This document shows, piece by piece, positions 1-64,000 of a stretch of DNA of 64,000 nucleotides; the first letter of the stretch is position 1, and the number at the start of each line of letters is the position of its first letter. The translations under genes and the position numbers were made by a program. Below the pieces are notes generated by a model. The model saw only the letters and a program-made list of their open reading frames with translations, had not been told where the DNA came from and did no database searches. The stretch is taken from contig DASWIS010000028.1 in assembly GCA_036397555.1 (NCBI GenBank), forward strand, positions 1 through 64,000, given 5' to 3'. This stretch comes from Candidatus Zixiibacteriota bacterium. GTDB taxonomy: Bacteria; Zixibacteria; MSB-5A5; WJJR01.

Positions 1-75
1 CTTGCCGCTGGTCGCCACCAGCCGAACCGCTTCCGCCTTAAACTCCGCCGTGTACCGGCGTCTTGAACTGCTCAT
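1..75 (-). CDS. IS3-family transposase OrfA, N-terminal 25 residues
   Basis: Only the first 25 codons are in the window. They contain RRRYTAEFKAEAVRLV, the characteristic opening of IS3/IS911 OrfA helix-turn-helix proteins, which bind the element's terminal repeats. The ATG at 75-73 is preceded by GGAGGAGG at a spacing of 6 to 7 bases. The rest of orfA and the expected orfB lie beyond the window edge, so whether the element is intact cannot be judged. Confidence 0.8.
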   Translation of the reverse strand, partial: MSSSRRRYTAEFKAEAVRLVATSGK

Positions 76-120
76 CAAACACCTCCTCCGAGAGTATCAA
101 AACTCTCTTATGAGGTGTCA
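1..120 (-). mobile_element. Left end of an IS3-family-like insertion sequence, cut by the window edge
   Basis: The first 120 bases read on the minus strand as the 5' end of an insertion sequence. A terminus TGACACCTCA lies at 120-111, followed by a ribosome site GGAGGAGG at about 82-89 and then a transposase start codon at 75. IS3-family elements typically start with TGA and carry an orfA with a helix-turn-helix just inside the end. The boundary at 120 is inferred from this layout, because the other end and the target duplication lie outside the window. Confidence 0.7.
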
Positions 121-346
121 ACCAAATCGGGGGAGGATCAGGGTGCTTCGGCGTGTACCGTTCTGTCTCTCCTTCGTTGTCAGAGTGAATAGCATATGGC
201 CCCGTAGAACCTAGCTCGAGGAGTGCTTCGTAACGTCGGATTTCTCCTGTCCTCGGCGACTCCGCTTCGAAGAGATAGCGCATGGAATGCACAAAACGAT
301 CCTTTCCTTTGTCTCCGATTAGACGCACGCTTCTTGCGGCAAACAA
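121..346 (-). pseudogene. Small gene of unknown function truncated at its 3' end by the insertion sequence
   Basis: A reading frame opens at a TTG (346), 13 bases after the lapB-like stop, and runs toward the insertion sequence. It encodes about 75 residues of ordinary composition, including VHSMRYLFEAESPRTGEIRR and ELGSTGPYAIHSDNEGETE. It then enters the IS terminus, where the last residues are IS-derived and the frame ends at 38. I do not recognise the family. Its position suggests a former third gene of the lapA-lapB operon. TTG is the only possible start because an in-frame TAG lies three codons upstream. The original 3' half may lie on the far side of the element. Confidence 0.4.
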
Positions 347-359
347 AGTCTGCTAGCCT

Positions 360-1412
360 CTACCTCCCCCCCGCCGCGCTCGCCAATAGCCCCTCAATCT
401 CTTCACCGACCAGATCGAAGCGTTTTTGCTGCGCGAGGATGCGGATCAGGCCTGCGCGGGCGGAGAGATCGTTGGGGTTGATGTCGAGCGCCTGACGGTA
501 GTGGCGCTGCGCCGTTTCGCGTTCGCCCTTTTTCAGGGCGAGATCGCCGAGGGCGACGAGTGCGGCGGTGTTGGACGGGTCGGATTCGAGGATGCGATCG
601 TAAAATGCGGTGATCTCGCCGAATTGTCCCAGTTCAAAGAGGGCGCGCTCCAGCCGGTCGAAGATCACGTGCGCGTCTTTCGGCGCGGTCTCGGCGTAGC
701 GCGTCCACCATTCGACCGCGTCATCGAGACGGCCTTCGTTGCGATAGGCATCGCCGATCCCGAGCAGCGCGGCGAGGTGATGGTCATCGTGTTTGAGTGC
801 GTCCTTGTAGAGCACGCGCGCGTCATGCGGGCGTCCGGCGCGGGTGACTTCCCCGGCTTCGAGCGTTTTGAGACGCGCCAGCACCTGGTCGCGCCCGCGG
901 CCGCCGCCATTGCGACAGACTTCATAGGCGTCGTCGTAACGCTTGCTGCGTTCAAGCACTGCGACCAATTGCTCGCGCGCCCACAGATGGTGATCGTCGA
1001 GCGACAGAATCTTTCGCAGCGAACTTTCCGCATCACGCCATGCCTCGGCGGCAATGTGGTCGAGGGCGAGACTCTGGTGCACAGCGATCTGGCCCTTGGG
1101 CGGCAATCCGAGCCGTAATGTCAAATCTTCATGCACCCGGATTGCACGTTCGACATGCCCGCGCTTGCGCAAGAGATCGCCGAGCTTGATGTAGGCGTCA
1201 AGGTTGTTGGAGTCTTCGCTCACGGTCGCTTTCAGGCGTTCGAATGCCAGTTGGTCGTCGCCTTCGACCAACGCGCGCAGGGCATCGGTGTACAGTTGCG
1301 GCGCCGATGAGGTCCGTCGCTTGAGCGTGCCGCTCCACCACAACGCCGCCCCGGCGGCCGCCAGCGCGAACACCCAGAAGATGATCCAGCCGAATCCGGT
1401 AAAGTCCAGCAT
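360..1412 (-). CDS. LapB-like TPR protein, membrane-anchored
   Basis: This 350-residue protein has one N-terminal membrane helix (about residues 8-28) followed by tetratricopeptide repeats to the end, e.g. ALVALGDLALKKGERETAQ. Architecture and the preceding lapA-like gene match LapB (YciM), which in proteobacteria scaffolds control of LpxC and lipopolysaccharide assembly. Unlike E. coli LapB (389 aa, C-terminal rubredoxin-type zinc domain with CxxC pairs), this protein ends without any cysteine knuckle. The regulatory metal domain is therefore missing and the function may be restricted to scaffolding. Its ATG shares one base with the upstream stop (TGATG), which indicates translational coupling. 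Confidence 0.75.
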   Translation of the reverse strand: MLDFTGFGWIIFWVFALAAAGAALWWSGTLKRRTSSAPQLYTDALRALVEGDDQLAFERLKATVSEDSNNLDAYIKLGDLLRKRGHVERAIRVHEDLTLRLGLPPKGQIAVHQSLALDHIAAEAWRDAESSLRKILSLDDHHLWAREQLVAVLERSKRYDDAYEVCRNGGGRGRDQVLARLKTLEAGEVTRAGRPHDARVLYKDALKHDDHHLAALLGIGDAYRNEGRLDDAVEWWTRYAETAPKDAHVIFDRLERALFELGQFGEITAFYDRILESDPSNTAALVALGDLALKKGERETAQRHYRQALDINPNDLSARAGLIRILAQQKRFDLVGEEIEGLLASAAGGR

Positions 1413-1714
1413 CAGAGCTTCTCGAGTTCCTCGATCGAACGGTTTCGCAGCGCGCCCATCTCCATCTCCAGACGCTTGCGGGCGCGGCGCTGCGTCCGCA
1501 GGTCGCCGTGAAGTCGGATCACATAGGTCATGCCCAGCAGCGCCGAGACCACCATTCCGACCAGAAACGCCCAGTACATCGCCACAATCAAAAGGACATT
1601 GTCGTAACGGGTGCGAATCAAATCGATCGAGACCCGCTGGTTGGCGTTATAGATCGAAAACCCGACAACCACCGCGACGATTATCAGTACCAGAATTGTG
1701 CGGATGACCCACAC
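1412..1714 (-). CDS. LapA-like (DUF1049) inner-membrane protein
   Basis: A 100-residue protein with two hydrophobic helices (about 4-22 and 43-66) around a short polar loop, then a basic, coiled C-terminal tail (RTQRRARKRLEMEMGALRNR). This is the LapA/DUF1049 pattern, and linkage to a LapB-like TPR gene by a 1-base overlap supports it. In E. coli the pair acts in envelope lipopolysaccharide assembly. That role is transferred by family and is not shown here. The gene is divergent from the tRNA-Arg/glycosyltransferase side, so the 170-bp gap after 1714 should contain its promoter. Confidence 0.8.
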   Translation of the reverse strand: MWVIRTILVLIIVAVVVGFSIYNANQRVSIDLIRTRYDNVLLIVAMYWAFLVGMVVSALLGMTYVIRLHGDLRTQRRARKRLEMEMGALRNRSIEELEKL

Positions 1715-1887
1715 GCAACGCCTCCCATGTTGGTGCTCAGTCTACCGTGGCCACGGCCGGTCGTCAACTCAAATCACCGGCCAGGCATGACCGCCGGCGC
1801 CCAAAAAGACATTGCCGCTGATCGGTCTGGGCATGTATATCGTTCTGGCCGGAACATGGTTGCGAGTCGCACCTTCCGGCCATTCGT

Positions 1888-1962
1888 GCCCCCGTGGTGT
1901 AAAGGATAACGCACCGGCCTCCGGAGCCGGGAATACAGGTTCAATTCCTGTCGGGGGTACCA
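1888..1962 (+). tRNA. tRNA-Arg (anticodon CCG), CCA encoded
   Basis: A full cloverleaf can be folded. The acceptor stem is GCCCCCG/CGGGGGT (first pair G-U), the anticodon stem is CCGGC/GCCGG with loop CTCCGGA, and the T stem is ACAGG/CCTGT with loop TTCAATT. The anticodon CCG reads the arginine codon CGG. The 3' CCA (1960-1962) is encoded. Confidence 0.95.
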
Positions 1963-1987
1963 GCGCCCATCGCCGACTGCCCGCAAC

Positions 1988-3085
1988 GTGTCCGAAGCGA
2001 TCCCCCGATCCCGATTCGATGCCGGGTCTGAACAGCCGCCCGGCGAGACGCCACGGACGCCGATCGCGGTCATCATCACCATCCGCAACGAACGCCGCAC
2101 CCTTGGCGAGACACTGCAGTCGCTCTTCGCGCAAGACTACCCCCACGACCTGCTCGAAATCCTCATCGTCGATGGCCGTTCCGAGGATGGTTCACTCGAT
2201 GTGGTTCCGCCGTCGGATCGCTCGCCGATCCCGATCCGCATTATCGACAATCCCCGGCGAATGACGCCGGCCGCGTTCAACCTGGGCGTCAACGCCACCT
2301 GCGCCGATGCGATCGTGTGGATTTCCGGTCATACTGTCCTCTCGGCGAATTACCTGAGCACGGCGGAGGCCGTCTATCGCGCCGATCCCGGGATCGCTGT
2401 GGGCGGACGACTCGCCGTGCGCGGCAGCGGATGGATCGGCACGCTCAATGCGTTGGTATTGTCGTCGCCGTTCGGGACCGGTCCCGCTTCGTTGCGGTTC
2501 GGCACGAAGCTTGGTGAAGATGAAGTGATCGCCTTTGCGCTGATGGACCGCCGACGCATTCTCGCGGTCGGCGGAATGGATGAACGCTTGCACCGCAATC
2601 ACGACAATGCGCTCTGCGCGGCTCTCAAGAAGCACGGCATGCGCTTTGTCCGTGTCGACTCGGTAGCCACCTACCTGGCGCCGCCGACATTGCGGGGATT
2701 GTGGCGGCGTGCCTGGGGCAACGGCTGCTGGAACATCTGGGGCCGGCGCCTGCATCGCGGCGGTCTGTCGTGGTGGCACTACGCGCCGATGAGCGCGGTG
2801 GGCTGCGGCGCGGTTCTGGCGGTGTTGACGCCGTATTCGGCCTACGCTGGAACGGTGCTGGCGGCGCTGGCGATCCTCTACGCACTCGGCGCGCTGATCG
2901 AATCATTTCGCGTCGCGCGAATTCACCGTCGATTCCGGGCAATCCCGCTTGTTCCGTTGGCGTTCTTCGCGTTCCATGTCGCCTACGGAGCAGGAAGTTG
3001 GTCGGCCCTGTTCCGCCGGGTCCCGTCGCTGCCCGTATGGCGCGATGCAGCGCCTGCGACCGGTCAGGAGGCAAACACGCAATGA
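1988..3085 (+). CDS. Family 2 glycosyltransferase with C-terminal membrane segments
   Basis: This 365-residue protein carries a GT-A fold of the GT2 type: PIAVIITIRNERRTL (nucleotide-sugar strand), ILIVDGRSEDGS (DG/ED pair), and a later MDERLHRNHDNALC block equivalent to the catalytic ED region. Two or three hydrophobic segments at about 270-340 anchor the C-terminus. The order resembles ExoA/succinoglycan-type glycosyltransferases that extend lipid-linked glycans at the inner face of the membrane. The start is a GTG 26 bases after the tRNA, with no clear ribosome site. Its stop overlaps the pepA start (ATGA). The sugar and acceptor cannot be deduced. Confidence 0.8.
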   Translation: MSEAIPRSRFDAGSEQPPGETPRTPIAVIITIRNERRTLGETLQSLFAQDYPHDLLEILIVDGRSEDGSLDVVPPSDRSPIPIRIIDNPRRMTPAAFNLGVNATCADAIVWISGHTVLSANYLSTAEAVYRADPGIAVGGRLAVRGSGWIGTLNALVLSSPFGTGPASLRFGTKLGEDEVIAFALMDRRRILAVGGMDERLHRNHDNALCAALKKHGMRFVRVDSVATYLAPPTLRGLWRRAWGNGCWNIWGRRLHRGGLSWWHYAPMSAVGCGAVLAVLTPYSAYAGTVLAALAILYALGALIESFRVARIHRRFRAIPLVPLAFFAFHVAYGAGSWSALFRRVPSLPVWRDAAPATGQEANTQ

Positions 3086-4650
3086 AGATCACTTGCACGG
3101 CGTCGGTTCCGGACACACTGCCCGCCGGTCACGCCATCGCCGTATTCGTCGGTGAGTCATCAAAATCTCTCCCGGCATGGACACGAAAACTCCCGGACGC
3201 GCTGCGCGCGGCGTTAAACGCGGCAGTATCCTCAGAAAGTTTCAATGGAAAGATCGGGCAGACGGAGATCGTGCGGACCGAAACGGGCACAGCGGTGCTT
3301 GTGGGCGGCGGATCGGATACCGGCGCCGAATCGCTGCGGCGCATTTATGGGGCGCTGTGTCGCGACGCGTCGAACGCGCGCCTGAAGCATGTGTCGGCGC
3401 CGTTGCTCAGCGGTCGTGATGTCGCCGCCGCCGCCGAAGCGGCCACCGTCGGCGCCCGGCTGGGCAATTACCGTTTCTATCAATTCCGCAGCGAACCGGA
3501 CAAGCTGACGCCGCCTGTGGAGGCGTTGACGCTCTGGGAAGCGGATGCCGCCCGGCGCCGCAGCATCACAGCCGGTATCGCGCGCGGCAGCATACTGGCC
3601 GCCGCGACGATGCGTGTCCGCGATCTGGTCAACACTCCGGCGAATGAACTCACGCCGAAAAGCTATGCGGAGCTGGCGCGGCAGTGGTTCGCCGATTCGA
3701 AGGTGAAACTGCAGGTTCTCGGCCCGCGCGAGATCACGCGCGCGGGGATGGGCGCGGTCATGGCGGTCGCGGGCGGATCGGCCAACGAGCCGCGTTTTCT
3801 CATCGCCAGCTACCTGGGTCGTCCCGGTCGCATCCGCGAGGTCGATGTCGCGCTGGTCGGCAAGGGCGTCACCTTCGACACCGGCGGCATCACGCTCAAG
3901 CCCGGACAGGACATGTGGGAAATGCGCGGCGACATGATGGGTTCGGCGGTCATGCTGAGCGCCATCGACGCGGCAGCGCGGCTCTCGCTCAAGCACAACG
4001 TCATCGCCGTGACCCCATTGGTCGAAAACATGCCGTCGGCCACGGCGTATCGACCCGGCGACATCGTCAAAACACTCTCGGGGCAGACCATCGAGATCAT
4101 CTCCACCGATGCCGAGGGGCGGCTCATCCTGGCCGATGCGCTGACCTACGTGCAGCGATTCAAGCCGCGTGTCGTCATCGACTGCGCCACGCTCACCGGC
4201 GCGATGGCGGTCGCCTTGGGAGAAGTCTCCTGCGGTGTCTTCACCGATCACGACGCGATCTGGCGGGCGGTCGAGACGGCCTCGGCCGCGACCGGGGAGA
4301 TGGCCTGGCGCATGCCGCTGCATCCGGGATACGACCATCTGTTCGAATCGCCGGTGGCCGACATGCGCAACTCCGGCGGGCGCTACGGCGGCGCGGGCAT
4401 CGCCGCGCGCATTCTCCGCCGCTTCACCGGCGATCTGCCGTGGCTGCACATCGATATCGCGGGCGTCGACAACTACAAAAAGGGCCACGAATACTGCCCG
4501 GCCGGAGCCAGCGGCTTCGGCGCGCGCCTCGTCATCGAGTTGCTCCGACAGCCCGCCTGGATCGATCTCGTCGACCGTCGTCACAAGCGTGCGGCCGTCC
4601 GCGCGCGGACATCCGGCCAGCCGCGTCGTCGGGCAGGACTGGCACGTTAG
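3082..4650 (+). CDS. pepA: Leucyl aminopeptidase (M17 family)
   Basis: A 522-residue M17 metallo-aminopeptidase that removes N-terminal residues from peptides, using two metal ions. All signature positions are visible: VGKGVTFDTGG (K261, D266), the second lysine at 273, MRGDMMG (D284), and STDAEGRL (D343, E345, R347). The canonical signature begins NTDAEGRL, so Asn is Ser here. The N-terminal 160 residues form the variable M17 N domain. The frame is open far upstream, but ATG 3082 is preferred because AGGAGG lies at 3066-3071 and it overlaps the glycosyltransferase stop by 4 bases. The last 25 residues are a basic, Arg-rich extension. Confidence 0.93.
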   Translation: MKITCTASVPDTLPAGHAIAVFVGESSKSLPAWTRKLPDALRAALNAAVSSESFNGKIGQTEIVRTETGTAVLVGGGSDTGAESLRRIYGALCRDASNARLKHVSAPLLSGRDVAAAAEAATVGARLGNYRFYQFRSEPDKLTPPVEALTLWEADAARRRSITAGIARGSILAAATMRVRDLVNTPANELTPKSYAELARQWFADSKVKLQVLGPREITRAGMGAVMAVAGGSANEPRFLIASYLGRPGRIREVDVALVGKGVTFDTGGITLKPGQDMWEMRGDMMGSAVMLSAIDAAARLSLKHNVIAVTPLVENMPSATAYRPGDIVKTLSGQTIEIISTDAEGRLILADALTYVQRFKPRVVIDCATLTGAMAVALGEVSCGVFTDHDAIWRAVETASAATGEMAWRMPLHPGYDHLFESPVADMRNSGGRYGGAGIAARILRRFTGDLPWLHIDIAGVDNYKKGHEYCPAGASGFGARLVIELLRQPAWIDLVDRRHKRAAVRARTSGQPRRRAGLAR

Positions 4651-4671
4651 CCGACCTGCGGACTGTGGATC

Positions 4672-5448
4672 ATGTCGTCGTGGCGGCCGGCGGATGCGAA
4701 GGCGTGGTTGCTCGACCTCGATGGCGTGCTCCATGTCGGCGGCGAGCCGATCCCCGGCGCCGCTGAGGCCGTCGCCCATCTCCGCAGTCGTCATCTCCCA
4801 TTTCGCATCACCACCAACACGACCACGCGCTCACGGGAGCAGCTCGCCGCCGATCTTTCCACGATGGGCATCGCCGTCTCGGCGGCAGAGATCATCAATG
4901 CGCCCTTCGCGGCCATTCTGCACTTGCGACACATCGGCTCGCCGCGCTGCCGGTTGCTCATGCGCGATGACGTCCAGTCCGACTTTGCGGAGTTTCCGAC
5001 GTCCGACATCGCCCCCGACGTCATCGTCATCGGCGACATCGGCGAACGCTGGGACTATGCACTCATGCGCGAATTGTTTTTACAAATCCGTTCCGGCGCG
5101 CGCATCGTGGCGCTGCACAAGGGAAAGTACTGGCAGGAAAAGGACGGATTGCGTCTGGACATCGGCGCGTTCATCGCCGGTCTCGAATACGCCACCGGGA
5201 CGATCGCCGATGTCGTCGGCAAGCCGTCTCGCCCGTTCTTCGAGTTGGCGCTCAGCGATTTGGGCGTCCGGTCAAGCGACGCCGTCATGGTCGGAGACGA
5301 TATTGAATTGGATATCGGCGGCGCGCAGGCGGCGGGGCTGCGCGGCGTGCTGGTGAAGACCGGAAAGTACCGTACCGAAACGCACACGGCGTCCGGTATC
5401 GAACCGGACGCCGTGTGGGAATCTATCGCGGATCTGAGAAGCGTTTAG
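4672..5448 (+). CDS. HAD superfamily IIA phosphatase (NagD/HDHD2-like)
   Basis: A 258-residue haloacid-dehalogenase hydrolase. Motif I is LLDLDGVLH (nucleophile D15, acid/base D17), motif II is RITTNTTTR, the C2-type cap lies at about 70-175, and motif III/IV is KPSRPFFELAL plus VMVGDDIELDIGGAQAAG. The layout is that of NagD-like sugar or nucleotide phosphatases. The substrate is not predictable. It starts 21 bases after pepA, probably in the same transcript. Immediately downstream is a MITE-like repeat, then the convergent pilin operon. Confidence 0.85.
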   Translation: MSSWRPADAKAWLLDLDGVLHVGGEPIPGAAEAVAHLRSRHLPFRITTNTTTRSREQLAADLSTMGIAVSAAEIINAPFAAILHLRHIGSPRCRLLMRDDVQSDFAEFPTSDIAPDVIVIGDIGERWDYALMRELFLQIRSGARIVALHKGKYWQEKDGLRLDIGAFIAGLEYATGTIADVVGKPSRPFFELALSDLGVRSSDAVMVGDDIELDIGGAQAAGLRGVLVKTGKYRTETHTASGIEPDAVWESIADLRSV

Positions 5449-5600
5449 CAGGTTGCCGTAATCCCCCTCTACTTTCGACTCAGCCGTCTTTGTCACCCTG
5501 AGCGAAGCGAAGGGTCTGCTTTCATCCCGTTGGCGAATCCAGCAGATGTTTCGCTTCGCTCAGCATGACAATCCGCGCTTCGTTAAAAGTACTTAACCGC
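5449..5600. repeat. MITE/REP-like palindromic element, copy 1
   Basis: The core at 5492-5569 is an imperfect inverted repeat. GTCACCCTGAGCGAAGCGAA at one side matches the reverse complement of the strand ending CTTCGCTCAGCATGAC at the other. An outer arm CAGGTTGC begins at 5449. The same core occurs at 45316-45394 and 53910-53989. The outer right boundary is weaker here than in the other two copies. Confidence 0.7.
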
Positions 5601-7233
5601 CTTCTTCCGCAATCGGTCCGCCGGTGTTTGTCCAGCCGCGCTTGACGACCGCGTTGACCATCGGCGTTCCCGGCGGAAGTTTGTCGGGATTCAGCAGGTC
5701 GGTGTCGAAGTCCCAGTCACGATTCGGCGCCGTATAGTAGCTGCCGTACGACCACGGGCTGTCGGCCTGCTCGGACAGCCACATTTGCACCATCGACCCC
5801 GCCCACTTAAACGTCTTGCCGTCCCACTTCTCGAGGAAGCGCGGGAAGTTTTCCACGCCGCCTGAATAATTGCCGCCGGCGCTGGGGACATACCCGGAGA
5901 TGAAGGACACGTTGGCGGTCGTGCTGCCGGCCACGCGGTTGGCCAGCGTCAGGGTGCTTTTGGCATCGTCCCAATCCTTGGACAGCACCGTGTACGCGTC
6001 GGTCATGACCGCTGCGGGCTTCTTGTTGACCGTATTGTAATTGCCCAACGTATAGACCGGGTTTTCCGAGACGACCGTCAGCCCTTCTTTCAGCGTTGCA
6101 CCGCTGATCAGACGGGTTGCCGGAAACGCACCCGCCGATTCACTCGTGTACAGAATCCCGTTCGTCGGCCAGTAGGGGCTGAGGTTCAGCTTGGCGATAT
6201 CGATGTCCAATGAGCTGACGGTTTGGCTTTCGCGCGAATCATAAAACGACGCCGTCTTCAACGACCCCTGTGCCACCATGTCGGCGGTGACGTCGATCCA
6301 GGAGCCGCCCGACTTGAAGAACGCCTGTCCGTCGACGACCTTCAATGTCGCCTGGTTCTCATAGGAGTCGCTGTTGCCGCCCGCGGCGGTCTCGATGATG
6401 GCGTGTGGGTCGTCGCTGGTCTCCAACGGCAGCTCCAGCGTCGTCATGCCGTGATCGGAATCCTGCACGAGCCCATCCCAGCGATCCATCGATTCGTCGA
6501 GCCAGTCGGCGTCCCCGTGATCCAGCCAGGTGCCGTCGGCGTTCTGCATATCCTGATCGACGCCGTCCTCATCTTCGATGCGCACATATCCCCCGCCGGT
6601 GGCTTGGCCCGATGCCGGATGCCGCCCATGGTTGATCCCACCGCCGGCCGTGACAAACGAATTGATCGTCAGTCCGCTGTTGGCGCCCAGATACAGATCG
6701 CCGTTGGAATGCACACGCCCCGATAGCGTCATGATCGGCCCTGGATGCCATTCGAGGACGTCATCGTAGAAAATCGCGAACTGGAAGATCGGAATGAGCG
6801 CGCGTTCCATACGAATGCGCACCGAATTCTGCACCCCGGTCGCATCGGAGCGCGCATAACCCCAGATGTCGTAGTCCTGCACCAAACCATACAGGCCGCG
6901 ATAGGCCCCCTTGGTCAGCGTCCGTGTCACCGGCGCGCCGACCTTGTCGACTCTGTACACGACTTTGTACCGGTCCACGTCGAACGAATCCGACGGCAGG
7001 GGATCGGGCGGCTTGTTGACCGAGTCGATCGAGGCATTGAAGAGCGCAAATGCCTGATCGCAACCCGCCTCGGAGGCGTAGAGCGCGTTGAGATCGCGCA
7101 TTTGATAGGACGAGACCTTCATATCGTCCGACGACTTCTTGACCATCGAGACGCCCATCAGCCCGAACATCAACAGCAGGGCCAGGGTCGTGATCATCAC
7201 GAAGCCGCGTTCATTGGCACACAACCGATGCAT
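5593..7233 (-). CDS. PilX-like minor pilin / pilus assembly protein (large)
   Basis: A 546-residue protein opening with a class III-like signal, NERGFVMITTLALLLMFGLM. A short basic leader ends in Gly, followed by a hydrophobic helix that lacks the Glu5 of major pilins, as is usual for PilX-type minor pilins. A long extracellular part follows with no domain I can name. It contains mixed beta-rich and glycine-rich stretches such as GNYSGGVENFPRFLEKWDGK. ATG 7233 is chosen over the one at 7251 because AGGTGAGG precedes it at a good distance. It is the last gene of a pilV-pilW-pilX run, 39 bases after pilW. Minor pilins prime type IV pili or pseudopili. Assembly ATPases are not in the window. Confidence 0.75.
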   Translation of the reverse strand: MHRLCANERGFVMITTLALLLMFGLMGVSMVKKSSDDMKVSSYQMRDLNALYASEAGCDQAFALFNASIDSVNKPPDPLPSDSFDVDRYKVVYRVDKVGAPVTRTLTKGAYRGLYGLVQDYDIWGYARSDATGVQNSVRIRMERALIPIFQFAIFYDDVLEWHPGPIMTLSGRVHSNGDLYLGANSGLTINSFVTAGGGINHGRHPASGQATGGGYVRIEDEDGVDQDMQNADGTWLDHGDADWLDESMDRWDGLVQDSDHGMTTLELPLETSDDPHAIIETAAGGNSDSYENQATLKVVDGQAFFKSGGSWIDVTADMVAQGSLKTASFYDSRESQTVSSLDIDIAKLNLSPYWPTNGILYTSESAGAFPATRLISGATLKEGLTVVSENPVYTLGNYNTVNKKPAAVMTDAYTVLSKDWDDAKSTLTLANRVAGSTTANVSFISGYVPSAGGNYSGGVENFPRFLEKWDGKTFKWAGSMVQMWLSEQADSPWSYGSYYTAPNRDWDFDTDLLNPDKLPPGTPMVNAVVKRGWTNTGGPIAEEGG

Positions 7234-7272
7234 GGTTACCTCACCTTTCAATCGCCGAGGGGCGATGGACGA

Positions 7273-8109
7273 TTACAACGTCTCGTGATTACGGATGCTC
7301 ACCCGAAAGTTGTACCGGCGGCGACGGTAGTCCTGTTCGACGTCTTTGTCGACCATGTCGGTGCGCGCCACCAGGTCGACCAGCACGCTTTGCACCAGCT
7401 CAGGGTTCGTCAGGGTCAGAACCGTATCGCCGCTCTGCATGATGTAAGCAAACTGCAGGTCTTCGATGTTCTCCGCGTACGGTTCGGGCGCGCCGCCGGC
7501 GCGCTGACGCATCAGCATCGGGTGCAGCGTGTCGGAGCGGTCCAGAAAGAATGTGAGCTGCTCGATGTGATAGACGCTGGCGCCGGTCGGATAGGTCTGC
7601 GACAACGACGAACTCGGAATCAGACTCGCCGGCGTCTCGATCACGCTGGTGATGTCGAAATACTCGCCCGTGTTGCCGTTCGGATCATAGATGTACGCCG
7701 TCATGCCGGGGCTGAAGCAGGTCACATCGGAGCCGTCGCACTCCAGCGGATCCGACGGCTGCGCCATCGCCGATGAGGTCGACACCTGGCAGGCGTCCTC
7801 GGATTGATGCACCACCGTGATCGTGTCCGGGTTGCCGTCGGTGCCGGCCAGGGCGTCGAGGGTCGGCGGCAGACCGAAGCCCGCCATGCGCAGCCGCTGG
7901 CTGATTAACTCCATGGCGGCGCGTCCCGACTGCTGCATCTCGTTGATCTGATCCTGCCAGATCGACTCCAAATGCATCGTGACATAGGCCTGCATCGCGG
8001 CGTAGACCACCAGTGTGCCGATCAACACCGAGATCAGAACTTCGAGAATCGTCATGCCGCGTTCGTCGGAGCGAATGCGGCCCGGTATCATTCTGCGCAG
8101 GGACTTCAT
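7273..8109 (-). CDS. PilW-like minor pilin
   Basis: A 278-residue prepilin. DERG/MTILEVLISV gives the prepilin peptidase site after Gly, Met+1 and Glu+5, followed by one transmembrane helix. The remaining 230 residues are extracellular, with QSGRAAMELISQRLRMAGFG, the conserved helix seen in PilW-type proteins. The open frame extends 45 codons upstream, but ATG 8109 overlaps the pilV stop by 4 bases (ATGA), so that start is chosen. It is placed between pilV and pilX as in other minor-pilin operons. Four cysteines in the C-terminal half could form disulfides. Confidence 0.82.
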   Translation of the reverse strand: MKSLRRMIPGRIRSDERGMTILEVLISVLIGTLVVYAAMQAYVTMHLESIWQDQINEMQQSGRAAMELISQRLRMAGFGLPPTLDALAGTDGNPDTITVVHQSEDACQVSTSSAMAQPSDPLECDGSDVTCFSPGMTAYIYDPNGNTGEYFDITSVIETPASLIPSSSLSQTYPTGASVYHIEQLTFFLDRSDTLHPMLMRQRAGGAPEPYAENIEDLQFAYIMQSGDTVLTLTNPELVQSVLVDLVARTDMVDKDVEQDYRRRRYNFRVSIRNHETL

Positions 8110-8519
8110 TCGATCGCCACCCCCGTGTTGCCGCGGAACAGATAGGTCGTCGCCCGCTGCTTGCGCACGACGCCCAGATCGGTTTCCCACGTGACTTCTA
8201 CGATGACCTTTTCCAATCCGTCGGGATCGGTCTGTGTCCACCATTCGCAGGCCATCCCGGTTTTCGCGTCGACTTCATACCCGGACGTGATGACATCCTC
8301 GGTGCGCAGAAACTCGATGTGGTTTTGCAGCACCGTCTGCGCGTCGTTGGTGTCGCGCGCCAGCTCGTTGGCGCCGATGGCGATGGTCATCAGGGGCAGC
8401 AGCGTCAGCAGCCCCATCGACAGCATGATCATCCCGGCCAACGACTCGATCAGCGTCACGCCCGCCTCGTCGCGATGACGGGCACGGAGTCGGCGATTGA
8501 GGTATTTGAGATAGCGCAT
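8106..8519 (-). CDS. PilV-like minor pilin
   Basis: A 137-residue prepilin. The leader MRYLKYLNRRLRARHRDEAG is cut before VTLIESLAGMIMLSMGLL, with Glu at position 5 of the mature protein. A helix and a short globular part follow, with the PilV-typical segment GANELARDTNDAQTVLQNH. ATG 8519 is preferred to upstream starts because it gives a normal leader length and has GGGAAG in front. It is the first gene of the three-gene minor-pilin operon. About 1 kb of repeat-rich non-coding DNA precedes it and should hold the promoter. Confidence 0.8.
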   Translation of the reverse strand: MRYLKYLNRRLRARHRDEAGVTLIESLAGMIMLSMGLLTLLPLMTIAIGANELARDTNDAQTVLQNHIEFLRTEDVITSGYEVDAKTGMACEWWTQTDPDGLEKVIVEVTWETDLGVVRKQRATTYLFRGNTGVAIE

Positions 8520-8805
8520 AAGACTTCCCGCTCCTTCGTTCCGCTGAGCCCTCAGGTGGCGCAACGGTTCCGGCTTGTCTTGTAAAACCTGTGCCAAAAC
8601 GCCGGATGGCTGGTAACACGAAGCGGGTAACGAACTAACGGACACAGACGGCGCTGATGCCGCCGACGCGGACCCGGCAAGCAGGACTTGTTCTGTGGCC
8701 TATTCTCTGGCAGTGTGGGCGCAGCCCCATACCGGAGCGCATCGATCGGGGCCTTGAACGAGTGGCCGGGATGTGGGGGGGAGCGTTGCAAAACTCCGCT
8801 ATGAT

Positions 8806-9478
8806 GTCATGCCGAACGACTTGTCCCGAGCGCAGCCGAGGGAAGTGGGGCATCTCTATGCGCGGGAGGCCGCCCTCAGCTCGTTGGAGATTCGTCGCCC
8901 GAAGGGCGCGACGGGTGGCCCGGACGTTCGTCCGGGTTTCAAACGCAACCGTCGCCAAACTTTGGACACAACGAAGCGGTCACGCGCTTGAGATTCCTCA
9001 CCCCATCATCCCGTCCAGTCCGCAAAGCGGGCTGGACGGGATTCCGGGGATTCGGAATGACATGGGTGGTGTTTCACAGCTACTGATCAGGCAAATGGGT
9101 TTGGTTCGTCATTCCGAATCCCCGCTTGTCCCGGGCGCAGCCGAGGAAAGTGAGGTATCTCTATGCACGAGAGGCCGCCCTCAATTCGTTGGAGATTCGT
9201 CGCCCGAAGGGCGCGACGGGTGGCCCGGACGTTCGTCCGGGTTTCAAACGCAACTGACACCCTACTGAGAACACAACGAAGCAGTCACGCGCTTGAGATT
9301 CCTCACCCCATCATCCCGTCCAGTCCGCAAAGCGGGCTGGACGGGATTCCGGGGATTCGGAATGACATGGGTGGTGTTTCACCGGTACTGATCAGGCAAA
9401 AGGTTCTGGTTTGTCATTCCGAATCCCCCGAGTACCGCGCCGCAGGCGCGGGGTCGAGGGGGTGAGGAATCTCCTACA
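8806..9478. repeat. Two tandem copies of a 305-bp non-coding repeat plus a partial third
   Basis: The stretch 8520-9522 has no credible gene. Units start at 8806, 9108 and (partial) 9413, each opening with GTCAT(G/T)CCGAA. The same landmarks recur at a 305-bp spacing: AAACGCAAC at 8941 and 9246, CCTCA at 8996 and 9301. Each unit contains self-complementary arms such as CGTCCAGTCCGC/GCGGGCTGGACG, and GAGATTCCTC next to a reverse-complement GGATTCGGAATGAC. The copies differ by scattered substitutions, so the duplication is not very recent. Confidence 0.85.
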
Positions 9479-9522
9479 CGTCGAAGTCACGTTTGCGGCT
9501 GGCAGTAGTTGATCCGGGTCTC

Positions 9523-10956
9523 TCACCCCAGCGCCAGTTTCCCCGAGCGCCGGTTGATGCGTGTCGGGTACTTGCCGGAGAAGCAGGCAGTGCAGAACGA
9601 CGTCTTCGGGTGGGACGACAGCGAAAGCATTCCGTCCAGCGAGAGATAGCCGAGCGAGTCGACTCCGAGGTGGCGCTTGATGGCGGCAATTGTACGTTTC
9701 GAGCCGATCAGCTCGCGCTTGGTCGGCATGTCGATGCCATAGAAACACGGCGAGATGATCGGGGAAGAGGCAACGCGGAAATGCACTTCCTTTGCGCCCG
9801 CATCGCGGACCATCCGCACCAGCTTGCGCGCCGTGGTGCCGCGCACGATCGAATCGTCGACTATGACCACGCGCTTGCCCTGCAAAACGCCGCGCACGGT
9901 GTTGAACTTGATTTTCACATCGAGGTCGCGCAGTTGCTGGTGCGGCAGGATGAACGTGCGTCCCACATAATGATTGCGGATCAGGCCGACCTCCAGCCGG
10001 ATGCCCGATTCCTCGGAGTATCCGACCGCCGCGGTGTTCGATGAGTCGGGCACCGAAATAACGATGTCGGCGTCGGCGGGCTGCTCGATGGCGAGCTGCC
10101 GTCCCAGGCGGCGTCTGACTTTGTCGACATTCTCCGAATAGATGATCGAATCGGGGCGCGCGAAGTACACATGCTCGAAGATGCAATACGCGCGCTGGGC
10201 GGTCGTCGGCAGATGAGTCGATTTCAGACCCTTGCGGCTGATCGAGAGAATCTCGCCCGGCTCGACATCGCGGATGTACCGCGCGCCGATGAGATCGAAC
10301 GCGCACGTTTCCGATGCCACCACCCAGGCGCCGTTGCGTTTGCCCAGCGCCAACGGGCGAAACCCCAGCGGATCGCGGGCGGCGATCAATTCGTCGTCGG
10401 TGAGGAAGATGAAGCAGTAGGCGCCCTCCAACCGCATCAACGCATCCTTGAGACGCGCGATCGTGCCTGTCTTGCGCGACCGGGCGAACAAGTGCAGGAC
10501 CAGCTCGGAATCCGATGATGTCTGAAAGATGGCGCCGCCGCGTTCCAACTCGGTCTTCAGATCGCCGGCGTTGGTGATGTTGCCGTTGTGCGCCGCCCCC
10601 ATCTGACGGTACTTGAACTTCATCAGCAGCGGCTGCGCATTTTGTTCCTGCGATGCGCCCGTGGTCGAGTACCGATTGTGCCCGATCGCGGCGTGGCCGG
10701 TCAGGTCCTTTAACGCGTAGTGGCCGGGGAAGACATCGGCGATCTCGCCCATGCCGCGCCGCATCGTGATGCGCTCGCCGTTGGTGACCGCGATCCCCGA
10801 GGACTCCTGCCCGCGATGTTGCAGCGCGTACAGTCCGAAATAGGTCCACTCGGCCGCGAGCTTGGTTCCGAATGCCCCGAAGAGCCCGCACTCGCAATGC
10901 GGCCGATCGTCGGCGACCGGAGAAAGACGAATACTGTCGGCTTCAGAACGTGAAAT
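9523..10956 (-). CDS. purF: Amidophosphoribosyltransferase (first committed step of purine synthesis)
   Basis: PurF transfers glutamine ammonia to PRPP. The glutaminase half begins with ECGLFGAFG (catalytic Cys) and YALQHRGQESSGIAV. The phosphoribosyltransferase half has VVIVDDSIVRGTTARKLV. The four cysteines that bind the B. subtilis-type iron-sulfur cluster are present (RAYCIFE, ISPCFYG and SFCTACF). ATG 10764 would cut off the catalytic Cys, so the true start must be upstream. The frame is open to a TAA near 10998 but has no ATG, GTG or TTG. ATT at 10956-10954 follows GGGAGG (10968-10963) by 6 bases and would give 477 residues. A sequencing or assembly frameshift is the alternative. Confidence 0.9.
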   Translation of the reverse strand: MSRSEADSIRLSPVADDRPHCECGLFGAFGTKLAAEWTYFGLYALQHRGQESSGIAVTNGERITMRRGMGEIADVFPGHYALKDLTGHAAIGHNRYSTTGASQEQNAQPLLMKFKYRQMGAAHNGNITNAGDLKTELERGGAIFQTSSDSELVLHLFARSRKTGTIARLKDALMRLEGAYCFIFLTDDELIAARDPLGFRPLALGKRNGAWVVASETCAFDLIGARYIRDVEPGEILSISRKGLKSTHLPTTAQRAYCIFEHVYFARPDSIIYSENVDKVRRRLGRQLAIEQPADADIVISVPDSSNTAAVGYSEESGIRLEVGLIRNHYVGRTFILPHQQLRDLDVKIKFNTVRGVLQGKRVVIVDDSIVRGTTARKLVRMVRDAGAKEVHFRVASSPIISPCFYGIDMPTKRELIGSKRTIAAIKRHLGVDSLGYLSLDGMLSLSSHPKTSFCTACFSGKYPTRINRRSGKLALG

Positions 10957-10962
10957 ACCACG

Positions 10963-10968
10963 CCTCCC
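10963..10968 (-). promoter_or_regulatory. Ribosome binding site that points to an AUU start for purF
   Basis: GGGAGG on the minus strand sits 6 bases before ATT at 10956. A GTG at 10961 is too close to it and lies in a different frame, giving a peptide unrelated to PurF. Confidence 0.5.
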
Positions 10969-11057
10969 ACTGACCCGAAGAAGCGGCCATTAAACCTAAA
11001 CCGCGGGACTCTGTCAAGTGTGCCCGGAGGCTGCGGAAAACTGCGATGACAACACCC

Positions 11058-11507
11058 TCACAGCGGCCGGTCGACACCGACCCCGTGCGAGTACACCATC
11101 AGCCCGCCGAAGTACGCCCCGTAGCTGATGACCGCCGCGACCGCAATGAGCAGGAACAGATACACGAAGCTCAGTTTGCGCGGGAATGCCCCCCGCAGGG
11201 CGATACGCCAGAATGTCAACAGCGCCAGAGTCCCGGTCACGATGAACGCCGACAATTCGTGCGCCTCGACCAGCTCGTGAATGATCGGGGTCTCGACCGG
11301 GATGCCCTCTTCGGCCTGCAGCCCCGTGATCACCGCCGCGCCTCCGCCGATCAGGGCGAGAATGAGCAACGGTGTTGTCCCGCCCCAGAAGTCCGCCTCC
11401 AAAAGACGGTCCCTGCCGAAGATCCACCGCCCCCAGTCCAAGAGAAGAACGGTGAACACCATCGCGATCGGCAGGTGAACCAACATCGGGTGAATCTCAA
11501 TGTGCAT
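11058..11507 (-). CDS. DUF2231 four-helix membrane protein
   Basis: A 149-residue integral membrane protein beginning MHIEIHPMLVHLPIAMVFT, the hallmark start of DUF2231 proteins, with conserved His residues at the membrane face. There are four hydrophobic segments (about 10-28, 44-62, 84-104 and 112-138). DUF2231 proteins are of unknown function and are often found near redox or heme proteins. The gene is alone here between purF and the divergent GAF gene. No clear ribosome site decides the start, but the ATG gives the canonical family N-terminus. Confidence 0.8.
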   Translation of the reverse strand: MHIEIHPMLVHLPIAMVFTVLLLDWGRWIFGRDRLLEADFWGGTTPLLILALIGGGAAVITGLQAEEGIPVETPIIHELVEAHELSAFIVTGTLALLTFWRIALRGAFPRKLSFVYLFLLIAVAAVISYGAYFGGLMVYSHGVGVDRPL

Positions 11508-11890
11508 GGCAGCCGGTTCCCGCAGTTAGCTGGGTCGCCAAAGGCGACTGAAAGGGCGCAGACTACCTTGGTTGGCTCACGTCGTCAATCGTAAATCGCC
11601 GAGGTCGGCTCAGTGCATATGCTGTGACCGGTGATGCAGACTGAGAAAGCTGCCGCAGCCGGCATGTCCTCGGACCGACACGCCCTCCCCCGGCGCCGCA
11701 AATTGCCATTACACATAAATATCAGGACCAGAGTATGTTACGAGTAAATACGAAAGTATCGCTTGAACTGACGTGTCGCGTGTCAACACGCTGATTTCGG
11801 CCCGGTGCACCCTTGCGTGACAGATTGCGGGCATTAGGTTTGCGCCAAGAGGGGTGTTGCAAACCGCTTCCCTCGGGCATCGGCACGCGC
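11508..11890. other. Gene-free intergenic region with an AT-rich patch
   Basis: No gene is supported in these 383 bases. The part at 11700-11765 is clearly AT-richer than its surroundings (for example ACACATAAATATCAGG and GTTACGAGTAAATACGAAAG). Just after it, CGTGTcgcgtgtcaACACG at 11772-11790 forms a small inverted repeat. This is the likely promoter/operator zone for the GAF gene starting at 11891. A matching sigma factor could not be assigned. Confidence 0.4.
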
Positions 11891-12667
11891 ATGGCAGATA
11901 GAGAGACCCAATCGGACCACCGTGGCTTCGCCATTCTGCGGGGCATGGCGATCGGAGCCGTGCGCGGCGAAGCGCCCCGAGATCTTGTCGAGCACGCACT
12001 AAATCAGTCTGTCGAGCGACTCGGCCTGGTGGCCGGCTCGGTGCGTGTTTTTGCCCCGCAGGGCGACCAGGACACCCTGGCCATCGTGGGCGGCGAGCAA
12101 AACGGACGTGCCGCCATCACGCGCCTCGAGCAGACGTTGCTGGCCGATCTGCGCCGCAGCTATGCGGTGCGTTCTCTCTACATGACGCTCGATCTCAATG
12201 GCCCCTCCGGGCTGTTTTCCTATCCGCTGCGCTTCGGCGACCGTGTCATCGGCGCGGTCTCCGGGCTGGCGCGCGGCGAACGCAATCTGGCGGTCGAAGA
12301 GGAATTCGTTTCGGCGGTGGCGGCCATGATCGTGCTCGTCGGACGCACCGGCAGCCCGTGGGAAACCGGCGCGGCCGTCGATGATGCCGCCACACGCATG
12401 GCCGCGGTCCGCGAAACCGCCGCCGCCATCAACCATGAAATCAACAACCCGTTGATGGCCGTCGTGGGCAATCTCGAATTGCTGCTGCGACGCAGCGATC
12501 AACTCGATGACGATACCGTCAAAAAGCTGGCCAAGATGCAGGAGGCGGCCGAACGCATCCGCGTGGTCACGCAGGGGCTGATGCGCCTGCGCGAAATCCG
12601 CAGCGTGCCCTATCCCGGCGGCGGCCGCATGATCGACATCGAGGGCTCGCTGCGCGAAGGGGAGTAG
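11891..12667 (+). CDS. GAF-like sensor domain fused to a histidine-kinase DHp domain, without ATPase domain
   Basis: A 258-residue soluble protein. Residues about 20-150 look like a GAF-type sensory fold (VAGSVRVFAPQGDQDTLAIV ... YPLRFGDRVIGAVSGLARGE). Residues about 168-235 are a HisKA dimerisation domain with the H-box AAAINHEINNPLMAV (His182). The chain stops 23 residues later, with no N, G1 or G2 ATP-binding boxes. It could be a phosphotransfer or phosphatase partner of another kinase, or a remnant. No frameshifted ATPase domain is visible downstream, where the dockerin gene converges after 44 bases. ATG 11891 was chosen over a TTG at 11813. No response regulator is nearby. Confidence 0.7.
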   Translation: MADRETQSDHRGFAILRGMAIGAVRGEAPRDLVEHALNQSVERLGLVAGSVRVFAPQGDQDTLAIVGGEQNGRAAITRLEQTLLADLRRSYAVRSLYMTLDLNGPSGLFSYPLRFGDRVIGAVSGLARGERNLAVEEEFVSAVAAMIVLVGRTGSPWETGAAVDDAATRMAAVRETAAAINHEINNPLMAVVGNLELLLRRSDQLDDDTVKKLAKMQEAAERIRVVTQGLMRLREIRSVPYPGGGRMIDIEGSLREGE

Positions 12668-12711
12668 CTGTACGCGGATCGGACGGCCCGATCCGATGGA
12701 GGGCAGTTACA

Positions 12712-13812
12712 TCATTCGCACGGGCGGCAATACGTTTCCCACTGACTCTCGTTGCGAAAGGCAACACCGATCACTCCGACCACATCGAACACTTCCGTCA
12801 CGCCGCTGCAATTGACGTCGGTCCGCGCCACAGGGCAGTCGGCATCCTGCGTGGCCGCGACATTGCGGAAGGCGACATCGACGGCACGGACGACATCGAG
12901 CACATTGACGATGCCGTCGCATTGCGGGTCGCCGAGGCAGTGACAATCGCAGATCATGCAGGGCCCGGTCTCGGCGCCCATGTTGACGCCATCCTGACCG
13001 GTGCCGCAGCAGGGTGAAGTTGAATCGATCGTGAAGTTGCCGATCGGCGAATTCCCATACATCGGATCGGCGGAAATCGAATTCGGCCCGCCCACCGCGC
13101 CTCCTGCGTAGTTGGCGCCATTCTGCCAGACACAATTGTAGTCCAGCTCCGCGTAAGACCCCGAAATTCCATATCCCTCGGAGTTCGTCACGATGTTGTT
13201 GCGCGCGATTGTCCCCAACATATGCGAGAAGAAGCCGTTCGCGTTGGCGTCGAATGTGTTGTTCAGAATCGTTGCCCCCCCGGAGTAGACGCCGATGCAG
13301 ACAGCCGAAACGTTGTTATAAAACACATTCCCGGCGATGAGCGGGGGGACCGCCGCGTGACAGTCGATGCTGACGCCGTTCTGATTCGTGTCGGAGCGGT
13401 CCCGGAAGATATTGCCGACGATTTGAACTGCTTGCGAGCCGTTGATATCTACTACATGGAAGTCAGACCCTCCTGCGATCGTAAACCCCGAGAGCAGCGC
13501 CGTGCCGCCGGTCGTTCCATTCAGATTGACGGTCGCTGCGGCCGCCACCGACGGTCGAATGATGGTCCCTGGCGCGCCATGGGAGCTGATGAGTTTGATG
13601 GCGCGCCCGAGGTAGTGGATGTTTTCGGTGTATGTCCCCGGAGCCACCAGCACCGTATCGCCCGACTGCGCGGCGCTCATGCCCGCCTGGATCGTGGCGG
13701 CCGAATCCGGGACATGGATGACCCTGGCCTCTGCCTTCGTCGATCCCAACGCAATCCCGAGCGTCGTTGTCACGACCAGCGCCAGCCGCTTCGATGTCAC
13801 CATGACATTCAT
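12712..13812 (-). CDS. Exported parallel beta-helix protein with C-terminal dockerin-like module
   Basis: A 366-residue secreted protein. A signal peptide at 1-29 ends in KAEA. It is followed by IHVPDSAATIQAGMSAAQSG and APGTYTENI, the typical opening of right-handed beta-helix (pectate-lyase-like/NosD-type) proteins. Repeating strand-turn units follow (VQIVGNIFRDRSD, LIAGNVFYNNVS, ATILNNTFDANA, IARNNIVTNSEG). The tail has two EF-hand-like repeats, GDPQCDGIVNVLD VVRAVDVAFRN and a second around TEVFDVVGVIGVAFRN, with paired Cys before, between and after (YCRPCE end). It is the last gene of the seven-gene array, 20 bases after the neighbour. Binding or catalytic function is unknown. Confidence 0.8.
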   Translation of the reverse strand: MNVMVTSKRLALVVTTTLGIALGSTKAEARVIHVPDSAATIQAGMSAAQSGDTVLVAPGTYTENIHYLGRAIKLISSHGAPGTIIRPSVAAAATVNLNGTTGGTALLSGFTIAGGSDFHVVDINGSQAVQIVGNIFRDRSDTNQNGVSIDCHAAVPPLIAGNVFYNNVSAVCIGVYSGGATILNNTFDANANGFFSHMLGTIARNNIVTNSEGYGISGSYAELDYNCVWQNGANYAGGAVGGPNSISADPMYGNSPIGNFTIDSTSPCCGTGQDGVNMGAETGPCMICDCHCLGDPQCDGIVNVLDVVRAVDVAFRNVAATQDADCPVARTDVNCSGVTEVFDVVGVIGVAFRNESQWETYCRPCE

Positions 13813-13832
13813 CGTCTGCCTCCAGCGGTCAA

Positions 13833-16800
13833 TTACAGAGCACAAGGTGCGCAAAACGCGGAAACAGGGTCGGCATTTCGAAACGCCACGTCGACGAATC
13901 GGACGACGTCGAATACATCCGTCGCGCCATTGCACGACACATCGGTGTCCTCGAACGGGCACTTCGGGCCGATGCTGGACGCGCCATTGCGAAACGCCAC
14001 ATCGACCGCCTTGACCACATCCAGCACGTCGACCACGCCGTTGACGACCGGGTCGCCGTGCGCGGGGCAGCCGCACGCGACATTGTGCTCCGCCCACTGC
14101 CAGGCCGCCTGCACGATGCGATGGAGTCCCGCAGCCGGCATCTGGCCCGGCGCCGGTCCGTAGGCGAAGTGCTGCAGCGTGTCGGAGACGAATCCGACGA
14201 TGTAGTATTGCGTTTCACCCGGATCCAATGTGAGGCCCTGATCCAGCGTGAGGACGGTGTAGATGTCCTTGGACGAGTCGGGGTGCATGCTGACGACCGA
14301 AACGCCCGCTACACCGGTGAGCTGGGAATACATGAAGCCGCTGCCGGGGCCGCCGCCGATCTGGTTTTCACGGTTATCGCGCACCGCACCGTGCAGCGGG
14401 ACCGATGCGAAAGAGAACTCCTGCCCGGATGCATCCCGTCCGGCCATATACGTCACGCCCGCAGAGTAACGGCGCGACGTCTGGAAATGGCTCGGGGGAT
14501 TCCATCCGGGCGCATCGGCGCCGAATTGATACAGCAGATTCGAATCCGGCCAATATGCTCCTTCGTTGTCGACGTTCATTTGATAGTCCACCGGCGGCGC
14601 TTCAGTGACATTAAAATCGATCCACAATCCCAGGACGATGTCGTCGATCGTCTGCGGCAGCATGCCGTCCTGATCGGTGCGATTGGTGACGACATACTCG
14701 GCGATGACGAAGTCGGCCGAATCGGGATGCTGGGGTGTGTACCAGTGCGCATCGATGCCCAGAGTGGCGTCCATCGTCATGAATCGCGCCTCGGCGACTG
14801 CATATCCCGCGCCGGTGCCGTACCGACTCGTGTCCAGGTCGAGCGGCGTGATGGCGGCAAAGCCGTGTTGGCCGGGGTCGCTCTGTTTGTTGCCGAATCG
14901 GTGGAAGACGAGCGTATCGGGCATCTGATCGCCGTGCGCGACCAGCAACGAGGCATCGCCGATCGCCCGTGACAAATCCGGCCAGCGTTGCAGGCCCCCG
15001 TCATCGTGGGGCGCGCCGAATCGGCCGCCGCTGGAGATTTGCAGGGTCAGCACACCGTTCCCCGCGTCCGCGGTTTTGATGAAGGCCTCCTCCGGACAAA
15101 ACACATAAGGTGTCACGGCAAACTCGATGGGGATTACGATCGGATTCGGCTGCGCGAACCCATTGTGGGCTATCTCTATCGTGCCGTCGTAGAATCCGGT
15201 CATCAACGCGATCGCATCCATTGTGACCGTCAGATCGATGTATTCGTCCGCGGTCGTAACGGAGAACGCCCCCGATGGCGCGATCGAGAGCCACGATGAT
15301 CCCTCCGTGATCGCAATCGTTCCGTTGAGCGTCGCCGATCCGGTGTTGGCGATGCGCAGTTGCGTTTCCTGAAACGCTCCGGCCGCAGCATGGAACTGGC
15401 ATTCCGGATCAACAGCGAGTTCGGGAAATATGGCCGACGCCACCAACGGACAGACGAATGGCGCGTCATCGCCGCCGGGAAGGTTCAGGTACATGACCGG
15501 GTTGAGCGTCCACCCCGATCCGTCTGCCCACGATGCGGCTTCAAAATCGAGGAGATACAGGATATCGATTCCCGCCTGCCCCGAGATGTCGCGGGCAATC
15601 GTGGCCATCGTCTCCGACGCGCAAAGCGAATCGGGATGGATCGACGTGCACTGCGGCGTCTTGGTATTGGTCAGGTTGACCGGCGGCGCCCATGTTCGGC
15701 CGCCGTCGGTCGAGCCAGTCGTATAGAGCTCGCCGTTGCAGACGCCGAACTTGGAATAGTCCGCCTGCTCCTCGGGCGTCTCGCCGCAGTTCTTCGTGAA
15801 GACAACATAGAGGAAGTCTTCCGTGGTCAGATCGATTCCCGAGCAATATGCGGCGCCGTCGCCGACTCCCAATGTGACTTTGTTGAGATTGAGATGTCCC
15901 GAATAGTTGGCGTCATTGTCGTAGTACCCGACCGCCGCTGTGCGAATGTCGCGGCGGAGATCGTTCCAATGTTTGATTGCGATGTCAGGGGACTGATTGG
16001 CGAATCGCTGCTCATCCCAGACGATGTGCAAAATGCCCGCGTGATCATACGCGATCGAAATGTGCGCCCACACTTGCGGACCGGGGGTGTCGTTATCGGT
16101 ATAGTCGGTGACATACTGACGGCTCGCATTGCCCAGTTCGGAACCGTCGCGCCAGCCAATTCCGGCCGTATACGACTCGCGGTAGACAAGATTAAACAGG
16201 TTATTCCAGCGGCCCTCGTAGTTTTGCGTGAATGCGACCCCGACTTTGTCGGTGCCGTCGGCGGCATCGATGACATACGAGAGCGCGCCGTTTGAGGAGT
16301 CGATCACGACAGGGACATACCAGTCCGGCTCGTTTTGTGCCTTGCGCCAATAGACGATGTCGCCCGTCGGCGAGGCGAAACCGGCGGCCGCCGGAATCGC
16401 CCCGGTCGAGATGACGTGGTAGACGTCGTTGGCCTCCGACTTTGCCGCGACCGCATCCTGCGCAATGGCGATATCGGGCCACAAATATTCGGTGAAGTAC
16501 CATGGCGACGAGATCGTCGGCAGCATCTCCGGAAAAATGATGTCGCTGCCGTTATAAGGCAGGAACAGATGCCAGATGGCGTAGTGCTGAATACCCGGAT
16601 CGGGATACTGGTGAAACGCCACGTGTGCCCGGCTGTCGCTGTCGACATCCAGACGCGCAAACCCGGCGCGCGAGAAATCGCCGAGCCCAATCTCCGTGCC
16701 GCCAAACTCCGGGAACAGGACACCGCCGCTCACGTCCCAGGCCGCGTAGTTGACGAACCGATCCAAGTCGGACGCTCCCCCCGGAATAATGTCCCAATTT

Positions 16801-17180
16801 ATCCATGTGAAGTGCACGAAGGCCGCCCCCGGATTGCGTCCGACCTGGTGGCCCTGCGAGTCGTTGGCCCATGAGTCGTAGCTCGTGTAGTCGATCAGGA
16901 TTCCAGGTGACAGAATCGTGTCGGGAGCCAGCAACGAATTGCCGGCGGTCATCCTCGCACGGTCGTCGACTTGCGTATGTGCGGGCAGCGGCTCGTGCGA
17001 AAGGTAATCACGGCCGACGATCACTCTCGGCTGAGTACGATCGTAAATGTTGACTGCGCCTTGCACGTTTACTGGGGGGAACGTCGTAAGCGCCATCACG
17101 CCGACCGCATAGACCGCACACGGCACGACCCATCGCGGCAGTTCGGACTTCGATTTTACTCTGGTTGGTCTCTCTTCCAT
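13833..17180 (-). CDS. Array paralogue 1: long secreted beta-propeller protein with dockerin-like C-terminus
   Basis: A 1,115-residue exported protein with an N-terminal hydrophobic signal segment at about 20-40. Residues about 90-560 form the propeller-like domain shared by the array, with the Asp-box STDGGRTWAPPVNLTNT and IAYDHAGILHIVWDEQRFAN. Residues about 590-700 form an Ig/BACON-like sandwich (SWLSIAPSGAFSV ... TGFYDGTIEIAHNG). Residues about 710-1040 are a second conserved domain of unknown fold (IGDASLLVAHGDQMPDTLV, WYTPQHPDSADFVIAEYV). The end is a double dockerin-like module (GVVDVLDVVKAVDVAFRNG and ATDVFDVVRFVDVAFRN). ATG 17180 follows AGGAGG. It is the most divergent paralogue and lies 14 bases after its upstream neighbour. 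Confidence 0.82.
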   Translation of the reverse strand: MEERPTRVKSKSELPRWVVPCAVYAVGVMALTTFPPVNVQGAVNIYDRTQPRVIVGRDYLSHEPLPAHTQVDDRARMTAGNSLLAPDTILSPGILIDYTSYDSWANDSQGHQVGRNPGAAFVHFTWINWDIIPGGASDLDRFVNYAAWDVSGGVLFPEFGGTEIGLGDFSRAGFARLDVDSDSRAHVAFHQYPDPGIQHYAIWHLFLPYNGSDIIFPEMLPTISSPWYFTEYLWPDIAIAQDAVAAKSEANDVYHVISTGAIPAAAGFASPTGDIVYWRKAQNEPDWYVPVVIDSSNGALSYVIDAADGTDKVGVAFTQNYEGRWNNLFNLVYRESYTAGIGWRDGSELGNASRQYVTDYTDNDTPGPQVWAHISIAYDHAGILHIVWDEQRFANQSPDIAIKHWNDLRRDIRTAAVGYYDNDANYSGHLNLNKVTLGVGDGAAYCSGIDLTTEDFLYVVFTKNCGETPEEQADYSKFGVCNGELYTTGSTDGGRTWAPPVNLTNTKTPQCTSIHPDSLCASETMATIARDISGQAGIDILYLLDFEAASWADGSGWTLNPVMYLNLPGGDDAPFVCPLVASAIFPELAVDPECQFHAAAGAFQETQLRIANTGSATLNGTIAITEGSSWLSIAPSGAFSVTTADEYIDLTVTMDAIALMTGFYDGTIEIAHNGFAQPNPIVIPIEFAVTPYVFCPEEAFIKTADAGNGVLTLQISSGGRFGAPHDDGGLQRWPDLSRAIGDASLLVAHGDQMPDTLVFHRFGNKQSDPGQHGFAAITPLDLDTSRYGTGAGYAVAEARFMTMDATLGIDAHWYTPQHPDSADFVIAEYVVTNRTDQDGMLPQTIDDIVLGLWIDFNVTEAPPVDYQMNVDNEGAYWPDSNLLYQFGADAPGWNPPSHFQTSRRYSAGVTYMAGRDASGQEFSFASVPLHGAVRDNRENQIGGGPGSGFMYSQLTGVAGVSVVSMHPDSSKDIYTVLTLDQGLTLDPGETQYYIVGFVSDTLQHFAYGPAPGQMPAAGLHRIVQAAWQWAEHNVACGCPAHGDPVVNGVVDVLDVVKAVDVAFRNGASSIGPKCPFEDTDVSCNGATDVFDVVRFVDVAFRNADPVSAFCAPCAL

Positions 17181-17194
17181 CTCGATTCCTCCTA

Positions 17195-20100
17195 CTAAGC
17201 GCACGGCTGGCAAAACGCCGTCGCCGGATCGGCGCTGCGAAACGCCACGTCGACAATCGCCACCACATCGAATACGTTCGTCGTCGCGTCGCAGTTTACG
17301 TCAGTGTCGGCGAACGGGCAGTATATGCTCTGCGAGGGTGACCCGTTTCGGAAGGCCACGTCTATGGCTTCTATCACGTCGAAGACATTGACCACGCCAT
17401 CGGGAGCAGGATCGCCGACGTTCGGGCAGACACACCCCAGATTGGAGTGGGCCCACTTCCACGCCTTCTGCACGACACGGTGCAGACCGGCGTCTTCCGT
17501 CTGACCGGGGGCCGGACCGTAACTGAAGTTCTGCAGCGTGTCGGAGACATAGGCGACGATGTAGTGCTGCGTCTCGCCGGGCGCCAATGTCAGCCCCTGG
17601 TCGAGGGTGTAGTGGGTGTATCTATCCGCATCGCAACCCGCAGGATCATAGAACAAGCCGGGAATGCCGGCCATGCGTCGATAGATGAGGCCGCTGTTTG
17701 TGCCGGTATATCCGTTACTCGGACCCGGCAGGTTCTCGCTGTTACTACGAACGCCGACACGTATCGGCACCGGATCTTGAAAGTGAAAAAACTGACCGAG
17801 CGCATCGCGTCCGGACATGTAGGTCACACCGGCCGAAAAACGCCCGGCCGAAGTGAAATAGTCCGGGGGACTGTAGCCGATTGAATCGAGTCCTCGCTGA
17901 TAGACGAGGTTGGAATCAGGCCAGAACCCGCTTCCATTATCGTTACCCCATTGCGAATGCACATGCTTCGCCGGGATGACATTGAAATCGATCCACAGTC
18001 CGGCCACGATGTTTTCAAGTGTTTGCGGGAGCATGCCCGCTTCATTCGTGCGGTTTCTCAGCACATACTTGGCGACGACAAAGTCGGCTGAATCGGCGTG
18101 TTGCGGCGCATACCAGGTTGCCGTGACCTCCAGCAGTGAATCGCGCGTATTGAAAATCGCCGTCGCCGAGGCGTAGCCCATGCCGGTCCCGTAAGCCGAT
18201 GTATCCATGCTCAACGGCGCGACCGGCAGAAAGCCGTACTGTCCCGGATCGTCCTCGTTATTGCCGAATTGATGGAAGACGACCGTGTCGGGCGATTGCT
18301 CGCCGTGGGCGATCACCAGCGAGGCATCGCCGATGCCATAGGACGAATCGGGCATGCGCAACAAACGTCCCTGCAGATCAGGCACGCCGAAGCGTCCGTT
18401 GTTGCCGACCTGCAGCCCCAGCACCCACGGACTGGAGCTGGCCGTCTTCAGGATCTTCGCCTCCGGACAGGAGTAGTCTTCGGTGACGAAGAACTCGATG
18501 GGATAGACTTGAGGGTCGGCGATCAGCGTATCGTCGTGTGTGATTTGGATCTCGCCGGCGTAATACCCGTTGGGCAGGGACGACGCATCCATCGTGACCT
18601 CGATCAGCAACGGCGGGTCGGCCGGTTGCAGGGCAAAAGGTCCGCCCGGCGCAACCGACAGCCACGACCCTCCCTGCATGACCATGACCGACCCGTTCAG
18701 CGGCGCATTGCCGCCATTGTCGATCTCCAGTGCGATGGTCAGCCCCCCACCCGACGGCGCATGGTATTCGCACTCTGCGGTTTGTTCGAGGAGGACATCG
18801 AGCGACGGGGCCAGCAACGGGCAGACGAATGGCGCGTCATTGCCGCCGGGCAGGTTGAGGTACTTGACCGGGTTGATCGTGGTTGCCCATTCACCGGGTA
18901 TGGACGGTCCCGCTTCCAGGTCGAAGAGGTAGAGAATGTCGATCCCCTCCTGGCCGGATATATCGCGCGCGATGCTCGCCATCACTTCGGAAGCGCACAC
19001 CGAGCCGGGATCAGAAGTGTGACAATCCGGCGTTTTCGTATTGCTCAGGTTGACTGGCTTCGACCATGTGGCGCCGCCGTCGTGCGAGCCGTTGATGTAC
19101 AACTCGCTGTTGCAGTAACCGTAGCGCGAGTAATCGGCGCGCTCAGCCGGTGATTCACCGCAGTTCTTGGTGAATAGCACATAGAGAAAATTTTCGTTGC
19201 TGGATCCGAACTCGGTGCAGAACGCCGAGCCGTCGCCGATTCCCAGCGTGATCTTGGTGAGATTCAGATCGCCGGGCGGATTGTGGCCGTTCTGGTAGTA
19301 CCCGCGGGCGACCCGGTCCATTGTCTGCCGTGAATCGTCCCAGTGGCGGATCGCCACGTCGTGTGCGATGCCATCCGCGTATCGCTGCTCATCCCACACC
19401 AGGTGCAGGACCGCATCGTGATCGTAGGCGATGGAGATGTGCGCCCACGCCTGCGGGCCGGGCGTCGTGTTGTCCGTGTAATTTGTCACGTAGTGTCGGT
19501 TGGCGTTACCCAGCTCGGTCCCGTTGACCCATCCCATCCCTCCCGTTTGCGACTCGCGATAGACGATGTTGGCCAGCCCGTTCCATTGCGCTTCATAGTT
19601 CTGCGTGAATGCAACCGCGACCTTGCCGGTGCCGTCGGCGGCATCGATGACATAGGAGAGCGCGCTGGTGAAGGAGTCGAGGACAACGGGTAGATTCCAG
19701 TTACCGCCAACCGCCTGATCCCACCGCCAGTACTCGATATCTCCGGATGACACGGGAACAGTCCCGTATTCCGCAACGGGCATGGCAATAATGTGATAGA
19801 TGTCCGTCGAGTTATACTTCGTTTGACCTTGATTCTGCGTAATCGCGACGTCGACTCCGAAGTCATCAGTCGGCCAATGCAAGTAGTCCGGGAGTTGCTC
19901 GGGGGTGAACGAGCCGCTTCCCTCGACAGTCTGATACAGATGCCAAGCCGAGTAATTCTGAATGCCCGGATCTGAGCGCTGGTGCAACACGACATGACAC
20001 TTGTTGTCGCTGTCGACATCGAGACGGGGAAATCCGGCTTGGGCGAAATCACCGAGTCCGATTGAAGCCCCATCGAAGCCGGGAACCAAATCGCCCGCCG

Positions 20101-20512
20101 CCACGTCCCATGCCGCGTAGTTCACAAAGCGGTCTATCCCAAATTGTGCATACCGATCGTAGTGAGTCCATGTCATGTGCACGAAGTCTTCCCCCGGATT
20201 GCGCGCGATCTGACGGCCTTGTGAGTGGTAATGCCAGAGGTCGTAGAAGGTGTTGGCGATGTGCATCCCGGGCGACTCGAGCGTGTCCATGTCGAGCAGG
20301 CCGTTAGTCGACCTGGGGCGGGTGCGGTCGTTCACCGCCGGATAATCGACATCGGCGACGCGTTCGCCGCTGTCGCTGCGCGACGGCTGCGAGCGCCCGC
20401 CTGCGGCAGCATCCGTCGGGTACGTCAGTGCGGACGCCAGCGTGAGGGTCGCCGCCAGAGTCATCAGGCGGACGCGTCGGACCCTCCGGAAATCGCTACG
20501 AGCGATGATCAT
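17195..20512 (-). CDS. Array paralogue 2: long secreted beta-propeller protein with dockerin-like C-terminus
   Basis: A 1,105-residue long-form member. A signal peptide (hydrophobic about 17-32, DAAAG cleavage region) is followed by the propeller domain with HYHSQGRQIARNPGEDFVHM and the Asp-box SHDGGATWSKPVNLSNT. The sandwich domain contains SWLSVAPGGPFAL and LPNGYYAGEIQITHDD. The second large domain contains IGDASLVIAHGEQSPDTVV. The dockerin tail fits the calcium-loop pattern: D-x-A-x-DG-x-V-N-x-x-D in GDPAPDGVVNVFD, and D-x-N-x-D in DVNCDATTNVFD. The chain ends FCQPCA. The open frame runs 86 codons upstream into its neighbour, but ATG 20512 gives a proper signal peptide and leaves 17 bases between genes. 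Confidence 0.82.
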   Translation of the reverse strand: MIIARSDFRRVRRVRLMTLAATLTLASALTYPTDAAAGGRSQPSRSDSGERVADVDYPAVNDRTRPRSTNGLLDMDTLESPGMHIANTFYDLWHYHSQGRQIARNPGEDFVHMTWTHYDRYAQFGIDRFVNYAAWDVAAGDLVPGFDGASIGLGDFAQAGFPRLDVDSDNKCHVVLHQRSDPGIQNYSAWHLYQTVEGSGSFTPEQLPDYLHWPTDDFGVDVAITQNQGQTKYNSTDIYHIIAMPVAEYGTVPVSSGDIEYWRWDQAVGGNWNLPVVLDSFTSALSYVIDAADGTGKVAVAFTQNYEAQWNGLANIVYRESQTGGMGWVNGTELGNANRHYVTNYTDNTTPGPQAWAHISIAYDHDAVLHLVWDEQRYADGIAHDVAIRHWDDSRQTMDRVARGYYQNGHNPPGDLNLTKITLGIGDGSAFCTEFGSSNENFLYVLFTKNCGESPAERADYSRYGYCNSELYINGSHDGGATWSKPVNLSNTKTPDCHTSDPGSVCASEVMASIARDISGQEGIDILYLFDLEAGPSIPGEWATTINPVKYLNLPGGNDAPFVCPLLAPSLDVLLEQTAECEYHAPSGGGLTIALEIDNGGNAPLNGSVMVMQGGSWLSVAPGGPFALQPADPPLLIEVTMDASSLPNGYYAGEIQITHDDTLIADPQVYPIEFFVTEDYSCPEAKILKTASSSPWVLGLQVGNNGRFGVPDLQGRLLRMPDSSYGIGDASLVIAHGEQSPDTVVFHQFGNNEDDPGQYGFLPVAPLSMDTSAYGTGMGYASATAIFNTRDSLLEVTATWYAPQHADSADFVVAKYVLRNRTNEAGMLPQTLENIVAGLWIDFNVIPAKHVHSQWGNDNGSGFWPDSNLVYQRGLDSIGYSPPDYFTSAGRFSAGVTYMSGRDALGQFFHFQDPVPIRVGVRSNSENLPGPSNGYTGTNSGLIYRRMAGIPGLFYDPAGCDADRYTHYTLDQGLTLAPGETQHYIVAYVSDTLQNFSYGPAPGQTEDAGLHRVVQKAWKWAHSNLGCVCPNVGDPAPDGVVNVFDVIEAIDVAFRNGSPSQSIYCPFADTDVNCDATTNVFDVVAIVDVAFRSADPATAFCQPCA

Positions 20513-20529
20513 CTTTGCATCCCTTCGTT

Positions 20530-22488
20530 TCACGCGCACGGCTGACAAAACGCAACGCTCGGATCGGCGCTGCGAAACGCCACATCCACGAATGCAACCA
20601 CGTCGAAGACATTGGTCGTCGCGTCGCAGGTGACATCGGTGTCGGCATAGGGACAATACTGACCTGCACTTGAAGCCCCGCTGCGGAACGCCACGTCGAC
20701 CGCCGCCACCACGTCGAAGACATCGACGACGCCATCGGCATACGGGTCGCCGACGCCCGGGCAGGCGCATGCGTAGGGACAGATGTGCTCGGCATCGTCG
20801 CCGCCGGGGAGATTCAGGTACAGGACCATGTTCATGGTCCAGCCGGAGCCGTCCGCCCAGGTCGCGGGCTCGCGGTCGACGAGGTAGAGGATGTCAATCC
20901 CCTCCTGCCCGGAGATGTCCCGCGCGATGGTGGCCATGACATCGGAGGCGCAGAGCGAGTCGGGATTGGCGCTGCGGCAGTTCGGCGTCTTCGAGTTGGT
21001 CAGATTGACCGGCGCCGACCACGAGGCGCCGCGGTGGGGCGAGCCGGTGATGTACAGCTCGCCGTTGCAGTATCCCTGTGTCGACGTGTCGGCCCGCTCC
21101 TCCGAAGTCTCGCCACAGTTCTTGGTGTAGGTCACATACAGGAAGTTCTCGTTGGTCGCTGCGACATTGGAGCAGAAGGCCGAGCCGTCGCCGACCCCGA
21201 GCGTGATCTTGTTGAGATTCAGGTGCCCGGAGTAGTTGTAGAGGTTGGGATAATACCCCAGCGCCACTTGATCGATGGTTTGACGGGCATCGTCCCAATG
21301 ACGAATCGCGATGTCGTCGGACTCGTTGGCATGCCGTTGCTCATCCCAGACAAGATGGAGAGTCGCGTCATGGTCGTAGGCGATGGAGATGTGCCCCCAC
21401 GCCTGCGGGCCGGGCGTGAGGTTGTCGTTGTAATTCGTCACATAGCCGCGGTTGGGGTTGCCCAACTCCGTGCCATCGAGCCAGCCCAGACCACTGGTCA
21501 GCGATTCGCGGTAGACGATGTTGGTCAGTTCGTTCCACTGCGCCTCATAGTTCTGCGTGAATGCGACCGCGACTTTGTCGGTGCCGTCGGCCGCGTCGAT
21601 GACGTAGGAAAGGGCGCCATTGGAGGAATCGATGATGACGGGATAAGGCCAGCCGGGATTCGCCTGATCCCAGCGCCAGTAGAGAATATCCCCGGTCGGA
21701 GAATTGTTCGGATAGTAGCCGGCGCCCATTCCAATTATATGAAAGACGTCCGTGTAGTTGTCTTTGGCCATGCCGTGATACTGAGAGATGGCGATGTCCG
21801 GCCACAGCGTCTCGGCGATGTCAGGGTTACTTGGGACAAGCGGCAACTGCTCGGGCGACAGAATGAAGTCACCTTCGACCGGGAGGAAGACGTGCCACGC
21901 CGAGTAGTTCTCGATCCCCGGATCGGGATACTGGTGAAAGGCCGTATGCGCCTTGTTGTCGCTGTCGACATCCAGACGCACGAATCCTGCGTGGGCAAAG
22001 TCCCCCAGCCCAATCGACACACCGTCAAATCCGGGATACAATTCAAACCCGGGCGGACCAAGTACATCCCACGAAGCGTAGTTTACAGTACGATCGCGGT
22101 CCCAGATGCCTTCGGGAATCTCATCCCAGTGAGTCCAGACCATGTGCACAAAGTCCTCACCCGGATTGCGCGCGATCTGGTGCCCTTGGGAGTCGTTGTG
22201 CTGGCTGTCATACGAATTACAGGCGATGTGCACGCCCGGTGAGGGCGGCGTCTCAGCATAGCAATACGGTCCGCCGGTTCTCGCGGACAACAGACCATCA
22301 TCGACGACCGTTCGGTCGATGCACGCTCCCGTGGCAAGATAGTCGCCCCCGACGATCACCCGCTCGACATCCCGCCGGCGGATGTCGCCGGCGAGTGTAT
22401 CCCCATACATTGCCGCCGTGAAGGCGAGCGCCGCGAGGGTCATTCGCAGCGTGCGGAGCAGCGATCGAAATCGTTCAGGCGTTGTCAT
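20530..22488 (-). CDS. Array paralogue 3: short secreted beta-propeller protein with dockerin-like C-terminus
   Basis: A 652-residue short form. The signal peptide lies at about 1-33 (LAALAFTAAMYGDTLAG). The propeller domain contains SYDSQHNDSQGHQIARNPGE, FTQNYEAQWNELTNIVYRES and LYITGSPHRGASWSAPVNLT. Where long forms continue with the sandwich and second domain, this protein passes from GGDDAEHICPY directly to the dockerin-like module (GVVDVFDVVAAVDVAFRSG, TTNVFDVVAFVDVAFRSAD, end FCQPCA). The Asp-box is degenerate: HRGASW instead of xDGGxTW. ATG 22488 is preceded by GGGAGGAG at very short spacing. A 179-bp repeat-bearing gap separates it from the next gene upstream. Confidence 0.82.
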   Translation of the reverse strand: MTTPERFRSLLRTLRMTLAALAFTAAMYGDTLAGDIRRRDVERVIVGGDYLATGACIDRTVVDDGLLSARTGGPYCYAETPPSPGVHIACNSYDSQHNDSQGHQIARNPGEDFVHMVWTHWDEIPEGIWDRDRTVNYASWDVLGPPGFELYPGFDGVSIGLGDFAHAGFVRLDVDSDNKAHTAFHQYPDPGIENYSAWHVFLPVEGDFILSPEQLPLVPSNPDIAETLWPDIAISQYHGMAKDNYTDVFHIIGMGAGYYPNNSPTGDILYWRWDQANPGWPYPVIIDSSNGALSYVIDAADGTDKVAVAFTQNYEAQWNELTNIVYRESLTSGLGWLDGTELGNPNRGYVTNYNDNLTPGPQAWGHISIAYDHDATLHLVWDEQRHANESDDIAIRHWDDARQTIDQVALGYYPNLYNYSGHLNLNKITLGVGDGSAFCSNVAATNENFLYVTYTKNCGETSEERADTSTQGYCNGELYITGSPHRGASWSAPVNLTNSKTPNCRSANPDSLCASDVMATIARDISGQEGIDILYLVDREPATWADGSGWTMNMVLYLNLPGGDDAEHICPYACACPGVGDPYADGVVDVFDVVAAVDVAFRSGASSAGQYCPYADTDVTCDATTNVFDVVAFVDVAFRSADPSVAFCQPCA

Positions 22489-22536
22489 GACTCCTCCCTG
22501 AATCCGTCGGCAAAGGATTGATAGCGCGCGCCGGGA

Positions 22537-22667
22537 GGCTCAGCAGAAGCTTCGCCCTCCCAAAGCGTGCGAGCGGGAGGGCGAGGCTTCCGCTCGTCCT
22601 GAGCACAGCGAAGGGCCGAGCCTGTATTTCGATTAAGGTTGCCCAATGGAGCTGATGATCCATCGCC
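22537..22667. repeat. Duplicated intergenic block, copy A (matches 29397-29527)
   Basis: From GGCTCAGCAGAAGCTTCGCC to the gene end this block is almost identical to 29397-29527, at a constant offset of 6,860 bases. Similarity continues into the dockerin coding ends of the adjacent genes. It contains a GC-rich hairpin GCCCTCCC (22554-22561)/GGGAGGGC (22575-22582), which could act as a processing or termination stem between array genes. Confidence 0.85.
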
Positions 22668-25600
22668 TCACCCGCACGCATCGCAAAACACCACCTCCGG
22701 ATCGGCGCTGCGAAACGCCACATCCACAAACGCAACCACATCGAAGACATTCGTCATCCCGTCGCAGGTGACATCGGTGTCCTCGTACGGGCACACCGGA
22801 CTCTGCGGTGGCAGTGCGGCGCGAAAGGCGACATCCACCGATTTGACCACGTCGAAAATGTTGACCAGGCCGTCCAACACCGGGTCGCCGAGATTGGGGC
22901 AGTTGCAGCCGAGATTGGAATACGCCCATGCCCAGGCCTTCTGCACCGCCGCATGCAAACCGGCGTCATCCGGCTCGCCGGGCGCGGGGCTGTATGCGAA
23001 GTGCTGCAACGTGTCGGAGACCAGCGCGATGACATAGCGCGATGAGGCGCCGGGCGACAATGTCAGATTCTGGTCGAGCGTCAGGTATGTGTAGCGATCC
23101 TGCGACGAGCCGGGATCGATCAGTGCAAAGGTGATTCCCGGCGTCCCGACGATCCGGCTGTACATCAGTCCGCTCGACGGCCCGCCGCCGGTCTGGTTTT
23201 CCGTGTTCGCGCGAATGCCGCCATGCAACGGCGCGGCTTCGAAGAAAAACGGCGTCCCGGCCGCATCGCGTCCCGCGATGTAGGTGACGCCGCCGGAGAA
23301 ACGCTGTGTCGACTGGAAAAATGATCCCGCGTGTCCGGCGGTATCGAAGCCGTACTGGTAAATCAGATTCGAGTCGCCCCAGTATTCGCCTTGATTGTCC
23401 GCACCGCGTTGACTGCCGACTGCGCCGCCGTCAAGGATATCGAAGTCGATCCACAATGCCGCAACGATCTGATCGAGCGTCTGGAGAAGAGATCCCGGCT
23501 CGTCGCTGCGATTGGTGATTCTGATGTCCGCCGCGATGAAGTCGGCCGAGTCGGGATGCTGCGGCGCGCACCATTTGAGCTCGATCTTAAGCAGCGAGTC
23601 GCGCGTCGTCATCTCGACGCGCGCGCTGGCGTATCCCTGACCGGTGCCGTATGCCGACGTGTCGACTTCCAGATCGGCTAAGGGACGGAACCCAAGCTGC
23701 CCCGGATCGGACATGTTGCCGCCGAACCGGTGATAGACGACCGTATCGGGCGACTGGCTCCCGTGCGCGATCAACAGCGAGGCATCGCCGATTGAGCTGG
23801 AACCGCCCGGAAAACGAAACAGCCCGCCCTGCACATCGGGCGCCCCGAAACGGCCGGTGCTGGCGACTTGGAGCGAAAGCACACCGGGGCTGGCTTTCGC
23901 GCTGCCCAGGAGCAACTCTTCAGGGCAGTAAAACTCGTCGACGACAAAAAAGTTGATCGGCAGGATGATCGGACTGGCGACCGAATCATCATCGTGGACA
24001 ATCTGAACCTCGCCGACGTAGAGTCCTTCGGTCAATGCACCGGCGTCGAGCGTGAGAGTGAAAGCTTCGGCCGGATCGATATCGGCAATCTCAAATGGCC
24101 CCGACGGCGTCACCGAAAGCCATGATGCGCCCTGTGTGACCATGATCGAACCGTTCAAGAGCGCATTCCCGACATTGTCGATCGACAGGACCACCTCGGT
24201 GAATGCGCCCGGCGGCGCGTGATATTCGCACAACGGCTCCTCGGGCAACAGCGCCGCGATTGCCGGGGCAAAGTGCGGGCACACGTGCGGCGCATCGTCG
24301 CCGCCGGGGAGATTCAGGTAGATAACTTGGTTCATGGTCCAGCCGGAGCCGTCCGCCCAGGTCGCCGCCTCGCGGTCGACGAGGTAGAGGATGTCGATCC
24401 CCTCCTGTCCGGAGATGTCGCGCGCGATGGTCGCCATGACATCCGAGGCACAGAGCGAGTCGGGGTTTGCCGAGCGGCAATTCGGCGTCTTGGTGTTGGT
24501 CAGATTGACCGGTTTGGACCACGATGCGCCGCTGTTGTACGAGCCGGTGATGTACAGCTCGCCGTTGCAGATTCCCTGTGTCGACGTGTCCGCCCGCTCC
24601 TCCGAAGTCTCGCCGCAGTTCTTTGTGTAGGTCACATACAGGAAGTTCTCGTTGGTCAACCCGACATTCGAGCAGAACGCCGACCCATCGCCGATACCCA
24701 GTGTGATCTTGTTGAGATTGAGGTGGCCGGCGTAGTTTGCGTCATTCTCATAGTAGCCCAGCGCGACCTGATCGATGGTCTGACGGTTGTCGTCCCAATG
24801 CCGGATGGCGATGTCATCGGATATGTTCGACAGCCGCTGCTCATCCCAGACGATGTGAAGGACCGCGTCGTGATCGTAGGCGATGGAGATGTGCCCCCAT
24901 ACCTGTGGGCCGGGCGTCGTGTTGTCGGTGTAGTTGGTGACATATTCGCGATTGTTGTTGCCCAGTTCGGTGCCGTTAAACCACCCGAGTCCGCCGCTGC
25001 TTGATTCGCGGTAGACGAGGTTGAACAAATTGTTCCACTGCGCTTCGTAGTTTTGCGTGAATGCGACCGCGACCTTGTCGGTGCCGTCGGCCGCGTCGAT
25101 CACATAGGACAGAGCCCCGTTGCTGGAATCGATGATGATCGGATCAGGCCAGCCGGGATTTGCCTGATCCCATCGCCAATAAACCAAGTCCCCGCTCGGA
25201 GAGCCGAACTGACCGCAAGGGCATATCGGCATGGCGATTACGTGGAAGATGTCGCTCGTATTATCCTTGGGCAGGCCATTATTTTGCGTGATCGCAATAT
25301 CGGGCCACAACACTTCGGTGATGTCGGGTGACAACAGTGAGTCGGGGAGCTTCTCTGGCAACAAGACGTCCCCTCCCTCGATCGGTAAGAACACGTGCCA
25401 CGCCGAGTAGTTCTCGATCCCGGGATCCGGATACTGGTGAAACACCGTGTGAGCGAGATTATCGCTGTCGATATCCAGACGTCCGAATCCGGCCCTGGCG
25501 AAATCCCCCAGCCCAATCGATACGCCGTCAAATCCGGGATACAATTCAAACCCAGGTGAGCCCAGTACATCCCACGAGGCGTAGTTCACAAAACGATCGC

Positions 25601-26030
25601 GGTCCCCGACGTCCTGCGGAATCTCATCCCAGTGCGTCCACACCATGTGCACAAAGTCCTCACCCGGATTGCGGGCGATCTGATGGCCCTGCGAGTCGTT
25701 GGCCTGGCTGTCATAAGACGTGTTCGCGATATGCGCGCCGGGCAACGGCGGCAGCGCATCGCTCTGCAGCCCTGCTGATGTCGCGGCCGTCGGACGGTCA
25801 TCGACCACCGATTTATTGAGCGATGCATCCCGGGCGAGATAGTCGCCGCCGACCAGTACGCGCTTCGTATCCCGCCGCTGGATGTCGGCGGAAGGTTTAG
25901 TTTTGACGGCGGCCAGTGCGCTGTTATGAGCCGAATCACACACGCCGAAGGCACAGGCCAGCGCAATCAGTGTGACGGCCTTGATCCGGCGATGCGATCG
26001 ACGCCGATGGATAAACGTGTCCCTGTTCAT
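22668..26030 (-). CDS. Array paralogue 4: long secreted beta-propeller protein with dockerin-like C-terminus
   Basis: A 1,120-residue long form. The signal region is about 15-42. The propeller has SYDSQANDSQGHQIARNPGE, IAYDHDAVLHIVWDEQRLSN and ITGSYNSGASWSKPVNLT, in which the Asp-box aspartate is lost. The sandwich domain has SWLSVTPSGPFEI and LYVGEVQIVHDD, and the second domain has IGDASLLIAHGSQSPDTVV and QHPDSADFIAADIRI. The tail has GLVNIFDVVKSVDVAFRAA and MTNVFDVVAFVDVAFRSAD and ends FCDACG. The start ATG is preceded by AGGAG at 5 bases and is only 12 bases after the upstream gene's stop, so the two are likely translationally coupled. Confidence 0.82.
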   Translation of the reverse strand: MNRDTFIHRRRSHRRIKAVTLIALACAFGVCDSAHNSALAAVKTKPSADIQRRDTKRVLVGGDYLARDASLNKSVVDDRPTAATSAGLQSDALPPLPGAHIANTSYDSQANDSQGHQIARNPGEDFVHMVWTHWDEIPQDVGDRDRFVNYASWDVLGSPGFELYPGFDGVSIGLGDFARAGFGRLDIDSDNLAHTVFHQYPDPGIENYSAWHVFLPIEGGDVLLPEKLPDSLLSPDITEVLWPDIAITQNNGLPKDNTSDIFHVIAMPICPCGQFGSPSGDLVYWRWDQANPGWPDPIIIDSSNGALSYVIDAADGTDKVAVAFTQNYEAQWNNLFNLVYRESSSGGLGWFNGTELGNNNREYVTNYTDNTTPGPQVWGHISIAYDHDAVLHIVWDEQRLSNISDDIAIRHWDDNRQTIDQVALGYYENDANYAGHLNLNKITLGIGDGSAFCSNVGLTNENFLYVTYTKNCGETSEERADTSTQGICNGELYITGSYNSGASWSKPVNLTNTKTPNCRSANPDSLCASDVMATIARDISGQEGIDILYLVDREAATWADGSGWTMNQVIYLNLPGGDDAPHVCPHFAPAIAALLPEEPLCEYHAPPGAFTEVVLSIDNVGNALLNGSIMVTQGASWLSVTPSGPFEIADIDPAEAFTLTLDAGALTEGLYVGEVQIVHDDDSVASPIILPINFFVVDEFYCPEELLLGSAKASPGVLSLQVASTGRFGAPDVQGGLFRFPGGSSSIGDASLLIAHGSQSPDTVVYHRFGGNMSDPGQLGFRPLADLEVDTSAYGTGQGYASARVEMTTRDSLLKIELKWCAPQHPDSADFIAADIRITNRSDEPGSLLQTLDQIVAALWIDFDILDGGAVGSQRGADNQGEYWGDSNLIYQYGFDTAGHAGSFFQSTQRFSGGVTYIAGRDAAGTPFFFEAAPLHGGIRANTENQTGGGPSSGLMYSRIVGTPGITFALIDPGSSQDRYTYLTLDQNLTLSPGASSRYVIALVSDTLQHFAYSPAPGEPDDAGLHAAVQKAWAWAYSNLGCNCPNLGDPVLDGLVNIFDVVKSVDVAFRAALPPQSPVCPYEDTDVTCDGMTNVFDVVAFVDVAFRSADPEVVFCDACG

Positions 26031-26042
26031 ACAATCTCCTGA

Positions 26043-29000
26043 TCAAATGCATGGATTACAAAACGCAGTGGCAGCGTCGGCGCTGCGAAACGCCACATCC
26101 ACAAACGCCACCACGTCAAACACATTAGTCGTCCCGTCACACGTCACATCCGTGTCGGCAAACGGACAGCGCACACTCTGGTTCGGCGGGCCGCTGCGAA
26201 ACGCCACATCGACCGCCGCGACGACGTCGAAGACGTTGACCAGGCCGTCCGAGACCGGGTCGCCATGCGTGGGGCAGTGACAGCCCAGATGTTCGTTTCC
26301 CCATCGCCATGCCTTCTGCAAGCTCTGGTGCAGACTGGTGATCGCGCCTTCCTGCCCCGACGGGACATAGTCCGGATGCGACAGCGTGTCCGACACAAAG
26401 CCGATGACATAGTTCTGCGACGCCCCCGGCGCCAGCGTCAGATCGTGATCGAGTTGGAAGTAGGTGAACATGTCTTCCGACGAGTCGGCCACAACCCAGT
26501 TGGGGTCGATGACCACGCCCGGACCGCCGGTCAGCGTGGAATAGAGGGCGCCGCTGGACGGTCCGCCGAAGGGGGTCTTGTTCACGGTGTTGAGCCCGAC
26601 CCCCGCATGAATCCCCGCCGGGCCGCTGAAGCTGAAGCTCGTGCCGTTCGCGTCGCGCCCTTTCATGTATGTGATGCCGCCTGAGAACTTGCGCGATGTA
26701 GCGAAACCGGAATGTCCCACCGTGTCGAAGCCGTACTGATAGACGAAATTCGAATCGACCAGCGCGTCGCTGCCTGAGTTGTCCGCGTCGTGCTGGACAT
26801 TCTGCTTGTTGCTCTCGACCACGTCCAAATCGTTCCACAGTCCGACCAGAACGTCGCTGAGCGCCTGATTGAATTGCGGATGGCCGCCCGGCAGATCGAC
26901 GGTGCGATTGCGCACCACATATTCGGCAATGACGAAGTCGGCCGAATCGGGATGTTGCGGCGCGTACCACGTGGTTGTGATCTCGATGAGCGAATCGCGC
27001 GTATGGAACAGCGCCGTGGCACTGGCGAAGCCCGCGCCGGTGCCATAGGCCGACGTATCCATCGACAACGGCAGAATCGGAATGAAGCCGAACTGTCCGG
27101 GGTCGGTGAAGTTGTCGCCGAAACGGTGAAACGCCACCGTGTCGGTCGACTGTGTGCCGTGCGCGATCACCAGCGAGGCATCGCCGATGCTGTACGACGA
27201 ATCCTTCAGCCGCAGCAGCCGTCCCGGCAAATCCCCCGCGCCGAAGCGTCCGTTGTTGGCGACCGACAGTCCGAGAACCCACGGATTGGTCTTTGCGGTC
27301 TTCAGCACCATCGCCTGGGGACAGAAGAAGTCGTCGGTGACGAAAAAGTCGATCGGGATGACCAACGGATCGGCGATCAGCGTGTCATTGTGTGTGATCT
27401 GAATCTCACCGGCGTAGTAACCGTTGGGGAGCGACGACGCATCCATGGTTACGTCGACGCTCAATGTCGGATCGCTCGCCCCGAGATTGTATGCGCCGCT
27501 CGGCACGGTCGAGAGCCACGCGCCGCCCTGCGTGACGATGATGCTGCCGCTCAGCGGAGCAGTGCCGCCGTTTTCGATTCCCAAGGGCGCGATGACCTGC
27601 ATGCCCGACATCGTGTGGAATTCGCATTCGGGGTCCTGCTCAAACGTGAGCTCAAGCGACGGGGCAAACAGCGGGCAGACATACGCCGCGTTGTCACCGC
27701 CGGGGAGATTCAGATACATCACCGGATTGAGCGTCCAGCCGCCGCCGTCGGCCCAGGTAGCCGCTTCGCGGTCGACGAGGTAGAGGATGTCGATCCCCTC
27801 CTGACCGGAGATGTCGCGCGCAATCGTCGCCATGACATCGGAGGCGCATAGCGAATCGGGATTGGCGCTGCGGCACCCGGGGGTCTTGGTGTTGGTCAGA
27901 TTGATGGGTTTCGACCACGTCTGCCCGTCGCTGGCCGATCCGGTGATGTAGAGCTCGCCGTTGCAGAAGCCGAAATCGGAGACGTCGGCCGCTTCCTCCG
28001 CTGTCTCGCCGCAGTTCTTGGTGTAGGTAACATAGAGGAAGTTTTCGTTCGTTATGCCGTAGTCGGAGCAGAAGGCCGACCCGTCGCCGACCCCGAGCGT
28101 GATCTTGTTGAGATTCAGGTGTCCGGGGTAGTTGAAGAAGTTCTCATAGTACCCCGTTTCGACTTCATCAATTGTTCGGCGCACATCGTCCCAGTGACGG
28201 ATCGCTGCCTGGCTCTCGTCATCGGCGTATCGCTGCTCATCCCAGACAAGGTGCAGCACCGCGGCATGGTCGTAGGCGATGGAGATGTGCGCCCACGCCT
28301 GCGGACCGGGGGTGAGATTATCGGTGTAATTGGTGATGTACTCGCGATTGGCATCGCCCAATTCCGCACCATTGACCCAACCGAGTCCGCCGGTTGTGCT
28401 TTCGCGGTAGACAATGTTCTGGAGGTTATTCCACTGCGACTCGTAGTTTTGCGTGAATGCAACGGCTACACGGTCGGTCCCGTCCAGCGCATCGATGACG
28501 TAGGATAATGGGCCATTCGTGGAGTCGATGAGGACGGGCTGACTCCATCCGGGGTTGTTGTTGTCGAATCGCCAATAGGCGATTTCGTCGAATACGCCGC
28601 AGAACTGGAAGCAGGATGCCACTGACGCGATCGCGTGTACGACGTCGGTCGAGACATCCTTCGCGGCGCCGTGATTCTGGGTGATTGCGATGTCCGGCCA
28701 AAGCGTCTCGGTGACTTCCGGGTTGTTCGGGATTGAAGGCAGCTGCTCGAGGAGGATGACATCCCCGCCCTCGAGGGGGAGGAAAACGTGCCACGCCGAA
28801 TAATTCGCGATCCCCGGATCCGGGTACTGATGGAATACCGTGTGGGCCAGGTTATCGCTGTCGATGTCCATGCGGACAAAGCCCGCGCGCGCAAAGTCGC
28901 CGAGCCCGATCGACACACCGTCAAATCCGGGATACAATTCAAACCCGGGTGGACCAAGCACATTCCACGAGGCGTAGTTCACGAAGCGATCGCGGTCCCC

Positions 29001-29378
29001 GATGCTTTCGGGAATCACATCCCAGTGAGTCCACACCATGTGCACAAAGTCCTCGCCCGGATTGCGGGCGATCTGATGGCCCTGCGAGTCGTTGTGCTGG
29101 CTGTCCCACGCCGTTTGGGCGATCCATTCCCCCGGTGAAGTCGGCGGAGTGACGATCAAAAGCGGACTGGTCGTCGCCCCGCGCGGCCGGTCGTTGACGA
29201 CCGGGCGGTCGCTCGCGTCGCGCACGATGTAATCACCGCCGATGATGCGTCGGGGGCGGTCCTGATTGGCAGCGAACGCACTGGCAGCGTTACCAACCAG
29301 CAACACACTGCTGACGATTATCGCGAAGCTCTGCCGCATTGTGCGGCCGGTTCGTGTACACCGCTCACTCCCTGACAT
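26043..29378 (-). CDS. Array paralogue 5: long secreted beta-propeller protein with dockerin-like C-terminus
   Basis: A 1,111-residue long form. ATG 29378 follows AAGGAGG. The signal peptide (QSFAIIVSSVLLVGNAASAF) ends in AFAA. The propeller contains the conserved NDSQGHQIARNPGEDFVHMV and ITGSASDGQTWSKPINLTNT with an intact Asp-box. The sandwich has AWLSTVPSGAYNL and LPNGYYAGEIQITHND, nearly identical to paralogue 2. The second domain has QHPDSADFVIAEYVV. The dockerin module has GLVNVFDVVAAVDVAFRSG and TTNVFDVVAFVDVAFRSAD and ends FCNPCI. Alternating close matches to different neighbours along its length suggest recombination within the array. Confidence 0.82.
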   Translation of the reverse strand: MSGSERCTRTGRTMRQSFAIIVSSVLLVGNAASAFAANQDRPRRIIGGDYIVRDASDRPVVNDRPRGATTSPLLIVTPPTSPGEWIAQTAWDSQHNDSQGHQIARNPGEDFVHMVWTHWDVIPESIGDRDRFVNYASWNVLGPPGFELYPGFDGVSIGLGDFARAGFVRMDIDSDNLAHTVFHQYPDPGIANYSAWHVFLPLEGGDVILLEQLPSIPNNPEVTETLWPDIAITQNHGAAKDVSTDVVHAIASVASCFQFCGVFDEIAYWRFDNNNPGWSQPVLIDSTNGPLSYVIDALDGTDRVAVAFTQNYESQWNNLQNIVYRESTTGGLGWVNGAELGDANREYITNYTDNLTPGPQAWAHISIAYDHAAVLHLVWDEQRYADDESQAAIRHWDDVRRTIDEVETGYYENFFNYPGHLNLNKITLGVGDGSAFCSDYGITNENFLYVTYTKNCGETAEEAADVSDFGFCNGELYITGSASDGQTWSKPINLTNTKTPGCRSANPDSLCASDVMATIARDISGQEGIDILYLVDREAATWADGGGWTLNPVMYLNLPGGDNAAYVCPLFAPSLELTFEQDPECEFHTMSGMQVIAPLGIENGGTAPLSGSIIVTQGGAWLSTVPSGAYNLGASDPTLSVDVTMDASSLPNGYYAGEIQITHNDTLIADPLVIPIDFFVTDDFFCPQAMVLKTAKTNPWVLGLSVANNGRFGAGDLPGRLLRLKDSSYSIGDASLVIAHGTQSTDTVAFHRFGDNFTDPGQFGFIPILPLSMDTSAYGTGAGFASATALFHTRDSLIEITTTWYAPQHPDSADFVIAEYVVRNRTVDLPGGHPQFNQALSDVLVGLWNDLDVVESNKQNVQHDADNSGSDALVDSNFVYQYGFDTVGHSGFATSRKFSGGITYMKGRDANGTSFSFSGPAGIHAGVGLNTVNKTPFGGPSSGALYSTLTGGPGVVIDPNWVVADSSEDMFTYFQLDHDLTLAPGASQNYVIGFVSDTLSHPDYVPSGQEGAITSLHQSLQKAWRWGNEHLGCHCPTHGDPVSDGLVNVFDVVAAVDVAFRSGPPNQSVRCPFADTDVTCDGTTNVFDVVAFVDVAFRSADAATAFCNPCI

Positions 29379-29396
29379 GTTTCCTCCTTAAGAACA

Positions 29397-29527
29397 GGCT
29401 CAGCAGAAGCTTCGCCCTCCCAAAGCGTGCGAGCGGGAGGGCGAGGCTTCCGCTCGTCCTGAGCACAGCGAAGGGCCGAGCCGGTATTTCGATTAAGGTT
29501 GCCCAATGGAGCTGATGATCCATCGCC
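29397..29527. repeat. Duplicated intergenic block, copy B (matches 22537-22667)
   Basis: This is the second copy of the block described at 22537, with the same internal hairpin GCCCTCCC/GGGAGGGC. The two blocks sit between different pairs of array genes, each downstream of a gene start and upstream of a dockerin end. A unit spanning the intergenic piece and a dockerin 3' end has therefore been copied. Confidence 0.85.
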
Positions 29528-31474
29528 TCACCCGCACGCATCGCAAAATACAACCTCCGGATTGGCGGCCCGAAACGCCACATCCACAAACGCAACCACA
29601 TCGAAGACATTCGTCGTCCCGTCGCAGGTGACATCCGTATCGGCAAATGGACAGCGCACACTCTGGTTCGGCGCGCCGCTGCGAAACGCCACGTCGACCG
29701 CCGCCACGACGTCGAAGACATTGACCAGACCGTCTGAGACCGGGTCGCCATGGGTGGGGCAGTCGCAGACGTAGGGGCAGATGTGCACGGCATCATCACC
29801 GCCGGGAATGTTCAGATACATCACCGGATTGAGCGTCCAGCCGGAGCCGTCGGCCCAAGTGCCCGCTTCGCGGTCGACGAGGTAGAGGATGTCGATTCCC
29901 TCCTGGCCGGAGATGTCCCGCGCGATCGTCGCCATCACCTCCGAGGCGCACTCCGACCCCGGCACGTCACCTTCGCAATTGGGCGTTTTGGTATTGGTCA
30001 GATTGAACGGCACCGACCAGTTCAGTCCGCCATCGGGAGAGCCGGTGATATACAATTCCCCGTTGCAGAAGCCGTAGTCGGACACGTCCGCCTGTTCTTC
30101 AGGCGTCTCACCGCAGTTCTTCGTGTAGGTGACATAGAGAAAGTTCTCGTTGGTCGTGCCATAGTCGGAGCAGAGGGCCGAGCCATCGCCGACCCCGAGC
30201 GTGATCTTGTTGAGATTCAGGTGCCCGGAGTAGTTGTAGAGATTGGGATAATACCCCAGCGCCACCTGATCGATGGTTTGTCGTGCGTCGTCCCAGTGAC
30301 GGATGGCGATGTCGGGCGACAGTTCCGCAACCCGCTGCTCATCCCAGACGATATGAAGGGTAGCATCGTGATCGTAGGCGATGGAGATGTGCCCCCACGC
30401 CTGCGGGCCGGGCGTCGTGTTGTCGGTGTAATTGGTGACGTACTGCCGTGTGGCATTTCCCAGTTCCGTACCGTCCACCCACCCCACGCCGCCGGTTTGC
30501 GATTCGCGATAGACGACGTTCTGAAGGTTGTTCCACTGCGCTTCGTAGTTCTGCGTGAAGGCGACCGCGACCTTGTCGGTCCCGTCGGCGGCGTCGATCA
30601 CGTAGGAGAGAGCGCCGTTACTGGAATCGATAACGACGGGGGGGGTCCAGTTACCGCCAACGTCATAATCCCAGCGCCAGTACAGAATGTCACTGCTGGG
30701 GCTGCAAAATCCGCCGCCAGTAACTATGCAGCCCATGCCGATGACATGCAACACATCGGTGGTGTTGTCTTTGGCAGCGCCGTGATTCTGAGTTACCGCG
30801 ATGTCCGGCCATAGTATCTCGACAATGTCAGGGTTACCGGGATAAAGCGGCAACTGCTCGGGCGACAGAATGAAGTCACCTTCGACCGGGAGGAAGACGT
30901 GCCACGCCGAGTAGTTCTCGATCCCAGGATCCGGATACTGGTGAAAGACCGTGTGAGCCAGATTATCGCTGTCGATATCGAGACGCACGAATCCGGCCAA
31001 TGCGAAATCGCCCAATCCCATCGAAACGCCATCGAGACCCGGATACAACGTGCTGGTTATCGCATTCCAGGCCGCGTACTTGACGGTGCGGTAACGATCA
31101 TCCGGGGCGGTTGGTATCTGATCCCAGTGCAGCCACACCATGTGCACGAAATCCTCGCCCGGATTGCGCGCGATCTGATGGCCCTGCGAGTCGTTGGCTT
31201 GGCTGTCGTACGAAGTAGTCGCGATGTGCACGCCCGGCGACGTGATTGACGTGGCATCGACGAGCGCATTCGACAACTGCGCGCGCAATCGGTCATCCAC
31301 GGCGGCCTGATCGGTCGGCTGCCCGCGGACAATCTCGTCGCGGTGCAGCACCGGCGGCCAGGTGCGCGAGGTGACATCGCCGGCGCTCGCGTCGGCAATG
31401 CCCAGGGATATGATTACTGTCGCGGCCGTCGACACGGCGGCCCGGCCGGGGAAAACCCGCATCGATTTGGGCAT
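29528..31474 (-). CDS. Array paralogue 6: short secreted beta-propeller protein with dockerin-like C-terminus, first gene of the array
   Basis: A 648-residue short form. The signal peptide is about 1-32 (AATVIISLGIADASAGD). The propeller is closely related to paralogue 3, with ITGSPDGGLNWSVPFNLTNT and NLYNYSGHLNLNKITLGVG. After GGDDAVHICPY it enters the dockerin module directly (GLVNVFDVVAAVDVAFRSG, TTNVFDVVAFVDVAFRAAN, end FCDACG). ATG 31474 has GGGAGGTGG in front. As the most upstream gene of the co-directional array it should sit just after the promoter, in the repeat-rich region beyond 31475. Confidence 0.82.
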   Translation of the reverse strand: MPKSMRVFPGRAAVSTAATVIISLGIADASAGDVTSRTWPPVLHRDEIVRGQPTDQAAVDDRLRAQLSNALVDATSITSPGVHIATTSYDSQANDSQGHQIARNPGEDFVHMVWLHWDQIPTAPDDRYRTVKYAAWNAITSTLYPGLDGVSMGLGDFALAGFVRLDIDSDNLAHTVFHQYPDPGIENYSAWHVFLPVEGDFILSPEQLPLYPGNPDIVEILWPDIAVTQNHGAAKDNTTDVLHVIGMGCIVTGGGFCSPSSDILYWRWDYDVGGNWTPPVVIDSSNGALSYVIDAADGTDKVAVAFTQNYEAQWNNLQNVVYRESQTGGVGWVDGTELGNATRQYVTNYTDNTTPGPQAWGHISIAYDHDATLHIVWDEQRVAELSPDIAIRHWDDARQTIDQVALGYYPNLYNYSGHLNLNKITLGVGDGSALCSDYGTTNENFLYVTYTKNCGETPEEQADVSDYGFCNGELYITGSPDGGLNWSVPFNLTNTKTPNCEGDVPGSECASEVMATIARDISGQEGIDILYLVDREAGTWADGSGWTLNPVMYLNIPGGDDAVHICPYVCDCPTHGDPVSDGLVNVFDVVAAVDVAFRSGAPNQSVRCPFADTDVTCDGTTNVFDVVAFVDVAFRAANPEVVFCDACG

Positions 31475-32179
31475 ACCACCTCCCTTGGGAAGTGGTGAGG
31501 GGTGTATGGCGCTGACTCCAATTATCTAAGATCGGGCCTAAAGGGAGCGATGCAAGCAGAATGTGCCGTGGGTCCGTCAAAACCTTGGCAGACCATGAGG
31601 CGACGCCCGGCCCCGATCCCTCCCATGGGCATTACCCACGGGCAGGCAGAGTATTTCGAGCCATCCCTTGACGGGGCAGTTTTCCGTGAAGGGAGATTCC
31701 TCACCCCCTCCATTGACCGCCTGCGGCGCTCAATTCGGGGGATTCGGAATGACTCTTCGGGCGGGGGACGCACCGTATCAGGCGTTGTTGTGCTGAGTTC
31801 TGCGGACAGTTCCCCCCATGTCATTCCGAACCCCCTCCATCCCTTCCCGCATGCGGGACGGGATGGAGGGGGTGAGGAATCTCCAACGCGAGCGTGTGAC
31901 CAAGCGTCAGAAAGCCCGCACGATGGTACGGGTCTCACACAGACGTCACCCCAAACCCTTACCAGGGGGTGTGTTGAGAAAGTCCTATTCGATGTCACCC
32001 CGAGCCCTTCGGGCGAGGGGTCTCGATGCGCGCGAGGCCGCCGACAACGCGTTGGAGATTCCTCGCCCTTCGGGCTCGGAATGACCTGAGTGACTATTTG
32101 CATGAAACTCGATTTTGTGGATTCCAATGGGATTTACGACATTCCCAAGGCCCCGGGCCACCGTCCAACTTAAAAGGCG
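31475..32179. repeat. Gene-free region with three palindromic repeats of the GTCATTCCGAA/GAGGAATCTC family
   Basis: No credible gene is present. Three elements are visible. At 31690-31755, GAGATTCCTC runs to GATTCGGAATGAC. At about 31819-31885, GTCATTCCGAACCCCCTCC is followed by its complement GGAGGGGGTGAGGAATCTCC around a CCCGCATGCGGG loop. At about 31995-32090, GTCACCCCGAGCCCTTCGGG pairs with CCTTCGGGCTCGGAATGAC. The same family occurs at 8806-9478 and 59488-59710. The promoters of the array (minus) and of pgsA (plus) must both lie here. Confidence 0.75.
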
Positions 32180-32224
32180 GTGGTAGACATTGACCCCGCC
32201 GTCCGCCCACGGGATATTCTTAAC

Positions 32225-32815
32225 ATGACACTGGGCGGTTCGGAGTCGCGTTTCTGGACCATCCCCAACGCGCTGTCGCTCTCGCGGATCGCGCTGTTGC
32301 CGGTGTGGTGGTGGGTGATGGCGTCGCCCGCCATCTCGGACATCTGGGGTGGTGTTTTAATCATCTACGCGATCATCTCCGACGTCGCCGATGGGTATCT
32401 CGCGCGACGCCTCGGCCAAATCACGCGCTGGGGACGAATTCTCGATCCGATCGGAGACAAGATCGCGGCCCTCGTGGTCGGCGTCTTTTGCGTCATGCAC
32501 CGGGGGATGAGTCCGCTCGCATTCTTCTTAACGATCGTGCGTGATGTCGCGCTTATCATCGGCGGCTGGCTGATCTTCCGCAAGCGGTATGAAATCCCGA
32601 CGTCAATCAACATTGGACGCTACGCCGCTCTGATCTGGGGACTGACACTTCTCTGTTTCGCGTTCGATTGGCAGCCGGTCGCCGGATGGCTGCTGTGGCC
32701 GGCAGTGGCGTTCTACCTGCTTGCGGGAATTGTCTATCTTGCGGGTCTGCGCAGATCTGCGCCGAACCCATCGGTCGCCGCAAACCGCACTAAAAGCGTC
32801 GGAATTTCGAGTTGA
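32225..32815 (+). CDS. CDP-alcohol phosphatidyltransferase, probably PgsA
   Basis: A 196-residue membrane enzyme of phospholipid synthesis. The full CDP-alcohol signature is present: DVADGYLARRLGQ followed by TRWGRILDPIGDK, i.e. D-x2-DG-x2-AR-x8-G-x3-D-x3-D. There are five to six hydrophobic helices. Family members named PgsA join CDP-diacylglycerol to glycerol-3-phosphate. Length and N-terminus (WTIPNALSLSRIALLP) fit PgsA or a closely related cardiolipin synthase-type enzyme. The start is ATG 32225; a GTG at 32180 is possible. The next gene begins 65 bases later on the same strand. Confidence 0.85.
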   Translation: MTLGGSESRFWTIPNALSLSRIALLPVWWWVMASPAISDIWGGVLIIYAIISDVADGYLARRLGQITRWGRILDPIGDKIAALVVGVFCVMHRGMSPLAFFLTIVRDVALIIGGWLIFRKRYEIPTSINIGRYAALIWGLTLLCFAFDWQPVAGWLLWPAVAFYLLAGIVYLAGLRRSAPNPSVAANRTKSVGISS

Positions 32816-32880
32816 CGATCCCTGCCGCCGTCGCGTAATACATTGGTGGTACTGTGCGTTACGCGTCGCCGGGAAGAGCC

Positions 32881-35745
32881 ATGAGCCAGAACGTCATCGC
32901 CGCACCGCTTCTGATCGGGACACCCATCCGTCTGCGAATGACGGTCAACGGCCGCGCGGTCACCATCGACACGACGACCGACCGGACGCTGCTGGATGTC
33001 ATCCGTGACGACCTCGGATTGACCGGCGCCAAACGCGGCTGCGATATCGGCACTTGCGGCTCCTGCGCGGTGATTCAGGATGGCAAGGCGGTGATGTCGT
33101 GTATCGTGCCGGTCGAGAAATCGCAGAACAGCGCCGTCGAGACGGTCGAAGGACTCACGCAGGACGGCCGGCTGCACCCCCTGCAGCAGGGGTTTATCGA
33201 TGGGCATGGATTCCAATGTGGAATATGCACTTCCGGGTTCCTGATGTCGGCTAAGGCATTGCTCGATATGCACCCGAACCCGACTGAAAAACAAATCCAT
33301 CAGGCGATCCACAAAAACATCTGCCGCTGCACCGGCTACAATCAACTCGTCGAATCGATCAAGCTCGCCTGCGGTCAAATCAAAGTCGATGAGCTCGACC
33401 GCGACACCTACCGCACCGCGCGCGTGGTCAAACCGGTGCCGGGCACACCGGAGCTGCCGCCGCGCAAACTCAACGTCGTCGGCAAAGCGCATGCACGCAT
33501 CGAATCACGCAGCCGCATCGACGGCTCCGCGCTGTACACTGCCGACATCAAAGCGCCGCCGGGAACACTGCACGGCGTCACTGTCCGTGCCGACCGCGCC
33601 TCAGCCGACATCATCACGGTCGACACTTACGCCGCGCTGGAAGTCGACGGCGTCGTCAAGGTTCTCACCTGCGAAGATATCCCCGGTGAAAATGCCTACG
33701 GCAAGGTCATCCGCGATCAACTCGTCTTTGCCGAAAGTCAAGTGCGCTACTATGGCGAGCCGATCGCCCTTGTGCTGGCCGAGACTCCCAGGGCGGCGCG
33801 TCTGGGGGCCGAAGCAGTACACATCGAATACGGCGAGCGTCCCGGAGTCTACGATCCCGAAGCGGCGATGGCGCCCGATGCGCCGCTGGTCCACGCCAAG
33901 GGCAACATCCTTTCGCACTATCATCTCGAAAAGGGAAAGGTCGATGACGCCTGGGGGTCGTGCGCGCATGTCATCGAACGGCGCTACACGACTCATCCGC
34001 AGGATCACGCCCCCATCGAGCCGGAGGCGGCGCTGACATACTGGGACGACGACGACGGCAAGCTCGTGGTGATCTCGCCGGGGCAGTCGGTCTTTTTCGA
34101 CCGTTTGAATGTCGCGCGCGCGCTGGGCGTTCCCAAAGATGACGTCCGCTGTATTCAACCCGCGATCGGTGCGGCCTACGGCAAACGCGAGGACATCTAC
34201 GCGCAAATCCACGCGGCGCTCGGCACGCTGGTCACCGGCCGTCCGGTGCGCATCGAGTACACGCGCGAAGAGACGATGCATGTCACCACCAAACGCACGC
34301 AACTGCGCACCAACATCAAAGGCGGCTGCGATGCCGAGGGGCGGTTGATCGCTCTGGAAGCGCGCGTGGTGGGCGATGCGGGCGCGTATGCGTCGTGGTC
34401 GGTCAACATCATGCGCAAGGCGGGCGTGCTGGTATCGGGACCGTACAACATTCCCCATGTGCGCGTCGATTCGTACGCAGTCTACACGAACAACCCGTTC
34501 ACCGGCGCGACGCGCGGTTTCGGCGCGGCCGAGACCGCCTTCTGTGCCGAGTCGTTCATGGATGAACTGGCGCGCGAGGCCGGAATCGATCCGTTGGAAT
34601 TCCGTCGCCGCAATGCGTTGCAGCCGGGTATGCGATCGGCGACCGATTTTGCCCTGCCCGGACCGTTGCCGGTCGTCGAGACCATCGACGAGGCCGCGCG
34701 CGACTTTCCCTGGAATGAGCCATTGCCGCAACACCCCATCGACCCGGAGCGCTACAAGCGGGGACGCGGCATCGCCACGATCTGGTACGGCATCGGATTC
34801 GGTTCCGGCATTCCCGACATCACCTCGTGCATCGCCGAGTTGCACGACGACGGCGTCTGCTCGATCCGCGTGGGCACGGTCGATTACGGCAATGGCTCCA
34901 ACACCACATTCGCGATCATGGCGGCCGAAGCATTGGGCTCGACTGTCGAAAAGATTCGCGTCATCAATGCCGACTCCGCCAACACCCCCAACTGCGGCTC
35001 GACGGTCGCCACCAAGCAGACATACACCACCGGCAACGCCGTGGTCATGGCGTGCGCGCGTTTGCGTGAGGATGCCGATGCGGTCGCCGCGCAATTGCTC
35101 GGTGTCGAGGCATCGCAGATCGAAGCGGCAGATGGATTCTATCAGGTGACCGGGAACGGTCACCATCCGCTCGCACTGTCGGAGATCGCCGTCAACTTCC
35201 GCAAGTACGGAAAACCGCGCCGCCGCGAGGGACGATTCAACGCGGGCGCATTGACCGCGCCGTTGGACAAACAGACCGGATTGGGGAAGGCGTGGTTTCC
35301 GATGGCCTACGGCACCCAGATCGCCGAGATCACCGTCGATACGAAGACGGGCAAAATCACGGTCGACCGCATCGTCGCCGCGCACTACCTCGGACGCGCC
35401 ATCAACTCGCGCGCGGTGCGCGGGCAGGTGGTCGGCGGCGTGTCCTTCGGGATCGGATTTGCGCTCACGGAGGACTCGAAGTACGTCGATGGCATCTGTC
35501 AGAACGTGAACTTCGACAAGTATCGTCTGATGCGCGTGACCGAAGCGCCGCCGGTCAAAGTCATCGCGGTGGAGCAGGATGAGACCAGCGGCCCCTTCGG
35601 CGCGATCGGCATCGGCGAGCCGCCGACGCTCGGCCCCGCGCCCGCCATCGCCAACGCGCTCCATGACGCCTGCGGCATCCGTATCCGCGACCTGCCGCTG
35701 ACCAAAGACAAGGTCAAAGCCGCGCTGGACGCGCTTCACACGTAG
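32881..35745 (+). CDS. Molybdenum hydroxylase, aldehyde oxidoreductase type (fused 2Fe-2S and Mo-cofactor domains)
   Basis: A 954-residue xanthine oxidase-family enzyme in one chain. The plant-type 2Fe-2S domain (C54, C59, C62, C74) and the second 2Fe-2S helical domain (FQCGICTSGF C113/C116, ICRCTGY C148/C150) are followed by the two large molybdopterin domains. IGIGEPPTLGP near residue 913 supplies the catalytic glutamate. There is no FAD domain. This is the layout of the Desulfovibrio-type aldehyde oxidoreductase, which hydroxylates aldehydes and passes electrons to an external carrier. The substrate here is unknown. ATG 32881 was chosen; GTG 32854 is an alternative. moaC at 50.6 kb supplies a cofactor step. 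No XdhC-like maturase is adjacent. Confidence 0.88.
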   Translation: MSQNVIAAPLLIGTPIRLRMTVNGRAVTIDTTTDRTLLDVIRDDLGLTGAKRGCDIGTCGSCAVIQDGKAVMSCIVPVEKSQNSAVETVEGLTQDGRLHPLQQGFIDGHGFQCGICTSGFLMSAKALLDMHPNPTEKQIHQAIHKNICRCTGYNQLVESIKLACGQIKVDELDRDTYRTARVVKPVPGTPELPPRKLNVVGKAHARIESRSRIDGSALYTADIKAPPGTLHGVTVRADRASADIITVDTYAALEVDGVVKVLTCEDIPGENAYGKVIRDQLVFAESQVRYYGEPIALVLAETPRAARLGAEAVHIEYGERPGVYDPEAAMAPDAPLVHAKGNILSHYHLEKGKVDDAWGSCAHVIERRYTTHPQDHAPIEPEAALTYWDDDDGKLVVISPGQSVFFDRLNVARALGVPKDDVRCIQPAIGAAYGKREDIYAQIHAALGTLVTGRPVRIEYTREETMHVTTKRTQLRTNIKGGCDAEGRLIALEARVVGDAGAYASWSVNIMRKAGVLVSGPYNIPHVRVDSYAVYTNNPFTGATRGFGAAETAFCAESFMDELAREAGIDPLEFRRRNALQPGMRSATDFALPGPLPVVETIDEAARDFPWNEPLPQHPIDPERYKRGRGIATIWYGIGFGSGIPDITSCIAELHDDGVCSIRVGTVDYGNGSNTTFAIMAAEALGSTVEKIRVINADSANTPNCGSTVATKQTYTTGNAVVMACARLREDADAVAAQLLGVEASQIEAADGFYQVTGNGHHPLALSEIAVNFRKYGKPRRREGRFNAGALTAPLDKQTGLGKAWFPMAYGTQIAEITVDTKTGKITVDRIVAAHYLGRAINSRAVRGQVVGGVSFGIGFALTEDSKYVDGICQNVNFDKYRLMRVTEAPPVKVIAVEQDETSGPFGAIGIGEPPTLGPAPAIANALHDACGIRIRDLPLTKDKVKAALDALHT

Positions 35746-35773
35746 GCGCCGATCCTGCATGCGCAGGGTGTCG

Positions 35774-35794
35774 CCCTCTCCCTGTGGGAGAGGG
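35774..35794. repeat. Perfect short hairpin between convergent genes
   Basis: CCCTCTCCC TGT GGGAGAGGG forms a 9-bp perfect stem 29 bases after the molybdenum hydroxylase stop. It lacks a T-run, so it is either a weak bidirectional terminator or a dispersed palindrome. Confidence 0.5.
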
Positions 35795-35850
35795 TTGGGG
35801 TGAGGGGTTCGTCATGCCCCGAGTCGACTGAACTCCGCCGCCGCCGACTC

Positions 35851-36243
35851 TCACCCCGACTTCTCCGCCTCAAATTCCAGCTTGCCCGATAGCCCGATCA
35901 GTTCGATCCGCACCAGCCAGTTGCCCGCTGATCCCGACAACGTCGAGATCGTCCCATCGTCATCGAGGTCGCGCGAGTAGACCTGTGTGCTGTCGGCGTC
36001 GAGGATGATCAGCATCGCGCTCCCGTCGGTGATGTCGCAGGACTGCGTAACACTGGCGGTGGTGCCGTTGAAGTCCCACTCGTAGTCAATCGTGTCGGTG
36101 ACATTGATCATCTCATCGGCGGTGTACCGGAACCGATCCACCGAGATGCGCACGTCGGGACCGGGCGGCCCGGTCGGGCCATCACCGCAGCCGGTGCTCA
36201 GCAACAGACCGGCGAATACGGCAAACACCGATTTGTGAGTCAT
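35851..36243 (-). CDS. Small putative lipoprotein, function unknown
   Basis: A 130-residue exported protein. Lys near the start, a hydrophobic core (SVFAVFAGLLL) and STGC make a type II signal peptide with the lipid-bearing Cys at about residue 19, although Ser at -3 is not ideal. A short GPTGPPGPD linker leads into a compact beta-rich domain of about 100 residues (DTIDYEWDFNGTTASVTQSC, SAGNWLVRIELIGLSGKLEF), reminiscent of small C-terminal bacterial sandwich domains. I do not recognise a named family. ATG 36243 is used because upstream in-frame codons would bury the signal peptide. It is convergent with the molybdenum hydroxylase gene. Confidence 0.65.
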   Translation of the reverse strand: MTHKSVFAVFAGLLLSTGCGDGPTGPPGPDVRISVDRFRYTADEMINVTDTIDYEWDFNGTTASVTQSCDITDGSAMLIILDADSTQVYSRDLDDDGTISTLSGSAGNWLVRIELIGLSGKLEFEAEKSG

Positions 36244-36333
36244 GGGGCGCCTCCTTCTGTCAAAGAGATTATACCAGCTTCGCAACGGCTGATGACACGA
36301 ATACCCGCTCTGTTTCTCCACGCCGGCCGCCCC

Positions 36334-36473
36334 CGTCATTCTGAGTCCTTCAGCCCGCCTGCGGCGGGCTGAAGGGCGAAGAATCTGCTTTTACCCCCGT
36401 GGCGGGCGAAGAAGCAGATTCTTCGTTGCACCGTTCCGCCTCCGGCGAAACGGCGCTCCTCAGAACGACTGTG
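36334..36473. repeat. Palindromic repeat region before the amidohydrolase gene
   Basis: Nested inverted repeats fill the 310-base gap 36244-36554. CTTCAGCCCGCC/GGCGGGCTGAAG is centred near 36361. GAAGAATCTGCTT pairs with AAGCAGATTCTTC across a GGGGG-containing loop. CGCCTCCGGCG lies near 36438. The outer GTCATTCTGAG start resembles the MITE cores at 5492, 45316 and 53910. The amidohydrolase promoter presumably lies at 36474-36554. Confidence 0.65.
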
Positions 36474-36554
36474 ACCGGGATGGCGACAGGCGGCGGGTAA
36501 CGGAGCTCTGACAATTTGACTGTTGCTCCCGGCCCGCGCGTGTAACTTTGGCGC

Positions 36555-37433
36555 ATGCCGACCGGCCCCTTGAATCTCGACTACGGCGTGATCGACATTC
36601 ACATCCATGTCGCCCCGTGGGGGATGCTGCATGAACCGATCCTCGAACAACTCAAGCAGGGCCGCGACCGATTCGAGTTTCTGCTCTCGGTTTCGCGCGA
36701 TCCCCAAAAGTTGATCGCGCTGATGGACGAGGCCGGCATCGAACGCGTCGGCGTCATGAACTATGTCGCGCCCGACATCATGGGGTTCACGTTCGCAGTC
36801 AACCGTTTCTCCGCCGACTACGCGCGCGACCATCGGGACCGCATCTTCGCGCATGGGTCGGTCGATCCGGTCGGCTCGACCGACCCGAACGGTGAACTGT
36901 CGCTGCTGCTGGATGAATGGGGGATCAGCGCGATCAAGATTCACCCGCCGCACCAGGGCGTTGCCCCGAATGCGTATCTCAGCGGCAACACGATCCTGCC
37001 GGTCATATACGAAGGGTGTCAGCGTCGCGGTGTGCCGGTCGTATTTCATACCGGCACGACGACATTCAAAGGCGCGCGGATCAAGTACGGCGATCCGATC
37101 CATATCGACGATGTCGCCTGCGACTTTCCCGATCTGACGATCATCATGGCGCATGCGGGACGGCCGTTGTGGTATCAGACCGCGCGGTTTCTGGTGCGCC
37201 GCCATCCCAATGTATACATGGACCTCTCGAGCATTCCGCCGCAGAGCATCCCGCGCGCCTTTCCCGACCTCGCCAAATACGCCGACAAAGTTCTGTGGGG
37301 GACCGACTGGCCCGGCCCCGGCGTGCCGGACATGAAGACCAATCTCCACGCATTTCTTCAACTCGGCTACGATCCGGCCATGACGCGACAGATTCTGCGC
37401 GATAATGCAATGCGACTGTTCGGGTGGAAATGA
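36555..37433 (+). CDS. Amidohydrolase family 2 (TIM-barrel) metal-dependent hydrolase
   Basis: A 292-residue amidohydrolase-2 protein, a family of decarboxylases and hydrolases with a metal-binding TIM barrel. Visible metal and catalytic positions are VIDIHIHVAP (HxH, H16/H18), IKIHPPHQG, VFHTGTTT, IIMAHAGRP and KVLWGTDWPGP (late Asp). It ends with the family-typical ILRDNAMRLFGWK. The substrate cannot be predicted. Close relatives are annotated as o-pyrocatechuate or ACMS decarboxylase-like. Its stop overlaps the start of the ZIP transporter by 4 bases, so the two are co-translated. A shared metal requirement is an attractive but unproved explanation. Confidence 0.85.
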   Translation: MPTGPLNLDYGVIDIHIHVAPWGMLHEPILEQLKQGRDRFEFLLSVSRDPQKLIALMDEAGIERVGVMNYVAPDIMGFTFAVNRFSADYARDHRDRIFAHGSVDPVGSTDPNGELSLLLDEWGISAIKIHPPHQGVAPNAYLSGNTILPVIYEGCQRRGVPVVFHTGTTTFKGARIKYGDPIHIDDVACDFPDLTIIMAHAGRPLWYQTARFLVRRHPNVYMDLSSIPPQSIPRAFPDLAKYADKVLWGTDWPGPGVPDMKTNLHAFLQLGYDPAMTRQILRDNAMRLFGWK

Positions 37434-38182
37434 GCGAGATGCCGGTCAGCGTCTTGACCGTCTTCGCGGTGGCGATGCTCACGGCGCTGGCCACCGGTTT
37501 GGGAGCAATGCCGTTTCTATTTTTCCCGACTGTCAGCCGTCGCTGGCTGTCGATCTCCAATGCCGTTGCCGCCGGGCTCATGCTCGCCGCCAGCCACAGC
37601 CTGATCGTCGAAGGGAATCATTACAGTCTCTACAAGACGCTGATCGGGATTTTAATCGGCATGGCGGTCATCGCCGTCAGCGACCGCATTCTCGAAAAAC
37701 GCAAAGACCTTCACATCGGCCGGCTCAGCGGCGCCGATGGACGCAAAGCGATCCTCATTCTCGGCGTGATGACCATGCACTCATTTGCCGAGGGAGTGGG
37801 AGTCGGCGTTTCGTTCGGCGGAACCGAGGCGCTCGGCATCATGATCAGTCTTGTCATCGCCATTCACAATATCCCCGAAGGACTGGCAATCAGTCTGGTA
37901 ATGGTGCCGCGCGGCACAACGATCTGGAAAGCGGCGTGGTGGAGCGTCTTCTCGTCGCTGCCGCAGCCGCTGATGGCGGTGCCCGCGTATCTCTTCGTCA
38001 GCATCTTCGAGCCGTTTCTGCCGATCGGTTTGGGCATCGCAGGCGGGGCGATGATCTGGATGGTTTTCGCCGAGTTGATCCCCGACGCGCTGCGCGACGC
38101 CTCCGGTCATCTGGTCGCCACGACCGTGACCATCTCGGTCGTCGTCATGCTCGCGGCGCAGGCAATGTTCTTCAATCTGTAA
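37430..38182 (+). CDS. ZIP-family divalent metal transporter
   Basis: A 250-residue membrane protein with about eight hydrophobic helices. The two ZIP metal-site helices are intact: MHSFAEGVGVGVSF and HNIPEGLAISLVM (H/N-x-x-E pairs). Family members such as ZupT import zinc and other divalent metals down their gradient. ATG 37430 overlaps the amidohydrolase stop (ATGA); GTG 37424 and ATG 37439 are alternatives. The gene ends 18 bases before the convergent reverse transcriptase, at what looks like the left border of a low-GC island. Confidence 0.88.
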   Translation: MSEMPVSVLTVFAVAMLTALATGLGAMPFLFFPTVSRRWLSISNAVAAGLMLAASHSLIVEGNHYSLYKTLIGILIGMAVIAVSDRILEKRKDLHIGRLSGADGRKAILILGVMTMHSFAEGVGVGVSFGGTEALGIMISLVIAIHNIPEGLAISLVMVPRGTTIWKAAWWSVFSSLPQPLMAVPAYLFVSIFEPFLPIGLGIAGGAMIWMVFAELIPDALRDASGHLVATTVTISVVVMLAAQAMFFNL

Positions 38183-38200
38183 CTACCAATGCACGCGCTG

Positions 38201-39448
38201 TTATTGTCGCTTAGACCAAGTAATCGGATTGTGCTTGGTGCTCTGGACTCGGTGGATACCAAGTAGTTTCAGTCGCTGCTGTTGATTAGCCGTCCCCAGC
38301 AATCCCAGCGCCTTGACTGTAAGGTCGTTGACGGCTTCTCCTATGTCTTCATCGAGTTGCAGCAATGACGGATGGCTTAGATCGCAAAACTGAAATGCCA
38401 TCGACCAGCCGCGTACGGTTAGCCGGATTCTACTGAGCCACTCGGAAAGGCCATTCCCATGGTAGAGGGTCGAACGTGAAATCGACCTCAGATCACAAAT
38501 TGCGTCGTCGGAGATGCTCTTGACTTTCTTGAGGACTTTTCTGCGTGACTCTCGACTCGGAATTACGACACCCGGGCTGATCTTGCATCCAAGGAAATCA
38601 AACCCCTTGTCAACTCTGCCTGTCTTTGCCTTGCAATTCTTACCATTGAGTTCATGCAACGATAGACCATGGCCTCTCAGCACCTTGTCGGCGCGTGCGA
38701 GGACAGCCCTTACTGATTGCAGTGTGGGGCCGAGAATGACGAAGTCGTCGATGAATCGAATTGTTGTAGTTTGATCGGTGTTTGTGATACGGTCAAACTC
38801 ATGAAGTAAAATGTTCCCCAGCAGAGTCGAAAGGCAGTTTCCTTGAGCAACACCACGAAACTGTGTTGGGAACAATTCTCCCATAGTCCGAAGTGCACCG
38901 AGGTTTGTCAATTCTGTTCTCGTCGCACCGTCGAGGAGTTGGAACAGATACGGATCCGTCACATGCGCTTTGATTGACGCTAAAACGGATTGACGCGGCA
39001 CATTCCTGTAGAATTCAACAATGTCGGATCGAACAAAGAACTGTGATTTGCGATCGCGAATTGCGTGCGCCGTACACTCAATCGCCTTGGCAACGTCGCG
39101 CTCTTGAACGCCTCCGAAGCTGTATGGATTAAGATAGTAAGGTCTTAGAGATGCAATCGATTGCAGCAAGTCGAGAATCGCACGTTGGACAATCCTCTCC
39201 TCGACTTGGGCAACGACGATCGGGCGTTTCTTCCCTTCGCCCTTGTCTTTTAGCCAACCGTATGAACCTCTAAACGTGAATCGTTTTTCTCTAAGTTGCC
39301 TACAGACACGTTTGAGGTGTCGATCCGACTCTCTAGCGAATTCTTTAACTTCTTTGCGAGTTTTCTCACCTGCAGTCGGAGACGTACCGTTACGATAGAT
39401 TGTGTGCCAGGCGCTCCGAATGAGCGGAAGGGAACTGATCTTTTTCAA
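38201..39448 (-). CDS. Reverse transcriptase with FIDD active site and maturase-like thumb, unclassified
   Basis: A 415-residue RNA-directed DNA polymerase. Motifs are KKRPIVVAQVEERIVQRAIL (RT1/2), VRSDIVEFYRNV (motif A, D142), GVAQGNCLSTLLGNILLHEF (QGxxxS, about 199-218), IRFIDDFVILG (D234/D235) and GFDFLGCKI (about 282-290). Residues about 338-355 (RLTVRGWSMAFQF) resemble the group II intron maturase/thumb region. No HNH endonuclease, Avd or retron VTG/NAxxH motif is visible. QGxxxS argues against a diversity-generating type. Rows at 38521, 38581 and 38761 count 52, 45 and 38% GC against 67% at 37921, which suggests transfer. The start is TTG 39448, two codons after a stop. A role in defence or DNA repair is possible but unproved. 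Confidence 0.88.
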   Translation of the reverse strand: MKKISSLPLIRSAWHTIYRNGTSPTAGEKTRKEVKEFARESDRHLKRVCRQLREKRFTFRGSYGWLKDKGEGKKRPIVVAQVEERIVQRAILDLLQSIASLRPYYLNPYSFGGVQERDVAKAIECTAHAIRDRKSQFFVRSDIVEFYRNVPRQSVLASIKAHVTDPYLFQLLDGATRTELTNLGALRTMGELFPTQFRGVAQGNCLSTLLGNILLHEFDRITNTDQTTTIRFIDDFVILGPTLQSVRAVLARADKVLRGHGLSLHELNGKNCKAKTGRVDKGFDFLGCKISPGVVIPSRESRRKVLKKVKSISDDAICDLRSISRSTLYHGNGLSEWLSRIRLTVRGWSMAFQFCDLSHPSLLQLDEDIGEAVNDLTVKALGLLGTANQQQRLKLLGIHRVQSTKHNPITWSKRQ

Positions 39449-39521
39449 TCGTTACTGGTGACCTATCTGCCTTGTCTTTCGGGTGCCATTCGAGTCCAAC
39501 CCGGTAGACGAGACCTGCTTT

Positions 39522-39713
39522 CTATCGTCTTCTGAGGTTCCGAATCCGGCCCTTCCAGTCGACGGACAGGGTACATCCGCCGGAGCACGTCTTCCACGAA
39601 ATCGCCCCTTCCGGGACGTTGACTTGGAGACTAGCTAAGACGAGTGATACGCGGACGGCCAAAGACACAAGAGCGCCGAATCCGGCAAACCTGCTGCCTC
39701 CATCAACGGTCAT
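39522..39713 (-). CDS. Small ORF upstream of the reverse transcriptase, unknown
   Basis: A 63-codon ATG frame, 73 bases before the RT start and on the same strand. It predicts a hydrophobic N-terminal half (FAGFGALVSLAVRVSLVLAS) and a basic end with two Cys (SWKTCSGGCTLSVDWKGR ... LRRR). Its 3' two-thirds is one copy of a 120-bp direct repeat. The single difference between the copies is synonymous in this frame (GCT/GCC). Its ATG overlaps the stop of the longer open frame at 39710-40039. No ribosome site is convincing. It may be a real peptide, or an accidental frame inside an RNA gene that works with the RT. Confidence 0.35.
   Translation of the reverse strand: MTVDGGSRFAGFGALVSLAVRVSLVLASLQVNVPEGAISWKTCSGGCTLSVDWKGRIRNLRRR
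39524..39643. repeat. 120-bp direct repeat upstream of the RT gene, copy 1
   Basis: The copy begins ATCGTCTTCTGAGGTTCCGA and ends CTAGCTAAGACGA. It matches 39880-39999 at a constant offset of 356 bases over 120 bases, with one substitution (A at 39633 against G at 39989). Flanking sequence on both sides is unrelated, so the boundaries are sharp. Confidence 0.93.
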
Positions 39714-40039
39714 GGTCCCTCCATCCCGTGTGTGGTACGGTTTTTGTGGTCGGCGTTTGGACTAATCTCCAAACTTTCGTCCACCCCGGCGGCCCCGTGC
39801 TCAATCAATGCTGTTAGCGTTATCTGGCACTCTGCAATGAGCTGGACGCCGCTCTCTGGTTCGCCTGCCGGGTACTCGCATCGTCTTCTGAGGTTCCGAA
39901 TCCGGCCCTTCCAGTCGACGGACAGGGTACATCCGCCGGAGCACGTCTTCCACGAAATCGCCCCTTCCGGGACGTTGACTTGGAGACTGGCTAAGACGAC
40001 TTCCCACAGCGTTACCGTATGAGCCGTACGCCATGTTCG
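39710..40039 (-). other. Long open frame without a normal start, containing repeat copy 2
   Basis: On the minus strand this frame is open for about 109 codons after a TGA at 40042-40040 and ends in a TGA overlapping the next ATG. It shares the peptide of the small ORF across the repeat (PEGAISWKTCSGGC). It then continues as CEYPAGEPESGVQLIAECQ and TALIEHGAAGVDESLEIS. No ATG, GTG or TTG lies in its first 70 codons. A different 80-codon ATG frame (40043-39801) overlaps it. The repeat substitution would turn a Gln codon of that frame into TAG in copy 1. I cannot decide which, if any, is translated. The remaining 40043-40158 holds nothing recognisable. Confidence 0.3.
39880..39999. repeat. 120-bp direct repeat upstream of the RT gene, copy 2
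   Basis: This is the partner of 39524-39643 and differs only at 39989 (G for A). The 236 bases between the copies are unique in the window. Together with the RT this gives the order copy 2, spacer, copy 1, RT on the minus strand. Confidence 0.93.
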
Positions 40040-40158
40040 TCAATACTTTTCAGTGGATTGAGTCGAGAAAGTGATATGAAGGATTCTGCGGCACCGTGGG
40101 CATACTGGAGTAGCTTCTCCACGACCATGGTTGACACAAGTGATGAATCTCCCCCGCT

Positions 40159-41187
40159 CTATTGTGCGATTGAGTGCCTAAACCGTCCCCCCGCCAAAAT
40201 CCCGGTATCGGTGATGATCGCAGTGATCAGCGCATTGGGCGTCACATCGAACGCCGGGGAGAAGACGCGCACATTGGTCGGGGCGAGGCGGGCATCGCCA
40301 ATATCGGTCACTTCCGTGGCGGAGCGTTCCTCGATGGGAATCTGCGCGCCCGATTCGATCGCATCATCGAAAGTCGATCTGGGCGCGGCGACATAAAACG
40401 GTACGCCGTGATGCGCCGCCAGCACCGCCAGATTGTATGTGCCGATCTTGTTGGCGACATCACCGTTGCGGGCGATGCGATCGGCGCCGACGATGACCGC
40501 ATCGATTTGGCCCGAGGCAAAGAGCGTCGCCGCCGTATTATCGGTGATCAGCGTGGCGTCAATCCCTTCCTGCAGGAGTTCCCACATCGTCAGCCGCGAT
40601 CCCTGCAGCACCGGGCGCGTTTCATCGACGAAGACACGAAAGGTTTTCCCCTGGTCCCTGGCCGTATACAGCGCGGCGAGCGCGGTGCCGATTCCGGCGG
40701 TCGCCAATGCCCCGGCATTGCAGTGGGTCAGCACGATCGCGCCGTTTTCGATCAGCGTTGCCCCATGCTCGCCGATCCCCCGGCACATGGCGACGTCTTC
40801 GGCATGTATCGCCTGCGCCTCCGAGGCGAGCAGCTCCTTGAGACGCGGCGCGTCGGTTGCGCCCGAACGGCCCGCGACGGTCATCATCCGGTCGACCGCC
40901 CAGGCGAGATTGACGGCCGTCGGTCGCGCCGATTTCAATACATCGCCCGCCGTGCGCAGCCGCACGAGAGCGGACTCGATGCCGGCCTCTTTGCCGGTGA
41001 GCGCCATCGCCATTCCATAGGCGGCCGCGACGCCGATGGCCGGAGCGCCGCGCACCGTGAGATTGCGAATTGCTTCGGCGGTGTCCTCGGCGGTCGGACA
41101 GACGACCGTGTGGATATGGCGCGGCAACGCGCGCTGATCCAGCAGGTGCAGCGCGCCGTCTCTCCACTCCAGCGTTTGGAATTTCAT
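40159..41187 (-). CDS. mtnA: Methylthioribose-1-phosphate isomerase
   Basis: A 342-residue member of the eIF2B-like isomerase family that converts methylthioribose-1-phosphate to methylthioribulose-1-phosphate in methionine salvage. The signature NLTVRGAPAIGVAAAYG and the catalytic Cys and Asp in THCNAGALATAGIGTAL and VGADRIARNGDVANKIGTY are present. Length and end (FDVTPNALITAIITDTG) are standard. ATG 41187 is preferred to a TTG four codons upstream. It lies downstream of sdhB by 28 bases on the same strand, so it may be read from the sdh transcript. No other mtn gene is in the window. Confidence 0.95.
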   Translation of the reverse strand: MKFQTLEWRDGALHLLDQRALPRHIHTVVCPTAEDTAEAIRNLTVRGAPAIGVAAAYGMAMALTGKEAGIESALVRLRTAGDVLKSARPTAVNLAWAVDRMMTVAGRSGATDAPRLKELLASEAQAIHAEDVAMCRGIGEHGATLIENGAIVLTHCNAGALATAGIGTALAALYTARDQGKTFRVFVDETRPVLQGSRLTMWELLQEGIDATLITDNTAATLFASGQIDAVIVGADRIARNGDVANKIGTYNLAVLAAHHGVPFYVAAPRSTFDDAIESGAQIPIEERSATEVTDIGDARLAPTNVRVFSPAFDVTPNALITAIITDTGILAGGRFRHSIAQ

Positions 41188-41215
41188 TATCCGGGGCAAG
41201 GCAGCGGTAATCGTA

Positions 41216-41968
41216 TCACGACTTGCGGCCGAGGAGCTTGCGCAATAGCCAGCGCACCGGATCGTACGATTTGTCCGCCACGCGCTCTTTCAACGGTATG
41301 ATGCCGTTATCGGTGATCTTGATATGCTCCGGACAGACTTCGGTGCAGCACTTGGTGATGTTGCAATACCCGGTGCCGCCCTCATGTTGCAGAAACTCGC
41401 GACGGTCCCTCGTGTCCAGCGGGTGCATCTCATACACGGCCGCCCGGATCAGAAATGCCGGGCCGACAAAATCATCGAACTTGGCATGGGTCCTCAGCAC
41501 ATGACACACGTCCTGACACAGGAAACACTCGATGCACTTGCGAAACTCCTGCGGCCGCTCGACTTCGTACTGTTGCATGCGCCAGGACCCATCGGGGAAA
41601 TCCGGCTCACGCGGCTGGAAGTAGGGGAGACGCCGGTTGCAGGAATAATTCCAGGAGACATCAGTCACCAGGTCCCTGACGACCGGGAATGTCCGCATCG
41701 GCGTGATGGTGATCGTCTCGTTCGGTTCATAGTCCGACAGGCGCGTCATACACATCAGTCGCGGCCGTCCGTTGATCTCCGCCGAGCAACTGCCGCACTT
41801 GCCCGCTTTGCAGTTCCAGCGGCATGCCAGGTCGGATGATTGCTCCGCCTGGATGCGATGCACAGCATCGAGGACGACCATCCCCGTATCGCAATCGATT
41901 TCGTAGGGGACCAGCGCGCCGGTTTCACGGTCGGTGCCGCGAAAGACCCTGAACGACCGCGTCGCCAT
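41216..41968 (-). CDS. sdhB: Succinate dehydrogenase / fumarate reductase iron-sulfur subunit
   Basis: A 250-residue SdhB with three clusters. The 2Fe-2S cluster is in the N-terminal domain (CRWNCKAGKCGSCSAEI, then RLMCMTR). The 4Fe-4S and 3Fe-4S ligands are in CIECFLCQDVC and CNITKCCTEVCPEHI. It passes electrons from the flavoprotein to the membrane subunit. The gene starts 2 bases after the sdhA stop. The sequence style (RSFRVFRG, SWNYSCNRRLPYFQPRE) resembles the actinobacterial/Bacteroidetes-type enzyme rather than the E. coli type. Confidence 0.95.
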   Translation of the reverse strand: MATRSFRVFRGTDRETGALVPYEIDCDTGMVVLDAVHRIQAEQSSDLACRWNCKAGKCGSCSAEINGRPRLMCMTRLSDYEPNETITITPMRTFPVVRDLVTDVSWNYSCNRRLPYFQPREPDFPDGSWRMQQYEVERPQEFRKCIECFLCQDVCHVLRTHAKFDDFVGPAFLIRAAVYEMHPLDTRDRREFLQHEGGTGYCNITKCCTEVCPEHIKITDNGIIPLKERVADKSYDPVRWLLRKLLGRKS

Positions 41969-41970
41969 GG

Positions 41971-43773
41971 TCAGACCGCGCCTTTCTCGATGATGGCGCG
42001 CAGATCGTCGGGCAACGGCGGTTGTGGCGCCGCCGCGACATTCATCTTCTCACCATCGCGTCGGATCACGATCTCCTGACGTTCCCACGACGTTTCGCTG
42101 TTGGGAAAGTCCATGCGGGTGTGCGCGCCACGGCTCTCCGGGCGCAGCAATGCGGCACGTGTCGATGCCTCAGCGACGATCATCAGCGAGCGCAGATCGA
42201 TGGCCGTATTCCAGCCGGGGTTGTACTCGCGATGGCCTTCAACCGATACTTTAAGTGTCCGCTGCCGGAGTGCGTCCAGGTCGGACAGCGCTTCTTCCAA
42301 CTGCGCCCGCTCGCGGATGATCCCGACTTTGCTTTGCATCATCCTCTGCAAGTCGGCCTGGACGGTAAATGGATTCTCTCCGCCGGTGTGATCGAACGGG
42401 GCGATCGCGCTTTGAATCGCCGCCTCGATGTCCGCATCGGGTATCGTGCGATCCGATGAATCCTTCCGGGCGGATTCGGCCGCGTGCATTCCGGCGAGAC
42501 GTCCGAAGACGATCAGATCCGAAAGCGAATTGCCGCCGAGACGATTGGCGCCGTGCATGCCGCCGGCGACTTCACCCGCCGCGAACAGCCCCGGCACGGT
42601 CGATTCCTGGGTATCGGCATCGACCTTGATGCCGCCCATGGCGTAGTGGGTCGTCGGCCCGACTTCCATCGGTTCCCGGGTAATGTCCAGGCCCGCCAGT
42701 TCTTTGAATTGATGATACATGCTCGGCAGCTTCTTGCGAATGTAATCGGGCGAGCGTTTGACGGCGATATCGAGAAAGACGCCGCCGTGCGGGCTGCCGC
42801 GTCCGGCTTCACACTCGGCGCGAATCGCGCGCGCGACCACGTCGCGGGTCAGCAGTTCCGGCGGGCGGCGATACTTCGTACGATCTTCAGTGACCCAGCC
42901 GTCCGCTTCCTTCTCGGTATCCGCAAAGTCGCCCTTGAACATGTCGGGCACATAGTCAAACATGAAACGCCTGCCGTCTGAGTTTTTCAGGACACCGCCT
43001 TCGCCGCGCACTCCCTCGGTGACCAAAATTCCCTTCACCGACGGCGGCCAGACCATCCCCGTGGGATGAAACTGCATGAACTCCATGTCGATCAGTGAGG
43101 CGCCCGCGTCATAGGCGAGCGCTTGTCCGTCGCCGGTGTATTCCCATGAATTGCTGGTGATCTGCCATGCCCGGCCGATGCCGCCGGTCGCCATGACGAT
43201 GGCATCCGACTCGAACAACACGAAGCGACCGTTCTCGCGACGGTACGCCAATGCCCCGGCGACACGGCCATCGATCACAAAGAGCCGGGTAACCGTGTGC
43301 TCCATGAAGACATCGATGCCGCTGTGCACGCCTTTGTCCTGCAGGACACGGATCATCTCCAGTCCGGTGCGATCGCCGACGTGAGCGAGCCGTTCGTAGG
43401 TGTGCCCGCCGAAGGGACGCTGATTGATTTTTCCTTCGGCCGTACGGTCAAACAGCGCGCCCCATGCTTCCAGTTCCCGCACGCGGTCGGGGGCCTGCTG
43501 CGCGTGAATCTGCGCCATGCGCCAGTTGTTGTGCATTTTTCCGCCGCGCATCGTGTCGCGAAAGTGAACCTTCCAATTGTCCTCGCGACGGACATTGCCC
43601 AGCGCGGCGGCGGCGCCGCCCTCGGCCATGACCGTATGGGCCTTGCCGAGCAGAGACTTGCAGACCAACGCGACTTTGGCGCCGTGCGCGCTCGCTTCAA
43701 TGGCCGCGCGCAAACCGGCGCCGCCCGCGCCGATGATGATGACATCGTGACGGTGTCGTTGGACTTCAATCAT
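41971..43773 (-). CDS. sdhA: Succinate dehydrogenase / fumarate reductase flavoprotein subunit
   Basis: A 600-residue flavoprotein that oxidises succinate (or reduces fumarate) at a covalently bound FAD. The dinucleotide site is VIIIGAGGAGLRAAIEA, and the FAD histidine region is KAHTVMAEGGAAAALGN. Substrate-site stretches include FMQFHPTGM, VRGEGGVLKN and TTHYAMGGIKVD, and RLGGNSLSDLIVFG lies near the C-terminal FAD contact. ATG 43773 shares one base with the stop of sdhC, so upstream in-frame codons are rejected. It is the middle gene of sdhC-sdhA-sdhB. The direction of catalysis cannot be told from sequence alone. Confidence 0.95.
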   Translation of the reverse strand: MIEVQRHRHDVIIIGAGGAGLRAAIEASAHGAKVALVCKSLLGKAHTVMAEGGAAAALGNVRREDNWKVHFRDTMRGGKMHNNWRMAQIHAQQAPDRVRELEAWGALFDRTAEGKINQRPFGGHTYERLAHVGDRTGLEMIRVLQDKGVHSGIDVFMEHTVTRLFVIDGRVAGALAYRRENGRFVLFESDAIVMATGGIGRAWQITSNSWEYTGDGQALAYDAGASLIDMEFMQFHPTGMVWPPSVKGILVTEGVRGEGGVLKNSDGRRFMFDYVPDMFKGDFADTEKEADGWVTEDRTKYRRPPELLTRDVVARAIRAECEAGRGSPHGGVFLDIAVKRSPDYIRKKLPSMYHQFKELAGLDITREPMEVGPTTHYAMGGIKVDADTQESTVPGLFAAGEVAGGMHGANRLGGNSLSDLIVFGRLAGMHAAESARKDSSDRTIPDADIEAAIQSAIAPFDHTGGENPFTVQADLQRMMQSKVGIIRERAQLEEALSDLDALRQRTLKVSVEGHREYNPGWNTAIDLRSLMIVAEASTRAALLRPESRGAHTRMDFPNSETSWERQEIVIRRDGEKMNVAAAPQPPLPDDLRAIIEKGAV

Positions 43774-44561
43774 CAGATGATTCTCACGTCGCTGATAATT
43801 CCCATGGCACACAGACGGATGTACAGATCGGTCAAGCCCACCCAGATCAGCGACGTCCATCCCCAGAGGGCATGGCGTTCATTGAGCATTGTGACACGAT
43901 GCCACAAGCCGTGGCGGACGCGCCCGGCCAGCGCGCACGAATAACAATCGACGTTGCCGCCGACCAGATGACGCCACGAATGACATCCGAACACGTACAA
44001 CGACAACAGCAAGACATCGAGCGCGATCACGAGCGTGCCGACACCGATGCCGAATTCCAGCGATCCGGCGCGCATCATGCCATCGGGTCCGATGCCATTG
44101 ACCGGCCAGCGGATTGCGTGAAACAGGTCGTACGAATGAGTCAGGATCAGGATGAGTGCCAGATACAGGAAAAAGCGGTGGAGATTTTGAAACAGGAACA
44201 ACTTCGTCTCGCCCGCATACGCCCGATCCGGCTCGCCCACTGCGCACGCGGGCGGATCCATCAGGAAGGCGCGGTAGTATACGCGGCGGAAATAGTAGCA
44301 GGTGGCGCGAAATCCCAATGGCACCCAGAGGACCAGAAACGCCGGCGAAAACGCCCACCAGTCCGGGAGCATCAGGGGAGAGTAAAACGGCGAGAGATAC
44401 GGGCCCCAGCGGTACTGACCATTTTGCAGCGCCGCCCAAAAGGCGTATATCCCGAAAACGACGAGTGCTCCTGCCATCAATGCCGGCGCGCCCCACCACG
44501 CATCGCGGCGCAATGTCGCACCCAGGCGCTGTTCGAGGATCGCGGCGGCGCTCGTGCTCAT
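43773..44561 (-). CDS. sdhC: Succinate dehydrogenase membrane anchor (cytochrome b-type) subunit
   Basis: A 262-residue integral membrane protein at the head of the sdh operon. About five to six hydrophobic segments are visible. Histidines in or beside membrane helices that could bind heme include NLHRFFLYLALILILTHSYD, LFHAIRW and FGCHSWRHLVGG. It is a single large anchor subunit, as in the Sdh1-type/actinobacterial enzymes, instead of separate SdhC and SdhD. It carries quinone chemistry and attaches SdhAB to the inner membrane. It overlaps sdhA by one base (TGATG). The operon promoter should lie in 44562-44683. Confidence 0.85.
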   Translation of the reverse strand: MSTSAAAILEQRLGATLRRDAWWGAPALMAGALVVFGIYAFWAALQNGQYRWGPYLSPFYSPLMLPDWWAFSPAFLVLWVPLGFRATCYYFRRVYYRAFLMDPPACAVGEPDRAYAGETKLFLFQNLHRFFLYLALILILTHSYDLFHAIRWPVNGIGPDGMMRAGSLEFGIGVGTLVIALDVLLLSLYVFGCHSWRHLVGGNVDCYSCALAGRVRHGLWHRVTMLNERHALWGWTSLIWVGLTDLYIRLCAMGIISDVRII

Positions 44562-44683
44562 GGAAAGTTGCGACCGGCGTGCCTCACAATGTCCGGCTGC
44601 CGGATGCAGCGGGAGTATACCGAATGCTCCAATGGGTTCAAGCGAAAATCCCGGCCGTCACCTCCGGCGGCGAACTGACTGAC

Positions 44684-44717
44684 AAAAAAGCCCCGCGCCG
44701 TCACCAGCGCGGGGCTT
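44684..44717 (-). terminator. Rho-independent terminator for the ribbon-helix-helix gene
   Basis: On the minus strand AAGCCCCGCGC pairs perfectly with GCGCGGGGCTT (11-bp stem, 8-base loop), followed by a run of T (44689-44684). It sits 27 bases after the stop at 44744 and ahead of the sdhC promoter region. Confidence 0.9.
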
Positions 44718-44743
44718 CATATGCTGCGTTTATCCCTGGGAAT

Positions 44744-45175
44744 CTAATTCCGTCGCGCTCTGCGGCCACCGAGCAGTCCGGAAACCAGTTGATTGCGGAG
44801 CCGTTTCCGTCGCGATCCTTTGGCCACGCCGCTGGGCAGCTTGCGCCCGACCGTCTCGAGAAACGCATCCACGTCGCTTTCGATCGCGTGACGCGCGAGG
44901 TCCGGATGGCTTTTGAATATCACCGTATGCAGCGCCGAACGAATGACGCTGGCGACCGAGGTGTTCTCCCGACGCGCCATTTTCCGCAACACACTGAGTT
45001 CGCCTGGATCGAGTATCAGCGAAAACGGCATCTTCGGTGTTCGGGCGCGTCCGGCGCGAGTCCCCAGCCCGCGGCGCGGCGCCGAACGGGTCTGGACAGT
45101 CGCCGGCTTTCCCGCCGTGCGGCGCCGACGGCGCTTGCGAAGGGGAGAAGGGGCCCTACGAGATTTCGGGGTCAT
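44744..45175 (-). CDS. Small basic protein with a ribbon-helix-helix-like core
   Basis: A 143-residue, strongly basic protein. Residues about 49-85 (MPFSLILDPGELSVLRKMAR followed by ENTSVASVIRSAL) have the strand-helix-turn-helix pattern of ribbon-helix-helix regulators. The flanks are Arg/Lys-rich tails (PLRKRRRRRTAGKPATVQ at the front, KGSRRKRLRNQ and GGRRARRN at the end). It is probably a DNA-binding regulator or nucleoid-type protein. No toxin partner is adjacent, so a toxin-antitoxin role is not supported. The gene stands alone with its own terminator. Confidence 0.6.
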   Translation of the reverse strand: MTPKSRRAPSPLRKRRRRRTAGKPATVQTRSAPRRGLGTRAGRARTPKMPFSLILDPGELSVLRKMARRENTSVASVIRSALHTVIFKSHPDLARHAIESDVDAFLETVGRKLPSGVAKGSRRKRLRNQLVSGLLGGRRARRN

Positions 45176-45273
45176 TGCGTTACCGTCCTTTCTCGTACTT
45201 CCGCATGAGAAGTACAGCTACTAAACACTACCGGCCGTCCTGGGCTGGTGCAGAACCACAGCGCGGATACTAA

Positions 45274-45437
45274 CAGGTTGCTGAAAACCCCCCGGATTTC
45301 GTCTCAGCTTCCATTGTCACCCTGAGCGAAGCGAAGGGTCTGCTTTTTGCCTCATAAGTGAAAACAGCAGATGCTTCGCTCCGCTCATCATGACAATCTT
45401 CACTTCCCAGTTCTTATTGGTGTTTTTCAGCAACTTG
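45274..45437. repeat. MITE-like palindromic element, copy 2 (complete, 164 bp)
   Basis: The outer arms CAGGTTGCTGAAAA (from 45274) and TTTTTCAGCAACTTG (to 45437) are inverted. The core at 45316-45394 has the GTCACCCTGAGCGAAGCGAA ... GCTCATCATGAC inverted repeat seen at 5492 and 53910. The rest of the gap 45176-45589 shows nothing else recognisable. Confidence 0.8.
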
Positions 45438-45589
45438 CCAATACCTCCGTGAGTGGAATAGTCACTCCGCGCTTCTGAGTCAAGAGTGATCGCAGTACCG
45501 GCATGACGTCTGTTATTCACCGCTGCATCGGGGACACATCACCCCCCTGAAACTGCTATAACGGTTATGCGGATCGGATGTTCCGGTGA

Positions 45590-47911
45590 TCAGGGGCGGG
45601 ACACGACCTTCTCGCGGCAAAGGATCGAATGGTAGTCGTTGAACACGACCTGCCGCGGCTTAAGGTCCAACGGCGGCGTCGAAAACGTCGTCTGCGGTCC
45701 GGTCACGCGCTGGAGCACTGTCCGGCGTCCCTCATCGAATACATAGGTGACGGGCATGATCGCGGTAAATGTGGAATCCGTATCGAATTGGTCTATTTGT
45801 CCGTGCACGATCCAGCGCTCCCCACCGGCCGGCTCCACGCGCCAACTGTACTCATACCGTGGAATCGTCACACCGTACACCCATTGGTCGAAGAACCAGT
45901 CCAGCGATGATCCGACATGCCGTTCGGCGATATGCTGAAAGTCGATGGTCGTGGCGTCTTTGCCCGCGCCCTGTGACACGTAGTCTTGCATCATCCGCAG
46001 GAAGCGCTCGTCGGTACCTTGCTGATAGTCGTACATCATCTGCCGCAGCATATGCAGAACGTAAGCGCCCTTCGCGTACACCAGTTGCAGATAGGAGCCG
46101 GGCGACGACACCGACGAACAGCGGTACCCCAAACCGATCGGGGCGACCTGCGGGCCCTCGTGCCAAAACGGCCCGCCGCCGACCTCGAGAATGTCGTCGC
46201 GCCACTGCCGGACCAGTTTGAAAAACTCCTCGTTACCATCGTAGCGCGCCTGCACATACATCGCGCCGGCATACTCGGCGAATCCTTCCGACAGCCATTG
46301 GTCGCGATACGAGTCCCAGCCGACATAGTGGCCGAACCATTGATGCGCTACTTCGTGCGCGCGGAATGCATCGGTGACCCCTTTCTGGCTGTGCTCGAAC
46401 GACTGCCAGCCGAGGTGAAGAAGCTGCGGAAACCCCTGCCCATGCCCGGCGGGGATTTCGGTCGCCGCCAGGTGCGGCCACGGGTACCGCCCGAACAGCG
46501 TGTCGAAGAGCTGCAGCGCCCCGGCGATGTCTTCGGCGACGTCGGAGTTGATGTCCCCGGCGAACAACCCGCGCTGGTGATTGCGGCTGCGATATATCTC
46601 CAGCAATGGTCCGCCCTCGATCTGGCGGCCCAGCCGCTCGAAACTGCCGATGCTAAACGAGATGAAGGCGGCGCGTCCGATGGTGCGCCATCGCTGAATC
46701 CGCCAGTCGCCGCCGGTCGAGTCGGACAATCGATCGCCGCAGGAGACGAGGTCATAGTGCTTCGGGAAGCGAAAGGTCGTCTCGTAGGAAGCGCGGCGAT
46801 GCGGCGCGCCGACCGGCAGCCAGCGCGTCGTGTACCGTACGGCGAAATCGCCCCACGGATACTTGTCCAACAGTTCGTCGGCGCGGTAGTGGAAACGGAC
46901 ATCGACGGTGTCCCCGGTGCTGCGCGTCTCCGGATCGGCCGCGACTATCCACGCGCCCCGCTTGTGATAGACAAAACCGCAGGCCACCCCGCCGATGCGA
47001 ATCGAATCGAGCTTGAGCTCCGGCGCGCAATAAAACTCCCAGAAACGCAGGTTCCGTCGTCGCACCGACGCCGTGACCGTGACATCCAGCGCCATGTCGC
47101 CGGAGCGTTCAATCGTGGCATCCGTTTTATACGAAGCGACATCGAATCCGCCGCGCCGAAGATCGGAGCGCTGCCGGACTTCCTCGGCCGTGCGCGGGCG
47201 ATCATACGAGCACACCAGATCGATCGTGCCCTTGCCGTGCGCCCCGGCCGGAACCCGCCACACGGAGACCGGCTCATCGGCGGTCTCGTCGAGCAGGAAG
47301 TGAAGCCGGCGTTGGCCTTTCACGTCGGGTTGGACATACAGAAATCGAGGCAGCGGGTCGCTGCTGAGAAGCTGCCAGCCGCGAACTGGCAACGCCAGCG
47401 TCAGATCATCGGCGGCTCGCCCTTCATACGACGCCAGCTCTTTGGGCGCGGGCGGCTTCTCGCCCGAAAGGTCGCCGCCGCAATCACGCAACCGCATCGA
47501 AAAGATCGTATCGAAATAGCGAAAATAGACGTCACCGACGTCTGCGGCCAGCACGGTGTCTTTGCAGAATCGCGCCAGTTGGGCGCGTTCATTGGCGTCG
47601 AGGGGACGGAAGTCCAGCCGCCCCCGTCCGCGAAACAGGCAGCCCGTCGGACGGCCGCCGACGCGCTCAAAGAAGGTCAACGTTCCATCGAGGAAAGTAT
47701 AGGTGCCCAGGTCGGTCGCAAACGTCGACTGCGGCACGACATCAAAGCACGATGTCGCGGCCGCCCGCGGCGCGGCCAGAGAATCGTACACAATGCGATC
47801 GGGGCCGGTGATTTCCACGACCAGGTCCGCGGCCACCGAAACCGGGCATTGCATACAGACGATCAGCAATGCGGGCAGCGTCAGTGTCGCGATCGGTCTC
47901 ATCACGGACAT
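45590..47911 (-). CDS. Exported M1-family (aminopeptidase N-like) zinc metallopeptidase
   Basis: A 773-residue secreted peptidase. The signal peptide is about 1-28 (TLTLPALLIVCMQCPVSVAA). A long N-terminal region of about 250 residues unlike classic M1 proteins is followed by an M1-type beta domain and the gluzincin domain. HEVAHQWFGH (H519, E520, H523) with LSEGFAEY (E542) provides the zinc site at the correct 18-residue spacing. The exopeptidase signature GxMEN is absent; the corresponding stretch reads GFPQLLHLGW. It may therefore not be a typical aminopeptidase. It ends without a dockerin module, unlike the M14 peptidase encoded just upstream on the same strand. Confidence 0.87.
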   Translation of the reverse strand: MSVMRPIATLTLPALLIVCMQCPVSVAADLVVEITGPDRIVYDSLAAPRAAATSCFDVVPQSTFATDLGTYTFLDGTLTFFERVGGRPTGCLFRGRGRLDFRPLDANERAQLARFCKDTVLAADVGDVYFRYFDTIFSMRLRDCGGDLSGEKPPAPKELASYEGRAADDLTLALPVRGWQLLSSDPLPRFLYVQPDVKGQRRLHFLLDETADEPVSVWRVPAGAHGKGTIDLVCSYDRPRTAEEVRQRSDLRRGGFDVASYKTDATIERSGDMALDVTVTASVRRRNLRFWEFYCAPELKLDSIRIGGVACGFVYHKRGAWIVAADPETRSTGDTVDVRFHYRADELLDKYPWGDFAVRYTTRWLPVGAPHRRASYETTFRFPKHYDLVSCGDRLSDSTGGDWRIQRWRTIGRAAFISFSIGSFERLGRQIEGGPLLEIYRSRNHQRGLFAGDINSDVAEDIAGALQLFDTLFGRYPWPHLAATEIPAGHGQGFPQLLHLGWQSFEHSQKGVTDAFRAHEVAHQWFGHYVGWDSYRDQWLSEGFAEYAGAMYVQARYDGNEEFFKLVRQWRDDILEVGGGPFWHEGPQVAPIGLGYRCSSVSSPGSYLQLVYAKGAYVLHMLRQMMYDYQQGTDERFLRMMQDYVSQGAGKDATTIDFQHIAERHVGSSLDWFFDQWVYGVTIPRYEYSWRVEPAGGERWIVHGQIDQFDTDSTFTAIMPVTYVFDEGRRTVLQRVTGPQTTFSTPPLDLKPRQVVFNDYHSILCREKVVSRP

Positions 47912-47959
47912 AGAAAACGCGCCAGAGGCGCGTTTTCAAATTGGATATGATGCAGTGCA

Positions 47960-48088
47960 GGTCAGCCCAAGGGCTGACCCGCACGGGACGCTGAGTGTTC
48001 GCAATGTTGTGGCTGCCGGCCCAGGCGCTGGTCTCCATGTGAGGCGGAGTGCTTGTGATATTGTGTGGGTCAGCCCTTGGGCTGACCC
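47960..48088. repeat. Pair of GGTCAGCCC-AA-GGGCTGACC palindromes
   Basis: Perfect palindromes lie at 47960-47979 and 48067-48088, facing each other across about 87 bases, between the M14 and M1 peptidase genes. A third copy is at 59594-59613. Each is followed by or preceded by CCCGC(A/G)C. They are REP-type dispersed hairpins that could also attenuate read-through between the two peptidase genes. Confidence 0.8.
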
Positions 48089-48132
48089 GCGCTGTGCTAT
48101 CACACAAGTGTCATCGGAGTGCTCAGGCATGA

Positions 48133-50430
48133 CTATAGTGCGCAGGGATCGCAAAACTGGATGCCCGGATCGCCGTTGCGAAATGCCACTTCGACCATGC
48201 CGACCACGTCGAAGACATTCACGACGCCGTTGCAGTCGATGTCATTGCGCGTGCGCGGGCAGTCGGGATCGACGATCGGATCCCCGTTGCGGAAGGCCTC
48301 ATTGACGCAGTGGACGACATCAAAGACATTGGCCAGCCCGTTGCATTCGGGATCGGCATGGCAGGAACAATCGCACGCCGACGAGTTGTAGTCGACCGTG
48401 ACGCCATGCGGCGCCGTGGTCGGCCCGGTTTGGTTTTCGCTGTCGGTGCCGTTGAGATCATACCAATACTCGCCCGGAGATTTGTCGGCAACCGCATAGG
48501 ACGTCTGCGCCACGGCGGGGTCGAGCACGACGATCGAGTCGAATTCGACCAGCGGGGAGATGTCGTCGAAATAGATGCCCTCTTCGAGCACGAAGCCATC
48601 CGTCCGGTAACTGAGACGAATCAGAATGTCCTGGCCGATATAGGCGTCCAACGGGAACTTGCCATCGACGAAGACCCCCCCGGAACTGCCGGTGATCCCG
48701 TTGCCCAGATTGTTGCCGTTGGGGTTCGTCGAGGTTGTGATGTTGCCCGCCAGCCCCGACCATGTTTGGCCGGCATTTGTCGAGACATCGACATAGCCGT
48801 AATCCCAGTTGATTTCGATGTCGTACCAGACCTTGGCCCGGACGGTATCACCGGGTTCGACGTGGATGAAGTTCTTCGAGGTCAGATGCGACTGCAGCCA
48901 GTCATCCAGTCCGCCGTAGTAGCTCATCGTCCCCGAGGCGGCTCGCACCGGCGTGTTGACGAAACCGTCGTTGTCCCATAGCGCCGGACCCGATTCGGCG
49001 TCGTCGGATTCACGTTGCATCCCGTAGAGCTCGCGCAGTCGATAACTGGCGGCCACATTGATGCCGCCGTTATCGGTCCAGACAAGATCAAAAAACGACG
49101 TATCGGCATCGGTCGGACCGACCCAGATCGGCAATTCAGCGGGCAGAATTTTCTCCGGTGCATTCGCCAGCTCCATAATGAGGAAGTTCCCGGCCTGCGT
49201 TTCATTGATCTGGGCGGGGATCTGCGCGCCCGAGGGCCAGAAACCGCCGTCGACGCCGCTGCCGACTTCGGGAGTGTACGGCAAAATCAGGTCGTGCTCG
49301 GTTCCGCTGGCGCCGTAGCACCAATCGTCGGAGTCGCCGTTGGTCACATAGAGCTGCCAGCCCACCTGCGGCGTGTAGCCGTTGAAGCTCCCCAACGAAT
49401 CGCCGATCGCCGCAAAGAGCGCGTCGTCGGCGGAATAGATTTCCTCGTATCCCCACGGCCACAAGTAGAGGTCCGAATACGAGTGGTAATTGATGACGAA
49501 CACGAATTCCCGACTGTTGATGAAATCCCGCATCGCCTGTGTTTCCGGCTCGCTGAATGCCGACGGTCCGCGATAGGTCTCGTAGGCAGTGTTCGGCGAA
49601 GAACCGAAGTCGTCGTATCCCCAGTTGTAGCCGTAGTTGCGATTGAGGTCGACCCCGACGTTCGATGCATGGTAGGTGTCATTGCGGTTCTTGCGCCACA
49701 TGCCGCCGCCGCCGGGAGCAATCAACTGATTGTAGAAAAAGCCGTCCGGGTTGACCGCAGGGCAGAAGTAGATTTCACGCGTGTCCACCAGCCGGGTGAT
49801 CACACTGTCGGAGTCATATCCGGAGCCCAGGCGCCGCATCGTTTCCAGAAGCAGCATCGGCGTGATGCACTCGCGGGCGTGATGGAGGGCATCGAAGAGC
49901 ACCTCGGGCTCGTCTTCATCAACCTCCGGATTGTCGGAGAATTTCATGACCCAGATGTCCCGGCCCTCAAAGCTTGTCCCGATGGAAAACTTGGCGGTCG
50001 TAATCGCCGGATACGCGGCGTGGATCGAATCCATGAGCATCTCGACTTCCGCGAGCGTGTACATGCCGCCCATCGTCTTGTTGCCGCTTCGCTTCGCGTA
50101 GGTGTCGTACCAGTCGTCGGTTTCGACCGTGACCTTGGCGCCGGTCGCCTCCAATTGGGACAGTTGTGCGGCATTCACCAGCGCCGTGACATATCGCCGA
50201 CGCGGATCCGGATGGTGCTCAAAAATGTCGAATTCCAGCGCCATCACCGCCTCAAACTGCCCCCGGGCGGTAAACTCCACGCGGGCGACGATCTTCTTTT
50301 CCAGAAAGGCCAGATCGGCCGCGGTCAGCGCGGCCGGCCCGTTCGATTCGTTGGCCGACCACACGCCGGTGGCCGCGATGACAATGCCCGACAACGCGAC
50401 TAATGAAACTGCGAGTACACGTCGATCCAT
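48133..50430 (-). CDS. Exported M14 zinc carboxypeptidase with C-terminal dockerin-like module
   Basis: A 765-residue secreted carboxypeptidase. The signal peptide is about 1-26, and a propeptide-like region runs to about 120. The M14 domain contains HHARECITP (zinc His and Glu), GVDLNRNYGYNWG (substrate Asn-Arg), INYHSYSDLYLWPWG (third zinc His) and NFLIMELANAPE (general-base Glu). A carbohydrate- or jelly-roll-like region (YVDVSTNAGQTWSGL) follows. The end is two EF-hand-like repeats, GLANVFDVVHCVNEAFRNG and GVVNVFDVVGMVEVAFRNG, with CDCSCH before and FCDPCAL after. It is the only recognisable enzyme in the window with the same tail as the 12.7-31.5 kb array. Confidence 0.92.
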   Translation of the reverse strand: MDRRVLAVSLVALSGIVIAATGVWSANESNGPAALTAADLAFLEKKIVARVEFTARGQFEAVMALEFDIFEHHPDPRRRYVTALVNAAQLSQLEATGAKVTVETDDWYDTYAKRSGNKTMGGMYTLAEVEMLMDSIHAAYPAITTAKFSIGTSFEGRDIWVMKFSDNPEVDEDEPEVLFDALHHARECITPMLLLETMRRLGSGYDSDSVITRLVDTREIYFCPAVNPDGFFYNQLIAPGGGGMWRKNRNDTYHASNVGVDLNRNYGYNWGYDDFGSSPNTAYETYRGPSAFSEPETQAMRDFINSREFVFVINYHSYSDLYLWPWGYEEIYSADDALFAAIGDSLGSFNGYTPQVGWQLYVTNGDSDDWCYGASGTEHDLILPYTPEVGSGVDGGFWPSGAQIPAQINETQAGNFLIMELANAPEKILPAELPIWVGPTDADTSFFDLVWTDNGGINVAASYRLRELYGMQRESDDAESGPALWDNDGFVNTPVRAASGTMSYYGGLDDWLQSHLTSKNFIHVEPGDTVRAKVWYDIEINWDYGYVDVSTNAGQTWSGLAGNITTSTNPNGNNLGNGITGSSGGVFVDGKFPLDAYIGQDILIRLSYRTDGFVLEEGIYFDDISPLVEFDSIVVLDPAVAQTSYAVADKSPGEYWYDLNGTDSENQTGPTTAPHGVTVDYNSSACDCSCHADPECNGLANVFDVVHCVNEAFRNGDPIVDPDCPRTRNDIDCNGVVNVFDVVGMVEVAFRNGDPGIQFCDPCAL

Positions 50431-50635
50431 TACTCCTCCTACATTATTGTCGGCTTGAGGTTCGGTCCATCAGACCATCGTCGCGCGGTGAGGGCCGAAA
50501 ACGACGTTGGGGCACTGCCTGTGCCCGTCGCAAGATAAGAGATTGACTCCCCACGGCAAGGCCGGAATACTGCTTCGGTCCCTGCCGGACCGTCAGCCGT
50601 GTCCGATCAGGGGCTGGCCCGCGGGGGCTCTTGAC

Positions 50636-51115
50636 ATGACAGACAAACACCTCAGCCACTACGACAATCAGGGGCATGCCCGCATGGTCGACATCTCGGG
50701 AAAGGCGGTGACCGAACGCCGAGCGGTCGCGCGGGGACGAATCCGGGTTTCCCCCGAGACACTCACCGCGATCGGCCGGGGCATGGCGCCGAAGGGCGAT
50801 CCGTTTGAAGTCGCGCGCGTTGCCGGCATCTCGGCCGCCAAGAAAACATCCGCTCTGATTCCGCTGTGTCACCCGCTGCGCTTGAATGTTGTCGACGTGT
50901 CGATCGCAGCGGCGCCCGATCAGTCGGCGATCGAGGTGACCGTCGCCGTGTCCGCCTCCGAACGCACCGGCGTCGAGATGGAAGCGTTGGTCGGGTGCGG
51001 CGTGGCGCTCCTGACGCTCTACGACATGCTCAAGGCAATCGATCCGACCATGGTGATCGAGGGCATACGCGTCGTGGAGAAGACAGGCGGCAAAAACGAC
51101 TTTTCGTCCGCGTGA
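50636..51115 (+). CDS. moaC: Cyclic pyranopterin monophosphate synthase (molybdenum cofactor biosynthesis)
   Basis: A 159-residue MoaC, which closes the pyranopterin ring in molybdenum cofactor synthesis. The family landmarks ARMVDISGKAVTERRAVARG, KTSALIPLCHPLRL, TVAVSASERTGVEMEALVG and LTLYDMLKAIDP (catalytic Lys and Asp region) are all present. ATG 50636 gives the canonical N-terminus. A longer in-frame ORF from 50507 has no support. It is the only moa gene here and is unlinked to the molybdenum hydroxylase 15 kb away, whose cofactor it would help make. It converges on the cohesin-like gene with 3 bases between stops. Confidence 0.95.
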   Translation: MTDKHLSHYDNQGHARMVDISGKAVTERRAVARGRIRVSPETLTAIGRGMAPKGDPFEVARVAGISAAKKTSALIPLCHPLRLNVVDVSIAAAPDQSAIEVTVAVSASERTGVEMEALVGCGVALLTLYDMLKAIDPTMVIEGIRVVEKTGGKNDFSSA

Positions 51116-51118
51116 ACG

Positions 51119-51694
51119 CTACTGCTGCACCGGGGGGGACGGCGCCGCGACAACCTCGAATCGCGGCACGATCGACCGCACGTCGGGCGTCACCAATTGC
51201 AGTGTGTTGTGGGGCCGAATAAACGTCGTGTCCATCCGGAGCGATGTCGCAGGGGCGCTTGAGTGCCCGGTGTAGTACATGCGCAGGATCGTGCCCTCGC
51301 CGGGCTCCAACGGCGGCAGGCCCATTCCCAGGTCGGGCACCAGGCCGATCAGGATCGTTTGCGCCGCCGAATCGGGCAGAAACGTCTTCAGCGCGAAATA
51401 CTCGACGCGCGTTTGCGCGTACGATACCGAGTCGATGAGGATGCCCCGCCCCGACCAGCGAAACGGCAGTGTCATGGCCGCGATGATTTCGGCGTTGGTC
51501 AGCGTGACGGTGGCGAGCCAATGCGCCGAATCGGTCCGCTGAATCTGAACCGATACCCGCTCCGGAACCGAATTGCCGACCGTGTCCGTGGCATCGACAG
51601 GTCGCGTGCCCAGCAACAAAGACGCCAGCAACAGGAAGATCGCGGTCAGGACGGCCCGCTTCCACGTCGGTACACGGCATGTCATCGCAGACAT
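51119..51694 (-). CDS. Small exported protein with a cohesin-like beta-sandwich
   Basis: A 191-residue protein with an N-terminal signal segment (AVLTAIFLLLASLLLGT, about 14-30). The mature part of about 150 residues is beta-rich. Its pattern is WLATVTLTNAEIIAAMTLPF, ILIDSVSYAQTRVEYF, QTILIGLVPD and LEPGEGTILRMYYTGH, i.e. alternating strands with a late Gly-rich turn before a hydrophobic strand. This resembles cohesin-type domains that bind dockerins. The match is by pattern only and could equally be another immunoglobulin-like fold. The chain ends AAPSPPVQQ without an anchor. It lies 75 bases downstream of the DUF2723 gene and 688 bases from the dockerin-tailed carboxypeptidase gene, with moaC between them. 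Confidence 0.5.
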   Translation of the reverse strand: MSAMTCRVPTWKRAVLTAIFLLLASLLLGTRPVDATDTVGNSVPERVSVQIQRTDSAHWLATVTLTNAEIIAAMTLPFRWSGRGILIDSVSYAQTRVEYFALKTFLPDSAAQTILIGLVPDLGMGLPPLEPGEGTILRMYYTGHSSAPATSLRMDTTFIRPHNTLQLVTPDVRSIVPRFEVVAAPSPPVQQ

Positions 51695-51769
51695 GATACA
51701 CGCAGTGCCCCGAATCGACCGTCGCGATGGCGCGTGATTGTCCGGGGATGGCGCAATGCGAAGTGGATT

Positions 51770-53746
51770 CTACGGCGCCGACGGGGGATCGTCAACCGCC
51801 GCGCGGTCGAGCCACGGGCCGGGCCGACTTGTCCTGAGTCCCAGCCACAAGCCCGACGGCAGACGCTGCCGCGACCCATCGGGTTCCGACGATGAACTGT
51901 TGAAGCTCAGGGCCCGGCGGATCAGTTCCCTGGCCCGATCGTAGTAGCCGCGCGCTTCATAATAAATGCCGGCACGGTACAGTCCGGCCACATAGACCAT
52001 CTGGGCGTCGTAGTCGAAACGAATTCGTTCGATGTCGCCGTAAAACAGAGAGTTGCGCTCGAATTCCTCCTGATGTTCGACCGACGATGGCTCCAAAGTC
52101 GTCGGCTCTCCCGTCACTTCGAAGAGGTGTCCGGCGGGCAGCAGGTGATTGACCATCTCCAAATCGATTTCCGTAAACTCCCAATACACCGGCACACCCT
52201 CGGCCGCCAGCTCCTGCGCCCACCGATCGAGTTCCAGGCCGTCATCGTCGGCAGGAATCTGTTCGATACCAAGGCCGGGGTAACGGTCTTTGGCCCATTG
52301 ACGGTACCAGGCCGAGGGCAGCAGATCGCGGTTGATGACCCGCACATCGGGGCGCCATTCGTCGCAGTATTGCAATCCCCGCAACACGAAATCCCAATTG
52401 GCGCCTTTGAGAATCACCACCGCGTTGGGCTTCAGATGCAACGTCGATTCGGCGCCGAACACATACGCGAGCCGGTGCGAGACCAGATTGCAAAACGGGG
52501 CATTGATCACCACCGGCGCGAGCGCCAAAAAGCCGACCAGGGCCGATGACGTCCCCACCAGGATCGGCCGCATCCTCGCAGTGGGCAACCGTTGCGCCAC
52601 GGCGCGCAACAGTGACAACGCCTGCACGAACCCGGCGGCGACAAACAGTCCCATGACGGCCAATGACGGCAGCAGGTACCCGTGCACATCGGCATTGGTG
52701 TCGGAAAACTCGGTTGCCAGAAGCGCCGTCACCGCGACATTGCCGATTGCCGCTCCCAGCAAGAGCATCGCCCAACGGCGCACGCGTGACAGGAACGCAA
52801 TGAATCCCAGCGCGACGAAGATCAGCAGCCCCAACCCCCATTGGTCGTACAGTAGGATCAGGCACTGCCGCATTCGGTCGGTCCAACCCGAAAGGGAGCC
52901 GGTCATCATCGTTATCCAGGAATCGTGCCCGACAACGCCCGCCCAGCGTGGCGCGGGATCGATTGCCAGCCAGCCCCAATTCAGCGGCGGATTCTGCGCC
53001 GCCCGAATCGGCAGATAGGCCGTGACCGAAAGCCCGATGGCCAGACAGATCGTCGCGTACGCCCACCACCGCAGTGGGACACGATCCCGCACCGCGATCG
53101 TCACGACGAACAGGAAGAGCGCCGGCATGACCGACGCCACGGTGGCATTGTGCAGCCCCATGCCCAACCCGGCGACCAGACCGGCCAAACACAGCCAGCG
53201 CCCGGCGGCACGGTGATCGGCATCGAAGCGTTCGGCACACGTCAGCATGACCGCAATGCACGCCAACGTCGGGGCGTAGACCTCGGCGCGGACCGATTGC
53301 ATCCAAAACGTGAATGTCCCGGCAATGGCCAGTGACGCCAACACAACGGCGGCGAATGACTCGCGCAGCGCATCGCGACTCTGCCGCGCATGCAGCCGCA
53401 GCGACAGATGCGCCAGCAGCGCCAGAGACGCCGCTCCGCTGAGAGCGGAGAAGAAGTTGATCCGATAGAAAAAGTCGCCGAACGGCACCATGCCGAACAG
53501 CCGCCCGATGAGAATGTACAACGGGAATCCCGGGCGGTGCGCGATGCCCAAGACCTTGGCATTGGCGGCCAACTCGCCGGTGTCCCACCAGTACACCGTA
53601 CGGCACATGGTGGCGACATACAGCGTCAGGGACAAAATGAAGACGACCGTCGCCACCAGCCATTCGACGTTGCGCTGTTGCGGAGACAGTGCCCGCTCTA
53701 CCGCCTTGACGGGTCTGTGGGCGGTCGAATAGATGATGTCGCTCAT
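51770..53746 (-). CDS. DUF2723 multi-pass membrane protein
   Basis: A 658-residue membrane protein. The N-terminal third has the DUF2723 signature: LYVATMCRTVYWWDTGELAA, then HRPGFPLYILIGRLF. About ten hydrophobic helices extend to residue 440, followed by a soluble C-terminal domain of about 200 residues (VVILKGANWDFVLRGLQYCD ... VYWEFTEIDLEMVNHLLPAG). DUF2723 proteins resemble GT-C glycosyltransferases, and the Asp-Glu pair early in the first loop fits that, but no substrate is known. ATG 53746 is taken rather than an upstream TTG. The chain ends with a helical, TPR-like stretch (YEARGYYDRARELIRRAL). Confidence 0.83.
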   Translation of the reverse strand: MSDIIYSTAHRPVKAVERALSPQQRNVEWLVATVVFILSLTLYVATMCRTVYWWDTGELAANAKVLGIAHRPGFPLYILIGRLFGMVPFGDFFYRINFFSALSGAASLALLAHLSLRLHARQSRDALRESFAAVVLASLAIAGTFTFWMQSVRAEVYAPTLACIAVMLTCAERFDADHRAAGRWLCLAGLVAGLGMGLHNATVASVMPALFLFVVTIAVRDRVPLRWWAYATICLAIGLSVTAYLPIRAAQNPPLNWGWLAIDPAPRWAGVVGHDSWITMMTGSLSGWTDRMRQCLILLYDQWGLGLLIFVALGFIAFLSRVRRWAMLLLGAAIGNVAVTALLATEFSDTNADVHGYLLPSLAVMGLFVAAGFVQALSLLRAVAQRLPTARMRPILVGTSSALVGFLALAPVVINAPFCNLVSHRLAYVFGAESTLHLKPNAVVILKGANWDFVLRGLQYCDEWRPDVRVINRDLLPSAWYRQWAKDRYPGLGIEQIPADDDGLELDRWAQELAAEGVPVYWEFTEIDLEMVNHLLPAGHLFEVTGEPTTLEPSSVEHQEEFERNSLFYGDIERIRFDYDAQMVYVAGLYRAGIYYEARGYYDRARELIRRALSFNSSSSEPDGSRQRLPSGLWLGLRTSRPGPWLDRAAVDDPPSAP

Positions 53747-53867
53747 AGCTTGGCCGTGAGGGGATGGCAACGCGAAACCCCGGCGACATCCGGGGATGCG
53801 CCGCCATCAAATATATCGGCCAAATCGGCGAACTCATGCGTCCGGTTCGCCATCTGGCGCGGCCCGG

Positions 53868-54031
53868 CAGGTTGCTGAGAAACCCACCGTGATCGCCACA
53901 ACGCAGTCTGTCACCCTGAACGAAGCGAAGGGTCTGCTTTCTGCCCCACAGGAGAAGAACAGCAGATGCTTCGCTCCGCTCAGCATGACAAAGCTGGCCT
54001 TTCTATACTTCCTGGAGTTTTTCATCAGCCG
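53868..54031. repeat. MITE-like palindromic element, copy 3
   Basis: The left arm CAGGTTGCTGAGAAACCC begins at 53868. The core 53910-53989 runs from GTCACCCTGAACGAAGCGAA to GCTCAGCATGAC. The right arm GTTTTTCATCAGCCG ends near 54031. It occupies most of the 53747-54156 gap, which otherwise shows nothing except the probable kinase promoter at 54060-54150. Confidence 0.75.
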
Positions 54032-54156
54032 CCCAGGCCGTTCGGGCGCCCGGTATACGAATTGACCACTTCGTCGCGCTCTTGTAGTATCACCCGGTAT
54101 GCCGCACACACCGTCATGCAGGGGCCCGGTCCGCGTTGGCTTCCGGTAGATCGCCG

Positions 54157-56175
54157 ATGTTGTCGCTGGAGCGCTCCGGCGCTCAGCGCGTGATTGCGAC
54201 CGTAGTCGCCGTATCGGTCATCATCGCGCTGTCGTTCGGTTTATGGGCGATCTGGGGGATTCGCGCCGCCCGTAAAACGCTCGTGGCGGAAGCCCAACGC
54301 GACGCATTGGCGCTGCTTGAGTCGTTGACGCTGGCGGCGCAATACTCCGTGGCCACCGGCGCGCTGGTGGATCGTCTGGAATTCGAAAAGCAACTCGCCC
54401 ACGCCGACCTGATCGCCGCAGGACTGGCCCGGGCGCGCCTCGACAGCGCGGCGCTGGCCGGTGCGCTCGCGCGATTCGATGCCGACGGATTGAGCATGCG
54501 GGCCACGAGCGGTGATCTCCTCACGGAGCCGTCCGAACTGAATCGCCTGCTGGGTTCCGATCCGACCCTGGCCCGGCTGTTGCCGGCCGACCGCGACCCG
54601 CTCGATGACGTTGTCTCCGTCTCCGATTCCGTCGGTGGAGTCCAGTGGACGGGCCTGTTGCGGAGTTTACCGCAAGGGGAGTTGATTGTTTGGAATCGCG
54701 GCGAGCTGGAAACCACACCGGCGGTGATCGGCGGGATCGGGCAACTGATCCAGCAGATTGGGGCGGCATCGAATGTGCATTATATCATGCTGCAAGCACC
54801 TGATGGGATAGTGTTTGCGTCACGTCCATTAAAGCCCGTCTTGAAGTTGGCCGCCGACTCCTTTCTCGTCTCCGTCCTCAGCGCCAATATCAGCGCCACA
54901 CGCGAGATCGAGTTTGAGGATGTCCCGACGCTGGAAGCGGCCAAGCCGTTCCTGTCGGAAGATCTGCCCTCGGGAATGTTTCGCGTCGGCGTCAGTTTGG
55001 CCGCTGTCCATGCCGCGCAATCGCGTCTGGCGTGGCAATTGGGAGTCGCCGCGGTCCTCTTCGTCCTGTTGGCCACCACTGTCATCGCGTTTCTGCTGGG
55101 ACGGCAATCGCTCATCAACCTGGGGCAGGTCTACCGTCGCGTCGAAACGATCAACAAACGCATTCTTGACGCCATCGATCAGGGGGTCATCGCGGTCGAC
55201 GGTTCAAAACGCATCAGCGTGTTCAATCCGGCGGCCGAAGCGATCACGGGGCGCACTGGCGCCGATGCGATCGAATCGGACTGCGACACCGTGCTGGCGT
55301 CCGAAGGATTCTCGTTGAAAGAAGTGGGATCGTCCGGCGAGTCGGTCCGCGACCGTGAAATTTCCCTGCGGGCCGATGGACAGGAACGGATTTTAGTCTA
55401 CACGACCTCCCCGGTGCTGAGAGCCGACGGGCATCCGGAAGGGGCGGTCGCGGTCATCCGCGATGAGACGACAGCACGTGAACTGGCCCAGAGGGTCCGT
55501 CAGTCCGAGCGCCTCTCCGAGATGGGACATCTGGCCGCCGGCGTTGCGCATGAAATCCGCAATCCCCTCAATGCCATCGCGCTGGCGGCTCAACGGCTGC
55601 GGCTGGCGGTCGGCGACGCCGACGCGAAAAACCTGGCCGCCACCGTATGGGAAGAGTCGAAACGGCTCAACACGATCATCGATGATTACCTGTCATTGGC
55701 GCGCAGTTCCGCAGAAGCAAAGCGTCCCATCCGGTTGGAACGGCTCGTGGGAACGATCGCGGAAATGGCGCGTCTGGACGCCGAGAAACGCGGCATCACG
55801 TTGGTTCTTTCGCTGCCGCCCGAGTCGGTCGTCAACGCCGCCGAGGGAGAACTGCGCAAGGCGATCTGGAATGTGCTGTCCAATGCGCTGTCCGCGACGA
55901 TGCCGGATGGCCGCATCCGGCTGTCCCTGCAGCACGCCGGCGACACCGTCCTGCTGCAACTCGATGATAGCGGCAGCGGGATCGACCCTATTGATTTGCC
56001 CAGGGTGTTCCAGCCCTACTACACGACCAAGACAGGAGGCACCGGCCTGGGATTGGCGATCACGCACCGCATCATCAGCGACCACGGCGGCACGATTGCA
56101 TTGGAGTCTCCGGTCCCCGGTCAGGATCGTGGCACACGGGTGATCATTCGCCTGCCGAGGGTGCAGGAGACATAG
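54157..56175 (+). CDS. Membrane sensor histidine kinase (PAS, HisKA, HATPase; NtrB/AtoS-like)
   Basis: A 672-residue two-component kinase. There is a membrane helix at about 11-33, a periplasmic sensor of about 270 residues, and a second helix at about 300-325 (LGVAAVLFVLLATTVIAFLL). A PAS domain follows (ILDAIDQGVIAVDGSKRISV). Then come the HisKA H-box GHLAAGVAHEIRNPLNAI and the ATPase boxes (WNVLSNALSA, LDDSGSGIDP, GTGLGLAITHRI). It should autophosphorylate and signal to an NtrC-type regulator, but none is adjacent. The signal is unknown. ATG 54157 is preferred to a TTG at 54136. aroC begins 70 bases downstream. Confidence 0.9.
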   Translation: MLSLERSGAQRVIATVVAVSVIIALSFGLWAIWGIRAARKTLVAEAQRDALALLESLTLAAQYSVATGALVDRLEFEKQLAHADLIAAGLARARLDSAALAGALARFDADGLSMRATSGDLLTEPSELNRLLGSDPTLARLLPADRDPLDDVVSVSDSVGGVQWTGLLRSLPQGELIVWNRGELETTPAVIGGIGQLIQQIGAASNVHYIMLQAPDGIVFASRPLKPVLKLAADSFLVSVLSANISATREIEFEDVPTLEAAKPFLSEDLPSGMFRVGVSLAAVHAAQSRLAWQLGVAAVLFVLLATTVIAFLLGRQSLINLGQVYRRVETINKRILDAIDQGVIAVDGSKRISVFNPAAEAITGRTGADAIESDCDTVLASEGFSLKEVGSSGESVRDREISLRADGQERILVYTTSPVLRADGHPEGAVAVIRDETTARELAQRVRQSERLSEMGHLAAGVAHEIRNPLNAIALAAQRLRLAVGDADAKNLAATVWEESKRLNTIIDDYLSLARSSAEAKRPIRLERLVGTIAEMARLDAEKRGITLVLSLPPESVVNAAEGELRKAIWNVLSNALSATMPDGRIRLSLQHAGDTVLLQLDDSGSGIDPIDLPRVFQPYYTTKTGGTGLGLAITHRIISDHGGTIALESPVPGQDRGTRVIIRLPRVQET

Positions 56176-56245
56176 GGGTTCATTGTTAATCGCTTCCGGC
56201 GATCGCGAACGAACAGGATTTGCGGCCTGAGCCGATCTGTCTGAT

Positions 56246-57457
56246 ATGGGCGGACTCACATTTATCAGCGCCGGTGAATCGCATGGCGCGCAATTGACGG
56301 GGATCCTCGAGGGCCTGCCGTCGGGGCTGCGCATCGATTTCGACCGGCTCGCCGCCGACCTGGCCGAACGCCAAAAGGGATTTGGACGCGGCGGACGGAT
56401 GAAAATTGAACGCGATGTGTGCGAGATTACAGCGGGAGCGCGTCACGGCGTCACGCTCGGGTCGCCCGTGTCGTTTGCCATTCGCAACCGCGATTGGGAC
56501 AATTGGCGTTCGGCGATGTCGGTCACGTCGGAACGTCCCGAACCGGGCAGCGAACGCGAAGCCGAGCTCTCCTTGCCGCGCACGGTGCCGCGTCCCGGTC
56601 ACGCCGATCTGGCCGGAGCGCAGAAACACGGATTCGACGATCTGCGCAATATCTTGGAGCGCGCCTCGGCGCGCGAGACGGCGGTCCGTGTGGCGGCGGC
56701 CGCGTTTGCCAAGATGCTCCTGTCGGAGTTCGGCGTCCAGACCGCCTGTCATGTCGTGCGCATCGGAATGGCGTCCTTCGATGGACCGCCGCCGTCGGTC
56801 GCGGCGATCCGATCGCGAACCGCCGATTCGGATGTGCGCTGCGTCGACCCGGACGCCTCCGAGAAGATGCGCGCCGAAATCCGGGAGGCGGCAGCGGCGC
56901 AGGACACGGTCGGCGGCGTCATCGAGGTCGTGGCGAGCGGTATCGTCGCCGGGCTGGGCGATCACACGCAGTGGAATCGCAAGCTCGATGGACGGCTCGC
57001 GCAGGCGGTGATGTCGGTGCACTCGATCAAGGGCGTCGAAGTCGGCGCCGGATTCGCCCAGACGTCGCAGCGCGGCTCGCGGGTGCACGATGAAATCTTC
57101 TATGATGAGGGCCGCGCACACGACCGGAGCGGATTCTATCGCAAAACCAACCGGGCCGGCGGTCTGGAGGGCGGGCTGACCAATGGCGCCGACCTGATCA
57201 TCCGTGCCGCCGCCAAGCCGATTTCGACCTTGAACAAACCGTTGCAATCGGTGGACATTCACTCCAAAGAGCCCGCGGCGGCGTTCGTCGAGCGCTCCGA
57301 TGTTTGCAGCGTTCCGGCGGCGGCGGTCGTCTGCGAAGCAATGGTCGCGCTCACCCTTGCCGATGCCTATCTTGATGCGTTTGGGGGAGGGGCACTGCGG
57401 GACATCAAAGAACGATTTGACGCGTACCGGAAGCGCATCGACCGATTCGGTCGTTGA
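56246..57457 (+). CDS. aroC: Chorismate synthase
   Basis: A 403-residue AroC, the last shikimate-pathway enzyme, which uses reduced FMN to convert EPSP to chorismate. The N-terminus FISAGESHGAQLTGILEGLP, the basic FGRGGRMKIERD, RPGHADLAGAQKH, the DDLRNILERASARETA helix and SSRxxxE-like QRGSRVHDEIFYDEGR, NRAGGLEGGLTNG and KPISTL are all in place. The length is typical of the Bacillus/actinobacterial class. The stop overlaps or nearly overlaps the next gene. No other aro gene is in the window. Confidence 0.96.
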   Translation: MGGLTFISAGESHGAQLTGILEGLPSGLRIDFDRLAADLAERQKGFGRGGRMKIERDVCEITAGARHGVTLGSPVSFAIRNRDWDNWRSAMSVTSERPEPGSEREAELSLPRTVPRPGHADLAGAQKHGFDDLRNILERASARETAVRVAAAAFAKMLLSEFGVQTACHVVRIGMASFDGPPPSVAAIRSRTADSDVRCVDPDASEKMRAEIREAAAAQDTVGGVIEVVASGIVAGLGDHTQWNRKLDGRLAQAVMSVHSIKGVEVGAGFAQTSQRGSRVHDEIFYDEGRAHDRSGFYRKTNRAGGLEGGLTNGADLIIRAAAKPISTLNKPLQSVDIHSKEPAAAFVERSDVCSVPAAAVVCEAMVALTLADAYLDAFGGGALRDIKERFDAYRKRIDRFGR

Positions 57458-57483
57458 CCGCCAATTCCCGAAACGGGGGGTGT

Positions 57484-58476
57484 GTGTTCGAGGCAATCTT
57501 AATCGGCAATCAACCGAAGATCTTCGACGGCGCGCATCCGGTCAACTTACGCGCCGTGCGCAATCAGTTCGACAAGGAACGCGCAACGGCCGCGGAAGTC
57601 GAAGCAGCCGTTCGGGACACGATCCGTTTCACCGTATCCGATCAGACCGACGCGGGCATCGATCGGATCACCGACGGACGCATCCGTTGGGATGACCCGG
57701 CGACGCCGTTGGCGGCGGCGCATGACGGCTTTGCGATCGGCGGCCTGATCCGCTACTTCGACAACAATGTCTACTATCGCCGCCCCGTCATCACCGGGCC
57801 GATCAAATTCGTGCGTTCGGCGGCGGCGGAGGATTTCCGCTTCCTGAAATCCTGCACCGACCGGCCGCTCATGGCGTCTGTCTGCGGGCCCTTTTCGCTG
57901 GCGCAGTTCTGCCAAAACGAGCATTACCAGGACCATGGTTCGCTGCTGGCCGACTGCGCCCAATTGGTGCGCCGTGAGCTCTCAGCGCTGGCCGACGCCG
58001 GCGCGGAGTGGGTGCAGCTTGATGAACCGTTTCTTGGGTTTGCACCCGAACGCATCAAAGAAGCGGTCGCCGCGATTCGCGATGCGGTCGATGGTGTGCG
58101 CGTCAAGACACTGGTCTACTCGTATTTCTGTTCGCTAAGGACCGTGATCGACCCGCTCTGGGCACTTCCGGTGACTGCCATCGGGGCCGACTGCGCCACG
58201 CATCCGGAAAACTTTGCGCTTCTCTGCGGCGGGCCGTCGAACAAAGGACGTTGCTTTGGATTGCTCGATGCGCGCACGACACGTCTGGAACCGGCGGGCC
58301 GTATCGGACTCCAACTCGAACGCCTGATCGATCAGGGCGCCGGGCAATGGCCCGTGTGCTTTGTGTCGCCGTCGGCGGCGCTGGAGTTCCTGCCGTATGA
58401 AAACGCGGTCCGGAAGCTGAAACGACTGACCGAAGCGGTCCGTCATGTCCGTCAACCGGCGGCGCAGGCCGACTGA
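57484..58476 (+). CDS. MetE-core-like protein lacking the zinc ligands (non-catalytic paralogue?)
   Basis: A 330-residue TIM-barrel protein of the cobalamin-independent methionine synthase C-terminal family. The family opening VFEAILIGNQPKI and WVQLDEPFLGF (substrate-binding DEP) are kept. The metal site is lost. Where the next gene's protein has H-x-C, E and C, this one has Y-x-Y (VYSYFCS), D (GADC) and A (SPSAALEF). It is therefore unlikely to activate homocysteine thiolate on zinc. It may assist its partner or bind another thiol. GTG 57484 after a G-rich stretch gives the normal family start; an upstream TTG overlaps aroC. It precedes its paralogue by 10 bases. Confidence 0.82.
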   Translation: MFEAILIGNQPKIFDGAHPVNLRAVRNQFDKERATAAEVEAAVRDTIRFTVSDQTDAGIDRITDGRIRWDDPATPLAAAHDGFAIGGLIRYFDNNVYYRRPVITGPIKFVRSAAAEDFRFLKSCTDRPLMASVCGPFSLAQFCQNEHYQDHGSLLADCAQLVRRELSALADAGAEWVQLDEPFLGFAPERIKEAVAAIRDAVDGVRVKTLVYSYFCSLRTVIDPLWALPVTAIGADCATHPENFALLCGGPSNKGRCFGLLDARTTRLEPAGRIGLQLERLIDQGAGQWPVCFVSPSAALEFLPYENAVRKLKRLTEAVRHVRQPAAQAD

Positions 58477-58486
58477 GAGAGGCAAC

Positions 58487-59452
58487 ATGCTGGAAACCAC
58501 AAGCGTCGGATCGTTTCCCAAACCGCCGTACCTGACCAAGGCGCGCGCGGAACACCAACGCGGACGCATCGGCGATACGGAACTGGTCGATCTCGAACGC
58601 CGCGCCACGACCGAATGGATTCACGCACAAGAACAGATCGGCATTGATATCCTCGTGCACGGCGAAATGGAACGCGGCGACATGACCACCTATTTCGCCG
58701 AACAGCTCGAGGGATACGGCGTCTCCGGGCTGGTGCGATCCTATGGCAACCGTTACTACCGCAAACCGATCATCGAATCCGCATTGGTGCGCAACAAGCC
58801 GATGTCGGTTGCAGCGTTCGAGTTTGCGCAATCGCTGACCAGCCGACCGGTCAAGGGGATGCTGACCGGGCCGTACACGATGTGCGACTGGTCGTTCGAC
58901 GAACATTACACCACGCGCCGCGAAGCGGTGCTGGCGCTGGCACACATCATCCACGAGGAAGTCGCCGATCTGGAAGCGGCGGGCGCGCGCTACATTCAGA
59001 TCGACGAACCGGCGATCTCGACACGTCCCGATGAAATCGATCTGGCGATCGCGGCGATGGCGATCGTCACCGACGGCATCAAAGCGACGACCATCAGCCA
59101 CATCTGTTATGGCGATTTCCGGACGATCTACCCGCGCATTCTGTCGCTTCCGGTCGATATGCTCGATTTGGAATTCGCCAACTCACACTTCAACAACCTC
59201 GACATCTTTCGGACGCCGCGATTCACGAAGAAGATTTCCGTCGGCGTCCTCGATGTGCACTCCCATGTGCTGGAAACCAAAGAGCAGGTCAAAGAGGGCA
59301 TCCGCCGTTCGCTCGAAGTCTTCAGCCCCGAGCAGGTATGGTTCGATCCCGATTGCGGTCTGAAGACGCGAACGGTCGACGAAGCCAAGGCGAAGTTGCG
59401 CGTATTGGTCGAGGCCGTGCAGGACATCAAACGGGAGATGCGTTTGCAGTAG
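58487..59452 (+). CDS. Core MetE-type methionine synthase (zinc-dependent methyltransferase)
   Basis: A 321-residue protein equal to the C-terminal catalytic barrel of MetE. All zinc ligands align with E. coli MetE: TISHICYGD (His641, Cys643), 22 residues later MLDLEFANS (Glu665), and WFDPDCGLKTR (Cys726). Homocysteine-site residues appear in TTSVGSFPKP and YIQIDEPAIS. The N-terminal half of classic MetE is missing, as in archaeal and some bacterial core-MetE enzymes that take methyl groups from a corrinoid protein or from methyl-folate with a partner. ATG 58487 follows GAGAGG. It sits between its zinc-less paralogue and the homocysteine methyltransferase-MTHFR fusion. Confidence 0.9.
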   Translation: MLETTSVGSFPKPPYLTKARAEHQRGRIGDTELVDLERRATTEWIHAQEQIGIDILVHGEMERGDMTTYFAEQLEGYGVSGLVRSYGNRYYRKPIIESALVRNKPMSVAAFEFAQSLTSRPVKGMLTGPYTMCDWSFDEHYTTRREAVLALAHIIHEEVADLEAAGARYIQIDEPAISTRPDEIDLAIAAMAIVTDGIKATTISHICYGDFRTIYPRILSLPVDMLDLEFANSHFNNLDIFRTPRFTKKISVGVLDVHSHVLETKEQVKEGIRRSLEVFSPEQVWFDPDCGLKTRTVDEAKAKLRVLVEAVQDIKREMRLQ

Positions 59453-59487
59453 TCGTGCCGCTGACCTTGGTCAGCGACACAGACAAT

Positions 59488-59710
59488 GTGTGAAACGAAA
59501 TCGTACCCAATGTCATTTCGAACCGACCCCGTACGAAGTACGGGGAGCGTGAGGAATCTCAAACTGGGTTGTGGCCCGGACCCTTGCGGTGCCGGTCAGC
59601 CCAAGGGCTGACCCGCACGCAAATGTATGAAACGAAATCGTACCCAATGTCATTTCGAACCGACCCCGTACGAAGTACGGGGAGCGTGAGGATTCTCAAA
59701 CTGAGGCGTA
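59488..59710. repeat. Tandem pair of an 86-base palindromic repeat, with a GGTCAGCCC palindrome between
   Basis: The block TGAAACGAAATCGTACCCAA ... GAGG(A)ATCTCAAACTG occurs at about 59488-59573 and again at 59625-59710 (offset 137). Each includes the hairpin CCCCGTAC GAA GTACGGGG and the GTCATTTCGAA start of the same family as 8806-9478. Between them at 59594-59613 is the palindrome also seen at 47960. No gene is present in 59453-59732. Confidence 0.85.
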
Positions 59711-59732
59711 CCCCTGACCTTCGTCACTGACC

Positions 59733-61640
59733 ATGTCTGAAAGCACCACCGATCACCCCCTGCTGGAGCGCCTGTCGCACGGTCCGCTTTTGGCCGATGG
59801 CGGCATGGGCACCATGCTCTACGAACGCGGCGTCTCGTTCGAGCACTGCTTCGACGAGCTGAATCTCTCCCGACGCGACCTTGTTCGCTCGTTGCACGAG
59901 GACTACATCGCTTCCGGTGCCCGACTCATCACGACAAACACATTCGGCGGCAATCGGGTCCGGCTGGCGCGTCACGGCTTCGAGGACAAAGTTCGCGATG
60001 TCAACTTCGCCGGCGCAAAGCTGGCCCGCGAAGCCCGTGAAATCGTCGGCAGCGACGCGCTGGTCATGGGTTCGATCGGTCCCCTGGGGCAACGGCTCGC
60101 TCCGTTGGGCTCGGTGACCATCCGTGAGGCGCAGGAAATCTTCTCGCAACAGGCCGCCGCGCTGCTGGAGGGGGGGGTCGATCTCTTCATCTTCGAGACG
60201 ATGTCGGACCTCGATGAAATCACAGCCGCGGTCCATGCTGTCCGCGAACTGACGCGCGATGTTCCGATCATCGCCTCGATGACGTTCACCGATGCCGGCA
60301 CCACGCTCACCGGAAAATCGCCCCGCGAAGTCGTGGAGCACTTGCAGGGACTGGCGGTGGATGTCATCGGCGCCAACTGTTCCGTCGGGCCGCAGGGAAT
60401 GCTCGAGGTGCTGCACAGCATGTCGGCTGTGGCGGGGCGTCCATTGGCAGCGATGCCCAATGCCGGGATGCCGCAGTTGGTCGACGGCCGGTTTGTATAC
60501 ACTGCCGGTCCGGAGTATTTCGCGTCATTTGTCGGACCGTTCCTGGCCAGTGGCGCGCGCATCATCGGCGGCTGCTGCGGTACCACGCCCCAGCACATCG
60601 CGGCGATGGCGCAGGCGCTGCGCCATTGGGAGACACGCTCGCGCGACACCGCGCCGCATGTGTCCATTGCGATTTCCGAGCGGGATGAGCCGCCGGAGCC
60701 GCAGCGTGATCATCGTCGCTCGGGTTTCTGCCGCAACCTTAGACGGCGCTTTCAGATTTCCGTCGAGCTGGATCCGCCGAAGGGAACCAATCCCCGCAAG
60801 GTGATCGAGGGCGCGCGATTGTGTCTGAGCCGGGGCGCCGACGCGGTCAACATCGGCGATTCACCGATGGCGCGCGTTCGCATGAGCGCCATCGCCACCG
60901 CCGCGCTCATCGAACGCGAAGTCGGCATCGAGACGATCCTGCATTTCTGCTGCCGCGACCGCAATTTGATGGGGATTCAGTCCGATCTGATCGGCGCGCA
61001 TGCGCTCGGCGTGCGCAATGTGCTGGCGATCACGGGCGATCCGCCGTCGGTCGGCGACTACCCGCATATCACCGGCGTCTACGATGTCGACTCGATCGGA
61101 CTGGTGCGCATCCTGCAGGCGATGAACGAAGGCGCCGATTTTGCCGGCGCCTCGATCGGCCATGCCACCGATTTCTGCATTGGCGTGGCGCTCAATCCGG
61201 TCGCCGATAATCTGGAGTCCGAAATCAAACGGTTTCGTCGCAAAGTCGAAGCAGGCGCGCATTACGCGTTCACGCAGCCGTTGTATCGTATCGAACCGTT
61301 GCAGCGATGCCTCGATGCCATAGGCGATGTCCGCATTCCGATCTTTCTGGGACTGCTGCCCCTGATGTCGTTTCGTCACGCCAACTTCATGCATCATGAA
61401 GTTCCGGGGGTCGTGGTCCCTGAAGAAGACCTTCGCAGTATCGAAAAAGCAGGGGACAGGGGAGCCGAACTGGGGATCGAGATCTGCCGGTCTCTGCTGG
61501 AAACAGCGCGGTCATTGGTTGACGGCGTGTACCTCATGCCGTCATTCGGCCGCTACGAAACCTGTCTGCGCGTGATCGAGGGTTTCGTCGAGCCGAATGC
61601 CGTTCCCGATGAGATTATCGAGGATCGGATACGGGCGTAG
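59733..61640 (+). CDS. Bifunctional homocysteine S-methyltransferase / methylenetetrahydrofolate reductase
   Basis: A 635-residue fusion. Residues about 10-300 are a MetH-type homocysteine-binding barrel (LADGGMGTML, LITTNTFGGNRVRL) with the zinc cysteines in GANCSVGP (C216) and GGCCGTTP (C281, C282). Residues about 338-635 are an MTHFR barrel (FQISVELDPPKGTNP, NIGDSPMARVRMSA, LAITGDPPSVGDYPH, GGASIGHATD-like ASIGHATDFCIGVALNP). Such fusions (YitJ-type) produce methyl-folate and carry a homocysteine methyl-acceptor site. With the MetE-core gene upstream this makes a compact methionine module. No cobalamin-binding MetH domain is encoded here. Confidence 0.93.
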   Translation: MSESTTDHPLLERLSHGPLLADGGMGTMLYERGVSFEHCFDELNLSRRDLVRSLHEDYIASGARLITTNTFGGNRVRLARHGFEDKVRDVNFAGAKLAREAREIVGSDALVMGSIGPLGQRLAPLGSVTIREAQEIFSQQAAALLEGGVDLFIFETMSDLDEITAAVHAVRELTRDVPIIASMTFTDAGTTLTGKSPREVVEHLQGLAVDVIGANCSVGPQGMLEVLHSMSAVAGRPLAAMPNAGMPQLVDGRFVYTAGPEYFASFVGPFLASGARIIGGCCGTTPQHIAAMAQALRHWETRSRDTAPHVSIAISERDEPPEPQRDHRRSGFCRNLRRRFQISVELDPPKGTNPRKVIEGARLCLSRGADAVNIGDSPMARVRMSAIATAALIEREVGIETILHFCCRDRNLMGIQSDLIGAHALGVRNVLAITGDPPSVGDYPHITGVYDVDSIGLVRILQAMNEGADFAGASIGHATDFCIGVALNPVADNLESEIKRFRRKVEAGAHYAFTQPLYRIEPLQRCLDAIGDVRIPIFLGLLPLMSFRHANFMHHEVPGVVVPEEDLRSIEKAGDRGAELGIEICRSLLETARSLVDGVYLMPSFGRYETCLRVIEGFVEPNAVPDEIIEDRIRA

Positions 61641-61646
61641 GGCCGC

Positions 61647-63209
61647 TCAAAGTGCCATCAATTGCGTGCGATTGTCCTTGGGTTTGCTGCGCGGCGCCCT
61701 TTTGAATGTCCGGTTGGTGGCGACGGGATAATCGATGCCTTTGCCCGCCAGCAGGTCCTGGATCGTGAGAACTTGCAGCACCGGATGTTTGGTGCCCCAC
61801 GGCGAACTGTAGATTCCTGCCCCGGCGGCCTCTGAGCGCATCGGCCGCGTGGGCTCTTCCAATGTGATTAACACACCAATCGCCGCCTTTTCACGTTCAA
61901 TCACTCCGCGTATATCGCGCACGTCTTTCACCGAAACACCGCCGCTCTTTACGGACAGCACAATCTGCTTGGTGCTGCCCTTGGCTCCTTCGTCATGGAA
62001 GTAGAGACGACCATCGATTCCCTGATCCGCGCCCTTCTTCTGTTCAGCGGGCCGAGCCCCGACAAGACCCAACGCCCACCACTGGAATTGGAATCTATCA
62101 GAAGCTGCTAAAGTTTGGGCATCCGGAAGGGAAGTCGGTTCGCCGATGATTTTGTACTTGGCCTCATCTCCGAATGCGTCCTTGAGCCGATGACGAATGA
62201 GGGTGATTGCCAGATGCGTGACATCGATTCCGATCCAGCGGCGATTGAGCCGTTGCGCGGCGGCGATCGTCGTGCCGCAGCCGCAGAACGGATCGAGCAC
62301 CAGATCGCCCTCGTTGCTGCTGGCCGAGAGGATGCGCTCCAACAGCGCTTCGGGCTTTTGGGTGGGGTAGCCAAGGCGTTCCTTGGCGACCGGGTTGATC
62401 ATGTTAATGTCCACCCAAATGTCATCGATTTGCCTGAATCCGGGGCTCTCATCCAGGTACTGTTTATAAGAGAACTTTGCACCTTCCTCGATGGGTTCGA
62501 TGAGGCGATTTTCGGCACGAAGACGCTCAAGCGTCGGCTCACTGTAAGTTTTCAGGAGCGTCTTTCGATAGAGCCCCCTGTCATCCTTCCACTTGAATCG
62601 TTCCAAATACTCCTGTGAGTAGGGCACAGTGGGTGCATTCCATATCCAGTCCGCATCTTTCGAGTAGAAGTAGATGACATCGTGGCTTCTGGGCAGTTGT
62701 CGCGCCCTCGCTTTGCTGCTGCCGGAAAATGGTGTCCTCCTCCAGACTATCTCGTTCCGGAACGCAGTGGGTCCAAACACCGCATCCAACAACAGCTTCA
62801 AATAATGGCTCGCCGTCGGGTCGCAGTGCAAATAGATGCTGCCCGACGGTCTCAACACACGACGAAGTTCAACCAAGCGCGGCGCCATCATCGACAAGTA
62901 CGCCAGCATATCGGAATTGCCGAGGAGCGCGCGAAACCCCTGCATGGCCAGCGACACGCGACACCCGGACTCGACCGTTTCCTGATAAGTCCGGGCGGCC
63001 GCCTCGTCCCAGCGCCATGTATCCTCAAATGCTTTGATCTGCGATGCGGAGCGCGTGCCGTCCTGCTCGCGGAACAGCACATTGTAGTCCTGCGCGCTGT
63101 TGAATGGGGGGTCAAGATAGATCAGATCGACCGACTCATCAGCGATGTAACGGCGCAGGACATCCAAATTATCGCCGTAATAGAGCGTGTTTTCGGTACC
63201 GGGTTCCAT
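61647..63209 (-). CDS. DNA methyltransferase (N4/N6, beta-class order) fused to an Mrr-like nuclease domain
   Basis: A 520-residue protein. Catalytic motif IV is LIYLDPPFNS (D35 on the longer numbering, near the N-terminus), and the AdoMet motif LDPFCGCGTTIAAA (about 308-321) follows, i.e. the beta-class order of amino-methyltransferases (adenine-N6 or cytosine-N4). After about residue 375 comes a second domain, FQFQWWALGLVGARP, then KKGADQGIDGRLYF and QIVLSVKSGGVSVKDVRDIR. This matches the Mrr/PD-(D/E)xK layout with D401 and S-x-K423 (Ser in place of Glu/Gln). Methylation and cleavage may be combined in one chain. ATG 63209 is preferred to TTG 63215. The target sequence is unknown. Confidence 0.88.
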   Translation of the reverse strand: MEPGTENTLYYGDNLDVLRRYIADESVDLIYLDPPFNSAQDYNVLFREQDGTRSASQIKAFEDTWRWDEAAARTYQETVESGCRVSLAMQGFRALLGNSDMLAYLSMMAPRLVELRRVLRPSGSIYLHCDPTASHYLKLLLDAVFGPTAFRNEIVWRRTPFSGSSKARARQLPRSHDVIYFYSKDADWIWNAPTVPYSQEYLERFKWKDDRGLYRKTLLKTYSEPTLERLRAENRLIEPIEEGAKFSYKQYLDESPGFRQIDDIWVDINMINPVAKERLGYPTQKPEALLERILSASSNEGDLVLDPFCGCGTTIAAAQRLNRRWIGIDVTHLAITLIRHRLKDAFGDEAKYKIIGEPTSLPDAQTLAASDRFQFQWWALGLVGARPAEQKKGADQGIDGRLYFHDEGAKGSTKQIVLSVKSGGVSVKDVRDIRGVIEREKAAIGVLITLEEPTRPMRSEAAGAGIYSSPWGTKHPVLQVLTIQDLLAGKGIDYPVATNRTFKRAPRSKPKDNRTQLMAL

Positions 63210-63259
63210 AGGCAAGACTCAAAGAACCACCGCAGCGGTTCGGTTGCAAGGCGCTTCCG

Positions 63260-63826
63260 TTAGAGACGTGATGGAACTTTCCTTGAAGACTTCGGCATGA
63301 TCCCCTCGCCCGGAATCGCCGCCCTCTCCAATTCCAACAGCGCCCGCTTGAGATTCACGCCGCCGCCGAATCCGCCCAGCGTGCCATCGGAGCGCAGCAC
63401 CCGATGGCAGGGGACAACGATGGGAAACGGATTCTTTCCCATCGCCTGACCGACCGCGCGGGCCGCGCCCGGTGAACCGGCGCGTCGGGCAATCTCGCCA
63501 TACGACAGAGTCTGTCCATGGGGTATACGCGCGCAGATCTGCAGCGCCTTGCGGTCGAACCCGTTGAGTCGCGACCAGTCGATCTTCAGATCGAATGATT
63601 GTCGCAGACCGTCAAAGTACTCGCGCAGCGCCCGGCGCGTTGCCGATGTACCGCGTTCATCGAGGACCGCGCTGACCCCATCGGCGGCGAGATGTTCAAG
63701 AAAGTGTGTCTTGCTCGAATCAAATTCGATGCGCCACAATCCGCGGTCGCTCTCGGCGTACCAGACTTCGCCGACATCCCGTGTTGTGATGTGCCCGTAA
63801 CGGACGTGCTCGCTGGTCTTCGCCAT
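63260..63826 (-). CDS. ogt: Methylated-DNA-protein-cysteine methyltransferase
   Basis: A 188-residue suicide repair protein that takes alkyl groups from O6-alkylguanine. The acceptor motif is IVVPCHRVLRSDGTLGGFGG, and the DNA-binding helix-turn-helix region is GQTLSYGEIARRAGSPGAAR with the Asn of GKNPFP before the cysteine loop. An N-terminal domain of about 90 residues is present. ATG 63826 has GGAGGGAAG in front. It precedes the methyltransferase-nuclease gene by 50 bases on the same strand. They may share a promoter in 63827-63900, although the functional connection is unclear. Confidence 0.95.
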   Translation of the reverse strand: MAKTSEHVRYGHITTRDVGEVWYAESDRGLWRIEFDSSKTHFLEHLAADGVSAVLDERGTSATRRALREYFDGLRQSFDLKIDWSRLNGFDRKALQICARIPHGQTLSYGEIARRAGSPGAARAVGQAMGKNPFPIVVPCHRVLRSDGTLGGFGGGVNLKRALLELERAAIPGEGIMPKSSRKVPSRL

Positions 63827-64000
63827 ATCGCTTCCCTCCTGATCGAATCAGCCGATGACAGATTATAGGCGGAAATGTCGCCGATCTATCACTTTGTTGG
63901 ATTGTGCTTGCGGCCCGGCGGCATGATGGTACTTTGACAGTCGTGATTCCGGCACCGCTTCGCTCCGAATCATCATGACCGAACTGATCAAACGGGAGAC
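63827..64000. other. Window-end intergenic stretch
   Basis: No complete gene is visible. A CTTCGCTCCGAATCATCATGAC string at 63957-63978 recalls the arm of the MITE-like repeats. An ATG at 63975 opens a frame to the window edge that is too short to judge. The ogt promoter should lie in the AT-richer part at 63850-63900. Confidence 0.4.

Follow-up and report, generated by a model that had tools for sequence, protein, structure and literature searches.

Our analysis indicates that a disulfide-stapled dockerin, carried by seven neighbouring proteins of a Candidatus Zixiibacteriota genome and by many others encoded elsewhere in it, is probably a common C-terminal docking tag that plugs into cohesin-fold scaffoldins anchored by the type IX secretion system (T9SS), in an organisation resembling the cellulosome and probably devoted to something other than cellulolysis. 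About 58 exported proteins, seven of them from the array, would bear this tag at their C-terminus. The tags would plug into cohesin-fold sockets on two scaffoldin-like proteins, S1 and S2, and on smaller proteins in which a divergent domain, ESK, is joined to a T9SS CTD or to a tail, and S1 and S2 would themselves be exported and anchored by the T9SS. The symmetrical halves of the tail would bind either way round, as the halves of type I dockerins do (PMC4728124), and the resulting assembly would cover the cell surface with a coat of many proteins, proteolytic and adhesive in function. The binding of tag to socket, the class of socket used, the surface location and the passage of the carriers across the outer membrane are the steps that we infer.

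The window (the whole stretch of 64,000 nucleotides that we analysed) carries at positions 12712-31474 seven genes arranged head to tail, six for sialidase-like propellers and one for a beta-helix protein. As the initial annotation had described, all seven lie on one strand, the minus strand, to which the coordinates in this paragraph refer; each has a single stop and a signal-peptide-like N-terminus, and most are preceded by an AGGAGG-type ribosome site. The product of g1 (29528..31474, 648 aa) consists of a signal peptide, a sialidase-like propeller and the stapled dockerin tail (29531..29767), and g4 (20530..22488, 652 aa; tail at 20533..20769) has the same short form, propeller plus tail. 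The longer g2 (26043..29378, 1111 aa; tail at 26046..26282) and g3 (22668..26030, 1120 aa; tail at 22671..22907) have an Ig-like middle part between propeller and tail. A middle part is also found in g5 (17195..20512, 1105 aa, N-terminus MIIARSDF; tail at 17198..17434) and in g6 (13833..17180, 1115 aa, N-terminus MEERPT; tail at 13836..14075), where it weakly matches choice-of-anchor D. The beta-helix protein, g7 (12712..13812, 366 aa), scores above the cut-off for NosD (PF05048, Pfam), and its tail (12715..12951) has an extra cysteine pair. The intergenic gaps measure, in the order of transcription, 149, 12, 179, 17, 14 and 20 bp, so that four of the six fall within the 12-20 bases previously given for most of them, and the array therefore divides into g1, g2-g3 and g4-g7. 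In a scan of the array for promoters and terminators, promoters were as numerous as chance predicts. The propeller parts of g1-g6 share 53-76% amino acid identity and are under purifying selection (dN/dS ~0.2), which makes them old, constrained paralogues. Their paralogy thus stands as proposed, and their propeller nature is a more tentative assignment: nine PDB sequences were matched at E<=1, all of them sialidases, over one Asp-box stretch and with a best E-value of 2.2e-3, and the AlphaFold2 model of g4, made with the six window paralogues, was unusable (pLDDT 30).

Every protein of the array (7/7) ends in the cysteine-flanked double loop-helix tail reported by the initial annotation, which had taken the tail as a feature of the array and the seven genes as the system. 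This second part did not survive a search of the genome. With the g4 tail as the query, the genome of 2.63 Mb gave 75 matches; refinement left 58 proteins with 59 full-length tails between them, of which 57 lie at most 20 aa from the stop codon. The seven genes are thus seven of some 58 carriers of a genome-wide tag. One further carrier lies in the window outside the array (48133..50430, minus strand) and joins a zinc carboxypeptidase M14 and an InhA-like MAM domain to a tail (48136-48375). In genomes of the same family, homologues of the propellers are mostly found on separate contigs, the tight array being specific to the present genome. The array as a self-contained system is ruled out by these distributions, and for the proposed surface layer we found no supporting feature. 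Nearly all carriers start with a signal-peptide-like stretch, and they are mostly unrelated exported proteins: they match 38 Pfam families, including FG-GAP (6), PKD (6), TSP3 (5), subtilases (4), SBBP propellers (3), M14 (2), thermolysin, trypsin, lysyl oxidase, plastocyanin and others. The 25 commonest of these families include neither a glycoside hydrolase nor a CBM. A scan of GTDB contigs for the tail returned two loci only.

Its profile and its predicted fold identify the tail as a derived dockerin, type I-like and stapled by disulfides. The comparison with the Pfam dockerin family (PF00404) suggested by the initial annotation placed the tails of the window below the cut-off, with no match at E<=1; tails from a genome of the same family (G005), from two of the same order (G007 and G008) and from the class level exceed this cut-off. 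Three other comparisons point to a dockerin. First, against PDB sequences the tail profile gave three hits only at E<=1, all of them dockerins. Second, the AlphaFold2 model of the g4 tail (pLDDT 79, pTM 0.72) is a loop-helix-loop-helix with helices at 20-31, 57-69 and 73-76, so that the duplicated loop-helix (F-hand) fold of type I dockerins is found in the predicted model, and the top 24 matches in a PDB fold search were all dockerins (best E 0.046, none with E<1e-3; TM up to 0.75 by target length). Third, the same profile applied to other genomes of the class finds ordinary C-terminal dockerins above the Pfam cut-off, and the alignment of the tail with these class-level dockerins reaches an hhalign probability of 99.2%.

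The two calcium loops have diverged to different extents. Both had been described as fitting the motif D-x-N/A-x-D(G), and our check of the ligand positions (1, 3, 5, 9 and 12 of each loop) broadly agreed with this for the second loop, where the ligands are largely complete and a cysteine at position 4 is invariant in the present genome and in G002, but not for the first. There, positions 1, 5, 9 and 12 are kept, and in these two genomes position 2 is proline, position 3 is mostly V/A/Q instead of N/D, and position 4 is usually cysteine. The first calcium loop is therefore degenerate. In G003 and G005, from another genus of the same family, N3 is mostly retained and there are typically four cysteines. 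The two cysteines of the extra pair, C5/C12, occur together in 42 tails and are both missing in 17, including those of all six array propellers, with no tail having just one (p=4e-15). This strict joint gain and loss is strong indirect evidence for a putative C5-C12 disulfide.

The likely receptors, as read from their domain composition, are T9SS-anchored proteins with cohesin or ESK domains encoded outside the window, elsewhere in this genome (contig C25). Cohesins (PF00963) score above the cut-off at five loci in the present genome and in 9/9 genomes of the order. The initial annotation had named two outcomes that would speak against its proposal, a tail predicted to lack EF-hand-like loops and a module found mainly in genomes devoid of cohesin-like domains, and neither occurred, because the predicted fold is that of a dockerin and all nine genomes of the order encode cohesins. 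The idea of an assembly through dockerins thus remains a likely one, but not that of an assembly built on the array. Scaffoldins bearing both cohesins and a T9SS CTD are present in the order as S1 and S2. At a locus conserved in 9/9 genomes of the order, S2 (822-910 aa) is organised as cohesin-Ig-cohesin-dockerin-CTD, and S1 (980-1035 aa), as ESK-Ig-cohesin-dockerin-CTD, is present in 8/9, the locus of the ninth being on a short contig. The two are colinear paralogues (hhalign 100%) in which ESK replaces the first cohesin. Their CTD suggests that S1 and S2 would be anchored at the surface; the T9SS component SprA is encoded in the present genome and in 57/58 genomes searched, and about 19 proteins of the present genome have a recognisable T9SS CTD. 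ESK, a divergent domain of about 185 aa, either directly precedes a tail or belongs to a protein whose C-terminus is a T9SS CTD. It occurs in 18 copies in the present genome and in 8-23 per genome of the same family, as 9-12 weaker copies in the order's two remaining genomes and as 1-2 in four further genomes from the class. Of the phylum's genomes, 132 were compared, and it is detected at E<=1e-10 only in the order and in G050. Against the model, some 60 tags would have to share about 25 recognised sockets, many of which are themselves on tagged proteins.

If the tags of one genome share a receptor, they are expected to resemble each other and their half-repeats are expected to change in step, and this is the pattern that we observed. 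Among reciprocal best pairs between the genera g1 or g3 and the genus g4 (labels unrelated to those of the genes), tail identity is 0.40-0.46 vs 0.59-0.61 within genomes, orthologous tails being less identical than genome-mates in 37/38 pairs. One orthologous pair has 71% identity in the N-terminal part vs 37% in the tail. The contrast is weaker between G000 and G002 (0.55 vs 0.58, 11/15 pairs), and in G003 and G005, which belong to one genus, orthologous tails are 0.80 identical. Half-repeats within one genome are 0.69 identical vs 0.47 for the same half across genera (G000-G003), and position 11 of the loop is F in the present genome and mostly Q in G002. These comparisons cover four genomes and hence few events, with pairs that are non-independent, and they are conservative since the tails taken from other genomes were those most similar to the tails of the present one. 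An early replacement of all tails inside each genus would look similar. Recent gene conversion is mostly excluded as the cause of the uniformity: four-fold synonymous sites agree among tails genome-wide at 0.446 vs the 0.363 that codon usage predicts. Most copies are therefore old, and it looks as if selection has kept them uniform in amino acids. Some local gene conversion is likely inside the array, where four-fold agreement among tails is 0.529 and where, between the genes g1 and g2, the tail has a lower dS than the propeller.

A more far-reaching and only tentative reading of these patterns is that the stapled dockerin and ESK are a docking pair that arose in the order. Disulfides would partly replace calcium, ESK would be a divergent cohesin, and the pair would serve as a general route of surface attachment, with a tag code, V-F or V-Q depending on the genus, drifting at once in all copies of a genome together with the receptor. 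Tagged proteins devoid of a T9SS signal might even exit as passengers, bound in the periplasm to carriers of the ESK-CTD type.

We consider ESK a probable divergent cohesin. Its proteins give no cohesin match at the PF00963 cut-off, ESK finds no cohesin in the PDB, and direct comparison with the cohesin profile reaches an hhalign probability of 73% over the first strands only. Together with the genome G050, which has ESK yet no tail match at E<=1e-5, these results would suit a receptor made only of the classical cohesins of S1 and S2, ESK being unrelated or non-binding and lying beside tails by chance. We regard this as unlikely on account of two observations that make ESK a probable cohesin. 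A domain of G023 bridges the two families, matching both ESK (E 1e-8, hhalign 97%) and a cohesin model (E 2.6e-6, hhalign 75%) that was built solely from PF00963-confirmed domains with ESK kept out, when unrelated control profiles gave at most 0.5%; and ESK occupies in S1 the slot of the first cohesin of S2. ESK numbers also track the clade with stapled tails, even if this is one clade. A first iterated cohesin model, which had recruited ESK domains, was discarded as possible drift.

Slightly less plausible still is a role of the tail in sorting, as a C-terminal signal that the T9SS or some other secretion apparatus reads and may cleave, its uniformity being imposed by that apparatus. The extreme C-terminal position of 57/59 tails on proteins with signal peptides would fit such a role, as would the presence of a T9SS in a genome whose carriers have no T9SS signal and no other known route across the outer membrane. 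However, the genome already has its ~19 ordinary T9SS CTDs, to which the tail is unrelated (hhalign 0.4%), and the tail has no match to Por_Secre_tail, FlgD_ig or CHU_C-like C-terminal domains. Moreover, internal and N-terminal tails also exist, and a protein of G002 has three consecutive ESK-tail units, as expected of a docking module, which is also what the predicted fold of the tail corresponds to. That the tail caps and stabilises the C-terminus, or mediates tail-tail self-association, is improbable: its enrichment in cysteines suggests a role in stability and canonical dockerins, which the cohesins could serve, adjoin them in the same genome, including inside S1 and S2, but selection has preserved the outward-facing positions of helix and loop in uniform state across ~58 proteins with variable linkers, and a private cap would not need to change in all the copies of a lineage.

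The principle of cohesin-dockerin docking is already known, and several systems share parts of the one proposed here. The nearest described is the cellulosome-like complex of Ca. Stygibacter (Cloacimonadota), inferred from MAGs (PMC8542988), which also has signal-peptide proteins with C-terminal dockerins, including peptidases, and a cohesin-bearing scaffoldin whose T9SS CTD would attach it to the surface. That complex has few enzymes and one scaffoldin of 3,755 aa with CBMs, whereas here there are ~58 carriers, mainly repeat proteins, propellers and peptidases, the small S1 and S2 with one or two classical cohesins, the divergent ESK and a disulfide-stapled tag. As in the clostridial cellulosome (type I), a two-fold symmetric dockerin is present on many proteins and the cohesin scaffoldins would be surface-anchored, but anchoring would involve the T9SS instead of SLH or sortase, we saw no cellulolytic emphasis, and the dockerin has a degenerate first loop, cysteine pairs and V-F instead of S-T at positions 10-11. 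ANME archaea also have many extracellular dockerin proteins and scaffoldin-like proteins outside cellulose degradation (PMC9012536); they belong to another domain of life, with other cargo and another anchor, and the description cited includes neither a stapled tag nor a T9SS link. Finally, the T9SS Por_Secre_tail (PF18962) is likewise one C-terminal tag common to many unrelated exported proteins, but its sequence and fold are unrelated to those of the dockerin tail, which is sometimes internal, and both classes of tag coexist in this genome.

As far as we have searched, three elements are new: the stapled tag with its degenerate first loop, ESK and the position it takes in the conserved locus of T9SS scaffoldins, and a drift by lineage in which dozens of tags change with their halves in step; we found no description of them in the open-licence literature. 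If our reading is true, cohesin-dockerin docking would be the general means by which an entire order of uncultured bacteria displays much of its exported proteome, and not a specialised machinery of cellulose degradation. Some 50 tags per genome facing a shared receptor would then be a natural experiment from which recognition residues could be read lineage by lineage, and a disulfide-stapled dockerin, which may depend less on calcium, could be useful for protein assembly. It would also raise a testable question for type IX secretion, namely by what route proteins that lack the T9SS signal arrive at a T9SS-anchored scaffold.

ESK, a domain of about 185 aa, is probably a divergent cohesin. One protein that carries it, of 256-265 aa, lies between the scaffoldin-like proteins S1 and S2 in the source genome (contig C25:7479-8246, L088) and in a genome from another genus of the family (G003, C56:5463-6257, L308), and has only half of the cysteine-stapled tail, a derived dockerin: a single loop-helix. 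Because both genomes encode this protein, the half-dockerin is conserved across two genera. In another genome of the phylum (G050), where no stapled tails were found, a protein of 427 aa that carries ESK twice (C1:3017257-3018324; L200, L214) terminates in an IPTL-CTERM-like membrane-sorting tail (IPTLNEWGMLIMGLLLLAVGTATLIRR), with neither a dockerin nor a type IX sorting domain at this end.

Elsewhere in the source genome, two distinct large proteins, both at contig ends, share a near-identical cohesin-dockerin C-terminal part (C2:40044-40786 and C5:6840-7595; L046, L091); the assembly was probably interrupted by this repeat. Within the window, a 415-aa reverse transcriptase (38201-39448, minus strand; RVT_1), whose nearest PADLOC models are RT, UG17, and UG4, is preceded just upstream by two copies of a 120-nt direct repeat (39524-39643 and 39880-39999) that are 99% identical, with a single A/G difference. 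No Rfam intron was found at this locus. It may represent a retroelement, either a diversity-generating one or one with a role in defence. An N6/N4 DNA methylase fused to an Mrr-like restriction endonuclease domain (61647-63215, minus strand) is possibly a single-chain restriction-modification enzyme.

Three small ESK proteins of the source genome (C26:35748-36632, L081; C7:593-1486, L072; C8:107054-108055, L061) have in common a deviant tail (VFDVVKISQVVNQ), which lacks the VDVAFR motif and reads DQTDLDKM in its second half. This tail possibly represents a second tag specificity, confined to ESK proteins.
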